A stretch of 42,413 bases of DNA, taken from positions 1 through 42,413 of IMG/VR virus record IMGVR_UViG_3300017917_001979; one strand, written 5' to 3'. A program made the translations under genes and the position numbers. The stretch is from a virus. Each line of letters begins with the position of its first letter. The first letter of the stretch is position 1. The notes below the pieces were generated by a model. The model saw only the letters and a program-made list of their open reading frames with translations, did not search any database and was not told the origin of the DNA. Of this stretch, positions 1-42,413 are shown in pieces.

Positions 1-1
1 C

Positions 2-385
2 CTAGACCGTGTAAGCCACATGATTACAGATATGTGGATGGATGGTCCTAATGGCTTTGGTAAATTAAAGATTTTACCTACTCCGATGGGTCAGTTAGTT
101 CAGACCATGTTAGAGTCAGGTGTAAAACTAGGCGTTAGCAGTCGTGGCTCTGGTAACGTTGAATCTGACGGAAAAGTCAGTGATTTTGAAATAGTCACAG
201 TTGATGTAGTTGCGCAACCGAGCGCACCTAATGCGTACCCAACAGCGATTTACGAAGGACTGATGAATATGCGTGGTGGTGCACAGGTATTCGAAATGGC
301 ACGTGAGGCCAGCGCAGATCAAAAAGTGCAAAAATATTTGAAAGAGCAGGTAGTACGCTTAATCAAAGATCTAAAAATTAATTAG
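2..385 (+). CDS. gp21: Prohead core protease gp21, C-terminal part (5' end outside window)
   Basis: This is the C-terminal part of the T4 gp21-type serine protease that matures the prohead. In T4 it digests the scaffold and trims gp23 and internal proteins after (L/I)-x-E. The open frame runs in from the left edge (first codons read L-D-R-V-S-H-M), so the ATG at 20 is internal. The segment G-V-S-S-R-G-S-G at 131-154 matches the strongly conserved serine block of this family, and M-W-M-D-G-P-N-G-F-G-K-L precedes it. The last 40 residues are helical and charged. It ends 9 bp before gp22, the order expected for T4-like phages, and the next gene has a good SD (TTAGGAG). Family assignment is secure. 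The upstream part of the catalytic domain cannot be inspected. Confidence 0.93.
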   Translation, partial: LDRVSHMITDMWMDGPNGFGKLKILPTPMGQLVQTMLESGVKLGVSSRGSGNVESDGKVSDFEIVTVDVVAQPSAPNAYPTAIYEGLMNMRGGAQVFEMAREASADQKVQKYLKEQVVRLIKDLKIN

Positions 386-394
386 GAGATCATA

Positions 395-1492
395 ATGTTA
401 GATGCTATCAAACCATTGTTAGATAGTGGCATCATTAACGAAGCTACCCAAACTGCTTTAAACGAAGCTTGGGAAGAAAAGTTAAATGAAGCACGTGAAA
501 CTGTTCGCGCAGAATTACGTGAAGAGTTCGCTCGCCGCTATGAACATGACAAACAAGTAATGGTTGAAGCTCTAGACAAAATGGTTACTGAAAATCTCAC
601 TGCCGAACTCAACGAGTTCGCTGAAGAGAAAAAAGCTCTTGCAGAAGACCGCGTGAAATTTAAACGTCACATGGTTGAAAGCGCAGGCAAGTTTAATGAC
701 TTTATGGTTACTAAACTAGCTGAAGAGATCCAAGAACTACGTGCTGATCGCAAAGTTCAACAAGAAGGCATTGCCAAACTTGAGAAATTTGTTATGCACG
801 CACTAGCTGAGGAAATCAAAGAGTTTGAACAAGACCGCCGTGATGTGGTTGAAACTAAGGTTAAACTAGTAGCTGAAGCTAAAGCTAAATTAGCTGAACT
901 ACAAGAAACCTTTATTAAACGCAGTGCTGCACTTGTTAAAGAATCAGTAGCAAAAAATCTAGGCACAGAATTGGCACAACTAAAAGAAGACATCCAAGCT
1001 GCTCGTGAGAACATGTTTGGCCGTCGCTTATTCGAAGCTTTTGCTCAAGAATTCGCTGTTACACACCTAAGTGAAAACAAAGAATTCTCTAAACTTAAAG
1101 CAGAGTTAGCTGAAAAAGAAGCTATCATTGCCGAAAGTCAAAAAGCAATCGCAGAAAAAGAAGCTTTAGTTGAGTCAAAAAACCGTGAAGTTCGAGTAAT
1201 TCAAGAAAGTATTGCTCGTAAAGAGAAAATGGCTGAGTTACTAAAACCATTGAATAAAGAGAAAGCTGAGATAATGACCAGCCTACTCGAAAGTGTGCAA
1301 ACTGACCGTTTACAGTCTGCATACGACAAGTATCTACCAGCAGTTCTAAACAATGCTCAACCTGCAAAAGCTGACAAGGCAATGCTAGCTGAGTCACGTG
1401 TAGAAGTAACTGGTGATAAATCTGCTAAAACAAACGTTATTGAAATCGCTGACAACGTCATCGACATTAAACGTTTAGCAGGGCTAAAATAG
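395..1492 (+). CDS. gp22: Prohead scaffolding core protein gp22
   Basis: A 365-aa, almost entirely alpha-helical, Glu/Lys/Ala-rich protein lying between gp21 and gp23 is the position and composition of the T4 prohead scaffold. It should form the inner core around which gp23 assembles and then be degraded by gp21. Long heptad-like stretches cover residues 20-330. Many (L/I)-x-E tripeptides are present, including I-N-E and L-N-E within the first 25 residues, and these are candidate gp21 cleavage sites. The C-terminus is a separate short element, N-V-I-D-I-K-R-L-A-G-L-K, joined to the coiled coil by a low-complexity linker. Nearly the same octapeptide ends the 632-aa protein encoded at 39929-41827. 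The start follows TTAGGAG at normal spacing. Confidence 0.93.
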   Translation: MLDAIKPLLDSGIINEATQTALNEAWEEKLNEARETVRAELREEFARRYEHDKQVMVEALDKMVTENLTAELNEFAEEKKALAEDRVKFKRHMVESAGKFNDFMVTKLAEEIQELRADRKVQQEGIAKLEKFVMHALAEEIKEFEQDRRDVVETKVKLVAEAKAKLAELQETFIKRSAALVKESVAKNLGTELAQLKEDIQAARENMFGRRLFEAFAQEFAVTHLSENKEFSKLKAELAEKEAIIAESQKAIAEKEALVESKNREVRVIQESIARKEKMAELLKPLNKEKAEIMTSLLESVQTDRLQSAYDKYLPAVLNNAQPAKADKAMLAESRVEVTGDKSAKTNVIEIADNVIDIKRLAGLK

Positions 1493-1525
1493 TAGTAAAA
1501 ACTTTTATAAAAGGAAGATAAAGAA

Positions 1526-2701
1526 ATGACAACCCAACTATTAGAAAGCCGTTGGACAGAGACCAAAGACGCCCTGTTAGAAGGTCTACAAGGTGCTAAA
1601 CGCACTGCAATGGCTGTAATTTTAGAAAACACTAAGAAGCACTTGATGGAAACTGCAACTAGTGGCGCTACAGCAGTAGGTAACGTAGCTACATTAAACC
1701 GCGTGATTCTTCCAGTGATTCGCCGTGTTATGCCAACAGTTATCGCTAACGAAATCGTTGGCGTTCAACCAATGACTGGCCCAGTAGCACAAATCCACAC
1801 TCTACGTGTTCGCTATGCTGACACAGTTAGTGCTGGTACAAGCGGCGCTGATGCTACAACAGCAGGTGATGAGGCTCTAAGCCCATTCCGTATCGCTACT
1901 GCTTACTCTGGTGCTTCTACAGGTAAAGCTAGTGCAACTAGCAGCCTAGAAGGCGTACCAGGTAACAAAATCAACGTTCAAATCGTTAAACAAGTTGTTG
2001 AAGCGAAAACTCGTAAATTGAGTGCTCGTTGGACATTTGAAGCTGCACAAGATGCACAATCTATGCACGGTTTAGACGTTGAAGCTGAAATCATGGCAGC
2101 TTTAGCTCAAGAAATCACAGTTGAAATCGACCAAGAAATCTTAGCTAGCTTACGTGCTTTAGCAGGTAACTCATTCAACTACAACCAAGCAACAGTATCA
2201 GGTACTGCTACATTTGTTGGTGACGAACACGCTGCTTTAGCAGTTGTTATCAACCGTGCAGCTAACTTGATCGCCGCACGTACACGTCGTGGCGCAGGTA
2301 ACTGGGCAGTTGTAAGTCCAGCAGCATTGACAGTATTGCAATCTGCTACAACTTCTGCATTTGCTCGTACAACAGAAGGTACGTTTGAAGCTCCTACAAA
2401 TACTAAATTTGTTGGTACATTGAACGGTACAATGAAGATTTATGTTGACGGCTACGCAGCTGACGACAAACCAGTTCTAGTTGGTTACAAAGGTTCATCT
2501 GAAGCAGACGCAGCAGCGTTCTACTGCCCATATGTTCCTCTAATGAGCTCTGGCGTTGTACTAGATCCAGCTACTTTTGAACCAGTAGTTGGCTTTATGA
2601 CACGTTATGGTTACGTAGAGTTAAGCAATACAGCTTCATCTCTAGGTAACGCAGCTGACTACCTAGAAGAAGTTGGTGTAAGCAACCTATCTTTCCAATA
2701 A
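1526..2701 (+). CDS. gp23: Major capsid protein gp23
   Basis: This is the major capsid protein of the T4 family (HK97 fold). Recognisable blocks include N-R-V-I-L-P-V-I-R-R-V-M-P near residue 57, then V-G-V-Q-P-M-T-G-P, and a C-terminal V-G-F-M-T-R-Y-G-Y. At 391 aa it is clearly shorter than T4 gp23 (521 aa), mostly through a short N-terminal region and loss of insertions. By analogy with T4 the N-terminus is removed by gp21. The best (L/I)-x-E site before the conserved core is L40-M41-E42 followed by T43, which would leave about 349 aa; I32-L33-E34 is an alternative. An SD (AAAGGAAG) precedes the ATG. No convincing late octamer lies in the 33-bp gap after gp22, only the palindrome CTTTTATAAAAG. 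A strong terminator follows. Confidence 0.96.
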   Translation: MTTQLLESRWTETKDALLEGLQGAKRTAMAVILENTKKHLMETATSGATAVGNVATLNRVILPVIRRVMPTVIANEIVGVQPMTGPVAQIHTLRVRYADTVSAGTSGADATTAGDEALSPFRIATAYSGASTGKASATSSLEGVPGNKINVQIVKQVVEAKTRKLSARWTFEAAQDAQSMHGLDVEAEIMAALAQEITVEIDQEILASLRALAGNSFNYNQATVSGTATFVGDEHAALAVVINRAANLIAARTRRGAGNWAVVSPAALTVLQSATTSAFARTTEGTFEAPTNTKFVGTLNGTMKIYVDGYAADDKPVLVGYKGSSEADAAAFYCPYVPLMSSGVVLDPATFEPVVGFMTRYGYVELSNTASSLGNAADYLEEVGVSNLSFQ

Positions 2702-2726
2702 TCTTAAACGATTTAGGAATAGAAAT

Positions 2727-2752
2727 AAAAAAGCCCCGCAAGGGGCTTTTTT
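2727..2752. terminator. Bidirectional intrinsic terminator after gp23
   Basis: The sequence A6-GCCCC-GCAA-GGGGC-T6 forms a five-GC-pair stem (extended by A-T pairs) with a GCAA tetraloop. It is flanked by an A tract and a T tract, so it can terminate both gp23 (+) and the convergent radical SAM gene (-). Confidence 0.93.
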
Positions 2753-2760
2753 GTTGATTG

Positions 2761-4008
2761 TTAAATTATTAGGTAAGGAAATAGTTGTCGCCAATTGGTT
2801 TTTCTACGACGATCTAATTCGTCTAAGTAATCATGAAGTTGTTTAACATATACTGGTTGATATTTACAAGTATTTTCTAATCTTTTTTGTATACCATCCA
2901 TGCGTTTTATTGCCTCAAAATCTTCTACAGTTTTTTTACGCATAGCATTGAATATTCGATTAAAATCGTCTGACCACATACTATAATCAAATATGTCGGG
3001 GTGATGATACCTATTACCATCTACCAGCATAAAATAATGACCTATGTGCCTATGTTTATTGTAGAGATTTAATTTATCAATTAAATCGGGCATGGTTTTT
3101 ATTGTCATAGAGCTAATAGTTTGGTTTATGTTGAGATATAACCAATCTTCACTTTGTTCTGCTGCCCAAGCAAAATACTCTTCTAATATATCTAATTTTA
3201 GTCCACTGCGTACATATTCTTGCTCTGGACCCCAGCAATCAATGCTACAGGTTAAATCAAAGCGACCAAGATGTCCGCTAGAACATAAATCTTTTATTTG
3301 TGTTGTATAATCGTACCAATATTTTGACGGCGCATTAAAATTACTAAAAATATTAAGTTGTAATTTAGGAGATGGATTTTGTTTTAAAATTTCTAAAACG
3401 CGAGTAATAAGATCGTGTTGAATAAATGTTTCTCCACCTAGTAGATGCAATCTTGCTAAATTCTGAATGTTATCATTTAACCATTCAAAAAACTTGTTAA
3501 AATAAAAGTCATTTTGATTTGCATCAACTTGTTTGATTCTATCTATTAGAGAATTGGCATATCCGTATTTTTTATTTTCGTTCTCAATTTGACTGCTAAG
3601 ATCTTCACCACAATAGATACAAGAAAGATTGCAAGTATTTTTTGCAAAAATTTCAACAATTCGGGGAGTTACTACAGTAGCCAATGGATTTTCATCTAAT
3701 TCTTTAGGATATAATCCGTCAATTTCGTTGTTATGTTGTCTATCACTCCAACCGCCTGCTTCTTCAATATTTTTACAATATTCGCATCCTCCTGTGGGCC
3801 ATTGACCCTGAAGCATAAGTTCTCTATCTTTAATTTTTTGTGGTCTATTATGAAAGTCGCCAAAATTATTAGGATTTAGAGGAACGCTTCTTACTCTATG
3901 GCAACTAGAAGTTTCGCCTTTGTTTAACCATATAGTACTCCAAGTCCATTTACTCTGACAAGCAGTTTCTGTTTTGATAGGAAAAATTTTATAGTGATGT
4001 TGATCCAT
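2761..4008 (-). CDS. Radical SAM protein of unknown substrate
   Basis: A 415-aa radical SAM enzyme. C126-N-L-S-C130-I-Y-C133 is the canonical CxxxCxxC motif for the [4Fe-4S] cluster, and L-L-G-G-E-T-F further on is the GGE motif that contacts the SAM amino group. The N-terminal region carries further cysteines (C17, C36 in S-S-C-H-R, C75 and C78 in G-C-E-Y-C), which could bind an auxiliary cluster as in SPASM/Twitch enzymes. Related twitch-type radical SAM proteins occur in marine phages, but I know no substrate for them. The gene is antisense to its neighbours, looks more AT-rich than gp23, and has its own promoter, so it resembles an independently acquired cargo gene. No SD precedes the ATG; a late octamer ends 5 nt upstream. 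It lies between capsid and fibre genes, so modification of a virion or host protein is possible but only a guess. Confidence 0.85.
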   Translation of the reverse strand: MDQHHYKIFPIKTETACQSKWTWSTIWLNKGETSSCHRVRSVPLNPNNFGDFHNRPQKIKDRELMLQGQWPTGGCEYCKNIEEAGGWSDRQHNNEIDGLYPKELDENPLATVVTPRIVEIFAKNTCNLSCIYCGEDLSSQIENENKKYGYANSLIDRIKQVDANQNDFYFNKFFEWLNDNIQNLARLHLLGGETFIQHDLITRVLEILKQNPSPKLQLNIFSNFNAPSKYWYDYTTQIKDLCSSGHLGRFDLTCSIDCWGPEQEYVRSGLKLDILEEYFAWAAEQSEDWLYLNINQTISSMTIKTMPDLIDKLNLYNKHRHIGHYFMLVDGNRYHHPDIFDYSMWSDDFNRIFNAMRKKTVEDFEAIKRMDGIQKRLENTCKYQPVYVKQLHDYLDELDRRRKTNWRQLFPYLII

Positions 4009-4013
4009 ATCTG

Positions 4014-4021
4014 TATTTACG
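4014..4021 (-). promoter_or_regulatory. Late promoter CGTAAATA for the radical SAM gene
   Basis: On the minus strand the octamer CGTAAATA is followed by CAGAT and then the ATG at 4008. With T4 late-promoter spacing (octamer at -13 to -6), +1 falls on the A of ATG. There is no SD. Confidence 0.6.
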
Positions 4022-4086
4022 TTGTAATAGAATATAAAAATAATTTCAAATTAAAAGCCTCATACAAGGACTTTTGCTGACTTGGC

Positions 4087-4094
4087 AATAAATA
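4087..4094 (+). promoter_or_regulatory. Late promoter AATAAATA
   Basis: A TATAAATA-like octamer followed by CT lies 79 nt upstream of the structural gene at 4174. It gives one of the longest predicted leaders of the window, and that leader can fold (see 4099-4149). Confidence 0.6.
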
Positions 4095-4098
4095 CTAT

Positions 4099-4149
4099 GT
4101 TCGCTCTTAATTGAGAGTTTATGCGGCACCCACCGCGTAGGCCTAGAAC
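4099..4149 (+). promoter_or_regulatory. Structured 5' leader, possible three-way junction
   Basis: Complementary segments lie directly after the predicted start of transcription: GTTC (4099-4102) with GAAC (4146-4149), CTCT (4104-4107) with AGAG (4114-4117), and ATGCGG (4121-4126) with CCGCGT (4133-4138, one G-U pair, loop CACCCA). The third helix is the strongest. The SD TAAGGAG of the gene at 4174 stays outside. The function could be 5'-end stabilisation of an abundant late mRNA. No known RNA family was recognised. Confidence 0.4.
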
Positions 4150-4173
4150 GCTAACTATTTTAAGGAGAAACAA

Positions 4174-4830
4174 ATGGGACGTCCTATAGCAAGTAGATAT
4201 TTTGGTAATCGTAACCCACAAGGCGTAGGTGGTGAAGGTGTATCAACCGCTAACGTATTTGTAGCAGGTAATGGTTATTATTCAGCAAATGCAGCAGTAA
4301 CATTTTCAGCACCGCAGATTGCAGGTGGTGCTACAGCAACAGGTACACTAACATTAAACGGTAGTGGTAATGTTACAGGTGTAGTGATTACATCATCTGG
4401 TTCTGGATACACATCAGCACCTACAGCAACAGTAACTGGAGCTAACGTTAGCCCAGCAACAGTAGCTAACATTACTTTAACATCTTCAAGACAAGATGCA
4501 ATTACAGTTTCAGCATACTTAGCAACCACCGATGGTGGTTCAAGTGCAGTAGCCAGTGACATTGTAAAACAAGTAGGCGCACGTCGCTACACAGTTCGCA
4601 ACGCACAAGGTACAGGTAAAGTTAAACTAGTAACTACTGTTCCTGCAGCAGGCGAATGCCGTATGACAGCGACTGACAGTGCAGGCGGTACATATTATGT
4701 TAAAAAACTAGAATCACGTACAGCTTGTTTGTTACCAGCTACAGGTACACAGTTTGTAGAAGACCAACACGTTAAGTGGACGCTAGATTCAGCAGAAGCT
4801 AACGTAAGTGTTGTTATTTCTAACAACTAA
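4174..4830 (+). CDS. Putative virion structural protein, 218 aa
   Basis: I do not recognise a named family. The protein is rich in Gly, Ala, Thr, Ser and Val, has no membrane segment and looks all-beta. Residues 30-100 contain G-S-G-Y-T-S-A-P-T-A-T-V-T-G, a turn-rich motif frequent in phage decoration and fibre proteins. The C-terminal half (from R-Q-D-A-I-T-V) reads as a compact beta domain. The N-terminus M-G-R-P-I-A-S-R-Y-F-G-N-R-N-P resembles the start of the protein at 5832 (M-G-R-M-L). The gene has its own late promoter, a long folded leader, a strong SD (TAAGGAG) and its own terminator. That single-gene unit is what one would expect for an abundant virion protein such as a head decoration or fibre subunit. 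The function is inferred from context only. Confidence 0.6.
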   Translation: MGRPIASRYFGNRNPQGVGGEGVSTANVFVAGNGYYSANAAVTFSAPQIAGGATATGTLTLNGSGNVTGVVITSSGSGYTSAPTATVTGANVSPATVANITLTSSRQDAITVSAYLATTDGGSSAVASDIVKQVGARRYTVRNAQGTGKVKLVTTVPAAGECRMTATDSAGGTYYVKKLESRTACLLPATGTQFVEDQHVKWTLDSAEANVSVVISNN

Positions 4831-4846
4831 TACACTTTAGTTTAAG

Positions 4847-4872
4847 ATAGCGGCTTCGGCCGCTATTTTTTT
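4847..4872 (+). terminator. Intrinsic terminator with TTCG tetraloop
   Basis: ATAGCGGC (4847-4854), loop TTCG, then GCCGCTAT (4859-4866), followed by a run of T. This is a perfect 8-bp stem with a stable UUCG loop. Confidence 0.95.
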
Positions 4873-4887
4873 CTATCCACATTCTAA

Positions 4888-4895
4888 GATAAATA
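4888..4895 (+). promoter_or_regulatory. Late promoter GATAAATA
   Basis: The octamer is placed just after the terminator and 21 nt before the ATG at 4917, at the head of the fibre cluster. Confidence 0.65.
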
Positions 4896-4916
4896 ATGTA
4901 AATTGGATCTATTTAA

Positions 4917-5507
4917 ATGGCAACAGTTAAGAAACTTAACTCATCGTATACAATTGATACAACAGATGTTATTATCACAGGTAACCTAACAGTTCAAGGT
5001 GTCCAAACTTCTGTTGAAACTAACGATACAGTAATTAAAGATAAAACCATAACATTAAACGATGGTGAAACTGGGGCGGGTGTAGGACCAGCAGGTACAG
5101 GCACAGCGGGTATCGAAGTTGATCGCGGATCGTTATCTTCAGTTGGTGTTCGTTGGAACGAAACACTTGATCGCTGGCAAGTTGACAACGGCGGCGGCTG
5201 GGCTAACATATCAACAACATCCGGTACTAGTGGCACAACATTAGAAGATGATCTTTTTCCTGTATTGGGTGGTAACTTAAATGCAAACGGATACTCAATA
5301 TCGTCAAGTACAGGCAGTTTAATTTTTAATGGAAATTTACAATTAAATTACTCCCTAGGAGCACCAAGTTTAGTTTCTAATGCCGCAGTAGTATATTCGG
5401 GTATACTCAGTGGCGGAGCCAGCGGAGTATATGTAGTCAACGGCGAAGCTGTTAATGAAGAATTAATTACTAAAAAGAGAGCGTTTGGCTTCTCAATATT
5501 ATTATAG
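4917..5507 (+). CDS. Fibre-like structural protein, 196 aa
   Basis: The N-terminal 60 residues (I-I-T-G-N-L-T-V-Q-G, then D-K-T-I-T-L-N-D) form a module that recurs at the start of the 2093-aa protein (I-T-G-N-L-T-V-Q-G) and late in the 1546-aa protein (V-A-G-N-V-T-Y-F). In each copy it is followed by G-I-x-V/F and a segment ending W-N/D-E, here V-R-W-N-E-T-L-D-R-W. The middle is Gly/Ser/Thr-rich (S-G-T-S-G-T-T-L-E-D-D) and the C-terminus is hydrophobic (F-G-F-S-I-L-L). These are features of trimeric phage fibre subunits, and this one may be a short connector or tip. It heads a unit of closely spaced genes (9-bp and 3-bp gaps) running to 6272. Confidence 0.65.
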   Translation: MATVKKLNSSYTIDTTDVIITGNLTVQGVQTSVETNDTVIKDKTITLNDGETGAGVGPAGTGTAGIEVDRGSLSSVGVRWNETLDRWQVDNGGGWANISTTSGTSGTTLEDDLFPVLGGNLNANGYSISSSTGSLIFNGNLQLNYSLGAPSLVSNAAVVYSGILSGGASGVYVVNGEAVNEELITKKRAFGFSILL

Positions 5508-5516
5508 GAATAAAGC

Positions 5517-5828
5517 ATGGCAATTACCAATACCGCATTAACAACAGCGATATCTAACGTTTATGTTAGTTCAGGAAACACTGTTATATCGGCAATGTAT
5601 TTTTGTAACACAGACAGTACTGCTAAAAATTTAAACGTTTACGCAGTACCTGCAGGCACAGCAACCGTTGACGCCAATGTTCAAATTTATAAAAACGTAC
5701 AAATAGCAGGCGGGGATACTTTTGTAGTTGACATGGAAAAACTAGTACTGACCAACGGTGATACTATCAGAGCCGATGCTTCAGCTAATTTAACAATCAC
5801 AGCAACAGTAAGTTATGTAGGAATCTAA
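5517..5828 (+). CDS. Small beta-rich virion protein, 103 aa
   Basis: A short protein with the pattern M-A-I-T-N-T-A-L-T-T, then a single F-C-N-T-D, N-V-Y-A-V-P-A-G-T-A and a C-terminal T-V-S-Y-V-G-I. Alternating hydrophobic residues suggest one beta-sandwich domain. I have seen this pattern in uncharacterised structural proteins of aquatic phages but know no function for it. It starts 9 bp after the preceding gene with an SD (ATAGGAAT) and is followed 3 bp later by the next gene, so the three genes are probably co-translated. A fibre tip, a chaperone-like cap or a decoration protein are all possible. Confidence 0.55.
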   Translation: MAITNTALTTAISNVYVSSGNTVISAMYFCNTDSTAKNLNVYAVPAGTATVDANVQIYKNVQIAGGDTFVVDMEKLVLTNGDTIRADASANLTITATVSYVGI

Positions 5829-5831
5829 CTC

Positions 5832-6272
5832 ATGGGACGCATGCTAAAGAATACCGTTTTTAAAACTGGTAGCTATGCCTTAGGTGTACCAACTGGTTCG
5901 AGCTCAATAGGACCTGATGCGCCGATATACGGTCAGACTAGATACAACACATCTAATAAAAAATTAGAATTTTACGCAAACGTTGGTGGAGTTGATCAGT
6001 GGAATGCAGTAGCCCGCGAAGGAAATATTGCATTGTCTGTAGATAATTTTACTGGTAATACTCTACAATCAGACTACGGCCCAATGAGTTTTAGTTATGA
6101 CGCTGGCGAAGAAGCTCAAGTGTTAGTACATGTAGGTACAGTGTATCAGATACCCGGGGTTAATTACACATTCTACGGTAATGCTGTTATACATTTTACA
6201 TCTAACCCATCAGATTTATCGCCTATAACACTAGTTCACGGTTACGCATCAACCATTTCCACCTTGAATTAA
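5832..6272 (+). CDS. Fibre-associated structural protein, 146 aa
   Basis: Residues 30-60 (Y-G-Q-T-R-Y-N-T-S-N-K-K-L-E-F-Y, then Q-W-N) are a copy of a module also found in the 1546-aa protein (V-R-Y-N-T-D-I-N-L-L-E-F-Y-D-G-N-T-W) and near the end of the 2093-aa protein (L-R-F-N-S-S-T-V-N-L-E-Y-Y). The rest is beta-rich, with G-V-N-Y-T-F-Y-G-N-A-V-I-H-F as a likely strand pair. This places the protein with the virion fibres. It is the last gene of the small three-gene unit; the next gene has its own late promoter. The exact position in the virion is unknown. Confidence 0.6.
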   Translation: MGRMLKNTVFKTGSYALGVPTGSSSIGPDAPIYGQTRYNTSNKKLEFYANVGGVDQWNAVAREGNIALSVDNFTGNTLQSDYGPMSFSYDAGEEAQVLVHVGTVYQIPGVNYTFYGNAVIHFTSNPSDLSPITLVHGYASTISTLN

Positions 6273-6278
6273 AATCCA

Positions 6279-6286
6279 GCTAAATA
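6279..6286 (+). promoter_or_regulatory. Late promoter GCTAAATA for the 1546-aa fibre gene
   Basis: GCTAAATA lies 21 nt upstream of the ATG at 6308, with AAGG between them. The same octamer precedes the 2093-aa fibre gene and, on the other strand, gp14. Confidence 0.6.
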
Positions 6287-6307
6287 GTTAAACAAGGTTG
6301 GATTATA

Positions 6308-9300
6308 ATGGCAATCAGCAGAGTTCCCGGGTATTCATTATTAAGTAATCTAGATCGTCAAGGCACAGATCTTAGTATTACTTCCTCTGGCAATACTCTG
6401 ATCAAATTTGACGTAACTAACTATAGAATAGGCGTCAACACTACCACCCCAAACGAAGCATTAGAAGTAAATGGTAATGTAAAAATTACCGGAGGTAATT
6501 TAATTACTTCGGGTAATCTAACTTATAATCTGGGTTCAGAATCCAATTGGTGGAATAGAATATACGTTGGCAATGTTAGCGCCAGTAACTTTTCTGCAGA
6601 ATTTATCAGCGGAACTCTTCTTACTAATACACAACCAAATATTACCAGTTTAGGAAATTTAACAAATCTCAGGGTCAATGGTAATGTAGTGTCTAATGGC
6701 ACAATAACATCTAATACCGGAATAATTACTAATTCAATACTGCCTGCATCAAACTCTTCGGGTAACATCGGTAACGTAACCCTTTGGTATAGTCAACTAT
6801 ACGCAAATTCTATTTACGGTCAAGGAATATACGGAACTATATTAACTGGTGATCAATACAACATTACTAACCTAGGTAATGTTACAGTACAGAGCATCAG
6901 TGTTGGTGGTAATATCTTAATTACAGGTAATACCTCCGGTGGAATTATTAACGCCGACGAATTATATGAAGCAAATAATCGCGTACTAACAGAAGCAAGT
7001 AATATATCTGTCACCGGTGATGTCACAGGCGCTGGAACATATTCAAACGTTCCTGTAACACTAGTTAATTCTGGTGTAACTTCAGGAACATATGGATCTA
7101 ACGTTAGTGTAGCACAGATAACTTTTGACTCTAAAGGTCGTGCTACATCTGCCGCTAATGTTACTCTAAACAGAGTTGGCAATATTAACATTAACAATAC
7201 AACTATAGCAACCGTTAGCGGAGATGTTGTAATAACATCAAATATTGCTAATGCTAATATTACAGGCACAGTGCGTGCAACTAGTATCAATGCCGCAGCA
7301 GTATATGATAACAATTCTCGAGTTTTAACAGAAAATTCAAATGTTCAGGTATCTGGAGACGTATCAGGGTACGGCACATATTCAAATATCAACCTTGTAT
7401 TATCTAACACTGGAGTTACTCCTGGAGTATACGGTAGTGCCGACGACGAAGTTGCTGACCGTGTACCCAAAATTACAGTAGATAGCAAAGGACGTATTAC
7501 AAATATTGCCAACGTTACTCTAACACAGGTTGGTAATGTTACCTTTACAGACACAACAATATCTACAACATCAAACATAACACTAGCACCCGCTAATGGT
7601 TTTATATTTGCTAACAACAGCATTATATCTAGTGTTGCTGACCCAGTGCTAGCACAGGATGTTGTTACACTAAACTATCTAAACACACAATTAAGCGGAT
7701 CTGCTAATGTACTAATAATTGACGATAGTACATTGTCATTGAACGATGACGGCGTTAATCCCAGCGAGCTTGAACTTGTTCTAGATGGAAATGTTGTAGC
7801 TAATATAAATGCTGTAAACACAAATATCTACAGTGCTAATTTAAATGTTGGCAACTTTACTATATCTGCAAACACTATTAGCTCACCGGGCAATATTGTT
7901 ATTGATGCACAGAGCAGCGGTATTGTACATATTGCTGGTGCAGATGCTATCTGGGTTCCATCGGGTAACAGTGCCACAAGACCATTATACGCCGAAGAAG
8001 GTTATGTACGATATAATACAGACATTAACCTACTAGAATTTTACGATGGCAATACCTGGACCTACCCGGGCGCGGCCACAATTAGTTCTGACACTATTGT
8101 ACCAGACGGCATTAATGACACATATACTTTAAGTACTTCAACTAACAGTGCCGATGGCTTATTGGTAAGTATTAACGGTACACTACAAAGACCGAGCGTT
8201 GCCTACACAGTAGTAGGTGATCAAATTACGTTTATAGAAGTTCCGCAAGCATCAGACATAATTGAAGTACGTTATATGGCTGCCGGTGCTACTACAATTA
8301 AATCATTGGCCTATGGTACAACTAAAGTTGAACTTACTGATGGTAATATAAACGTTACCGGTAACGTACTACCAGTTGCTAATGTAACCTACGATCTAGG
8401 TTCGGAAACTTATCAATGGCGTGATCTTTGGTTAAGCGGTAACACGATTCACATAGGTGGAGCACAGATTAGTACGATTTCTGGTGCACTAGTGTTTACA
8501 CCTCCTGGATCATCGACTCCGATCGATTTAAGTTCGGGCGCGGACCCTACAGCAATTTTTGAAAGCAATTCAAGAGTTAAAGTTACTGCAAATTATGTAA
8601 ACGTAGCTGTTAACAACACAAACGTTGGAGTGTTCTCTGCCGCAGGGTTACAAGTAGTTGGTAATGTATCAGCTACTAGTTTTGTTGGTGATGGTAGTCA
8701 ATTGACCGGACTACCAGCTAGTTATGCTAACACTAATGTAGCCGCCTATCTAACAACCTATAGCGGTGAGATTGCTTCAGTAACTACAGCCAACACTAAC
8801 ATGAAAGGTTATGTTGACAATCAAATAACTAGCCTTGTTAATGGATCACCAAGCACACTTGACACACTAAATGAAATAGCTATAGCTTTAGGTAACGATG
8901 CTAATCTTTCTGTAACGTTAACAAACGCTATTGGTAACGTTTCGGCTAACGTTAATACAGCCAATACCAACATGAAGGGTTATGTTGATGGGCAGATATC
9001 AACTACCACTTCTGCAATAACCACTGCCAATACCAACATGAAGGGTTATGTTGACAGCACGGTTGGTGCGAATGTCACTACACTTGGTAATAGAATAGAT
9101 GCGGCTAATACTGCTATAACCACAGCCAACACTAACATGAAGGGTTATGTTGATGGTCAAGTCTCGGGTATACTAGATGGGACTTCGTTTACCGGCACAG
9201 TGGCTATACCTACACTTACATTAACCAACGCATTAGGTATTAACTACGGTGGTACCGGTGGCACTAGTTCTAGCGAAGCACTAAACAACTTATTACCTAG

Positions 9301-10948
9301 CGGTGAAGTTAGTGGTTATGTGCTAAAAACAGCAGGTGCTGGTAGCTATTTCTGGGCCGCTGAAACAGGCGGTGGCAGTACAGTAGGTACACAAATCACT
9401 ACCAGCCGAACATACTACACAGCCACTTCTGGCCAGACTGTATTCACAGGACTTACCTATACACCTGGGGCAGGACAACTTCGTGTATATATCAATGGTG
9501 TACGTCAATTTGATGCTAGCTATACAGAATCAAACAGCAGTGCATTTACGTTGGGTGCAGGAGTTAGTACAGGTACCGTAGTACTGGCTGAAGTAGATGC
9601 CTACACAGACTTTAACGCTTATGCCAATGCAACTTATAGTAGTCCAGTAGGATCAATTAGTTCAACTACAGTACAAGATGCCTTAGCAGAACTTGACGTA
9701 GAAAAAGCTGCATTAACAGGTGCCGCATTTACTGGCCTAGTATCAACTACTGGTCGACTAACAGTTTCAAACTCTACACAAAGCTCAAGTTCAACAACTG
9801 GTGCACTTGTAGTCACTGGTGGCGCCGGCATCGGTGGCAACGTATACATTGGTGGTAACCTACAGGTAGCTGGCAACGTCACATATTTTAGTAGTAATGA
9901 TCTAGTTATCAATGATGCCTTAATTTATCTAGCAGATGGTAATTCTGGTGATGTACTAGACATAGGATTTATAAGTGCATTCACAGATGCAGTGCGTTAT
10001 CAACACACTGGTCTAGTACGTGATGCCTCAGATGGTACCTGGAAACTATTTGCCAACGTAGTATCAGAACCAACTACTACAGTTGATTTTACTAACGCTA
10101 ACTATAGCAACCTACGCATCGGCAACTTAACATCAGTTGGCGGTACCTTTACAGGTAACGTGTCAGCAGGCAATGTAAGTACTACAAACTTATCTGGTAC
10201 ATTAACAACAGCGGCGCAGACTAATATTACAAGTTTAGGTACCTTAACCGGTCTAACTGTAAGTGGTGCCCCAGTACCAAATGCTAATGCAACTGTTAAT
10301 TTAGGTAGCACAAGTGCATGGTGGAATATTTTATATGCTAATACACACGTTGGCGCAACAGCAACATTTACTGGGAATGTAACTGCCGGTAACGTAAGTG
10401 CTACTAACTTAACTGGTACACTCGCAACAGCGTCACAGACTAATATCACAAGTTTAGGTACATTAACTGGTTTAACCGTTTCTGGTAACGTAACCGCTGG
10501 AGGTTTCAGCGGCACATTATTAACAGCAAGTCAACCAAACATTACCAGCGTTGGAACATTATCCACATTAAATATTTCAGGACTAACAACCTTAGCAGAG
10601 ACCACAGAAATATTAGATACTAAATCTAGTGTTACTGGTACTGTAGTTCATGACTTCTCAACCACAGCCATATGGTATTACTCAAACATCGCAGGCAATG
10701 TTACTGCTAATATCACTAATGTTCCAACTACTAACAATCGTATAACCAGCATTAGTATTGTCATCAACCAAGGTGGTACGGGATACATTGTCAACGGCTT
10801 ACAAATTGATGGAGCCGCACAGACGATCCGTTGGCAAGGCAATACAGTGCCTACAGCCGGCACCAATAGACTTGATGTGTTTACATTCAGCTTACTCAGA
10901 GCCGCTAATGCTTGGACAGTATTAGGTTCAGCAACCAGCCACGGGTAG
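6308..10948 (+). CDS. Large repetitive tail-fibre protein, 1546 aa
   Basis: A very long Asn/Thr/Gly/Val-rich protein built of fibre modules. Residues 1-200 hold N-V-S-A-S-N-F-S-A-E-like repeats. Near 220-440 two copies of a block contain G-D-V-(T/S)-G-x-G-T-Y-S-N followed by D-S-K-G-R, a pattern common in phage tail fibres. Around 557-584 is the Y-N-T-D-I-N-L-L-E-F-Y-D-G-N-T-W module, followed by a beta module ending I-I-E-V-R-Y-M. Residues 826-950 carry four A-N-T-N-M-K-G-Y-V-D repeats, probably coiled coil. The C-terminal third has A-S-Q-T-N-I-T-S-L-G-T-L-T repeats and ends with a compact domain. It should form a trimeric long fibre that contacts the host. Frequent internal duplication suggests rapid change in length. 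Confidence 0.85.
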   Translation: MAISRVPGYSLLSNLDRQGTDLSITSSGNTLIKFDVTNYRIGVNTTTPNEALEVNGNVKITGGNLITSGNLTYNLGSESNWWNRIYVGNVSASNFSAEFISGTLLTNTQPNITSLGNLTNLRVNGNVVSNGTITSNTGIITNSILPASNSSGNIGNVTLWYSQLYANSIYGQGIYGTILTGDQYNITNLGNVTVQSISVGGNILITGNTSGGIINADELYEANNRVLTEASNISVTGDVTGAGTYSNVPVTLVNSGVTSGTYGSNVSVAQITFDSKGRATSAANVTLNRVGNININNTTIATVSGDVVITSNIANANITGTVRATSINAAAVYDNNSRVLTENSNVQVSGDVSGYGTYSNINLVLSNTGVTPGVYGSADDEVADRVPKITVDSKGRITNIANVTLTQVGNVTFTDTTISTTSNITLAPANGFIFANNSIISSVADPVLAQDVVTLNYLNTQLSGSANVLIIDDSTLSLNDDGVNPSELELVLDGNVVANINAVNTNIYSANLNVGNFTISANTISSPGNIVIDAQSSGIVHIAGADAIWVPSGNSATRPLYAEEGYVRYNTDINLLEFYDGNTWTYPGAATISSDTIVPDGINDTYTLSTSTNSADGLLVSINGTLQRPSVAYTVVGDQITFIEVPQASDIIEVRYMAAGATTIKSLAYGTTKVELTDGNINVTGNVLPVANVTYDLGSETYQWRDLWLSGNTIHIGGAQISTISGALVFTPPGSSTPIDLSSGADPTAIFESNSRVKVTANYVNVAVNNTNVGVFSAAGLQVVGNVSATSFVGDGSQLTGLPASYANTNVAAYLTTYSGEIASVTTANTNMKGYVDNQITSLVNGSPSTLDTLNEIAIALGNDANLSVTLTNAIGNVSANVNTANTNMKGYVDGQISTTTSAITTANTNMKGYVDSTVGANVTTLGNRIDAANTAITTANTNMKGYVDGQVSGILDGTSFTGTVAIPTLTLTNALGINYGGTGGTSSSEALNNLLPSGEVSGYVLKTAGAGSYFWAAETGGGSTVGTQITTSRTYYTATSGQTVFTGLTYTPGAGQLRVYINGVRQFDASYTESNSSAFTLGAGVSTGTVVLAEVDAYTDFNAYANATYSSPVGSISSTTVQDALAELDVEKAALTGAAFTGLVSTTGRLTVSNSTQSSSSTTGALVVTGGAGIGGNVYIGGNLQVAGNVTYFSSNDLVINDALIYLADGNSGDVLDIGFISAFTDAVRYQHTGLVRDASDGTWKLFANVVSEPTTTVDFTNANYSNLRIGNLTSVGGTFTGNVSAGNVSTTNLSGTLTTAAQTNITSLGTLTGLTVSGAPVPNANATVNLGSTSAWWNILYANTHVGATATFTGNVTAGNVSATNLTGTLATASQTNITSLGTLTGLTVSGNVTAGGFSGTLLTASQPNITSVGTLSTLNISGLTTLAETTEILDTKSSVTGTVVHDFSTTAIWYYSNIAGNVTANITNVPTTNNRITSISIVINQGGTGYIVNGLQIDGAAQTIRWQGNTVPTAGTNRLDVFTFSLLRAANAWTVLGSATSHG
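8784..9155 (+). repeat. Four copies of an A-N-T-N-M-K-G-Y-V-D coding repeat
   Basis: Copies start near 8784, 8955, 9019 and 9119 inside the 1546-aa fibre gene. They are unevenly spaced and nearly identical in DNA across AACATGAAGGGTTATGTTGA (the first copy has AAA for AAG). The helical, polar character suggests a trimeric coiled-coil section between beta modules. Confidence 0.8.
10156..10581 (+). repeat. Three fibre-shaft repeats near the end of the 1546-aa gene
   Basis: Each unit reads roughly N-V-S-A-T-N-L-(T/S)-G-T-L, then A-S/A-Q-T/P-N-I-T-S-(L/V)-G-T-L. The spacing varies because other shaft sequence is inserted between copies. The same unit is used in the 245-aa protein at 12240. Confidence 0.8.
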
Positions 10949-10953
10949 ATGCC

Positions 10954-12201
10954 ATGCCCCGTCTCAACGCATTTACAAATAGAATCTTAGTAGGCAAAGG
11001 ACTTGGTCGTAGCATATCATTTCCACCTCTAGGGCTTTTTGTTGCGATTCCAACTAATTCAACAGGTTCATTTAATCCATATACATCTAATGATAATGGC
11101 ACTACTTGGGTACAAAGAACTAATCCTAGAACAGGTGGAACTATTACGTCATATATACAAGACGTATTAAACTTAGGTAATGGCACAATTTTTGCTATAG
11201 CATATGACTATGATACTAGTTTTGGAACTTTTGATCGACAAGTTTCGGGATATCTAACAAGTACAAATGGTACCACCTGGACAAACGCTGGAACTTTTCC
11301 TAGGTCTGAAATTCCAGCTGGGCAAACAAGATGGAATGTATATACTTCTGCGGCGCATAATGGCAGAGGCACTATAGTTCTTATGGGAACTGAAGCAGCA
11401 TTAAGCTCCGGAAGTTCATACCTTAAGGTATCAACAAACTATGGTGCTAGTTTTACTACTGTAAATTTTGGCGGCGGTACAAGATATGCGCTTATGGAAG
11501 AAAATGGATTGAAATATGTTAATAATCAATTTGTGGCATTATGTAGAACCACCGCTACAACAAATAACATACGAATTTTAACTAGTCCTGATGGAACAAA
11601 TTGGACAGTACTAACACCTAGTCTGGGTAATTCTTCAAACAATTACCCACTTCAAGTTTGGGCGTATGATACAATTAATAATAGATATGTTGCAACTAGA
11701 CCGGCTGTGCAAGGTGACACGTATGGTAGTAATAAGGCAGCTTATTCTACTAATCTAACCACCTGGACAGATACAACTCTTACTGCATTTTATAATCCTT
11801 GGGTATCATATGGTGCTGGAAAATTTGTGGTTCAAGGATATTTTTTTAACACAATTCAAAATCAAAATGGAGATTTTATTGATCAAGTGCAGGCAGTTAG
11901 AGATGTAAATTATTCCACCAATGGAGGAACTTCTTGGATAGGAACTGGGCGCACTACAGCAGGAAGTGTTTTACCTACAGGGCCTGGCGGAGGAGGGGCA
12001 GGAAATCAAGGTGCATATCAAAAAATAGAATTTGCTGGAGATTATTTCTGGGCATTTGGTTCAACTGTTTCTATATCTGGAGATAACGTTGACAGAACTG
12101 CCCCAACTTGGTTGGCTAGATCTACTGATGCACTAACATGGACAAAATTAAATGGTCCTCTTACAACTGGTTTATTTGATGCAAAAATCAGATATATTTA
12201 A
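10954..12201 (+). CDS. Asp-box beta-propeller fibre protein
   Basis: This 415-aa protein contains seven Asp-box-like motifs spread over its length: S-N-D-N-G-T-T-W, S-T-N-G-T-T-W, S-T-N-Y-G-A-S-F, S-P-D-G-T-N-W, S-T-N-L-T-T-W, S-T-N-G-G-T-S-W and S-T-D-A-L-T-W. Asp-boxes (S-x-D-x-G-x-x-W) mark blade turns of sialidase/BNR-type propellers, so a six- or seven-bladed propeller is likely. The Arg triad and Tyr/Glu of sialidases are not evident, so glycan binding fits better than hydrolysis. I chose the ATG at 10954, just after the stop of the preceding fibre gene. An ATG at 10912 would extend it by 14 residues and overlap that gene by 37 bp. Host glycan recognition at a fibre tip is inferred from position. 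Confidence 0.7.
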   Translation: MPRLNAFTNRILVGKGLGRSISFPPLGLFVAIPTNSTGSFNPYTSNDNGTTWVQRTNPRTGGTITSYIQDVLNLGNGTIFAIAYDYDTSFGTFDRQVSGYLTSTNGTTWTNAGTFPRSEIPAGQTRWNVYTSAAHNGRGTIVLMGTEAALSSGSSYLKVSTNYGASFTTVNFGGGTRYALMEENGLKYVNNQFVALCRTTATTNNIRILTSPDGTNWTVLTPSLGNSSNNYPLQVWAYDTINNRYVATRPAVQGDTYGSNKAAYSTNLTTWTDTTLTAFYNPWVSYGAGKFVVQGYFFNTIQNQNGDFIDQVQAVRDVNYSTNGGTSWIGTGRTTAGSVLPTGPGGGGAGNQGAYQKIEFAGDYFWAFGSTVSISGDNVDRTAPTWLARSTDALTWTKLNGPLTTGLFDAKIRYI

Positions 12202-12211
12202 TTAGTACAGA

Positions 12212-12219
12212 AGTAAATA
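12212..12219 (+). promoter_or_regulatory. Late promoter AGTAAATA
   Basis: The octamer lies in the 38-bp gap between the propeller gene and the 245-aa fibre gene, ending 20 nt before the ATG at 12240. Confidence 0.55.
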
Positions 12220-12239
12220 CACAATAACAGAGAACAACT

Positions 12240-12977
12240 ATGGCATTAACACAAGTAACCCCAGACGTACTACATAACATACAAAGTAATGTTACTCAAG
12301 TTGGTACCTTAAGTAATCTTACGGTCAGTGGTAATGCCACTGTGGGTAATGTAAGTGCTACTAATTTAACTGGTACGTTGTTAACAGCCAGTCAAACAAA
12401 TATCACAGCAGTGGGTACACTTGGCTCGTTGTCAGTAACTGGAAATATTACCGCAGGTAACCTAAGTTCTACTAATTTAACTGGTACGTTGCTAACAGCT
12501 AGTCAAACTAATATTACAGCAGTAGGTACACTTGGCTCGTTGTCAGTAACTGGAAATATTACCGCAGGTAATGTAAGTGCTACTAGACTTGTAGGTGCAA
12601 TCACCAGCAGCCAGGTTACTACAGCACTAGGGTACACACCATATAACTCAACTAATCCTAGTGGCTATACTACAAATACAGGAACAGTAACTTCTGTAAG
12701 TGGAACAGGAACAGTTTCAGGATTGACTCTCACTGGTACAGTAACATCATCAGGAAGTTTAACGCTAGGCGGTGCTTTAAGTTTGACTTCTGGACAAGTC
12801 ACCGGAGCTCTAGGGTTTACACCCTACAACAGCACTAATCCAAGTGGGTACATCACAGCATCCTATGTCCAAACTGCTGGACGAAATAGTCAAGGTCTTA
12901 AAACAGTTCAGTCTGTATCAGCAGGTGTACCTTCTAATGCCACAGGCAGTGATGGCGATATAATCTATCAATACTAA
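12240..12977 (+). CDS. Short fibre protein with tandem shaft repeats, 245 aa
   Basis: After a short head (M-A-L-T-Q-V-T-P-D-V-L-H-N-I), residues 15-115 consist of shaft repeats. Two consecutive 37-aa units are almost identical at DNA level. Residues 120-230 hold two copies of A-L-G-(Y/F)-T-P-Y-N-S-T-N-P-S-G-Y, a motif frequent in tail-fibre C-termini, separated by a Thr/Ser/Gly-rich strand region. The C-terminus N-A-T-G-S-D-G-D-I-I-Y-Q-Y is typical of the phage G-D-I-x-Y ending before an adhesin gene. The glycine-rich protein starts only 3 bp after the stop, so the two probably work together: this as a short fibre, the next as its tip adhesin. Confidence 0.75.
   Translation: MALTQVTPDVLHNIQSNVTQVGTLSNLTVSGNATVGNVSATNLTGTLLTASQTNITAVGTLGSLSVTGNITAGNLSSTNLTGTLLTASQTNITAVGTLGSLSVTGNITAGNVSATRLVGAITSSQVTTALGYTPYNSTNPSGYTTNTGTVTSVSGTGTVSGLTLTGTVTSSGSLTLGGALSLTSGQVTGALGFTPYNSTNPSGYITASYVQTAGRNSQGLKTVQSVSAGVPSNATGSDGDIIYQY
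12360..12581 (+). repeat. Two 111-bp tandem repeats
   Basis: Units 12360-12470 and 12471-12581 each encode 37 residues beginning T-N-L-T-G-T-L-L-T-A-S-Q and differ at only a few, mostly silent, positions. They look like a recent in-frame duplication. Confidence 0.9.
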
Positions 12978-12979
12978 TC

Positions 12980-13819
12980 ATGGGCATATACATTAAAGAT
13001 AGCGGTGTACAACAACTAACTCGATACGCTTTTATTAAAGATAGCAGTGTCTGGCAACGCTGTAAACGAATATGGATTAAAAATGCTGGCGTTTGGCAAA
13101 AAGCCTATGAAATAGAAGCGCCTCCAGCAGCAGAATCCTACACAACAACAGGCACTAACATAGCATGGACTAAACCGTCGGGATATTTTGACTACATGAC
13201 CGTTGAAATATGGGGCGCAGGTGGTGGCGGCGAAACAGGGTCTAACGACACAGCTGCGGGAGGTGGTGGCGGCGGTGCTTATATACAGTTTAGTATGACC
13301 TATAGTAATGCTCCAGCTTCGGGTACAATTTTTGTCGGCGCAGGCGGTGTAGCAGTTAACGCAGACAACAGACAAGGCGGTGATGGCGGCAGTAGTTCAT
13401 TCTTAGGAGCCGTTGCTGGCGGTGGTGGTGGAGGTGGTGTTACTGGAAACGCCCAAAGGGGTATTGGCGGTGTTGTTGTATCAGCACCTACAGGTGTCAC
13501 CTATTATGGCTACATAACAGAAGCGGGTGGTGATGGCGGACCGGGCACAAATAGTGCTAGACCGGCAGGCAATGGAGAAAGCACAACTTATTCTGGAGCC
13601 GGTGGCGGAGGCGGTGGCGAAACCTCAGGAGCCCAAGGTGGTTTAGGTGGAACATCTACATTTGGTGGAGCAGGCGGTATTGGCGGTGGCGGAAATGCTG
13701 GTGCTCCCTCCCCAACTGCAGGTACTGCTCCAGGCGGTGGTGGGGGAGGCGACGACGGATTTGGTAGAGACGGAGCCCGCGGCGAAGTAAGAATCACCTA
13801 TTATACTCCATTAAGCTAA
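12980..13819 (+). CDS. Glycine-rich tail-fibre adhesin-like protein
   Basis: A 279-aa protein. Residues 1-50 contain three K-D/N-x-x-V-W/Q-Q repeats (I-K-D-S-G-V-Q-Q, I-K-D-S-S-V-W-Q, I-K-N-A-G-V-W-Q-K) that look like an attachment segment. Residues 70-275 are a glycine-rich domain opening with V-E-I-W-G-A-G-G-G-G and containing many poly-Gly runs, ending G-E-V-R-I-T-Y-Y. Glycine-rich domains of this kind are common in phage host-binding proteins. The gp38 adhesins of T2/S16-type phages use glycine-rich motifs packed as polyglycine-II helices with variable loops between them. Position 3 bp after a fibre gene fits the gp37-gp38 arrangement. Homology to gp38 itself is not shown; the analogy rests on composition and context. 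Confidence 0.7.
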   Translation: MGIYIKDSGVQQLTRYAFIKDSSVWQRCKRIWIKNAGVWQKAYEIEAPPAAESYTTTGTNIAWTKPSGYFDYMTVEIWGAGGGGETGSNDTAAGGGGGGAYIQFSMTYSNAPASGTIFVGAGGVAVNADNRQGGDGGSSSFLGAVAGGGGGGGVTGNAQRGIGGVVVSAPTGVTYYGYITEAGGDGGPGTNSARPAGNGESTTYSGAGGGGGGETSGAQGGLGGTSTFGGAGGIGGGGNAGAPSPTAGTAPGGGGGGDDGFGRDGARGEVRITYYTPLS

Positions 13820-13853
13820 ATTAAAATTAGCTATTTCAAAATCTCAAATCTCA

Positions 13854-13861
13854 GCTAAATA
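13854..13861 (+). promoter_or_regulatory. Late promoter GCTAAATA for the 2093-aa fibre gene
   Basis: The octamer ends 102 nt before the ATG at 13964. AATACTT (13858-13864) overlaps its right half and is complementary to AAGTATT (13873-13879), so only upstream read-through RNA can form that hairpin. Confidence 0.6.
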
Positions 13862-13880
13862 CTTGTAATTATAAGTATTC

Positions 13881-13929
13881 AACTGTTCTGTCCGAGGGGA
13901 TATATGGAACCGCAGGCTGTACAACAGTT
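13881..13929 (+). promoter_or_regulatory. Long-range hairpin in the 2093-aa gene leader
   Basis: AACTGTT (13881-13887) pairs perfectly with AACAGTT (13923-13929), enclosing 35 nt that include TCC/GGA and other short complementarities. The SD (TGCGGAG) and ATG lie downstream, outside the fold. It resembles the folded leader at 4099-4149 in position but not in sequence. Confidence 0.45.
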
Positions 13930-13963
13930 AAAATTAAAATAACTTTTGCGGAGTTTACCATAA

Positions 13964-16900
13964 ATGTCAGTATTAACCAGAATTAAGAATAATCAGATTA
14001 CTGATTCAACCATTCTTGCTAACACCAAGATTGCACCAGGAACGATTGTAGGTAGCTTATTTAATGCTAACCTAACAATGACATCAGATGTTACCATTAC
14101 AGGTAACTTAACAGTACAGGGTTCCAGTACATACCTAACAGTAGCGTCAACTAATACCTACGTTAACGATCCGTTGATCGTTATGAACAATGCGTTCTCA
14201 GGTACAAATACCTACGATTTGGGATTTATTTTTAATCGTGGTAGCTTGACTACAGCGGCATTGGTCTGGGACGAAGGCTCTGACGAATTTAGATTTGGTT
14301 ATACTACAGAAACAGGTACTACCTACGGTAGCATTAATAATTCTGGTTATGCTAACGTTAAAGTAGGAAATATTACAGTTACTGGTCTTGCTAACATTGG
14401 CAGTATCAGTATGTCTGGTGACATTGGTGTTGGTAACGTGACTGCCGCAGGTGACGTTGCTGTTAACGGTGGCGATTTAACAACTAGTCAAAGTTCATTT
14501 AACCTAGTAAACACAACAGCTACAACATTAAATATTGGTGGTTCAGCTACTACATTAAATCTTGGCGCAACTTCAGGTACCGCAAGCCTGCTGAACGCTA
14601 ATATTTGGATGCCTAATGCTACCACAGTTGATGGTGCACAGGCCACAGTTGGTCTATTTAATCTTGCTACTACTGTTGATGCGTTTAAAGCCGCAACAGA
14701 TTTAGAATTAGGTGCTACCACAGGTACACTAACTATCAACAACCCAACAGTAGTTGGCACACAGACAACACAGAATTTATACAATACTACTGCTACTACA
14801 GTTAACGCATTTGGCGCGGCAACTACATTAGTTTTAGGTGCAACCACAGGCACAGCAAATATCCGCAACGCTACTACTAACCTAGTTGGCAATGCTACTG
14901 TAGGTGGTACTTTATCAGTTACTGGTAACATCACAGCACCACGACTATTATCCAGTTCAGCACAATTACAAGCTCCTACAATAGGAGATTATTCTGGTGA
15001 GCGTATAAGACTTTATGACTTTGCTGATACAGGCAAGACAAACTACGCGATTGGTGTAGAAGGAAGTCACATTTGGATGGGTGTAGATTCATCACTAGAA
15101 GCACAGGGCTTTAAGTGGTACGGTAACACTACACAAGTTATGCGTTTAAGCGCCGCAGGTAATTTATACCTATGGGGATCATCAACAGTCACAGGTAATA
15201 TAACAGCCGCTGGTGATCTAGCAGTAAACGGCGGAAATCTAACCACAACTGCTGGTACATTTAACCTACTTGATACCAATGCTACAACAGTTAACGCATT
15301 TGGTGCTGCAACTGCTATAGATCTTGGTGCCACTACAGGTACATTAACAATAAACAATCCTGCTATTGTTGGCTCTCAAGTTACGCAAGATTTGTTTAAT
15401 ACCACAGCCACTACGTTAAACTTTGCTGGCGCAGCAACATCACTGACTATTGGCGCAACTTCAGGTACAGTTACTTTACGAAATGCTTTAGTTGACATTG
15501 ATGGTAATGCCACAGTTGGCGGAACACTAGGAGTAACTGGTGATACTACATTGACCGGTGACCTAGCAGTTAACGGCGGTGACGTAACTACAACAGCTAC
15601 AACATTTAATTTATTAAACAGCACAGTACAAACAGCCAATGTTCTTGGTGGTGCTAATTTAATTACAATTGGTACAACTTCTGGTTCAACAAACATTCGC
15701 AATAATTTGAATGTTAGTTTGACTATTGAAGCACGCGATATTAACAACACAGTAATTGGTAACACTGCTCCAGCAGCCGGTACATTTACATCATTGACAG
15801 ATCAATCATTGACCAGTGGTCGTATTGTGGTCGCTGGCTCAGGTGGTGATCTTGGTGATAGCGCCAACTTAACCTTCACTGGAGATACATTATCAGTACT
15901 AGATGTTAGCATCGATGGCGGATCTAAAACACTATCTACATCATCTGGTAATCTAGTAATTAATTCTGCTGGTGGTGAAGTTGATGTTTCGGGTGCCGTA
16001 CTAGCTAACGTAGCCGATCCGGTTGCTAGTCAAGATGCAGTAACACTAAATTATTTAAACACTGCTCTATCAAGTGCTGTTAGCAACTTGGTTGCAGATG
16101 ATTCATTCTTAACATTAACAGACGATGGCATAAACCCAGGTGACATTACAGCTAACGTTGATGGTGTTGAAGTTGTTAAAATTACTACCGGCGAAACAAC
16201 ATTCTACACTGGTTTTGTAACGTTAGATGATGCAAATGCAGCAGTGAGTGTTACAGGTGATATTACAGCCACAGGCGATCTAGCAGTCAATGGTGGTGAT
16301 TTAACTACTACTCAAACAACATTTAATCTAATAGATAGTACAGCCACTACAGTAAACTTTGCTGGCGCAGCCACAACACTAGATATTGGTGGTGCTACAG
16401 GCACTGTAACAATTAATAATGGCAATGTTTGGTTGCCAAACGCAACTACTATTAACAGTGCAGCAAACAGTGTTAACTTGTTAACATCACCTGACAGTAG
16501 CATTAACGCATTTACAAACGCTATAGACATTACCATCGGTAAGAATTTAGATGGTCAAACTCTAATAGACAGTGCTAATACCAAAACAGCTGGTAACCTA
16601 ACAGTACAAAGTACAGAAAAAAGCACGAATGCGTCAACTGGTGCTTTAGTTGTTGGTGGCGGTGTTGGTGTTGGTGGCAATTTAAATGTCGCCGGCGACG
16701 TAGTGATTACTGGTAACCTACAAGTTGATGGTGCTGTAACTTCTGTTAACACTACAACCTTAGACGTTGAAGATTTGAATATTACAGTAGCCAAAGGCGC
16801 AGCTAGTGCTGCGGCAGCTAACGGTGCTGGTTTAACAGTAGACGGAGCAAATGCTACATTTACCTATGCTAACGCAGATGACAGCTGGAACCTTAACAAA

Positions 16901-19900
16901 CTATTAAATGGTACTTCACTTGAGTTAGCCAATGGTGCCACTGTAGGCGAAACATTATCAGCACGTGACATTAACAGTACCGTAATTGGTAACACCGCTC
17001 CAGCGGCTGGTACATTTACACAAATAAATGCAACACAAAATGTTAGTGCAGCAGTTTCAGGAAGTATTGCGCTTAATGCTAACACAGCATTTACTATCGT
17101 AAGTACTACCACAGGTACAATTGATAACTTTAATATTGGTGCGACTACAGCAGGTACAGGTGCGTTTACAGCACTAACATCAACGGGCAACACAAGTTTA
17201 GGCCTAACCACTGCTGGCGCAATTAATAATACACCAATTGGTAACGCTACAGCCAGCACAGGTGCATTTACAACCTTAACTGCCAGTGGTGTAACTCAAA
17301 TAACTGATGCTACTGCAGCCACAGGTGCAGGCACAGGTGCCTTCCGTGTAACCGGTGGTGCTAGTGTTGGTGGTAATTTATATGTTGGTGGTAACATTAA
17401 CATTGTCGGTAGCAGCTATGTATTAACTGGTAACGCTGGTGTATTCTACGGTGATGCCAATGGTTTTGGCGCACTATATGCAGGTGTAACTGGGTATGCA
17501 CAATTACCGAGCACAGTACTACAAACATCGGCCGACATTAATAACTACGCTCAAAATAACTTTGAGAACGTTAACACCGGTGCTAAGGCAAGTACAGACT
17601 GGGTAGCAACAGCAGGCGATGGTAGTGACTACGATCACTACATTGACATGGGTATTGTTACATCTAACTGGGATGGTACACAAGACAACAGCTTAACTAA
17701 TGCGCTAGGTGCTAACGATGGTTACATGTATGTACAAGGTAACGTTACAACAGGCCAAGGCGGTAATTTGGTTGTGGGTGCAAGTACACCTGGAACTAAG
17801 AAAGTTAGCGTTATTGTTGGTGGAAATACAGCAAGTAATATTACCGCAGTATTTAATAATCCGGGTACACAATCAACTGGTAGATTCTCAGGTGCGTTGA
17901 CTGTTACCGGCGGTGTTGGAGTACTTGGTAACGTTAATGCCAATAATATTACACTTATTGAATCAGTTACTGCAGCAGGTTTAACCTTAAGTGGAGATGC
18001 CGCAATCAATGGCGGTGATTTAACAACTACTGCTGGTACATTTAATTTAGTTAACGCTAACGCTACCACAGTTAATTTTGCAGGAGCTGCAACTGCACTT
18101 AACTTAGGTGCCGCAACAGGCACTACTACAGTTAAAAATAACCTAGATGTTGATCTAAGTTTAAATGCACGCGACATTAATAACACAGTAATTGGTAATG
18201 TAACACCTGCTGCAGGTACATTTACTACGTTGAACGCTGGATCTTTAAGTGTATCATCTATCAACGGTACAGAAATTGGTAATGTTACACCAAGCACAGG
18301 TGCATTCACAACACTAAGTTCTAGTGGAAATACTAGCTTAGGGCTAACCAGTGCTACCGCTATTAATAACACACCAATTGGTAATGCAACTCCAAGCACG
18401 GGTGCATTTACAACCTTAACTGCTAGTGGCACAGCAAATGTAGGCCCGTTAACAGCAACTAGCATCAATGGAACAGTAATTGGAAATGTTGTTCCAGCGG
18501 CAGCCGCATTCACAACATTAACATCAAGTGGCACCACAGGACTTGGATTAACCAGTGCCACAGCAATTAATAGCACACCAATTGGTAACGCAACACCAAG
18601 CACTGGTGCGTTCACAACATTGTCTACTAGCGGTACAGCCAGTGTAGGAAATATTTTATATGCAAATGCTGGTATAGCTTCTACTAATTATAGTAACGGT
18701 GCAGTAGTAGTCAACGGTGGTATAGGTGTTGATGGAAATATCAACATACGCTCAGGTAAAATATTAACTGTTGGTATAGATGATCCAAGTGCTAACGTAA
18801 GTTTCCCAGAGCGCCAGATCGTTGCAATTGGTAATATCAATGCCGCAGCTGGCATGAACTTGCGTAACCTAAGCAGTGGTAATGTTGCAACAACAAATTA
18901 TGTAGCAGTAGCAGATAATAACGTTGGCGAAAGTAATTTCGTAACATTAAGTATTGCCGGCTCAGGATTTAATATTGCTAATAGTATTATTAAGGCTAAC
19001 GACGCATTTATCAGCACTGCTGGCGGCAATTTAAATATCATTGGTGCAGGTGTAGGCAAAGACATAAACATTTCAACATCGACTAATGAAGATAATCTAA
19101 TAGTAAAAGTAAGTGCCGATTACTCAAATGTTAAAATACTAAGTAACATCAGCTCAACAACTTCAAACACAGGGGCATTAACTGTAGTTGGTGGTGTTGG
19201 TATTGGTGGTGCGCTAAATGTTGCATCAAACGCAACCGTGGCAAATGGTGCAGTAATTAACAGTAGTCAAAGTTTTGATAATTTTACAGTTAAAGGTACA
19301 GCGGCTACAACATTAATTCACGCAGACAGTGCTCAAGGTGCAGTAATTATTGGTGGTAGTAACGCAACACCAACATACGGTGCGGTAGCTAAATTTAACG
19401 CTAATACTTCTATTCAAATTCCAGTAGGTAGCACAGCCGATCGTCCTGGCAACAGCGGAAACGTAGATGTAGTAGGTATGCTACGTTTCAACTCATCGAC
19501 TGTTAACCTAGAATACTATACTGGTACTGCATGGGAAGTTGCTGGATCTGATTCTACATTTACTATTATTACTAGCGATCAGTTTACAGGCAATGGTTCA
19601 GCAAACGTATATACATTAAGTGGCAACACAACTACCAATGGTACTATAGTAACTATTAACGGTATTACACAGTTACCAACTGTATCTTACAGTATTACAG
19701 GCAACACGCTAACATTTAGTGAACCGCCTGCAGATGGAGACTTAATTGATGTACGTATTCTTACAACAACATCAACAGCTGGTGCAGAAGTGGCTAGCTC
19801 AAACGGTCAAGTAGCATTTACACCAACAGATGCAGATGGTGCTCAGATATTCTCTGGTGCTGGCGCCAAAACATTACGTGCAGTAATGACAACAAATGGT

Positions 19901-20245
19901 GTTTGGACTTATAAGAGTTCTACAAAAACTGCGTTTGATCCTGGCTCTACATCTGTTTCTTCAGCAAACGTAGCTACAGAAATTGATAGATACAGCGTAA
20001 CTAGTTACACTAGTGCAAAATACATTGTCCAAGTTAGACAAGGTGCAGGTAACTTACAAGTAATGGAAGCACTAGTAACGACTGATGGAACCAATGCTTA
20101 CGTAACTACTTACGGTATTGTTGACTCAAACGGACAATTAGGTACGCTGAGTGCTAATGTTCAAAGTAGTAACGTGATATTATACTACACAAGTTCAACA
20201 TTATCCAACAGTAACGTTAAAGTAGCAACTACATATATTGCGTAA
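13964..20245 (+). CDS. Giant repetitive tail-fibre protein, 2093 aa
   Basis: The largest gene of the window. It opens with I-K-N-N-Q-I-T-D-S-T-I-L-A-N-T-K-I and the I-T-G-N-L-T-V-Q-G module shared with the protein at 4917. Most of the body alternates A-V-N-G-G-D-L-T-T-x-x-x-T-F-N-L with T-A-T-T-x-N-F-A-G-A-A-T-x-L-x-(I/L)-G repeats, giving a long beta shaft. Around residues 1430-1560 five N-x-T-P-I-G-N-A-T-P-S-T-G-A-F-T-like units stand in tandem. Near 1840 is the L-R-F-N-S-S-T-V-N-L-E-Y-Y module, then a beta module ending L-I-D-V-R-I-L that matches one in the 1546-aa protein. The C-terminal 150 residues are non-repetitive and may be the tip or trimerisation domain. Fibre role is well supported; which fibre is unknown. 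Confidence 0.85.
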   Translation: MSVLTRIKNNQITDSTILANTKIAPGTIVGSLFNANLTMTSDVTITGNLTVQGSSTYLTVASTNTYVNDPLIVMNNAFSGTNTYDLGFIFNRGSLTTAALVWDEGSDEFRFGYTTETGTTYGSINNSGYANVKVGNITVTGLANIGSISMSGDIGVGNVTAAGDVAVNGGDLTTSQSSFNLVNTTATTLNIGGSATTLNLGATSGTASLLNANIWMPNATTVDGAQATVGLFNLATTVDAFKAATDLELGATTGTLTINNPTVVGTQTTQNLYNTTATTVNAFGAATTLVLGATTGTANIRNATTNLVGNATVGGTLSVTGNITAPRLLSSSAQLQAPTIGDYSGERIRLYDFADTGKTNYAIGVEGSHIWMGVDSSLEAQGFKWYGNTTQVMRLSAAGNLYLWGSSTVTGNITAAGDLAVNGGNLTTTAGTFNLLDTNATTVNAFGAATAIDLGATTGTLTINNPAIVGSQVTQDLFNTTATTLNFAGAATSLTIGATSGTVTLRNALVDIDGNATVGGTLGVTGDTTLTGDLAVNGGDVTTTATTFNLLNSTVQTANVLGGANLITIGTTSGSTNIRNNLNVSLTIEARDINNTVIGNTAPAAGTFTSLTDQSLTSGRIVVAGSGGDLGDSANLTFTGDTLSVLDVSIDGGSKTLSTSSGNLVINSAGGEVDVSGAVLANVADPVASQDAVTLNYLNTALSSAVSNLVADDSFLTLTDDGINPGDITANVDGVEVVKITTGETTFYTGFVTLDDANAAVSVTGDITATGDLAVNGGDLTTTQTTFNLIDSTATTVNFAGAATTLDIGGATGTVTINNGNVWLPNATTINSAANSVNLLTSPDSSINAFTNAIDITIGKNLDGQTLIDSANTKTAGNLTVQSTEKSTNASTGALVVGGGVGVGGNLNVAGDVVITGNLQVDGAVTSVNTTTLDVEDLNITVAKGAASAAAANGAGLTVDGANATFTYANADDSWNLNKLLNGTSLELANGATVGETLSARDINSTVIGNTAPAAGTFTQINATQNVSAAVSGSIALNANTAFTIVSTTTGTIDNFNIGATTAGTGAFTALTSTGNTSLGLTTAGAINNTPIGNATASTGAFTTLTASGVTQITDATAATGAGTGAFRVTGGASVGGNLYVGGNINIVGSSYVLTGNAGVFYGDANGFGALYAGVTGYAQLPSTVLQTSADINNYAQNNFENVNTGAKASTDWVATAGDGSDYDHYIDMGIVTSNWDGTQDNSLTNALGANDGYMYVQGNVTTGQGGNLVVGASTPGTKKVSVIVGGNTASNITAVFNNPGTQSTGRFSGALTVTGGVGVLGNVNANNITLIESVTAAGLTLSGDAAINGGDLTTTAGTFNLVNANATTVNFAGAATALNLGAATGTTTVKNNLDVDLSLNARDINNTVIGNVTPAAGTFTTLNAGSLSVSSINGTEIGNVTPSTGAFTTLSSSGNTSLGLTSATAINNTPIGNATPSTGAFTTLTASGTANVGPLTATSINGTVIGNVVPAAAAFTTLTSSGTTGLGLTSATAINSTPIGNATPSTGAFTTLSTSGTASVGNILYANAGIASTNYSNGAVVVNGGIGVDGNINIRSGKILTVGIDDPSANVSFPERQIVAIGNINAAAGMNLRNLSSGNVATTNYVAVADNNVGESNFVTLSIAGSGFNIANSIIKANDAFISTAGGNLNIIGAGVGKDINISTSTNEDNLIVKVSADYSNVKILSNISSTTSNTGALTVVGGVGIGGALNVASNATVANGAVINSSQSFDNFTVKGTAATTLIHADSAQGAVIIGGSNATPTYGAVAKFNANTSIQIPVGSTADRPGNSGNVDVVGMLRFNSSTVNLEYYTGTAWEVAGSDSTFTIITSDQFTGNGSANVYTLSGNTTTNGTIVTINGITQLPTVSYSITGNTLTFSEPPADGDLIDVRILTTTSTAGAEVASSNGQVAFTPTDADGAQIFSGAGAKTLRAVMTTNGVWTYKSSTKTAFDPGSTSVSSANVATEIDRYSVTSYTSAKYIVQVRQGAGNLQVMEALVTTDGTNAYVTTYGIVDSNGQLGTLSANVQSSNVILYYTSSTLSNSNVKVATTYIA
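18259..18645 (+). repeat. Tandem I-G-N-A-T-P-S-T-G-A-F repeats in the 2093-aa gene
   Basis: Five consecutive units of about 34 residues, built around (E/P/V)-I-G-N-(A/V)-(T/V)-P followed by A-F-T-T-L. Alternating units are more similar to each other than to their neighbours, suggesting duplication of a two-unit block. Confidence 0.75.
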
Positions 20246-20253
20246 GGATTAAA

Positions 20254-20994
20254 ATGTTAAAACTTAATAAGTCGTATCGTAATGTTTACACCAGTGAAAA
20301 TATAGTAGTCGAACGTCACTACATATCAGGAGTTTGGCACGACACAACAGAAAGCGTGCCAAATGCGGTGATAAACAATCAAATCTCAAATCAAGCTGTA
20401 GTACTAGGCAACGGACCTAGTAGACTTGAGTTTGATATCAATCTTATTAAGAGACACCGTGGTGGATTGTATGGGTCTCGAACATTACAAACCTATGGTT
20501 GTAACGCATTATATAGAGATTTTGAACCTGATTTCTTAGTAGCAGTTGGCAATTCTGGTATAGTATCTGAGATTATTGATAGCGGTTATACTAAAGATCA
20601 TATTGTATATGCTCACGCCCCAGTAATGCTAGATCATCCTAATAAATTTTATTTAATACCACACGACCCTTACACCGATGCGGGAACTACCGCTGCCTAT
20701 CTTGCAGCATTTGATGGACATAAAAAGATATATCTTTTTGGGTTTGATCAACAAGACACAGTAAATTATAATTACAATGTCTATGCTAACACACCAAATT
20801 ACGATTTGTTAAATGCCACAGTGTCTGATGTTAAATGGAGAAATGATTTTGCAGAATTAGCTCGTGTATACAACGAAGTTGACTTTGCTTTTGTATATCC
20901 AAAAATAAATCACCCGTTGCCTAAAGTTTGGGAAAATCTACCAAACGTAAGATCAATTAACCACAGAACATTTGTTTTAGAAACTGACCTATAA
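20254..20994 (+). CDS. DUF115/GT42-like putative glycosyltransferase
   Basis: A 246-aa protein. V-V-L-G-N-G-P-S-R (residues 49-57) followed by Y-G-C-N-A-L-Y (81-87), E-P-D-F (91-94), then D-A-G-T-T-A-A-Y-L-A-A (142-152) and K-I-Y-L-F-G-F-D (158-165) is the motif order of DUF115 (MptE-like) proteins and GT42 sialyltransferases. In those, the G-N-G-P-S loop binds the nucleotide part of the donor or cofactor. Members act on nonulosonic or sialic acid transfer in flagellin glycosylation (Maf family) or on pterin phosphorylation. The gene starts 8 bp after the giant fibre gene with an SD (TAAGGAT), so glycosylation of a virion fibre or of the host surface is a reasonable inference. The catalytic residues cannot be fixed without a structure model. 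Its 3' end overlaps the convergent Nudix gene by 6 bp. Confidence 0.6.
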   Translation: MLKLNKSYRNVYTSENIVVERHYISGVWHDTTESVPNAVINNQISNQAVVLGNGPSRLEFDINLIKRHRGGLYGSRTLQTYGCNALYRDFEPDFLVAVGNSGIVSEIIDSGYTKDHIVYAHAPVMLDHPNKFYLIPHDPYTDAGTTAAYLAAFDGHKKIYLFGFDQQDTVNYNYNVYANTPNYDLLNATVSDVKWRNDFAELARVYNEVDFAFVYPKINHPLPKVWENLPNVRSINHRTFVLETDL

Positions 20995-21471
20995 AATAGC
21001 TTCTACAGTCTTAATTTTTTCAATTACTTCTTTAAAATTAATTGTGCGCCAAACCCCAGGATGTAAAGGTTTAGGATGATCATCTAAACCTACCCAACAA
21101 TAACCCTTATGTTCTCTATTTAGAATAGGTGTAAACTCATTTTGTACCGGTAATAAAAAAGTGTGATAACTAAAGTTGTTTTTGTCGCTGGTAAATTTTT
21201 CTATAGGTATGACTTTTGTATTTTCAAAAGAAAAGCCTAGTTCTTCGTTTAACTCTCTATACAAACTTTCTAATAAATTTTCACCAGCTTCGATCGCTCC
21301 ACCTGCAAGGCCCCAGGTGCCTGCGTATTTTTTGGTGTTGCGTAATAGAAAAAGATAGCGTCTAGTGGAAACACTATAAATGAAAGTACCTACTCCTTCT
21401 AGAGGACCAGAGTCCACTCTCCGTTTTTGTACTCGCCTTCCCAGCTTTTGACCCACTGATTGAGATCCCAT
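20989..21471 (-). CDS. Nudix hydrolase
   Basis: The Nudix box is complete at residues 58-80: G-x5-E64-x7-R72-E73-L-x-E76-E77-x-G-F, so metal-dependent hydrolysis of a nucleoside diphosphate linked to another moiety is expected. The substrate cannot be deduced; T4-like phages use such enzymes on nucleotide sugars, dinucleotide polyphosphates or RNA 5' ends. The ATG at 21471 makes a 160-aa product but overlaps gp15 by 73 bp and has no clear SD. Residues 1-22 look unlike a Nudix N-terminus, which usually opens directly with the strand seen here as G-V-G-T-F-I-Y. A GTG at 21417 is a plausible alternative start. It is the last gene of the minus-strand gp14-gp15 unit and is probably late. Confidence 0.85.
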   Translation of the reverse strand: MGSQSVGQKLGRRVQKRRVDSGPLEGVGTFIYSVSTRRYLFLLRNTKKYAGTWGLAGGAIEAGENLLESLYRELNEELGFSFENTKVIPIEKFTSDKNNFSYHTFLLPVQNEFTPILNREHKGYCWVGLDDHPKPLHPGVWRTINFKEVIEKIKTVEAIL

Positions 21472-22802
21472 TTATATTGAATTCCAGTATTTAGATTGCT
21501 AACATATTGTACATTATTTGACCCTGTGCTGTCAAACGAAACGACCCAATGTGTTCCATTGTATTGGATAATATCATTGGCCTTGGCATAAAGATCTAAC
21601 CCATTATTACCGCGCCAGGCGCTAGGCCCAGTGCCAATTTCGTTGTTTGGATCTCCAATGTCGTTTAATATTAGATATCTTGTGCCAGCAACTGCTGATG
21701 ATGCCATTGCAACGGCTGTATTTTTTCTAGGATCTACTATAGCATCTATCGGTTCCAAAGTATTAGCTGGATAGGTGTCAATATCAGCATTAAAAATTAG
21801 TAGACTATCATCTGTAGGGTGGAAACTTACTATACCAACAATCTCTGACCCATCAGGATTTGATAACCTAACCTGACTAACACCATTGGTTAGTTCGCCA
21901 TACATATCTATTAAGTTTGGCCAATTATCTCTGGTGCCTACTTTTGTTTGAGGTTCTAAAGTTGGGTCTCTAGGATCAGCAAATTCACTTACTTTTAATA
22001 ATTTTAAAGTATTACCAATCAATAACACACCGTAATCAAGAGGTGTAAAATATTGTCTTGCTCCTAGTAAATTTGTACCATCCCAAATAGCGGCATCTAA
22101 GTCGCCATTAGAATCGTGTATACTAGAAATAATTTTTTGTATAACCCCAAGTTTTTTAACTTTAGCTGGTGCACTTAACCAAATTGGTATTTCAAAAGTA
22201 AATGTTGCTACATCATTTGGATTATCTGGACCAACAGGAACACTTCGACTACTCCAATTTAGTCCAGTACGCAGCACCATTGATAAGCTAGTCCAGTCTA
22301 CATAGTTATCAGTTGATTGTATTTCTAATTCGGGATTAAACAGTATTGACATCTGTTCAATTAACTGTAGTTTTTGCTCAGTGTTGCTAGTCCAGATATC
22401 TACTTTTAGTTCTAGTGTATGTGGTACAGGCATTAGTCGTTCAATGGTAAAGGCATTGCCCTGGGTGTGTTCATAGGTGCCAGTTTCTTGATTAAACTCA
22501 CGTTGTCTGATGTGCATCTTACCAACAAAGCTGGGATCTTGTACACGGTTGCGATCGTACTGTAGATTACTAATATACACAGCCATAGCAGGAACAGTAG
22601 GCAAGGAACTTTCTGTGTTGCCTTGAATGATGTTCATAACCTGGCGGCTACTATCACCATAGAAAACAGGTACACGTTGTAAGGTTCTATTGCCCTCGCG
22701 ATCTCTGCCAAATTCAACTTGAAATCCGCTGATCAAACGAATAAACTGCTGAATAAAGCGTCTGATTTGACCGTCATAGAAAAATTGTTGTTGTGCTGCC
22801 AT
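21399..22802 (-). CDS. gp15: Tail sheath stabiliser and completion protein gp15
   Basis: The N-terminus F-F-Y-D-G-Q-I-R-R-F-I, then F-Q-V-E-F-G and R-V-P-V-F-Y-G-D, aligns by eye with T4 gp15 (F-Y-N-S-S-F-R-R-Y, then R-V-P-I-T-Y). In T4, gp15 forms the hexamer capping the tail that binds sheath and tube ends and joins the neck. Residues 1-225 are the conserved part, including M-P-V-P-H-T-L-E-L-K-V-D-I-W-T and the W-L-S-A-P-A-K-V-K-K segment. At 467 aa it is much longer than T4 gp15 (272 aa); residues 226-467 are an extension with an I-Q-Y-N-G-T-H-W module of the type also seen in gp14, gp18 and the fibres. Its ATG overlaps the gp14 stop by 1 nt. Confidence 0.85.
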   Translation of the reverse strand: MAAQQQFFYDGQIRRFIQQFIRLISGFQVEFGRDREGNRTLQRVPVFYGDSSRQVMNIIQGNTESSLPTVPAMAVYISNLQYDRNRVQDPSFVGKMHIRQREFNQETGTYEHTQGNAFTIERLMPVPHTLELKVDIWTSNTEQKLQLIEQMSILFNPELEIQSTDNYVDWTSLSMVLRTGLNWSSRSVPVGPDNPNDVATFTFEIPIWLSAPAKVKKLGVIQKIISSIHDSNGDLDAAIWDGTNLLGARQYFTPLDYGVLLIGNTLKLLKVSEFADPRDPTLEPQTKVGTRDNWPNLIDMYGELTNGVSQVRLSNPDGSEIVGIVSFHPTDDSLLIFNADIDTYPANTLEPIDAIVDPRKNTAVAMASSAVAGTRYLILNDIGDPNNEIGTGPSAWRGNNGLDLYAKANDIIQYNGTHWVVSFDSTGSNNVQYVSNLNTGIQYKWDLNQWVKSWEGEYKNGEWTLVL

Positions 22803-24445
22803 TAGTTATCCGCCGTTGGTCTTAGTGCATCACTTAGATTCTGACGCTCGTTAATACCCTGTTGATAAACAGTGTACTCTAGGATGTCTCCGGAATTTAG
22901 TGTGTTGCTCATAGTAAAAGATAAATTGCCACTGGTGTTAGCTACAGTGTTTGTAATAGTAATACCCTCTAGTACAGTTTTTACTCTATAGGCGCTGTTA
23001 TACGGAACTTTAGTAACCACTGTTTTAGATGATAATGTAAACGATTGCGTTGCTGCATTTGCGTTGGCTGTGTAAGGGTCTGAGACTCTGATTGCGTCCC
23101 AAGCAAGGCCACCTTTGTAACGCACACCTTCGTTATTAACAAAAGTACTGCGTAAAGTTTTATTTGTAACGCCAGGAGTTAAGTTAGTTCTTACTGCGTC
23201 CTCTACTTTGACCCAACGACGGCCATCGAATCGGAATAATCGATTAGGCATGTAGTCTAAGCGTAAGAAGAAGTCGCCTGTATCGGGCGCACTTGGGAAG
23301 CTAATACCTGCGGCTACTGCGTATCCGTTGGGTAAAGTTCCATCACCAGTTAGATATCCTGTTACCTTAACTGGAGAAATATTTGTCTGCGCACTAGCGT
23401 CGGGACTACCATCCCCGTCGCTGGCATCTGTTGCGGTAGTATCACTGGCATCAACTGCTGAAGGATCTCCTGGTCTACCATCACTTAACAATGGTTCGGT
23501 GTAGATTGAGCTAGTGTCATACCCGCTGTATGGTAATTCTTTTTCAGCTTGCTCAATAATAGCATCATTAACATCAATAAATTTATTATAGGTGCTGAGT
23601 AATTCGCTTAGAGTCTTGTCATTTTCGTCAACAACACCATCTTTGTTAGTATCGCCGGCGGCAATGTTATTAAGAATGTCTTTGTATTCTTGACTGTCTA
23701 CTAAAGGTTGCAGTTTAACACGCCATAGATGTGGCCACCATGTTGGACTAAAGCCCTCGGCGGATTTTGTAGCATCCTGTACTACATAATAGCGTTTCAG
23801 TGCCGCTTGTAGCTGATCGTTCAATGGATAATAATCTTTTAAGTGCGGCAATTCAATGACATCGCCAACCATAAGTTTACGGCCCATTTTTTCTACCATA
23901 TCATTTAAATGTACAGTTAAGAAAATAGTGTCGCCGGTTAAAAATAATCCAAACTGTGTTAGATCAAAATCGTTGTCGTTTATACGATAGTATCCACGCA
24001 TTACATAGACACTAGTGTCATACTTTCTGTCTCGGTTTTCTAAGAAAAGTAAATCTTGTATGTTTAACGGATTGTCGCCAGAAAACGCTGGGCGAGTAGC
24101 GTCAGAGTAGAATACGATTGCAGATCCAACTGGCACAGCAGATGTACTGCTCACTGATAAGGTAACAGTGGTGCTAGTCTTAGAAATAACAGTAGTATTG
24201 TTGGGAATGTAAGGACCAGTGGCATACATACCAACAGATACACCTAACGTATTTGCAAAAGTTAGCACAGGACCTGCGGCAATTTGAGCCGCAGTAGTTT
24301 CAATCGAAGCACCTTGATCCATTGGACCAATATACTTGTGAACGTGTATATCTGTAGCACCTACTGTAAATTGCTCAAAAATAGTTCTATCAAAAAACCT
24401 ATAGTCATTAGTATGAGTAGGGCGCCATAAACTTAAACGTGGCAT
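22802..24445 (-). CDS. gp14: Neck protein gp14 with inserted domains
   Basis: Gene order (directly before gp15) and the core segment N-P-L-N-I-Q-D-L-L-F-L-E-N-R-D-R-K-Y-D, then G-D-V-I-E-L-P-H, fit the T4-like neck protein gp14, which with gp13 completes the DNA-filled head for tail joining. The 547-aa length is about twice that of T4 gp14. Residues 50-118 are a Thr/Val/Ser-rich beta module inserted near the N-terminus. Residues 265-276 (D-T-N-K-D-G-V-V-D-E-N-D) form a canonical EF-hand/dockerin-type calcium loop. A low-complexity D/A/S/T linker follows near 330-350, then an L-F-R-F-D-G-R-R-W module and a C-terminal beta domain. The gene is inverted relative to gp13. An SD-like TAGGAT precedes the ATG, with a late octamer 22 nt upstream. 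Confidence 0.75.
   Translation of the reverse strand: MPRLSLWRPTHTNDYRFFDRTIFEQFTVGATDIHVHKYIGPMDQGASIETTAAQIAAGPVLTFANTLGVSVGMYATGPYIPNNTTVISKTSTTVTLSVSSTSAVPVGSAIVFYSDATRPAFSGDNPLNIQDLLFLENRDRKYDTSVYVMRGYYRINDNDFDLTQFGLFLTGDTIFLTVHLNDMVEKMGRKLMVGDVIELPHLKDYYPLNDQLQAALKRYYVVQDATKSAEGFSPTWWPHLWRVKLQPLVDSQEYKDILNNIAAGDTNKDGVVDENDKTLSELLSTYNKFIDVNDAIIEQAEKELPYSGYDTSSIYTEPLLSDGRPGDPSAVDASDTTATDASDGDGSPDASAQTNISPVKVTGYLTGDGTLPNGYAVAAGISFPSAPDTGDFFLRLDYMPNRLFRFDGRRWVKVEDAVRTNLTPGVTNKTLRSTFVNNEGVRYKGGLAWDAIRVSDPYTANANAATQSFTLSSKTVVTKVPYNSAYRVKTVLEGITITNTVANTSGNLSFTMSNTLNSGDILEYTVYQQGINERQNLSDALRPTADN
23618..23653 (-). other. EF-hand-like calcium loop inside gp14
   Basis: The twelve residues D265-T-N267-K-D269-G270-V-V-D273-E-N-D276 place ligands at positions 1, 3, 5, 9 and 12 with Gly at 6. 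This matches the EF-hand consensus except that Asp replaces Glu at 12, as in dockerins. Confidence 0.65.
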
Positions 24446-24467
24446 TACAATATCCTATAATATCTAG

Positions 24468-24475
24468 TATTTAGC
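24468..24475 (-). promoter_or_regulatory. Late promoter GCTAAATA for gp14-gp15-Nudix
   Basis: On the minus strand GCTAAATA is followed by 22 nt (with TAGGAT) and the gp14 ATG. It is only 4 nt from the -35 box of the divergent sigma70 promoter, so late and early promoters lie back to back. Confidence 0.65.
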
Positions 24476-24479
24476 GAGA

Positions 24480-24508
24480 TTGACAACAGCGACAATTGAT
24501 GCTATAAT
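24480..24508 (+). promoter_or_regulatory. Consensus sigma70 promoter
   Basis: TTGACA (24480-24485), exactly 17 nt, then TATAAT (24503-24508): both boxes and the spacing are perfect. Six nucleotides (ACGAAA) separate the -10 box from the ATG at 24515, so the predicted +1 is the A of the start codon. This should be a strong early promoter read by host polymerase. Confidence 0.9.
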
Positions 24509-24514
24509 ACGAAA

Positions 24515-24784
24515 ATGAATAATGTAATACAAACTAGCATGGACTGGGCAAGTGTGCAAACACGCATAGAAGCACCTGTACACAGAATGAAAAAGTACAG
24601 TCATGAAATGTGGAATATCAGTCATAATATTGGCTTGATGGTTAAAGAACTAAGTAAAGAAGAAATAAACTGTCGTAGACTAGGCAAACAGACTAGGGTA
24701 CACAAAAAAATGGTTGACAACATCAACCAAGAGATAGCAAACTACGAACGTATGATAACTTTTGCGGTATTACTTGCAGGATAA
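24515..24784 (+). CDS. Small helical protein, 89 aa, early expressed
   Basis: I recognise no family. The protein is predicted all-helical, with mixed charge, two Trp, one Cys and a short hydrophobic C-terminus (I-T-F-A-V-L-L-A-G) too short for a clear membrane segment. It sits directly at a perfect sigma70 promoter and has no SD. The ATG at 24515 coincides with the predicted transcription start, so translation would be leaderless. The next in-frame ATG (24539) also lacks an SD. The next gene starts 4 bp after its stop. Early expression and small size fit a host-takeover or regulatory role, but nothing in the sequence proves this. Confidence 0.65.
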   Translation: MNNVIQTSMDWASVQTRIEAPVHRMKKYSHEMWNISHNIGLMVKELSKEEINCRRLGKQTRVHKKMVDNINQEIANYERMITFAVLLAG

Positions 24785-24787
24785 ATT

Positions 24788-24958
24788 ATGTTTATAATGA
24801 CGATAGAAGAAGCGTACTCGGCAGTTAGTTTTTACAATAAAGATTTATGGCGAGCCCTGGCACAAATGGATAGTGAGTGGGACGACTTAGACACATACGA
24901 TAAAACCGCTTATAAAATGGTTAAACGAGAGCTAGAAAAGGAAATGGCAAATGGCTAA
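24788..24958 (+). CDS. Small protein, 56 aa
   Basis: A 56-residue frame from ATG 24788 to TAA 24958, acidic and Trp/Tyr-rich, beginning M-F-I-M-T-I-E-E-A-Y-S and ending K-R-E-L-E-K-E-M-A-N-G. An SD (GCAGGAT) overlaps the stop of the preceding gene. Its last 8 nt overlap the start of the next gene (ATGGCTAA), a typical coupled junction. It fills the whole gap between two real genes, which supports it as coding. No family was recognised. It is likely transcribed from the sigma70 promoter at 24480. Confidence 0.7.
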   Translation: MFIMTIEEAYSAVSFYNKDLWRALAQMDSEWDDLDTYDKTAYKMVKRELEKEMANG

Positions 24959-26162
24959 GATTAAAGTTGAAGGTAAAGCACCAAAGAAAGCAGCACGCGA
25001 TCCACTGTTTGTGGATGAAAAGTATACAGGTACTGAACCGGTATGGGACACAGAACGTGCCCTACAGTTTACAGATGAGGAATTTGATCACCATTTGCGT
25101 AAAGCCTTGCGCTACTATAATTACTACTATGGTGTTAAAGATCTTAAGAAATACTTTGTAGCATGGTTGCGTGAGCACACGGCTAAAGATAGCCAATATC
25201 ATAAACTTGATAAAGCAACTGTAGATTATTATGCTAAAACAAAAGATAATCTAACTCCTTTTACAGCCTGCGCTATTGTTCGAGCACACACTAAAGGTAT
25301 GCCCTTGCGTGACAAGCATGTAGAGTATTTGCTGGCTACAGTAGAAAAAGTTATCAAACTGCAAGAAGAATCTGCAGATGATGACGATGCGCCAACGACG
25401 GATACTAAAAAGGCCTCTAAAACAGACGTAAAGGCGCCTACAATCCAAGATCGTATGAACGCAATAGCAGACAAGCATCAACTACATTTTCTTGAACTAG
25501 AAGATCGTTTGTTTGCCGGTGAAACTGTCGACCCAAAAGCCTACGAGTATTTGGTAGCTAAAAACGTGGCACCTGCTACACTAGCACGTATTCTTAGTCC
25601 GTTTGAGCGTAGCCGTGCTGAGTTTAACGAAGCAAAGAGTACTAAAGATGAAGACATGAAAGATGCCTACGCACATCTTAAGTCAGCAGACTACAAGCGT
25701 TACGAAGCGTTTTATACAGCTCTTTTTGATGCGTTCACACAATACGGCCAGGTTAAGAAAGCTACTAAGAAAGCAAGTGTACGTAAACCGCCTGCTAAAG
25801 AAAAACTTGTTGCTAAACTTAAGTATTTGAAGAATGATACTGTAACTAAAGCTGTAAGTATTAATCCTGTTGATATTATCGGCGCACAAGTTTTGTGGGT
25901 TTACAACACTAAAACACGTAAACTTGGCAAGTATGTAGCTGAAGACATGGGCGGTGCGTTGAATGTTAAAGGTACTACTATCACAGGATTCAAAGAAAGT
26001 GATAGCGTACAAAAAACTTTGCGCAAACCTGAGCAACAAATTAAAGAGTTTATGAGTGCAGGCAAAGTAGAACTACGTAAATTCTTAGACAATATCAAAG
26101 CCACTGAAATTAAACTCAACGGACGCATTAATCAAGATACAGTTTTACTTAAAGTTCAGTAA
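24951..26162 (+). CDS. Conserved-looking phage protein of unknown function, 403 aa
   Basis: A Lys-rich soluble protein without recognised motifs. Residues 40-130 are helical, with a Tyr-rich stretch (L-R-Y-Y-N-Y-Y-Y-G). Residues 140-165 form an acidic linker (D-D-D-D-A-P-T-T-D). Residues 165-270 are helical again and 270-300 strongly basic (K-K-A-T-K-K-A-S-V-R-K-P-P-A-K). The C-terminal 110 residues (from V-D-I-I-G-A-Q-V-L-W-V-Y-N-T-K-T-R-K-L-G) look like a small beta domain with an R-K-L-G-K-Y turn. The basic linker suggests nucleic-acid contact, which is inference. It follows the two small genes in the sigma70-driven unit, so it may be early rather than structural. An SD (AAGGAAA) precedes the ATG, and a hairpin terminator follows the stop. 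Confidence 0.7.
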   Translation: MAKIKVEGKAPKKAARDPLFVDEKYTGTEPVWDTERALQFTDEEFDHHLRKALRYYNYYYGVKDLKKYFVAWLREHTAKDSQYHKLDKATVDYYAKTKDNLTPFTACAIVRAHTKGMPLRDKHVEYLLATVEKVIKLQEESADDDDAPTTDTKKASKTDVKAPTIQDRMNAIADKHQLHFLELEDRLFAGETVDPKAYEYLVAKNVAPATLARILSPFERSRAEFNEAKSTKDEDMKDAYAHLKSADYKRYEAFYTALFDAFTQYGQVKKATKKASVRKPPAKEKLVAKLKYLKNDTVTKAVSINPVDIIGAQVLWVYNTKTRKLGKYVAEDMGGALNVKGTTITGFKESDSVQKTLRKPEQQIKEFMSAGKVELRKFLDNIKATEIKLNGRINQDTVLLKVQ

Positions 26163-26165
26163 ACT

Positions 26166-26212
26166 AAAATATCCCGTTGCTGATAATAAATACACAGTAA
26201 CGGGATATTTTT
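26166..26212 (+). terminator. 16-bp hairpin and T tract enclosing the gp13 late promoter
   Basis: Arm 26166-26181 pairs with 26196-26211 over 16 bp with one G-U pair, then T. The 14-nt loop (26182-26195) contains AATAAATA. For the upstream gene it is a terminator. For gp13, whose ATG at 26213 directly follows, the 3' arm holds the GGGA ribosome-binding segment, so read-through RNA should be poorly translated. Confidence 0.85.
26185..26192 (+). promoter_or_regulatory. Late promoter AATAAATA for gp13, in a hairpin loop
   Basis: The predicted +1 is near 26198, inside the 3' arm. Late transcripts would lack the 5' arm and have a short, unpaired leader of about 15 nt carrying ACGGGA. Confidence 0.65.
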
Positions 26213-27115
26213 ATGGCCACACCTACCGGAAATTTAACAGCTAATCTAAGTCTAACCACAGACAGCCTATTTAACGCTAATACAGGTACAGGCGCCGGAC
26301 ACATCGACTTTAGTAGCCCAAGTATTCAAGATCAGTTAGACACTGTTAATACTCAACGAAATACTATTATTGAATATATTCGCTTGAGATTAGGCGACGG
26401 TATTGTTGATATTGAAGCTGACAAAGAACACTTTGATATGGCTATTAAACAAGCATTAATTCGCTATCGTCAACGCAGTTCAAACAGTGTAGAAGAAAGT
26501 TATGCGTTCTTAGATATACACCCTGAAACTCAAGAATATGTACTCCCTAAAGAGATAATGAATGTGCGTGCTATGTACCGTCGTGGTATTGGTAGCGTTA
26601 CAGGTACAACAGCTAGTCAGTTTGAACCGTTTGCAAGTGGTTACTTAAACACTTATATGTTAGTAGCAGGGCGTGTTGGTGGACTAGTAAACTATGAATT
26701 GTTTGTAGGATATCAAGAACTTGCTATGCGTATGTTTGGTGGTTACATACAATTTTCATTCAACCGCACAACTAAAAAACTTACCTTAACTCGTAAAATT
26801 CCATTCTTTGGACAAAATTTCAACGAAGGCATCAGCGAAAGCGTGTTGTTACACATCGATAACTATAAACCAGACATCATGCTGTTAAATGACATACACG
26901 CATTTCCGTGGATACAAGACTATGCCTATGCACTAGTAATGATGAGCATTGGTCAAGCACGTGAAAAATTCTCTAGTATTGCAGGCCCTGGTGGCGGTAC
27001 AACACTCAATGGTACACAATTAAAAACGGAAGGGCAGGCATTGTTGGATAAACTAGATGAAGATATAGCCAACTATGCCGATGGTGGTATGCCATTAACA
27101 TGGATCACTGGCTAA
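26213..27115 (+). CDS. gp13: Neck protein gp13
   Basis: The 300-aa length is close to T4 gp13 (309 aa). The segment I-I-E-Y-I-R-L-R-L-G-D-G-I-V-D-I-E followed by F-D-M-A-I-K-Q-A-L-I-R-Y is the characteristic N-terminal helix pair of this neck protein family. It is followed by E-S-Y-A-F-L-D-I, Y-V-L-P-K-E-I-M-N-V and a C-terminal helical G-Q-A-R-E-K-F. In T4, gp13 and gp14 form the neck that seals the portal after packaging. Residues 1-45 are a low-complexity Thr/Asn/Ser-rich leader. Unlike T4, gp14 is not downstream but lies 1.8 kb upstream on the other strand. The start is fixed by the hairpin/promoter element ending at 26212. Confidence 0.85.
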   Translation: MATPTGNLTANLSLTTDSLFNANTGTGAGHIDFSSPSIQDQLDTVNTQRNTIIEYIRLRLGDGIVDIEADKEHFDMAIKQALIRYRQRSSNSVEESYAFLDIHPETQEYVLPKEIMNVRAMYRRGIGSVTGTTASQFEPFASGYLNTYMLVAGRVGGLVNYELFVGYQELAMRMFGGYIQFSFNRTTKKLTLTRKIPFFGQNFNEGISESVLLHIDNYKPDIMLLNDIHAFPWIQDYAYALVMMSIGQAREKFSSIAGPGGGTTLNGTQLKTEGQALLDKLDEDIANYADGGMPLTWITG

Positions 27116-27124
27116 CCAAAAAGC

Positions 27125-27154
27125 TAGACTGTATTATCTGTAATCTATTATAAT
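27125..27154 (+). promoter_or_regulatory. Sigma70-type promoter with palindromic -10 region
   Basis: TAGACT (27125-27130), 18 nt, TATAAT (27149-27154). The -10 box lies inside the perfect palindrome CTATTATAATAG (27145-27156), a possible operator. It drives the dNMP kinase, an early/middle function in T4. Confidence 0.65.
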
Positions 27155-27177
27155 AGTATTATCAACGGGGAGATTCT

Positions 27178-27858
27178 ATGAGTCGTATTATCGGCATTTG
27201 CGGTTTCATTGGCAGCGGCAAAGACACAGTCGCTGACTATCTAGTTAATTTTCATGGATTTAAAAGAGAGAGCTTTGCTAACAGTCTTAAGGACGCTGTA
27301 AGCCTAGTTTTTGGTTGGGACCGTGAACTACTTGAAGGGCGCACCAAAGCTAGCCGTGAGTGGCGCGAGCAAGTAGACCCATGGTGGACTGAGCGTTTAG
27401 GACGTGAAATTACTCCTCGTTGGATCCTACAGTACTGGGGTACTGAAGTATGCCGCAAAGGATTTCATAACGATATCTGGGTAGCTAGTTTAGAAAATAG
27501 ACTGCGCCAGAGCAAAGACGACATTGTAATCACAGACTGTCGTTTCCCTAATGAAATTAAAGCCATTAAAGCTGCAGGTGGCGAAGTTATACGTATTAAA
27601 CGAGGTCCTGAGCCAGACTGGTACAATTCTGCACTAAACTACAATGCCGGTAAACGTAAAATAGGATGGGCCTTAGGTAAAGAAGACCTAGAGCGCAAAG
27701 GTGTACATGCTAGCGAATACAGTTGGGTGGGCAGCAACTTTGATACGATCTTACATAACGACGGAACATTAGATGATTTGTTTGAACAAATGGAAGAGTT
27801 TTTAACTCCTAAAAGTCTGGAACAAGATCTCCCTGACGCCAGCCTAACCCTTGTTTAG
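27178..27858 (+). CDS. gp1: Deoxynucleoside monophosphate kinase (T4 gp1-like)
   Basis: A 226-aa P-loop kinase that phosphorylates dNMPs to dNDPs for phage DNA synthesis. The Walker A loop is G9-F-I-G-S-G-K-D-T17, followed by the helix A-D-Y-L-V. Further segments are L-Q-Y-W-G-T-E-V-C-R (the family's Y-W-G-T-E region), D-D-I-V-I-T-D-C-R-F-P-N-E (Walker B-like strand with R-F-x-N-E) and I-R-I-K-R-G. Length is close to T4 gp1 (241 aa). The gene has its own sigma70-type promoter and a strong SD (GGGGAG), unlike the late genes around it, consistent with early expression. Its last 50 bp overlap the antisense HNH-like gene. Confidence 0.92.
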   Translation: MSRIIGICGFIGSGKDTVADYLVNFHGFKRESFANSLKDAVSLVFGWDRELLEGRTKASREWREQVDPWWTERLGREITPRWILQYWGTEVCRKGFHNDIWVASLENRLRQSKDDIVITDCRFPNEIKAIKAAGGEVIRIKRGPEPDWYNSALNYNAGKRKIGWALGKEDLERKGVHASEYSWVGSNFDTILHNDGTLDDLFEQMEEFLTPKSLEQDLPDASLTLV

Positions 27859-28159
27859 CAATTTCAATTTGACAATTAGCACAAATTGTTTTTAAATTAT
27901 GATGATTTCCGTTGTTAAGATTACCATCAATATAGTAAACAAATAACTGTTCTTTATACTTTGCTTGAAAGCCACACTTTTCACAGTGTGGTTTCTTTTT
28001 GTATCCGCTCACTGCCCAATTAGGAGTCTGCGGTTTCAGTTTACGACCTTTGCGAATACAGGCCGCACAGCGACTTCTAAAATGCGTAGTATTGCCCTTA
28101 ACATAGTTAATAGCTGCTGGCATTTTACCACAAGATTGACATAAAGGACGGTACTGCAT
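27809..28159 (-). CDS. HNH-like zinc-binding protein with altered catalytic site
   Basis: A 116-aa basic protein with two zinc ribbons: C7-x2-C10 with C31-x2-C34, and C59-x2-C62 with C93-x2-C96. The second ribbon brackets F-V-Y-Y-I-D-G-N-L-N-N and N-L-K-T-I-C-A-N-C-Q, which follow the HNH layout (H-H-I-D-G-x-x-x-N, then N-L-x-x-x-C-x-x-C-H). The central His pair is replaced by Y75-Y76 and the last His by Gln. It probably keeps the fold and DNA binding but not normal HNH catalysis. The gene is antisense to gp1 and to gp18, like a homing-endonuclease remnant or a repurposed regulator. No SD; a late octamer ends 4 nt before the ATG. Confidence 0.7.
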   Translation of the reverse strand: MQYRPLCQSCGKMPAAINYVKGNTTHFRSRCAACIRKGRKLKPQTPNWAVSGYKKKPHCEKCGFQAKYKEQLFVYYIDGNLNNGNHHNLKTICANCQIEIAKQGLGWRQGDLVPDF

Positions 28160-28163
28160 TCTG

Positions 28164-28171
28164 TATTTATG
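28164..28171 (-). promoter_or_regulatory. Late promoter CATAAATA for the HNH-like gene
   Basis: On the minus strand CATAAATA is followed by CAGA and the ATG at 28159. TAAATACAGA is shared exactly with the radical SAM promoter. No SD is present. Confidence 0.6.
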
Positions 28172-28180
28172 ATATCTAGC

Positions 28181-28204
28181 GGCGCGAACCTTTGCAAAGG
28201 CGCC
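28181..28204. repeat. Overlapping palindromes between divergent genes
   Basis: GGCGC (28181-28185) pairs with GCGCC (28200-28204), and inside is the perfect palindrome CCTTTGCAAAGG (28189-28200). Without a T tract it is not a standard terminator. It lies between the HNH-like and gp18 promoters and could be an operator or RNA structure. Confidence 0.45.
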
Positions 28205-28230
28205 TTAAGCCACTGATTTTTAAAATAACA

Positions 28231-28238
28231 AATAAATA
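28231..28238 (+). promoter_or_regulatory. Late promoter AATAAATA for gp18
   Basis: The octamer ends 33 nt before the gp18 ATG (28272), with the SD AAAGGA between. AATAATAC (28235-28242) and GTATTATT (28246-28253) form an 8-bp hairpin across the promoter and predicted +1. Confidence 0.6.
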
Positions 28239-28271
28239 ATACAAAGTATTATTAATAAAGGATACTCTACT

Positions 28272-31200
28272 ATGGCACTAATTTCCCCAGGAGTACAGGT
28301 TACCGTAAGTGACGAAAGTCAATATCAACCAACCGCGGTCGGTACCGTACCATACATACTTATTGCAACAGCTCAAGACAAGCTGGACCAGTCAGGTTCT
28401 GCGATTGCTAGCGGTACTACACAAGCAAACGCTGAAAGATTATATACAGTAACTAGCCAACGTGAATTAATTAGTACGTTTGGCTACCCAGTATTCCAAC
28501 AAGACGCTAACGGCAACCCAATCAATGGTGATGAGCGTAATGAATATGGTTTACTAGCAGCATACAGCGCATTAGGTGTGGCTAATCGTGTGTATGTACA
28601 ACGTGCTGATGTTGATTTGAATCAACTTGAAGGCACAGCAATCCGCCCAACTGGAACACCACCAGACGGAATTTATTGGTTAGATTTAGGATTTAGCCAA
28701 CTTGGTCTACATGAATTTGTAGTAACAGGCGATTCTGCATCATTTAACAATGTCACAGCAGACATCATCACAGACGCTGATTATTTAGGCGGTGGTGGCG
28801 CACCAATTAGTTCCTACGGAGCAATTGGCGATTACGCTGTAAATGCTACTATTACATCAGTTCCTGTATATTTAAAACGCTATGACAACACATGGGTATT
28901 AGTTGGTTCCAACGCATGGAAACTAGCGGTACCTACTATTGTTGGTAGCGAATCTAATCCAACAACATTAGCAAGTGGTCAAAAGTTTGTAATTAACGGA
29001 TCAAACGTAACACTAACAGGTTCTACAGTTTCTTCTGTAGCGACAGATATCGCATCTGCAGGTATTCAAGGTGTTACAGCTACAGTTAATACAAGTGGAC
29101 AGTTAGAAATCCGCGCAGATGGAACAGCCGCAAGTACTGGTAATGTATCTCTTCCAGATGGTAAGATTGTTATTAAATCAGGAACAACTGTTGGTGCAAC
29201 TGACGCCGCAGAAAAACTTGGTTTATTTACTGCCGCAGAACTAGCCGCTAACGTACACATAACTGGTAAAACATTGTTTGTACCAGCAGTACAGTTCAGC
29301 GACTATAGAGATGTTCCAGCATGGCGCCCAACAGATGCTACACCACGTCCAAGTGGTAGTGTGTGGTTTAAAACAAGCGCAGTTGGTAACGGTGCAGTTT
29401 TCCCAATTAAACAATATAGTTCAACTCTAGCAGGATTTACACTACTAGCAACTCCATTGTATCAAGACGATTTTGCGGCTGTATACGGTTTAGATCCAGT
29501 AGGCGGTGGTACACAAATTACCGCAGGATCTTTATATGTAAAATATGATACACTAGGTACTAACACAGCAACATTTAAAGTTTATCTAAAACAAGTTGCT
29601 GGTGTATTAAAAGTAACAGGTAGTGTCCCTGCAAGTCCATTTGTACTTGATGCAGGCGATTCTTTCACTATGGAAGTAAGCGTTCCAGGTACAGAAGTAA
29701 CACAATCTGCTACTATCACACTGCCCGACGAAGGCGGTGGCGACTGTTCAGCTGAAGGTTTAGTGGCTGCAATTTTAGCTGCTAATTTGCCTAACGTAGT
29801 AGCAAACGTTGAATCTAGTGGTGCAATCAGCATTAGTCACTTAGCAGGCGGTTTAATTAAATTCACCTACGGTGTAGGTACTGTACTAGCTGATATTGGA
29901 ATCACTGCAGCAACACCGGCAGATAATATCCAAATTATTACTGCTGGACAAGTATATCTAGCAAGCCCATGGACTCCGTTGGCATATACTGCTTCTACAA
30001 CAGCACCATTTAGTGATCCTGTAGATGGCACACTATGGTACTATAATAATCCATTAGAAGTTGATATCATGGTTCATGATGGCAGCGGTTGGAAAGGTTA
30101 TGGCACTGTAGCTAACGATGCTCGTGGTTATGATTTAACAAATACCGATCCTGAAGGCCCAATATTAAGTGCTACACAGCCAAGTAAACAAGCTGATGGT
30201 ACTACAAACGTTGTAGCGGGTGATTTGTGGGTAGACACTAGTGATTTAGAGAACTATCCTGTGATTCGTCGTTATAATGGTACAACTTGGGATCTAATTG
30301 ACAATACTGATCAAGTTACATCTGATGGTATCGTTTTTGCAGATGCTCGTTGGGGCACCAATGGCGATATTAATCCAATTACTGGTGAATTACCATTTAT
30401 TAGAGATTTATCACTAAGCAATTATATTGACGATGATTGTCCAGATTATCGTTTATACCCACGCGGTAGTTTATTATTCAACACACGTCGCAGTGGTTAC
30501 AATGTTAAACGTTTTGAAAGCGAGTGGTTTAGTAACCCTGATAGATTTACAGGTACAGTTAACCCAACAGTTAAATCTGCCTGGGTAACACACAGTGGTG
30601 TAGCTCCTGATGGCGTTCCATATTTTGGAAGCAAAGCACAACGTAACACTGTAGTTGAAGCACTAAAAGCCGCAGTTGAGTCAAGTGTAAACTTACGTGA
30701 AGAACAAGTTGAATTTAACTTGATGGTATGCCCAGGCTACCCAGAGTTAATCAACAACTTAATTACATTAAACAACGATCGTAAACAGACAGCGTTTATT
30801 ATTGGTGACAGCCCACTAACATTGAACAGTAGTTCAACTAGTGTACAAGCATGGTCTGCCAATGAAAACTTAGCCACTGATAACGGTCCTGACGGTCTAG
30901 TAGCAACCAGTGAGTATGTGGGTGTTTACTATCCAAGCGGATTAGCAACAAACTTAGATGGTAACAGTGTAGTTGTACCACCAAGTCATGCTATGTTACG
31001 TACATACATCCGTAGCGATAACCAAAGCTATCCATGGTTTGCTCCAGCTGGTGTACGTCGTGGTGTACTAGACAATATCAGCTCTATTGGTTACATTGAT
31101 ACCACTGATAGTAATGTGTTTAAATCAATTGGTGTAACACAAGGTCTACGTGATGTATTGTACACTAACCGTGTTAACCCATTAACAGTATTACCTGGCG

Positions 31201-31574
31201 TAGGTTTAGTGGCATACGGACAAAAAACACGTAGTCCAATGACTAGTGCAATGGATCGTGTTAACGTGGCTCGTCTAATATGTTATCTACGCCTAGTACT
31301 AGATAAAGTTGCTCGTCCGTTCATCTTTGAACCAAACGACACTATTACACGTAATCAAGTTAAGAGTGCGTTTGAAGCAGTGTTAAACGACTTAGTTGCT
31401 AAACGTGGTTTATACGACTACCTAGTAGTTTGTGATGACACCAACAATACTCCAGATCGTATCGATCGTAACGAGTTGTGGATTGACATCGCAATTGAAC
31501 CAGTTAAGGCCATTGAGTTTATCTATATTCCAGTACGTATCAAAGGCACTGGCGATATAGCTGCTGGATTATAA
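28272..31574 (+). CDS. gp18: Tail sheath protein gp18, enlarged
   Basis: The contractile sheath subunit. The start M-A-L-I-S-P-G-V-Q-V-T-V-S-D-E-S and the C-terminal half (P-W-F-A-P-A-G-V-R-R-G, then P-G-V-G-L-V-A-Y-G-Q-K-T and the closing V-R-I-K-G-T-G-D-I-A) are classic T4-like sheath motifs. At 1100 aa it is far longer than T4 gp18 (659 aa). Residues 1-125 and about 700-1100 are conserved; the middle, roughly 130-690, is an insertion of several beta modules. Three segments there have the pattern G-(T/D/S)-L/V-W followed by a short strand and a Trp turn, for example R-Y-N-G-T-T-W-D-L. Insertions of this kind would decorate the outside of the sheath. It is followed by a strong hairpin and gp19. 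Confidence 0.95.
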   Translation: MALISPGVQVTVSDESQYQPTAVGTVPYILIATAQDKLDQSGSAIASGTTQANAERLYTVTSQRELISTFGYPVFQQDANGNPINGDERNEYGLLAAYSALGVANRVYVQRADVDLNQLEGTAIRPTGTPPDGIYWLDLGFSQLGLHEFVVTGDSASFNNVTADIITDADYLGGGGAPISSYGAIGDYAVNATITSVPVYLKRYDNTWVLVGSNAWKLAVPTIVGSESNPTTLASGQKFVINGSNVTLTGSTVSSVATDIASAGIQGVTATVNTSGQLEIRADGTAASTGNVSLPDGKIVIKSGTTVGATDAAEKLGLFTAAELAANVHITGKTLFVPAVQFSDYRDVPAWRPTDATPRPSGSVWFKTSAVGNGAVFPIKQYSSTLAGFTLLATPLYQDDFAAVYGLDPVGGGTQITAGSLYVKYDTLGTNTATFKVYLKQVAGVLKVTGSVPASPFVLDAGDSFTMEVSVPGTEVTQSATITLPDEGGGDCSAEGLVAAILAANLPNVVANVESSGAISISHLAGGLIKFTYGVGTVLADIGITAATPADNIQIITAGQVYLASPWTPLAYTASTTAPFSDPVDGTLWYYNNPLEVDIMVHDGSGWKGYGTVANDARGYDLTNTDPEGPILSATQPSKQADGTTNVVAGDLWVDTSDLENYPVIRRYNGTTWDLIDNTDQVTSDGIVFADARWGTNGDINPITGELPFIRDLSLSNYIDDDCPDYRLYPRGSLLFNTRRSGYNVKRFESEWFSNPDRFTGTVNPTVKSAWVTHSGVAPDGVPYFGSKAQRNTVVEALKAAVESSVNLREEQVEFNLMVCPGYPELINNLITLNNDRKQTAFIIGDSPLTLNSSSTSVQAWSANENLATDNGPDGLVATSEYVGVYYPSGLATNLDGNSVVVPPSHAMLRTYIRSDNQSYPWFAPAGVRRGVLDNISSIGYIDTTDSNVFKSIGVTQGLRDVLYTNRVNPLTVLPGVGLVAYGQKTRSPMTSAMDRVNVARLICYLRLVLDKVARPFIFEPNDTITRNQVKSAFEAVLNDLVAKRGLYDYLVVCDDTNNTPDRIDRNELWIDIAIEPVKAIEFIYIPVRIKGTGDIAAGL

Positions 31575-31577
31575 TCA

Positions 31578-31585
31578 ATTAAATA
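31578..31585 (+). promoter_or_regulatory. Possible late promoter ATTAAATA
   Basis: The octamer starts 4 nt after the gp18 stop and would produce a gp19 leader containing the hairpin at 31585-31620. It is weaker than the second candidate at 31633. Confidence 0.4.
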
Positions 31586-31620
31586 CGCATATTATGGAGG
31601 AGGAGACTCCTCCATAGCGT
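31585..31620 (+). promoter_or_regulatory. Perfect 10-bp hairpin between gp18 and gp19
   Basis: TATGGAGGAG (31593-31602), loop GAGA, CTCCTCCATA (31607-31616). ACGC (31585-31588) and GCGT (31617-31620) extend it by 4 bp across a 4-nt bulge. There is no T tract, so RNA processing or protection of the gp18 3' end is more likely than termination. Confidence 0.85.
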
Positions 31621-31632
31621 AAGTGAAAAACA

Positions 31633-31640
31633 GGTAAATA
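31633..31640 (+). promoter_or_regulatory. Late promoter GGTAAATA for gp19
   Basis: The octamer ends 21 nt before the gp19 ATG, with the SD AAGGAAG in between. Confidence 0.6.
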
Positions 31641-31661
31641 TATAAAACAAGGAAGAAAAAG

Positions 31662-32297
31662 ATGGCAACATCATCATTAAACAAATTTACAGTTCCGTTA
31701 GCTACTAACCAAAGTGCTAGTACTCAAGGTCTGTTGATGCCTAAGTTAAAATTCCGCTTCCGCGTGAGTTTTGAAAACTTTGGTGTTAGCCAACCTACTT
31801 CAGAGCTAACTAAACAGGTAATGGATTTTAAACGTCCAGTGCTAACATTTGATCCACTGGAAATTCCTATCTACAATAGCCGTGTTTACTACGCTGGTAA
31901 GCCTACATGGGAACCAGTTACATGTACATTACGTGATGATGCAGGTGGCGAAGTTTCTAGACTTGTTGGCGAACAATTACAAAAACAATTCGACTTCATG
32001 GAGCAATCAAGTGCTGCTACAGGTATTGACTATAAATTCTTAACACGTTTTGAAGTGTTAGATGGCGGCAATGGTGCTAATGAACTTACAGTATTAGAAA
32101 CATGGGAAATGTATGGTTGCTTCTTAACTAGCGTTGACTATGCTAATGCTGAGTATTCATCAAATGATCCGATGACATTAACATTAAACATTCGTTACGA
32201 TAACGCAATCCAAACTCCAATTGGTACAGGCGTTGGCAGCGAAATTGGCAGAGCTTTTGTAAGATCTGTAGGTGGTGTTGGAGCAATTACTGGCTAA
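31662..32297 (+). CDS. gp19: Tail tube protein gp19
   Basis: This is the tube subunit that stacks in hexamers inside the sheath. It directly follows gp18 as in T4. The 211-aa protein (T4 gp19: 163 aa) has the family's pattern: F-R-F-R-V-S-F-E-N-F early, then F-K-R-P-V-L-T-F-D-P, P-T-W-E-P-V-T-C-T-L-R-D-D, L-E-T-W-E-M-Y-G-C-F-L, and M-T-L-T-L-N-I-R-Y-D-N-A near the end. The extra length is an N-terminal Ser/Gln-rich tail, a longer loop, and a Gly-rich C-terminus. It has its own late promoter, a good SD (AAGGAAG) and a strong terminator, so it can be expressed at high level independently of gp18. Confidence 0.93.
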   Translation: MATSSLNKFTVPLATNQSASTQGLLMPKLKFRFRVSFENFGVSQPTSELTKQVMDFKRPVLTFDPLEIPIYNSRVYYAGKPTWEPVTCTLRDDAGGEVSRLVGEQLQKQFDFMEQSSAATGIDYKFLTRFEVLDGGNGANELTVLETWEMYGCFLTSVDYANAEYSSNDPMTLTLNIRYDNAIQTPIGTGVGSEIGRAFVRSVGGVGAITG

Positions 32298-32324
32298 TAG
32301 TCAGACGAAAAGTTACAAAACACG

Positions 32325-32351
32325 AGCCCGGGTTAAAATCCGGGCTTTTTT
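32325..32351 (+). terminator. Intrinsic terminator after gp19
   Basis: AGCCCGG (32325-32331), an 8-nt loop region GTTAAAAT, and CCGGGCT (32340-32346) followed by a run of T. Confidence 0.93.
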
Positions 32352-32356
32352 ATTGC

Positions 32357-32364
32357 CATAAATA
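32357..32364 (+). promoter_or_regulatory. Late promoter CATAAATA
   Basis: It lies just after the gp19 terminator and ends 18 nt before the ATG at 32383. Only a weak SD (TGGAAT) is present. Confidence 0.65.
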
Positions 32365-32382
32365 ATATAAATGGAATAAACA

Positions 32383-33483
32383 ATGGCCTTATTTGGAAAT
32401 CAGTTCTTAAATCAAATCGCTACAGGCGATCAGATCCGTGATTATCAACACGGTGCACGAACTTTTGTTGACGGCGTTTATAGACTAGGTCCAAAATCAC
32501 AGGCACTATATCATGTTTACATTGATGTCAATCCAAGTGTAAACTATAACGATCCAAGCGAAATAGGCTTAATGGCAAAGAACGTAACCTTGCCAAGATA
32601 TACTGTACAAAATCGTGTGTTAAATGCTTATAACAGAAAAAATATTGTACAGGAAAAAATAAACTACGAGCCAATAAACATTACTTTTCATGATGACAGT
32701 GCTGATGTGGTACTAAAATTCTGGAAAGGTTATTACGAACATTATTATCGCGACGCCGATCATGACGAAGCCTTGTTTAAAATGGCGCACAAATATAAAG
32801 ACCGTGCTACACAAAAATGGGGGTATGGCCCAATTAACGGATCAAGTATTGACGGGTCGCTGGCATACATTAACAGCATACGAATTTATAGTTTCCACCA
32901 AAAAACTTTTACTAGCTATGTATTAGTAAAACCTACAATTATAAACTTCCAACATGGACAGCACACAGCCGGTGAATACGGACTAATGGAACATACTATG
33001 ACAGTCGCATATGAGGCTGTGAAGTATGAAACTGGACCAGTGAGTGCATCTACAGTACAAGGATTTAATAGAGGTCACTACGATAATACTCCTAGCCCGT
33101 TGAGTACCTTAGGCGGCGGAACTCGTAGTATACTTGGCCCGGGTGGTCTGGTACAAGGAGTGGGCGATATAATTGGCGCAGTACAGAGTGGCAATTTCCT
33201 AGGAGCGGCTATAACTGGAGTTCGCGTAGCCAACAACGCAAGAAATATCAGCCTCAAAGACGCAGCAAGAGCAGAACTAACACAAACCGCTGTAAACATC
33301 TTACGCGGCAACAATCCTACTAGTCCAATATTTGTTCCTACCTCGGGCACAATTAAAGATGGGCTAGCCAAGGCAACACAGGCTATATCCGGAATAGGCA
33401 ACGGTAGAAGTACCGGTTTAAATAACATAAATTCACAGAATAACGTTGGTCCAAATCCATTAATAACCAATATCTTTAGATAA
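32383..33483 (+). CDS. Baseplate tail-tube initiator-like protein (gp54/gp48 type)
   Basis: A 366-aa protein placed right after the tube gene. The N-terminal 220 residues have the tube-like layout: V-Y-H-V-Y-I-D-V-N-P early, V-T-L-P-R-Y-T-V, N-Y-E-P-I-N-I-T-F-H-D-D-S, and M-E-H-T-M-T-V-A-Y-E-A-V-K-Y. The same strand order is seen in gp19 and in T4 gp54 and gp48, the proteins that start the tube on the baseplate. The C-terminal 140 residues are Gly/Ala/Ile-rich (G-P-G-G-L-V-Q-G-V-G-D-I-I-G-A-V) and end in a polar tail, a layout similar to T4 gp54. I cannot decide between gp54 and gp48 from the sequence. Length is close to both (320 and 364 aa). It starts a unit reaching gp4 at 34561. Confidence 0.6.
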   Translation: MALFGNQFLNQIATGDQIRDYQHGARTFVDGVYRLGPKSQALYHVYIDVNPSVNYNDPSEIGLMAKNVTLPRYTVQNRVLNAYNRKNIVQEKINYEPINITFHDDSADVVLKFWKGYYEHYYRDADHDEALFKMAHKYKDRATQKWGYGPINGSSIDGSLAYINSIRIYSFHQKTFTSYVLVKPTIINFQHGQHTAGEYGLMEHTMTVAYEAVKYETGPVSASTVQGFNRGHYDNTPSPLSTLGGGTRSILGPGGLVQGVGDIIGAVQSGNFLGAAITGVRVANNARNISLKDAARAELTQTAVNILRGNNPTSPIFVPTSGTIKDGLAKATQAISGIGNGRSTGLNNINSQNNVGPNPLITNIFR

Positions 33484-33491
33484 GGTAAAAT

Positions 33492-34130
33492 ATGAAAATT
33501 TCAGGAAATTTGCCACCGGTAGCTACTATCAACGAAGCACCCGGATATTTTGAAAACATAAATCAACCAGTGGTGTCAGTTAGTCAAAACGTTGACGACG
33601 CAGTTATTGGTTTTTTTGAATCAATTACAGGTAATAAAGAATCTGGCACAACTTTAGCTTCAGCAGTATTGTATACCTCTGCTAGCAGAGGCATAGAACC
33701 AATGTTACTAATTGACGAACTCAGACGAATGAAGTCAGGCAAGCTAAAGGAAGATCTACAACCAGTTGATGCTGCATTGTTTAACAGTGAGTTTGATTCA
33801 TACTCGGCAATCTTAGAAAATTTAAACGATTTTGGCATGGGACAATTATTTTATAATCCTACCCTAAATGTATTTTATCAAAAACAATATAATAACTCTA
33901 CACAACAAGAAGTATTGGCTACTATAACTGGTTACCGTGCTGAACGAATAGTTACCATTACAGGTGACGTATTGTTTAATTATTTTATAGTTAAACAGGT
34001 GCGCGAGGAAAACGAACTTAATGCCTATTTAACGATGTTATTAAATCTAGACAGAGTGAATACTAGTCTGTTGGGTATCAGTAATCAACCACAGACAAAC
34101 AAATATATTAAAAGAGCTATTCTACCCTAA
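33492..34130 (+). CDS. Virion or assembly protein of unknown function, 212 aa
   Basis: No named family recognised. The central part (D-A-V-I-G-F-F-E-S-I-T-G, then T-L-A-S-A-V-L-Y-T-S, P-M-L-L-I-D-E-L-R-R-M) and the closing L-N-A-Y-L-T-M-L-L-N-L-D-R-V with N-K-Y-I-K-R-A-I-L-P look like conserved blocks of a helical late protein. I have seen similar blocks in uncharacterised genes of aquatic T4-like phages near tail genes. The ATG follows AAGG 8 bp after the tube-initiator gene, and its stop overlaps the gp4 ATG by 1 nt, so it is co-expressed with tail/head completion genes. Baseplate or neck assembly is a guess from position. Confidence 0.6.
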   Translation: MKISGNLPPVATINEAPGYFENINQPVVSVSQNVDDAVIGFFESITGNKESGTTLASAVLYTSASRGIEPMLLIDELRRMKSGKLKEDLQPVDAALFNSEFDSYSAILENLNDFGMGQLFYNPTLNVFYQKQYNNSTQQEVLATITGYRAERIVTITGDVLFNYFIVKQVREENELNAYLTMLLNLDRVNTSLLGISNQPQTNKYIKRAILP

Positions 34131-34561
34131 TGAGCAAATATGCACAAGGAAAATATCAAATAAAAAACCCAGAAAAGTATATAGGCAAAAAAATGCCTAC
34201 ATACAGAAGCAGCTGGGAGTTTACCTTTTGCAGTTTTTGTGACAACAATCCAGCAGTAATAAACTGGGCCAGTGAAGCTATCCAGATTCCTTACTTTAAT
34301 CCTGTAAGCGGCAAACAAACAATATATGTTCCAGATTTTCTCATTGTCTACACAGACAAGAATCAACGTAAACACACTGAGCTAGTAGAAATTAAACCAA
34401 GCAAAGAAGTAACAATGGAAACTGCTAAAAGCTATAGGGATAAACTTATGGTAGCAGTTAACATGGCTAAATGGGCCGCCGCTGATGCGTGGGCACGTGC
34501 CAACAATATTCGTTTTCGTGTAGTAACCGAATACGACATCTTCAAAAACGTAAAACGTTAA
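34130..34561 (+). CDS. gp4: Head completion protein gp4, TnsA/PD-(D/E)xK-like
   Basis: A 143-aa basic protein (T4 gp4: 150 aa), required in T4 to finish DNA-filled heads before tail joining. The conserved block Y-R-S-S-W-E-F-T-F-C is followed by I-Q-I-P-Y, Y-V-P-D69-F and E-L-V-E87-I-K89-P. With E30 these give the PD-(D/E)xK / TnsA N-domain nuclease signature, so trimming or capping of DNA at the portal is plausible. Its ATG overlaps the preceding stop (TAATG). The stop is followed at once by the gp16 promoter and ATG. Confidence 0.9.
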   Translation: MSKYAQGKYQIKNPEKYIGKKMPTYRSSWEFTFCSFCDNNPAVINWASEAIQIPYFNPVSGKQTIYVPDFLIVYTDKNQRKHTELVEIKPSKEVTMETAKSYRDKLMVAVNMAKWAAADAWARANNIRFRVVTEYDIFKNVKR

Positions 34562-34564
34562 ATA
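34557..34564 (+). promoter_or_regulatory. Late promoter GTTAAATA for gp16
   Basis: The octamer overlaps the end of gp4 and ends 7 nt (CATTACT) before the gp16 ATG at 34572. No SD is present, and the predicted leader is at most about two nucleotides. Confidence 0.55.
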
Positions 34565-34571
34565 CATTACT

Positions 34572-35075
34572 ATGACACAAAAACTAAGTGAACTATTTAA
34601 TTTACCTGCCTCTGAAGAGATTACAACCGAAGAAGCAACGCATACGATTGAAGAAAATCGTGAACTGATTGAAGCAGTGGACACAGCTATAGATAAGATT
34701 GATGCTGCCCTGCCGTTTGTTAACGACCTGGACACTAGCGATAAAGAATTGGACGAACTGAGCGAACTAGCCAAAGAAAAGTTCCAAGATCTTGTTGATC
34801 TAGGTATGAATGTGGAAGCACGTTTTAGTGGACATATCTTAGCTACCGCAGGAACACTGTTAGGACATGCTATTACAGCTAAACAAGCTAAGTTAGATAA
34901 AAAATTGCGCATGGTTGATTTGCAACTTAAAAAAGCACGCCTTGATCATCAAATTGAGCAGGCAGAAAAGAAAAACGACGGCGAACGCATCATTGACGCA
35001 GAAGACGGCCAAGGTGTTGTTATTGATCGTAACGAGCTACTAAAGCAAATTTTAGGCAACCACTCCAACAAATAA
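34572..35075 (+). CDS. gp16: Terminase small subunit gp16
   Basis: A 167-aa acidic helical protein (T4 gp16: 164 aa) that recognises or stimulates DNA for packaging by gp17. The layout fits: an acidic N-terminal third (E-E-I-T-T-E-E-A-T), a central coiled-coil helix (L-D-E-L-S-E-L-A-K-E-K-F-Q-D-L-V-D-L-G-M-N), then A-R-F-S-G-H-I-L-A-T-A-G-T-L-L-G-H-A-I-T-A-K, a conserved stretch of the family, and a basic/acidic C-terminal helix. The gp17 gene is not adjacent as in T4 but 3.3 kb downstream. No SD precedes the ATG; the promoter octamer ends 7 nt upstream. Confidence 0.88.
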   Translation: MTQKLSELFNLPASEEITTEEATHTIEENRELIEAVDTAIDKIDAALPFVNDLDTSDKELDELSELAKEKFQDLVDLGMNVEARFSGHILATAGTLLGHAITAKQAKLDKKLRMVDLQLKKARLDHQIEQAEKKNDGERIIDAEDGQGVVIDRNELLKQILGNHSNK

Positions 35076-35088
35076 TCTGCGCAGTTTG

Positions 35089-35096
35089 CATAAATA
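35089..35096 (+). promoter_or_regulatory. Late promoter CATAAATA
   Basis: The octamer lies in the 42-bp gap after gp16, ending 21 nt before the ATG at 35118. ATAGGA serves as SD. Confidence 0.6.
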
Positions 35097-35117
35097 ACAA
35101 ATATAGGATCCTTATGT

Positions 35118-35723
35118 ATGAAGAATTTTTTACAACATTTAACAGAAGCACAAAAAACATACGAGTTTCGTATTAAAATTGCCAACATTGATCCAGCTGA
35201 AAATTTAGATCGTCTAAAAAATGCGCTAGAAGCATATGGCCTTGAGTCACTGAGTGATCCAAAGCGTTTGCCTATTATGGAAAGCGATATTGACTTTCCT
35301 AGCATGAAAAATTGCCAGATTTATCTAATTGATGCTGTGTTAAAATATCCGGTAAACGATCAACAACTATTGGCTATCATTGCTGAACGTGCTGGTTACC
35401 CTCATAATCAAGTATTAGTGGTACCTAAGAACCATCCAGAAGAAATCTGGCGTTGGAATGTTGATGGGCAGAGCGAGTTGCGTGAATTTAAGAAAGGCGA
35501 AAGCGTATTAGACAAACCTCTAGAAGAAGTAAAGAATGAGGAAGCTAGCAAACAATATGCAACTGCCGGTAGTCTGTTAAAAGAATTAAGCACAGCTAAA
35601 TTTGACATTGAAGGTACAGAATCAGCAGATGGCAAAACATTAAATGACATTCCTACAGGAGACGTAAGCCCAGTAGGTAGCCATCAGAATAAAATTACAA
35701 GCCCAGTAAAAGGACAAAGATAA
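35118..35723 (+). CDS. Putative internal head protein, 201 aa
   Basis: No family recognised. The N-terminus M-K-N-F-L-Q-H-L-T-E followed by A resembles the T4 capsid-targeting sequence (M-K-T-Y-Q-E-F-I-A-E) and ends in an L-x-E/A site suited to gp21 cleavage. Residues 15-130 look like a compact alpha/beta domain (E-F-R-I-K-I-A-N-I-D, then Y-P-H-N-Q-V-L-V-V-P). The C-terminal 60 residues are disordered and polar. A second ATG at 35114 is in another frame and soon closes. The stop overlaps the next ATG by 1 nt (TAATG). Packaging in the head is inferred from the N-terminus and from position between gp16 and gp17. Confidence 0.65.
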   Translation: MKNFLQHLTEAQKTYEFRIKIANIDPAENLDRLKNALEAYGLESLSDPKRLPIMESDIDFPSMKNCQIYLIDAVLKYPVNDQQLLAIIAERAGYPHNQVLVVPKNHPEEIWRWNVDGQSELREFKKGESVLDKPLEEVKNEEASKQYATAGSLLKELSTAKFDIEGTESADGKTLNDIPTGDVSPVGSHQNKITSPVKGQR

Positions 35724-37681
35724 TGAGCAATATGTATGATATTTTAGGCAAGTTAAAAAATTTGATGCCAGGACAAGATAAACCAGCAGAAGTTGCTAAA
35801 GAACCAGTATATGAAAGCGTGGAACCACGTGGCGATATTATGGAAGCTGTTAAAAATCTTGAAGAAAAATACATGGGCTTTAAGAAAACAGTAGCCGCAG
35901 TTAAGAAAGGTGGCAGTGCTGAAGATCCAGAAGCTGTAGCCGCCGCTATTGGTCGTAAAAAATATGGCAAAGAAAAATTTCAAAAGGCCGCTGCCGCTGG
36001 TAAAAAATTAGGCGAAGCTGCTAAACCAGACTATATTGACTTAGACAAAGATGGCGACAAGAAAGAGTCAATGAAAAAAGCCGCTAAAGATGCCAAGGCT
36101 AAAAAAGCAGTTAAAGAAGGCGAGTACGATCCAGCACCGATTGATCCAGAAGCAGTAGCTAAACGTAAACGCTTACAAGCACTAAAAGATAAACAAGAAG
36201 CTGACCGTGCTGAACACGGCAGTGATCACAAATCCTCTAGTCGATTTGTTAAAGGCAAGGCCTACGGTGGTGCCGCACAGAAAGACGATGCCGATGATGA
36301 ACTAAACGAATACAGCCAAGCAGAGTACGATCAAGCAATGGCAGACTTCAAAGCCAAAGGTGGTAAAGCAAAACAATTACCACCAGGTAGTGCTAAAAAT
36401 CCTATTTCTACAGCAAGTCGTCATATTGCTGGCCGCGGTGAAGCAGGTAAGGGCAAGACAGCTGGGCGCGGTGCAAAAATTGATCCTAAAGGCAAACCAG
36501 TGGTTGACGTATATGAAAAAGCACCCCCAGGCGCTAAAGCAGAACGTATGGTTAAACATATCAAACAAGGATATGCTAAAGACGGCAAACTAACTAAGAA
36601 AGAAAAAGGTATTGCTTACGCTACAGCATGGAAAGCACACAATAAAGGCCAAGTAGAAGAAGGTGTTGAATTTGGTGACACTATTAAAAACAGTGAAGCC
36701 AAATTGACTAAGGCAAAACCTGTTATGGTTAAAGAAAGTCGTATGATACAAGAAGGCGACTATTTCTATGAAAAATTAGGCAAGGCTCTGGCAGAAAAGA
36801 ATCCTACACTAAACACAGCTGATTCTAGTTTTGTTACAGCAGTTCGCCAAGAAATGGTAGCACAGGGTATGGAACCAAATCGTGCTCGTAATATTATTAT
36901 GACTGACGAAGATTTTATCAGTGATGTAGCAAGCTCATATGCTCACTACTGTCAAGAAATTGCTGAATGTGGTGCTCCAATGAATTCACTTCTAGGTGGT
37001 ACAACAGTTGAGCAAGAGCTAGACGAAATTGCTCGTTTGGCAGGTCTTCCAGTAGAAGAAAATGAAGTGTATAACGAAGTAAACATGGAAGAAAGTCCAG
37101 ACACTATGGACGAAGGTAATGCGTTTACTGGTAAACTAGCCGCTACACGTAAAGGTGAAAAGTTTGAACTAGGTGGCAAAGAGTTTACAGACACTAGTGA
37201 TCTTGGTGAATCTGCTCTTGAAGAAGAAGAAATGGGCGAAGGTAATGAATTCTCTGGCGCACTAGCCAAAGCTAAAGCTGCTGGCGAAAAGGAGTTTGAA
37301 GTGGACGGTAAGAAATATACAGTTAAAGAAGATATTAATGTTAACATTAGTGCTACAGGTGAAGAGGATGCTCTTAATCTAATTCGCAAGCTAAGTGGTA
37401 TGCCAGTTATTGCTGTAGCAGCGCACGAAGCAGAGCCAGTAGTTGACATGACCAGCGAAGCAGAAGCAGTTGAAGAAGATCGCGATATTGAGTATGTAAA
37501 TACTCCACGCGAACAAGTTGCACCGCTAGATGCTGCGATTCCAAGTGGTACAGATCTACATAAATCTAAAGAACAGTACAAGAAAGAATACCCTGGTGAC
37601 AATCCAATGGCTGTTAAAGAAGAAGTTGAAGACAGTCTATGGAAACGTTATAACAGTATGATTAAAACTGTTAAAAAATAA
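35723..37681 (+). CDS. Lys/Glu-rich putative head protein, 652 aa
   Basis: A highly charged, largely disordered protein. In order: residues 69-90 with A-I-G-R-K-K-Y-G-K-E-K-F, 107-116 with D-L-D-K-D-G-D-K-K-E (a Ca-loop-like acidic turn), a basic Gly/Lys-rich stretch (250-330), a globular part (345-430), then E-I-A-R-L-A-G-L at 435-442. Next come two related units beginning E-G-N-A-F-T-G-K-L (about 464) and E-G-N-E-F-S-G-A-L (about 506), L-I-R-K-L-S-G-M from 553, and an acidic tail. Several of these blocks recur in uncharacterised virion proteins of aquatic T4-like phages. Many I/L-x-E sites suggest gp21 processing. A DNA-condensing or internal head role is inferred. Start and stop overlap neighbours by 1 nt. 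Confidence 0.65.
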   Translation: MSNMYDILGKLKNLMPGQDKPAEVAKEPVYESVEPRGDIMEAVKNLEEKYMGFKKTVAAVKKGGSAEDPEAVAAAIGRKKYGKEKFQKAAAAGKKLGEAAKPDYIDLDKDGDKKESMKKAAKDAKAKKAVKEGEYDPAPIDPEAVAKRKRLQALKDKQEADRAEHGSDHKSSSRFVKGKAYGGAAQKDDADDELNEYSQAEYDQAMADFKAKGGKAKQLPPGSAKNPISTASRHIAGRGEAGKGKTAGRGAKIDPKGKPVVDVYEKAPPGAKAERMVKHIKQGYAKDGKLTKKEKGIAYATAWKAHNKGQVEEGVEFGDTIKNSEAKLTKAKPVMVKESRMIQEGDYFYEKLGKALAEKNPTLNTADSSFVTAVRQEMVAQGMEPNRARNIIMTDEDFISDVASSYAHYCQEIAECGAPMNSLLGGTTVEQELDEIARLAGLPVEENEVYNEVNMEESPDTMDEGNAFTGKLAATRKGEKFELGGKEFTDTSDLGESALEEEEMGEGNEFSGALAKAKAAGEKEFEVDGKKYTVKEDINVNISATGEEDALNLIRKLSGMPVIAVAAHEAEPVVDMTSEAEAVEEDRDIEYVNTPREQVAPLDAAIPSGTDLHKSKEQYKKEYPGDNPMAVKEEVEDSLWKRYNSMIKTVKK

Positions 37682-38040
37682 TGAAAGTTTCAGAAATTAT
37701 AGCAGAATCTCGAGGTAAAGTTAGAAAGGCCACTAGACAGGCACTTTCTAACATTACCAGCTATCCATATCTTGACAACAATAGTCATCCTTATGTTGCC
37801 TATAGATTTGGTGTTGCTCTAGCAAAAAGCCCCAATGATGTAGAACACACAGAAGGACCAATCGGCAGCGAATTCACAACCATTGGATACAGTGATGCAG
37901 ACCAAGAAATCATTGATCATGCACGCAAAGAATTTGGCTTCACAAAAAGAACACACAGTACCAAAGGGTCAGAAGAACTGGATAAAGTTAATAAAACTAG
38001 TCCAGTAGCTAAACCTAAAAGGAACAAATACGGTGTCTAG
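37681..38040 (+). CDS. Putative internal head protein, 119 aa
   Basis: A small basic protein. The N-terminus M-K-V-S-E-I-I-A-E followed by S is close to the T4 capsid-targeting decapeptide and offers I-A-E/S as a gp21 cleavage site. The body contains Y-V-A-Y-R-F-G-V-A-L-A and E-F-T-T-I-G-Y-S-D-A-D-Q-E-I-I-D-H-A, a small conserved-looking domain seen in other phage hypothetical proteins. The C-terminal 25 residues are Lys-rich and disordered (P-V-A-K-P-K-R-N-K). Basic, small, protease-tagged proteins of this sort are what T4 packs as internal proteins. The stop of the 652-aa gene overlaps its ATG, and its own 3' end overlaps the next gene by 8 nt. Confidence 0.65.
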   Translation: MKVSEIIAESRGKVRKATRQALSNITSYPYLDNNSHPYVAYRFGVALAKSPNDVEHTEGPIGSEFTTIGYSDADQEIIDHARKEFGFTKRTHSTKGSEELDKVNKTSPVAKPKRNKYGV

Positions 38041-38332
38041 AGAACATAGATTAACCAGTAAAGACTTCTATAATACAGAAGACTTAGTTGAAGATGCGGT
38101 ACTAGATAGCAACGATCCTTTGTACGACATACAACGTCTGTCAGGTTTGAATGTAGGCAAACTACAAGAATACAAGGGCGAAGGCACAGTAAGCACAGAA
38201 GGTAGTAATATTAGTCATACTGCCAACGAAAAAATTCAATATCAACAGCAACACAATATCCAACCAGGAACTCCAGAGTGGTTCCGCTTATGGTTTAGTT
38301 TACCGTATCTAACAGGCGAAAAACCTTACTAG
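38033..38332 (+). CDS. Small protein with the R-L-S-G-L motif, 99 aa (GTG start)
   Basis: Begins with GTG inside the 3' end of the preceding gene (AAAGGA lies 8 nt upstream as SD). Residues 32-39 are D-I-Q-R-L-S-G-L, the motif that ends gp22 and the 632-aa protein. The rest is polar, and the C-terminus W-F-R-L-W-F-S-L-P-Y-L-T-G-E-K-P-Y looks like a conserved aromatic tail. No family recognised. It is the last gene before gp17 in the head-gene block. Confidence 0.6.
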   Translation: MSREHRLTSKDFYNTEDLVEDAVLDSNDPLYDIQRLSGLNVGKLQEYKGEGTVSTEGSNISHTANEKIQYQQQHNIQPGTPEWFRLWFSLPYLTGEKPY

Positions 38333-38340
38333 TATAAGTA
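38333..38340 (+). promoter_or_regulatory. Late promoter TATAAGTA for gp17
   Basis: One mismatch from TATAAATA. It ends 5 nt (ATTGT) before the gp17 ATG at 38346, placing the predicted +1 at the start codon. No SD is present. Confidence 0.5.
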
Positions 38341-38345
38341 ATTGT

Positions 38346-39914
38346 ATGGCAACGGCAAAAGGTACAGATAATGTACTTGTGAAAAAGCCCCATACTAAAT
38401 CGGCATTTACACAAGCACAAATACAAGAATTTATAAAATGCTCAGATCCAGAAACAGGACCTGAATATTTTATGAGTAACTATTTTTACATACAACATCC
38501 TACAAAAGGACGTATGCTGTATGAGCCATTTGACTATCAACGTCGTCTAATCGAAACATATCACAAATATCGCTATAGCATATCGCTAATGCCCCGACAA
38601 ACAGGTAAGTCAACAAGTGCCGCAGGTTACTTGTTATGGTACGCTATGTTCGTACCAGATAGTACTATCCTAATTGCCGCACACAAATTTACAGGCTCAC
38701 AAGAAATCATGCAACGTATCCGCTATGCTTATGAAAGCGTGCCAGACTTTATACGTGCAGGTGCTGTGAGTTACAACAAAGGTAGTATCGATTTTGATAA
38801 TGGTAGTCGTATAGTTTCAGCTACAACAACAGAAAACACAGGTCGTGGTATGTCTATATCACTACTATACTGTGACGAGTTTGCGTTTGTGCGCCCAACC
38901 ATTGGACGAGAATTTTGGACTTCTATCAGTCCCACACTAGCAACTGGTGGTAAATGTATTATTACAAGTACGCCCAACAGTGATGAAGATCAGTTTGCTA
39001 CCCTATGGAAAGGTGCTAACAAATGCCTAGATGAGTATGGTAATCCTACAGAACTGGGCATCAATGGGTTCAAGGCCTTTAGAAGTTATTGGAGTGAGCA
39101 TCCAGATCGTGATGACAAATGGGCCGCAGAACAACGAGCACAGTTAGGTGATGAACGTTTCCGTCGAGAGATGGACTGTGAGTTTATTATCTGGGACGAA
39201 ACACTGATCAATCCTAGTACGCTTGTTGAACTAGCCGGCATTGATCCTATAGAACGTCAAGGACAAGTACGCTGGTACAAACGTCCTAATCCTGAAATGA
39301 CTTATCTAGTGGCATTAGATCCAAGCCTAGGTACTGGTGGCGACCCTGCGGCTATACAGATATTTGAGTTACCAACATTTTATCAGGTCGGCGAGTGGCA
39401 ACACAATCGCACCCCAATACAACAACAGGTCGGCATACTCAGCGAAATTACCAAATACATTGCCGAAACGGTGCCAGTGACTAGCATTTACTACAGCATT
39501 GAAAACAATACTTTGGGTGAAGCGGCATTAGTTTCAGTGTCAGAGATAGGTGAAGAAAACATTAAAGGAACGTTCTTAAGCGAACCTAAGCAGGCCACTA
39601 GCGGACGTAGATATCGCCGAGGATTCAACACAACAAATAAAAATAAACTTGCAGCCTGCGCCAAACTAAAAAATTTAATTGAAACTAAACGTATGACTGT
39701 TAGTAGTAAAAATCTAATATCAGAACTAAAAACATTTGTTCGAACCGGCGCAACAATAGCGGCAAAACCAGGCGAAACAGACGATCTTGTTATGAGCCTA
39801 GTGTTAATTGTGCGCATGGCACAACTTCTACAATCTTATGATAGTAAGCTAGACAACGCTATGAGAGACACTATCGACGATGTAATTGAGCCAATGCCAT
39901 TTATCGTATTCTAA
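38346..39914 (+). CDS. gp17: Terminase large subunit gp17
   Basis: The DNA packaging ATPase and nuclease. Walker A is P83-R-Q-T-G-K-S-T90, Walker B L173-L-Y-C-D-E178 and the coupling motif S-T-P 208-210. The C-terminal RNase H-like nuclease has V-A-L-D-P-S-L-G-T-G-G-D-P, Y-Y-S-I-E-N-N-T and G-E-T-D-D-L-V-M-S-L, supplying the three acidic clusters. The 522-aa length is somewhat below T4 gp17 (610 aa), lacking part of the C-terminal extension. An intact family member by all visible motifs. No SD precedes the ATG; the preceding stop is 13 nt away and a late octamer fills the gap. Confidence 0.96.
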   Translation: MATAKGTDNVLVKKPHTKSAFTQAQIQEFIKCSDPETGPEYFMSNYFYIQHPTKGRMLYEPFDYQRRLIETYHKYRYSISLMPRQTGKSTSAAGYLLWYAMFVPDSTILIAAHKFTGSQEIMQRIRYAYESVPDFIRAGAVSYNKGSIDFDNGSRIVSATTTENTGRGMSISLLYCDEFAFVRPTIGREFWTSISPTLATGGKCIITSTPNSDEDQFATLWKGANKCLDEYGNPTELGINGFKAFRSYWSEHPDRDDKWAAEQRAQLGDERFRREMDCEFIIWDETLINPSTLVELAGIDPIERQGQVRWYKRPNPEMTYLVALDPSLGTGGDPAAIQIFELPTFYQVGEWQHNRTPIQQQVGILSEITKYIAETVPVTSIYYSIENNTLGEAALVSVSEIGEENIKGTFLSEPKQATSGRRYRRGFNTTNKNKLAACAKLKNLIETKRMTVSSKNLISELKTFVRTGATIAAKPGETDDLVMSLVLIVRMAQLLQSYDSKLDNAMRDTIDDVIEPMPFIVF

Positions 39915-39915
39915 G

Positions 39916-39923
39916 CATAAATA
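39916..39923 (+). promoter_or_regulatory. Late promoter CATAAATA for the 632-aa gene
   Basis: The octamer is followed by TTACT and the ATG at 39929, a spacing of 5 nt, without an SD. It directly follows the gp17 stop. Confidence 0.6.
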
Positions 39924-39928
39924 TTACT

Positions 39929-41827
39929 ATGAGAGAAATTAACAAAATATCTGAAGCACTATTTGAAAAGATACGTGATCGTTTTGAAGATGTTAGCCTA
40001 GGTGATGAAAACGCTAAAGCTACGCAGAATCCAGAAGACGCACGTTTCTTTAACTTTGACTACGTAGTTGATGGACATAACTTTGGTAATATTACTCTAA
40101 GTGTCATCGACGAAACTAGTCTAAAAGTTTATTTCAGTAAGAATATCAGCGACAAGCTAGATGACGAGCAAAAGAAACAATGGTATGGGTTCCTAAGAGA
40201 GCTACGTGAATTTGCACGTCGAAACATACTTAGTTTTGAACCAAGAGATATTACACGCTCAACACTAAAACATCGTGATATTGAACAGCAAAGCAAAGCC
40301 GACAGTACATATTCACAAAACGAAATCACAGAAAGTCGATTGCACGGCACTAGCCGCAGTAGCTACGAAAATGATGGCAATGTTCGTATTATTGTAAGAC
40401 ACAGTCAACCTGTAGTTGATGAAGTTAAAGGCGCAAGAGCACGACACATACGTGCTATCTATTTAGAAAATGCCGATGGCGAACGCTTGAAACTACCACA
40501 CAACAGTCTACGTTATGCTCGTGCTATGGCTCGCCATGTTAGTGAAGGCGGACAAATTGCAGACGAGTTTGGACAACATATTACTAATATTGCTGAAGAA
40601 TGCAATAAACTACGTCCATTTAAAAATGCTGTGTTACGTAGAACCTTTGAAGATGCAGAAACACAACAAATGGTTGAAGCGGCGTTTGAGTATCACGGAT
40701 TGTTAAGTAATACACTCAAAAAAGTTAGTAGCCGCAAAGGTTACAACGCATACAAAGAAAGTTATCAAGCAAACAATGATGTACTGTTAGATGATTTTGA
40801 CACTGACGCTATGCGTGAAAGATTTGTTAAGCGTACATACAACGACGCATTAGATTCTGCACTACCAATCGTGCAAAAGGCATATAAGATGAAAAAAGAA
40901 AATAAATTTGCTGAACAGTTTGAAGCATGGGCAAATAAAGTTACCGAAGGCACTTGGGCAGTACCCGAAGACGAACAAGATTACGAAAAACTAGCAGAAC
41001 TACTACAAGATGAACTCCCAGTGGGAGTTGATGCAGAAAATGCAACAGCTGCATTATACGATGTAATAGGCGATGATCGTTTATTTGACAGTTTATTAGA
41101 TTTGGCAAAACAAAATCCTGATGCAGATGCTCGTCCACTGATTACAGATTGGTTACAAGAAAACCAACCAATGGTATATCAAAAACTATTAAGTAACGAA
41201 GGTGACGATCCTAACTACCCAGCCGAAGGCACATATGGCTCAGCTATGGGTGGCGTAGACGGGGTAGTCTACGAAGATGACTACGACGAAGATCAAGTTG
41301 ACATGATACAATCAGCTATCATTCGTAGAATTTTAAACAACATCGGACAACACACAGAATTATTAATGAAAGCAGGACCTGATGGCGTAGCAAATGCTGC
41401 ACGTGATGTAGCATCATCTCACGCACCAGTTGAAGAACTAGGCTCAAGCGACATCAGCATTATGGTCAGAGAAGTGTATAATGAAGTGGGCGTAGAATAC
41501 CCAGAAGTTAACGAAGGCAAAATGAAAGAAGTTAGCATGGACCTTGAAGAACTGTCAGACGAAGAATTCAAGGCAAAATACGGCAAAACTAAAGAAGAAA
41601 TGAAATCAGCACTGGCAGAAACACAAGGCCAAGACTATGTAAACCGCGATGAAAAACTAAAACGTATGGGCGCGAAACCTCTAGGCATGATGGATAAACT
41701 TAAAAATATTCCTCAAGGATTTAAGGCAGGGTGGAAAGGTGATAGCGAAGATGAACTATCACTTTACAACAAATCAAAAGCAACAAACGAAGACATTACA
41801 GATATCAAACGACTAGCAGGCTTATAA
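39929..41827 (+). CDS. Putative internal head protein, 632 aa
   Basis: A large acidic, mainly helical protein. The N-terminus M-R-E-I-N-K-I-S-E followed by A offers I-S-E/A for gp21. Residues 10-130 are alpha/beta (F-N-F-D-Y-V-V-D-G-H-N-F-G-N). Residues 150-300 include R-I-I-V-R-H-S-Q-P-V-V-D and R-A-R-H-I-R-A-I-Y-L-E-N-A-D-G-E-R. Residues 300-560 are mostly helical, with a Gly/Tyr-rich acidic linker near 430. The last eight residues, D-I-K-R-L-A-G-L, are identical to a gp22 C-terminal octapeptide. A scaffold or head-interior role is inferred from these two terminal elements. The ATG lacks an SD, and a late octamer ends 5 nt before it. A terminator follows. Confidence 0.65.
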   Translation: MREINKISEALFEKIRDRFEDVSLGDENAKATQNPEDARFFNFDYVVDGHNFGNITLSVIDETSLKVYFSKNISDKLDDEQKKQWYGFLRELREFARRNILSFEPRDITRSTLKHRDIEQQSKADSTYSQNEITESRLHGTSRSSYENDGNVRIIVRHSQPVVDEVKGARARHIRAIYLENADGERLKLPHNSLRYARAMARHVSEGGQIADEFGQHITNIAEECNKLRPFKNAVLRRTFEDAETQQMVEAAFEYHGLLSNTLKKVSSRKGYNAYKESYQANNDVLLDDFDTDAMRERFVKRTYNDALDSALPIVQKAYKMKKENKFAEQFEAWANKVTEGTWAVPEDEQDYEKLAELLQDELPVGVDAENATAALYDVIGDDRLFDSLLDLAKQNPDADARPLITDWLQENQPMVYQKLLSNEGDDPNYPAEGTYGSAMGGVDGVVYEDDYDEDQVDMIQSAIIRRILNNIGQHTELLMKAGPDGVANAARDVASSHAPVEELGSSDISIMVREVYNEVGVEYPEVNEGKMKEVSMDLEELSDEEFKAKYGKTKEEMKSALAETQGQDYVNRDEKLKRMGAKPLGMMDKLKNIPQGFKAGWKGDSEDELSLYNKSKATNEDITDIKRLAGL

Positions 41828-41845
41828 GATACAATATCACAAGAC

Positions 41846-41872
41846 AAGGCACTTTTAAGTGCCTTTTCTTTT
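41846..41872 (+). terminator. Intrinsic terminator before gp32
   Basis: AAGGCACTT (41846-41854) and AAGTGCCTT (41857-41865) form a stem with a very short loop, followed by TTCTTTT. It separates head genes from gp32. Confidence 0.88.
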
Positions 41873-41902
41873 GGTAAAAATTCAATGATATCAGACTTGC
41901 GT

Positions 41903-41910
41903 GATAAATA
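41903..41910 (+). promoter_or_regulatory. Late promoter GATAAATA for gp32
   Basis: The octamer is 74 nt upstream of the gp32 ATG; the predicted +1 falls at about 41916, exactly where the leader fold begins. In T4, gene 32 also has late promoters besides earlier ones. Confidence 0.6.
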
Positions 41911-41915
41911 CTATT

Positions 41916-41952
41916 AACGTATAGTATATACATGCTTATACGTTTTAGGCAT
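41916..41952 (+). promoter_or_regulatory. Leader hairpin / candidate pseudoknot upstream of gp32
   Basis: AACGTATA (41916-41923) pairs with TATACGTT (41937-41944). ATGC (41932-41935) in the loop can pair with GCAT (41949-41952), forming an H-type pseudoknot at -69 to -33 from the ATG. T4 gene 32 has an autoregulatory pseudoknot in a similar place. The downstream stretch to the SD (TAAGGAG) is AT-rich and contains a 4-codon ORF (41958-41972) ending in the SD. Confidence 0.45.
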
Positions 41953-41984
41953 ACATTATGGCAAATTATTAAGGAGAACACATT

Positions 41985-42413
41985 ATGGCCACATCATTAG
42001 CAGAAATCCGTGCAAAGTTACAAGCACAAGAAAACCGCGGTCAAGGCGGTAGTTCACAAGGCGGCGACAACGCTATCTACGCTCACTGGAACATTCCAGA
42101 AAATTCATCAGCAAGAGTAAGATTTTTACCAGACGGCAACACAAAGAATGATTTCTTTTGGGCTGAACGTTTGATGATCAATTTGACCTTTGCTGGTGTT
42201 AAAGGACAGCCTGATAGCAAACCTGTAACCGTACAAGTTCCATGCGTGGAAATGTATGGTGAAGCATGTCCTGTGCTTGCCGAAGTGCGTACTTGGTTTA
42301 AAGATCCATCATTGGAAGAAATGGGTCGTAAGTATTGGAAGAAAAAATCATACTTGTTCCAAGGTTTTGTACGTGAGAATCCTCTAACAGACGATCAGCC
42401 ACCTACCAACCCA
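41985..42413 (+). CDS. gp32: Single-stranded DNA-binding protein gp32 (3' end outside window)
   Basis: The first 143 codons of T4-like gp32, the ssDNA-binding protein of replication and recombination. Residues 1-20 form the basic N-terminal helix used in T4 for cooperative binding (A-E-I-R-A-K-L-Q-A-Q-E-N-R). The OB-fold core starts at about 30 with Y-A-H-W-N-I-P and A-R-V-R-F-L-P-D-G, followed by F-F-W-A-E-R. The zinc region reads P-C87-V-E-M-Y-G-E-A-C95-P-V-L. T4 has a third Cys shortly after, here replaced, so the zinc site is altered, as in related aquatic phages. A strong SD (TAAGGAG) lies 8 nt before the ATG. The acidic C-terminal tail lies beyond the window. Confidence 0.9.
   Translation, partial: MATSLAEIRAKLQAQENRGQGGSSQGGDNAIYAHWNIPENSSARVRFLPDGNTKNDFFWAERLMINLTFAGVKGQPDSKPVTVQVPCVEMYGEACPVLAEVRTWFKDPSLEEMGRKYWKKKSYLFQGFVRENPLTDDQPPTNP

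Follow-up and report, generated by a model that had tools for sequence, protein, structure and literature searches.

The window, by which we mean the whole stretch of DNA analyzed here (42,413 nucleotides), is a complete 42.4-kb IMG/VR contig and part of a larger genome. Five of its genes carry an octamer that ends 4 to 7 nucleotides (nt) before the start codon. On the minus strand, these are the radical SAM gene (2761-4008), with CGTAAATA-CAGAT-ATG (site 4006..4021; octamer, 4021-4014; ATG, 4008-4006), and an HNH-like gene (27809-28159), with CATAAATA-CAGA-ATG (site 28157..28171; octamer, 28171-28164; ATG, 28159). On the plus strand, the arrangement is GTTAAATA-CATTACT-ATG for gp16 (34572-35075; site 34557..34574; octamer, 34557-34564; ATG, 34572), TATAAGTA-ATTGT-ATG for gp17 (38346-39914; site 38333..38348; octamer, 38333-38340; ATG, 38346), and CATAAATA-TTACT-ATG for a virion structural gene of 632 amino acids (39929-41827; site 39916..39931; octamer, 39916-39923; ATG, 39929). 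The octamers are TATAAATA-like (NATAAATA in relatives) and precede gp16, gp17, gp19, and other virion genes. An earlier sequence-only reading had listed these five octamer-spacer-ATG sites and had stated that none of the genes has an SD; on direct reading, both statements held (5/5 sites; SD at 0/5).

No SD-backed alternative start was found near the five genes, and in gp17 the first ATG preceded by AGGA is codon 43, which lies within conserved terminase sequence. The AAAGG upstream of the HNH-like gene was considered as its SD and rejected, since it is located upstream of the octamer. In gp16, the TAA of the octamer doubles as the stop codon of the upstream gene of 143 amino acids. The HNH-like gene is alone on its strand. 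Upstream of it, at 28172-28200 (minus strand), the interval separating the divergent promoters of the HNH-like gene and gp18 holds an inverted repeat that is conserved (GTGCCTTTGCAAAGGTTC-like; GGCGCGAACCTTTGCAAAGGCGCC on the plus strand), and a repeat of the same type lies upstream of the HNH-like gene in contigs L183, L184, L186, L001, L100, L113, and L115. It could be a terminator or an insulator against plus-strand read-through.

Other genes of the window have the octamer farther upstream. It is located 21 nt before the ATG of gp19 (tail tube; 31633..31664, plus strand; GGTAAATA, SD AAGGAAG), 21 nt upstream of a 201-amino-acid gene (35089..35120, plus strand; CATAAATA, SD AGGA), 18 nt upstream of a 366-amino-acid gene (32357..32385, plus strand; CATAAATA), and 22 nt upstream of a 547-amino-acid gene (24443..24475, minus strand; GCTAAATA, SD AGGA). 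This second mode is also visible across the window at about 21 nt, with an ATG at offset 21 for 6 of 40 TAAATA hexamers.

A blind count of TAAATA followed by 4 to 7 nt and ATG on both strands of the whole window showed no excess (5 versus 4.5 in shuffles), which is uninformative because most chance matches sit within genes; all five TAAATA-type matches in the window sit exactly at gene starts. Whole-window motif counting was replaced by tests anchored at gene starts. At the ORF starts of the window, TAAATA was found three times and TAAGTA once, compared to a mean of 0.2 for other A4T2 hexamers; the ORF caller used for this count overlooked gp16. The strict pattern TATAAATANNNNNATG had no matches in the window, as the octamer is variable at its first position.

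Two octamer spacing modes with opposite SD content

Among cultured phages, the nearest relatives of the window's gp17 are those of the jumbo T4-superfamily phages PA5oct and MIJ3 (56% identity), followed by Phosso and Atu_ph07 and then by 121Q and RaK2; many uncultured contigs encode a gp17 closer to that of the window (69 to 88%). Group-wide counts were made on 8 genomes or contigs from the phage group to which the window belongs, comprising 1,669 ORFs that were called mechanically with the first ATG taken as the start, and dinucleotide shuffles of each upstream region served as the control. The relatives in these counts are non-independent samples.

In 119 ORFs, TAARTA ended 4 to 8 nt upstream of the first ATG, compared to 18.1 ± 4.5 in the shuffles (z ∼23). 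The commonest spacing was exactly 5 nt (52 ORFs versus 3.4), and 29 genes had a spacing of 4 nt. Spacings of 9 to 15 nt were sparse (15 versus 23.9), and a second mode, with SD, was found at 16 to 26 nt (143 versus 37.8). The short class makes up about 42% of the octamer-bearing genes (119/282). The same distances in 822 nonredundant upstream regions from gp17-bearing contigs peaked at 5 nt (85 regions) and 7 nt (34 regions), were near zero at 9 to 17 nt, and rose again at 18 to 22 nt. Other A4T2 hexamers showed no comparable excess in the same genomes.

The 119 short-class genes span 76 protein families, so the signal does not come from a few repeated genes; this spread, together with permuted-hexamer, shuffle, and cultured-phage controls, guards against simple artifacts. 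Thirty-two percent of the short-class genes lie less than 20 nt behind an upstream gene on the same strand, and 31% have an upstream neighbor on the opposite strand. The octamer includes the stop codon of the upstream gene in only 12 of the 119, and the possibility that its TAA merely reflects upstream stop codons was rejected on this count.

An SD of ≥4 nt was present in 9 of 119 short-class genes versus 108 of 163 far-class genes (Fisher p ∼ 2e-25), and in 618 of the remaining 1,387 ORFs of the group. Tabulating the octamer-to-ATG distance against the SD in relatives, with shuffled controls, had been proposed as a check in the sequence-only reading, and it yielded two modes of opposite SD content. 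The accompanying claim that genes with a far octamer mostly have an SD needs correction: at a strict cutoff, 4 of 9 such genes have one in the window, and 108 of 163 do in the group.

At spacings of 4 to 8 nt, the start codon was ATG in 119 cases, GTG in 1, and TTG in 2, and neither GTG nor TTG occurred at spacing 5; the first-ATG caller biases this tally toward ATG to some degree. Sequence logos showed a T at −1 in 87% of the spacing-5 genes and NNNTACT-ATG at spacing 7, and in each short spacing type an A, usually after T, lies 5 to 6 nt past the octamer. The octamer is identical in both classes, and in both a weak preference for GA precedes TAARTA; TAAGTA is a common variant at gp17. No −35 element was detected in either class (relative entropy of ≤0.09 bit at each position from −34 to −3 before TAARTA). 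Short-class starts are weakly structured (MFE of the first 40 nt, −2.55 versus −3.62). With the PA5oct late sigma factor as the query, gp55 homologues were found in four relatives (G001, G002, G004, and G007); none was seen in the window itself, which is only a 42-kb fragment.

Conservation and distribution of the short spacing

Orthologues in nonredundant sets were scored as short, far, or none. The numbers were 43/3/10 for gp16 (n = 56; short in 6/6 genomes), 64/16/0 for the 632-amino-acid gene (n = 80; 6/6 genomes), 57/5/23 for gp17 (n = 85; 5/7 genomes), and 8/3/3 for the HNH-like gene (short in 7/7 genomes holding the family). The geometry is missing in about a third of the gp17 orthologues, and distant relatives of the HNH-like gene have the far spacing and a purine-rich, SD-like leader instead. 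The spacing was also short for a 77-amino-acid protein (5/5 genomes) and for the gp25 baseplate wedge (4/4 genomes). The corresponding numbers were 0/29/8 for gp19 and 0/7/19 for gp18, with an SD in 100% of both. The short class also holds genes with accessory roles, which encode an Fe/Mn superoxide dismutase, a fatty-acid desaturase, and a SegE-like GIY-YIG endonuclease (L089:15727-16272, L349:15749-16453, and L368:14580-15110).

The radical SAM gene scored 1/0/40, and its sole short orthologue is the closest relative (L166, 70% identity); with 1 of 41 relatives short, and 4 of 48 in the wider multicopy family, we rejected it as a conserved member of the class. Loss of the octamer and short spacing in related phages that keep the genes had been named as grounds for refutation; this was not met at four of the five genes, where both are kept although the flanking DNA is not conserved, and the radical SAM gene fails. 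This gene belongs to a multicopy family (L126-L182), and most relatives have a start ATG that overlaps an acidic upstream ORF (TTATTAATG) at its end, which suggests translational coupling there.

Sixteen gp17 orthologues were compared at the nucleotide level. Their upstream DNA is saturated, yet TAARTA and the −1 T are near-invariant, and the spacer keeps a constant length while its remaining letters vary; the octamer and its distance are therefore under selection. Diversity at the three codon positions is 0.15/0.16/0.47 from the ATG on, with no periodicity upstream, which identifies this ATG as the real start. In a close relative (L029), a different upstream gene end replaces the gp17 octamer and the SD is also absent, a natural loss of the geometry.

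Some families switch between the two modes, and the SD switches with them: the 366-amino-acid family comprises 20 short (0 with SD), 14 far (7 with SD), and 2 none; the 201-amino-acid family, 9 short (0 with SD) and 41 far (35 with SD); and the 547-amino-acid family, 5 short (0 with SD) and 6 far (5 with SD). A phylogenetic independent-pairs test for SD switching in the 632-amino-acid family gave the expected direction in every informative pair, with too few pairs for significance.

On a gp17 tree of 115 tips, the trait runs through the uncultured group (50 to 88% identical to the window) and the class changes about 16 times; the gp17 genes of T4, P-SSM2, 121Q, Phosso, and PA5oct are outside the short class. 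The number of short ORFs per whole or part genome was 0 in T4 and RaK2, 1 in Phosso, 2 in PA5oct, 6 in 121Q, and 7 in P-SSM2. The two PA5oct candidates encode a head maturation protease (record position 84079) and a structural protein (144985). The octamer lies 4 to 8 nt before the ATG in 0 of 243 T4 ORFs. Four cultured jumbo phages, three of which are more A/T rich, together showed a deficit (9 short versus 24.6 expected), and 121Q has short ORFs without a clear excess. P-SSM2 likewise showed no clear excess, with a mere hint of one (7 versus 4.2; at spacing 5, 4 versus 0.7). These counts indicate that the short mode is not a general T4 feature; it is widespread in the window's uncultured group and absent from most cultured relatives. 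Most of the 121Q short count comes from four tandem paralogues (MNKEG...MLPF; L294:1983-11273) with TAAATA 7 nt before the ATG.

A putative second class of late mRNAs

These data show two modes of spacing, their link to the SD, their conservation and restriction to particular genes, the genuine start codon of gp17, an encoded gp55 homologue, and the lack of the short mode in most cultured relatives. We consider gp55-type late promoters that make leaderless mRNAs to be their best explanation, with a probability of roughly 0.82; the transcript 5′ ends and initiation on a 5′-terminal AUG are inferred. The T4 late octamer occupies −13 to −6 (PMC1524935), so that a 5-nt spacer is predicted to put +1 on the A of the ATG, for which no transcript data exist. 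Host RNA polymerase with a phage gp55-like sigma factor would read the octamers as T4-type late promoters. In the short class, where the octamer ends 4 to 8 nt (mode, 5) before the AUG, transcription would begin on the A or no more than about 3 nt from it and yield a leaderless mRNA; far-class transcripts would begin 10 to 20 nt upstream and keep a leader with an SD. Against this reading stand the 29 spacing-4 genes, in which the canonical T4 +1 would fall on the U of the AUG and start-site choice would have to be shifted by 1 nt, as well as the missing geometry in about a third of gp17 orthologues, the unconserved radical SAM case, the small number of pairs in the SD-switching test, and the mechanical ORF calls.

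On read-through RNA, an internal, SD-less AUG would be a poor start for leaderless-type initiation, and for this reason gp16, gp17, gp25, the 632-amino-acid protein, and the endonucleases are most likely translated only from transcripts of their own late promoters, which is an inference. Their output would be late and modest, while gp18, gp19, and gp23 retain SD leaders. The composition of the short set (terminase subunits, gp25, HNH and SegE-like endonucleases, superoxide dismutase, and desaturase) is in line with modest output, in contrast to the sheath, tube, and capsid genes, which keep their SDs; this functional division is inferred. The sequence-only reading had made the same placement of +1, which is supported by the published octamer position, and had proposed two promoter-start classes with leaderless late mRNAs, which geometry, SD content, and conservation support, with 5′ ends and leaderless translation still inferred. 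Its suggestion of low or late-stage output of packaging and accessory proteins remains an inference, as there are no data on output or timing.

A bolder reading, toward which we lean only slightly, is that leaderless late mRNAs arose as a second class in this uncultured jumbo T4-superfamily group, with a gp55-type promoter fused to the start codon in a constant group of low-copy genes (virion, packaging, and accessory), and that translation is conditional on the promoter used, perhaps aided by bS21. This ribosomal protein, the subject of a paper on Bacteroidetes phages (PMC9723584), is encoded in the relatives G001, G002, and G003. It is likewise encoded in PA5oct, Phosso, and Atu_ph07, which makes a link to leaderless initiation speculative.

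The strongest rival, which we regard as unlikely, accepts the octamers as real promoters and attributes most of the protein to longer read-through mRNAs, with the SD-less internal AUGs used via A/U-rich, S1-assisted, or coupled initiation. The genes close behind a same-strand neighbor (32%) and the 12 octamers holding an upstream stop codon speak for it. Against it, 31% of the short class has an opposite-strand upstream neighbor, the HNH-like gene is alone on its strand, and read-through leaves unexplained why the spacing is constant at 5 nt, why spacings of 9 to 15 nt are scarce, and why the SD is lost exactly at short spacing.

Two further rivals appear very unlikely. In the first, the ATG is misannotated and the octamer is a normal-distance promoter for a downstream, SD-bearing start. 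Automatic first-ATG starts may indeed be too long; however, codon-phase conservation in gp17 begins at the annotated ATG, and the five genes lack a nearby in-frame, SD-backed start (in gp17, not before codon 43). In the second, TAARTA beside the ATG is an A/U-rich translation signal in place of an SD and not a promoter. Its location would suit an SD-like element, and the weak structure of short-class starts would fit as well. However, SD genes carry the identical octamer, flanking preference included, 16 to 26 nt upstream, where a role as a ribosome signal is impossible, and the match to T4 late promoters, the encoded gp55 homologue, and the lack of enrichment of other A/T hexamers also argue against it. 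Chance placement of A/T-rich intergenic DNA beside start codons, for which only the raw window count (equal to shuffles) speaks, is all but excluded by the group-wide test (z ∼23) and the deficit in the cultured jumbo relatives (9 versus 24.6).

Relation to known systems

If leaderless late mRNAs are confirmed, a large and common environmental phage group would use promoter position as a translation switch, a simpler way than the T4 hairpins to silence late genes on early read-through RNA. Sister phages with the same gene in leaderless or SD-led form would also offer a natural experiment on leaderless initiation during infection. For annotation, gene finders that require an SD may misplace short-class starts. 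No earlier report of leaderless late mRNAs in T4-like phages, cyanophages, or huge phages was found in the open-access literature searched; subscription journals could hold one. The parts, a late octamer and a leaderless mRNA, are known, and their combination would be new, the leaderless status being inferred.

The late promoters of T4 (gp55/gp33/gp45-dependent TATAAATA at −13 to −6) share with those of the window's group the TAAATA core, the lack of a −35 element, the association with virion and late genes, and a gp55-like sigma factor in relatives. They differ in that T4 is without the short spacing, which about 42% of the group's octamer genes have. The late promoters of phiKZ, also a jumbo phage, likewise place an element, TATG, near the start site, but they are read by the phage's own multisubunit RNA polymerase, start at the G (PMC5312081), lack a gp55-type octamer, and are unrelated. 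Leaderless mRNAs are known in bacteria (e.g., mycobacteria) and from lambda cI transcribed from PRM. Common to these and the window's group are the predicted 5′-terminal AUG, the lack of an SD, and, in the window's group, the strong preference of AUG over GUG and UUG; the group would differ in making such mRNAs via a phage sigma factor class, as a conserved second late mode.

A likely functional parallel is provided by the hairpin-gated late genes of T4 (e, soc, 49, I-TevI, and segB). In T4, hairpins hide the SD of e, soc, I-TevI, and other genes on long transcripts (PMC3014915, PMC2988022), and the purpose is likely the same, namely, translation only from transcripts of the gene's own late promoter and not from early read-through. 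Both the T4 hairpin-gated list and the group's short class include gp25 and endonucleases. The short-class genes do not qualify as hairpin gated, having no SD to sequester: T4 retains an SD, hidden by a hairpin that forms only on long transcripts, whereas the short class of the window's group lacks one and has its promoter directly next to the AUG.
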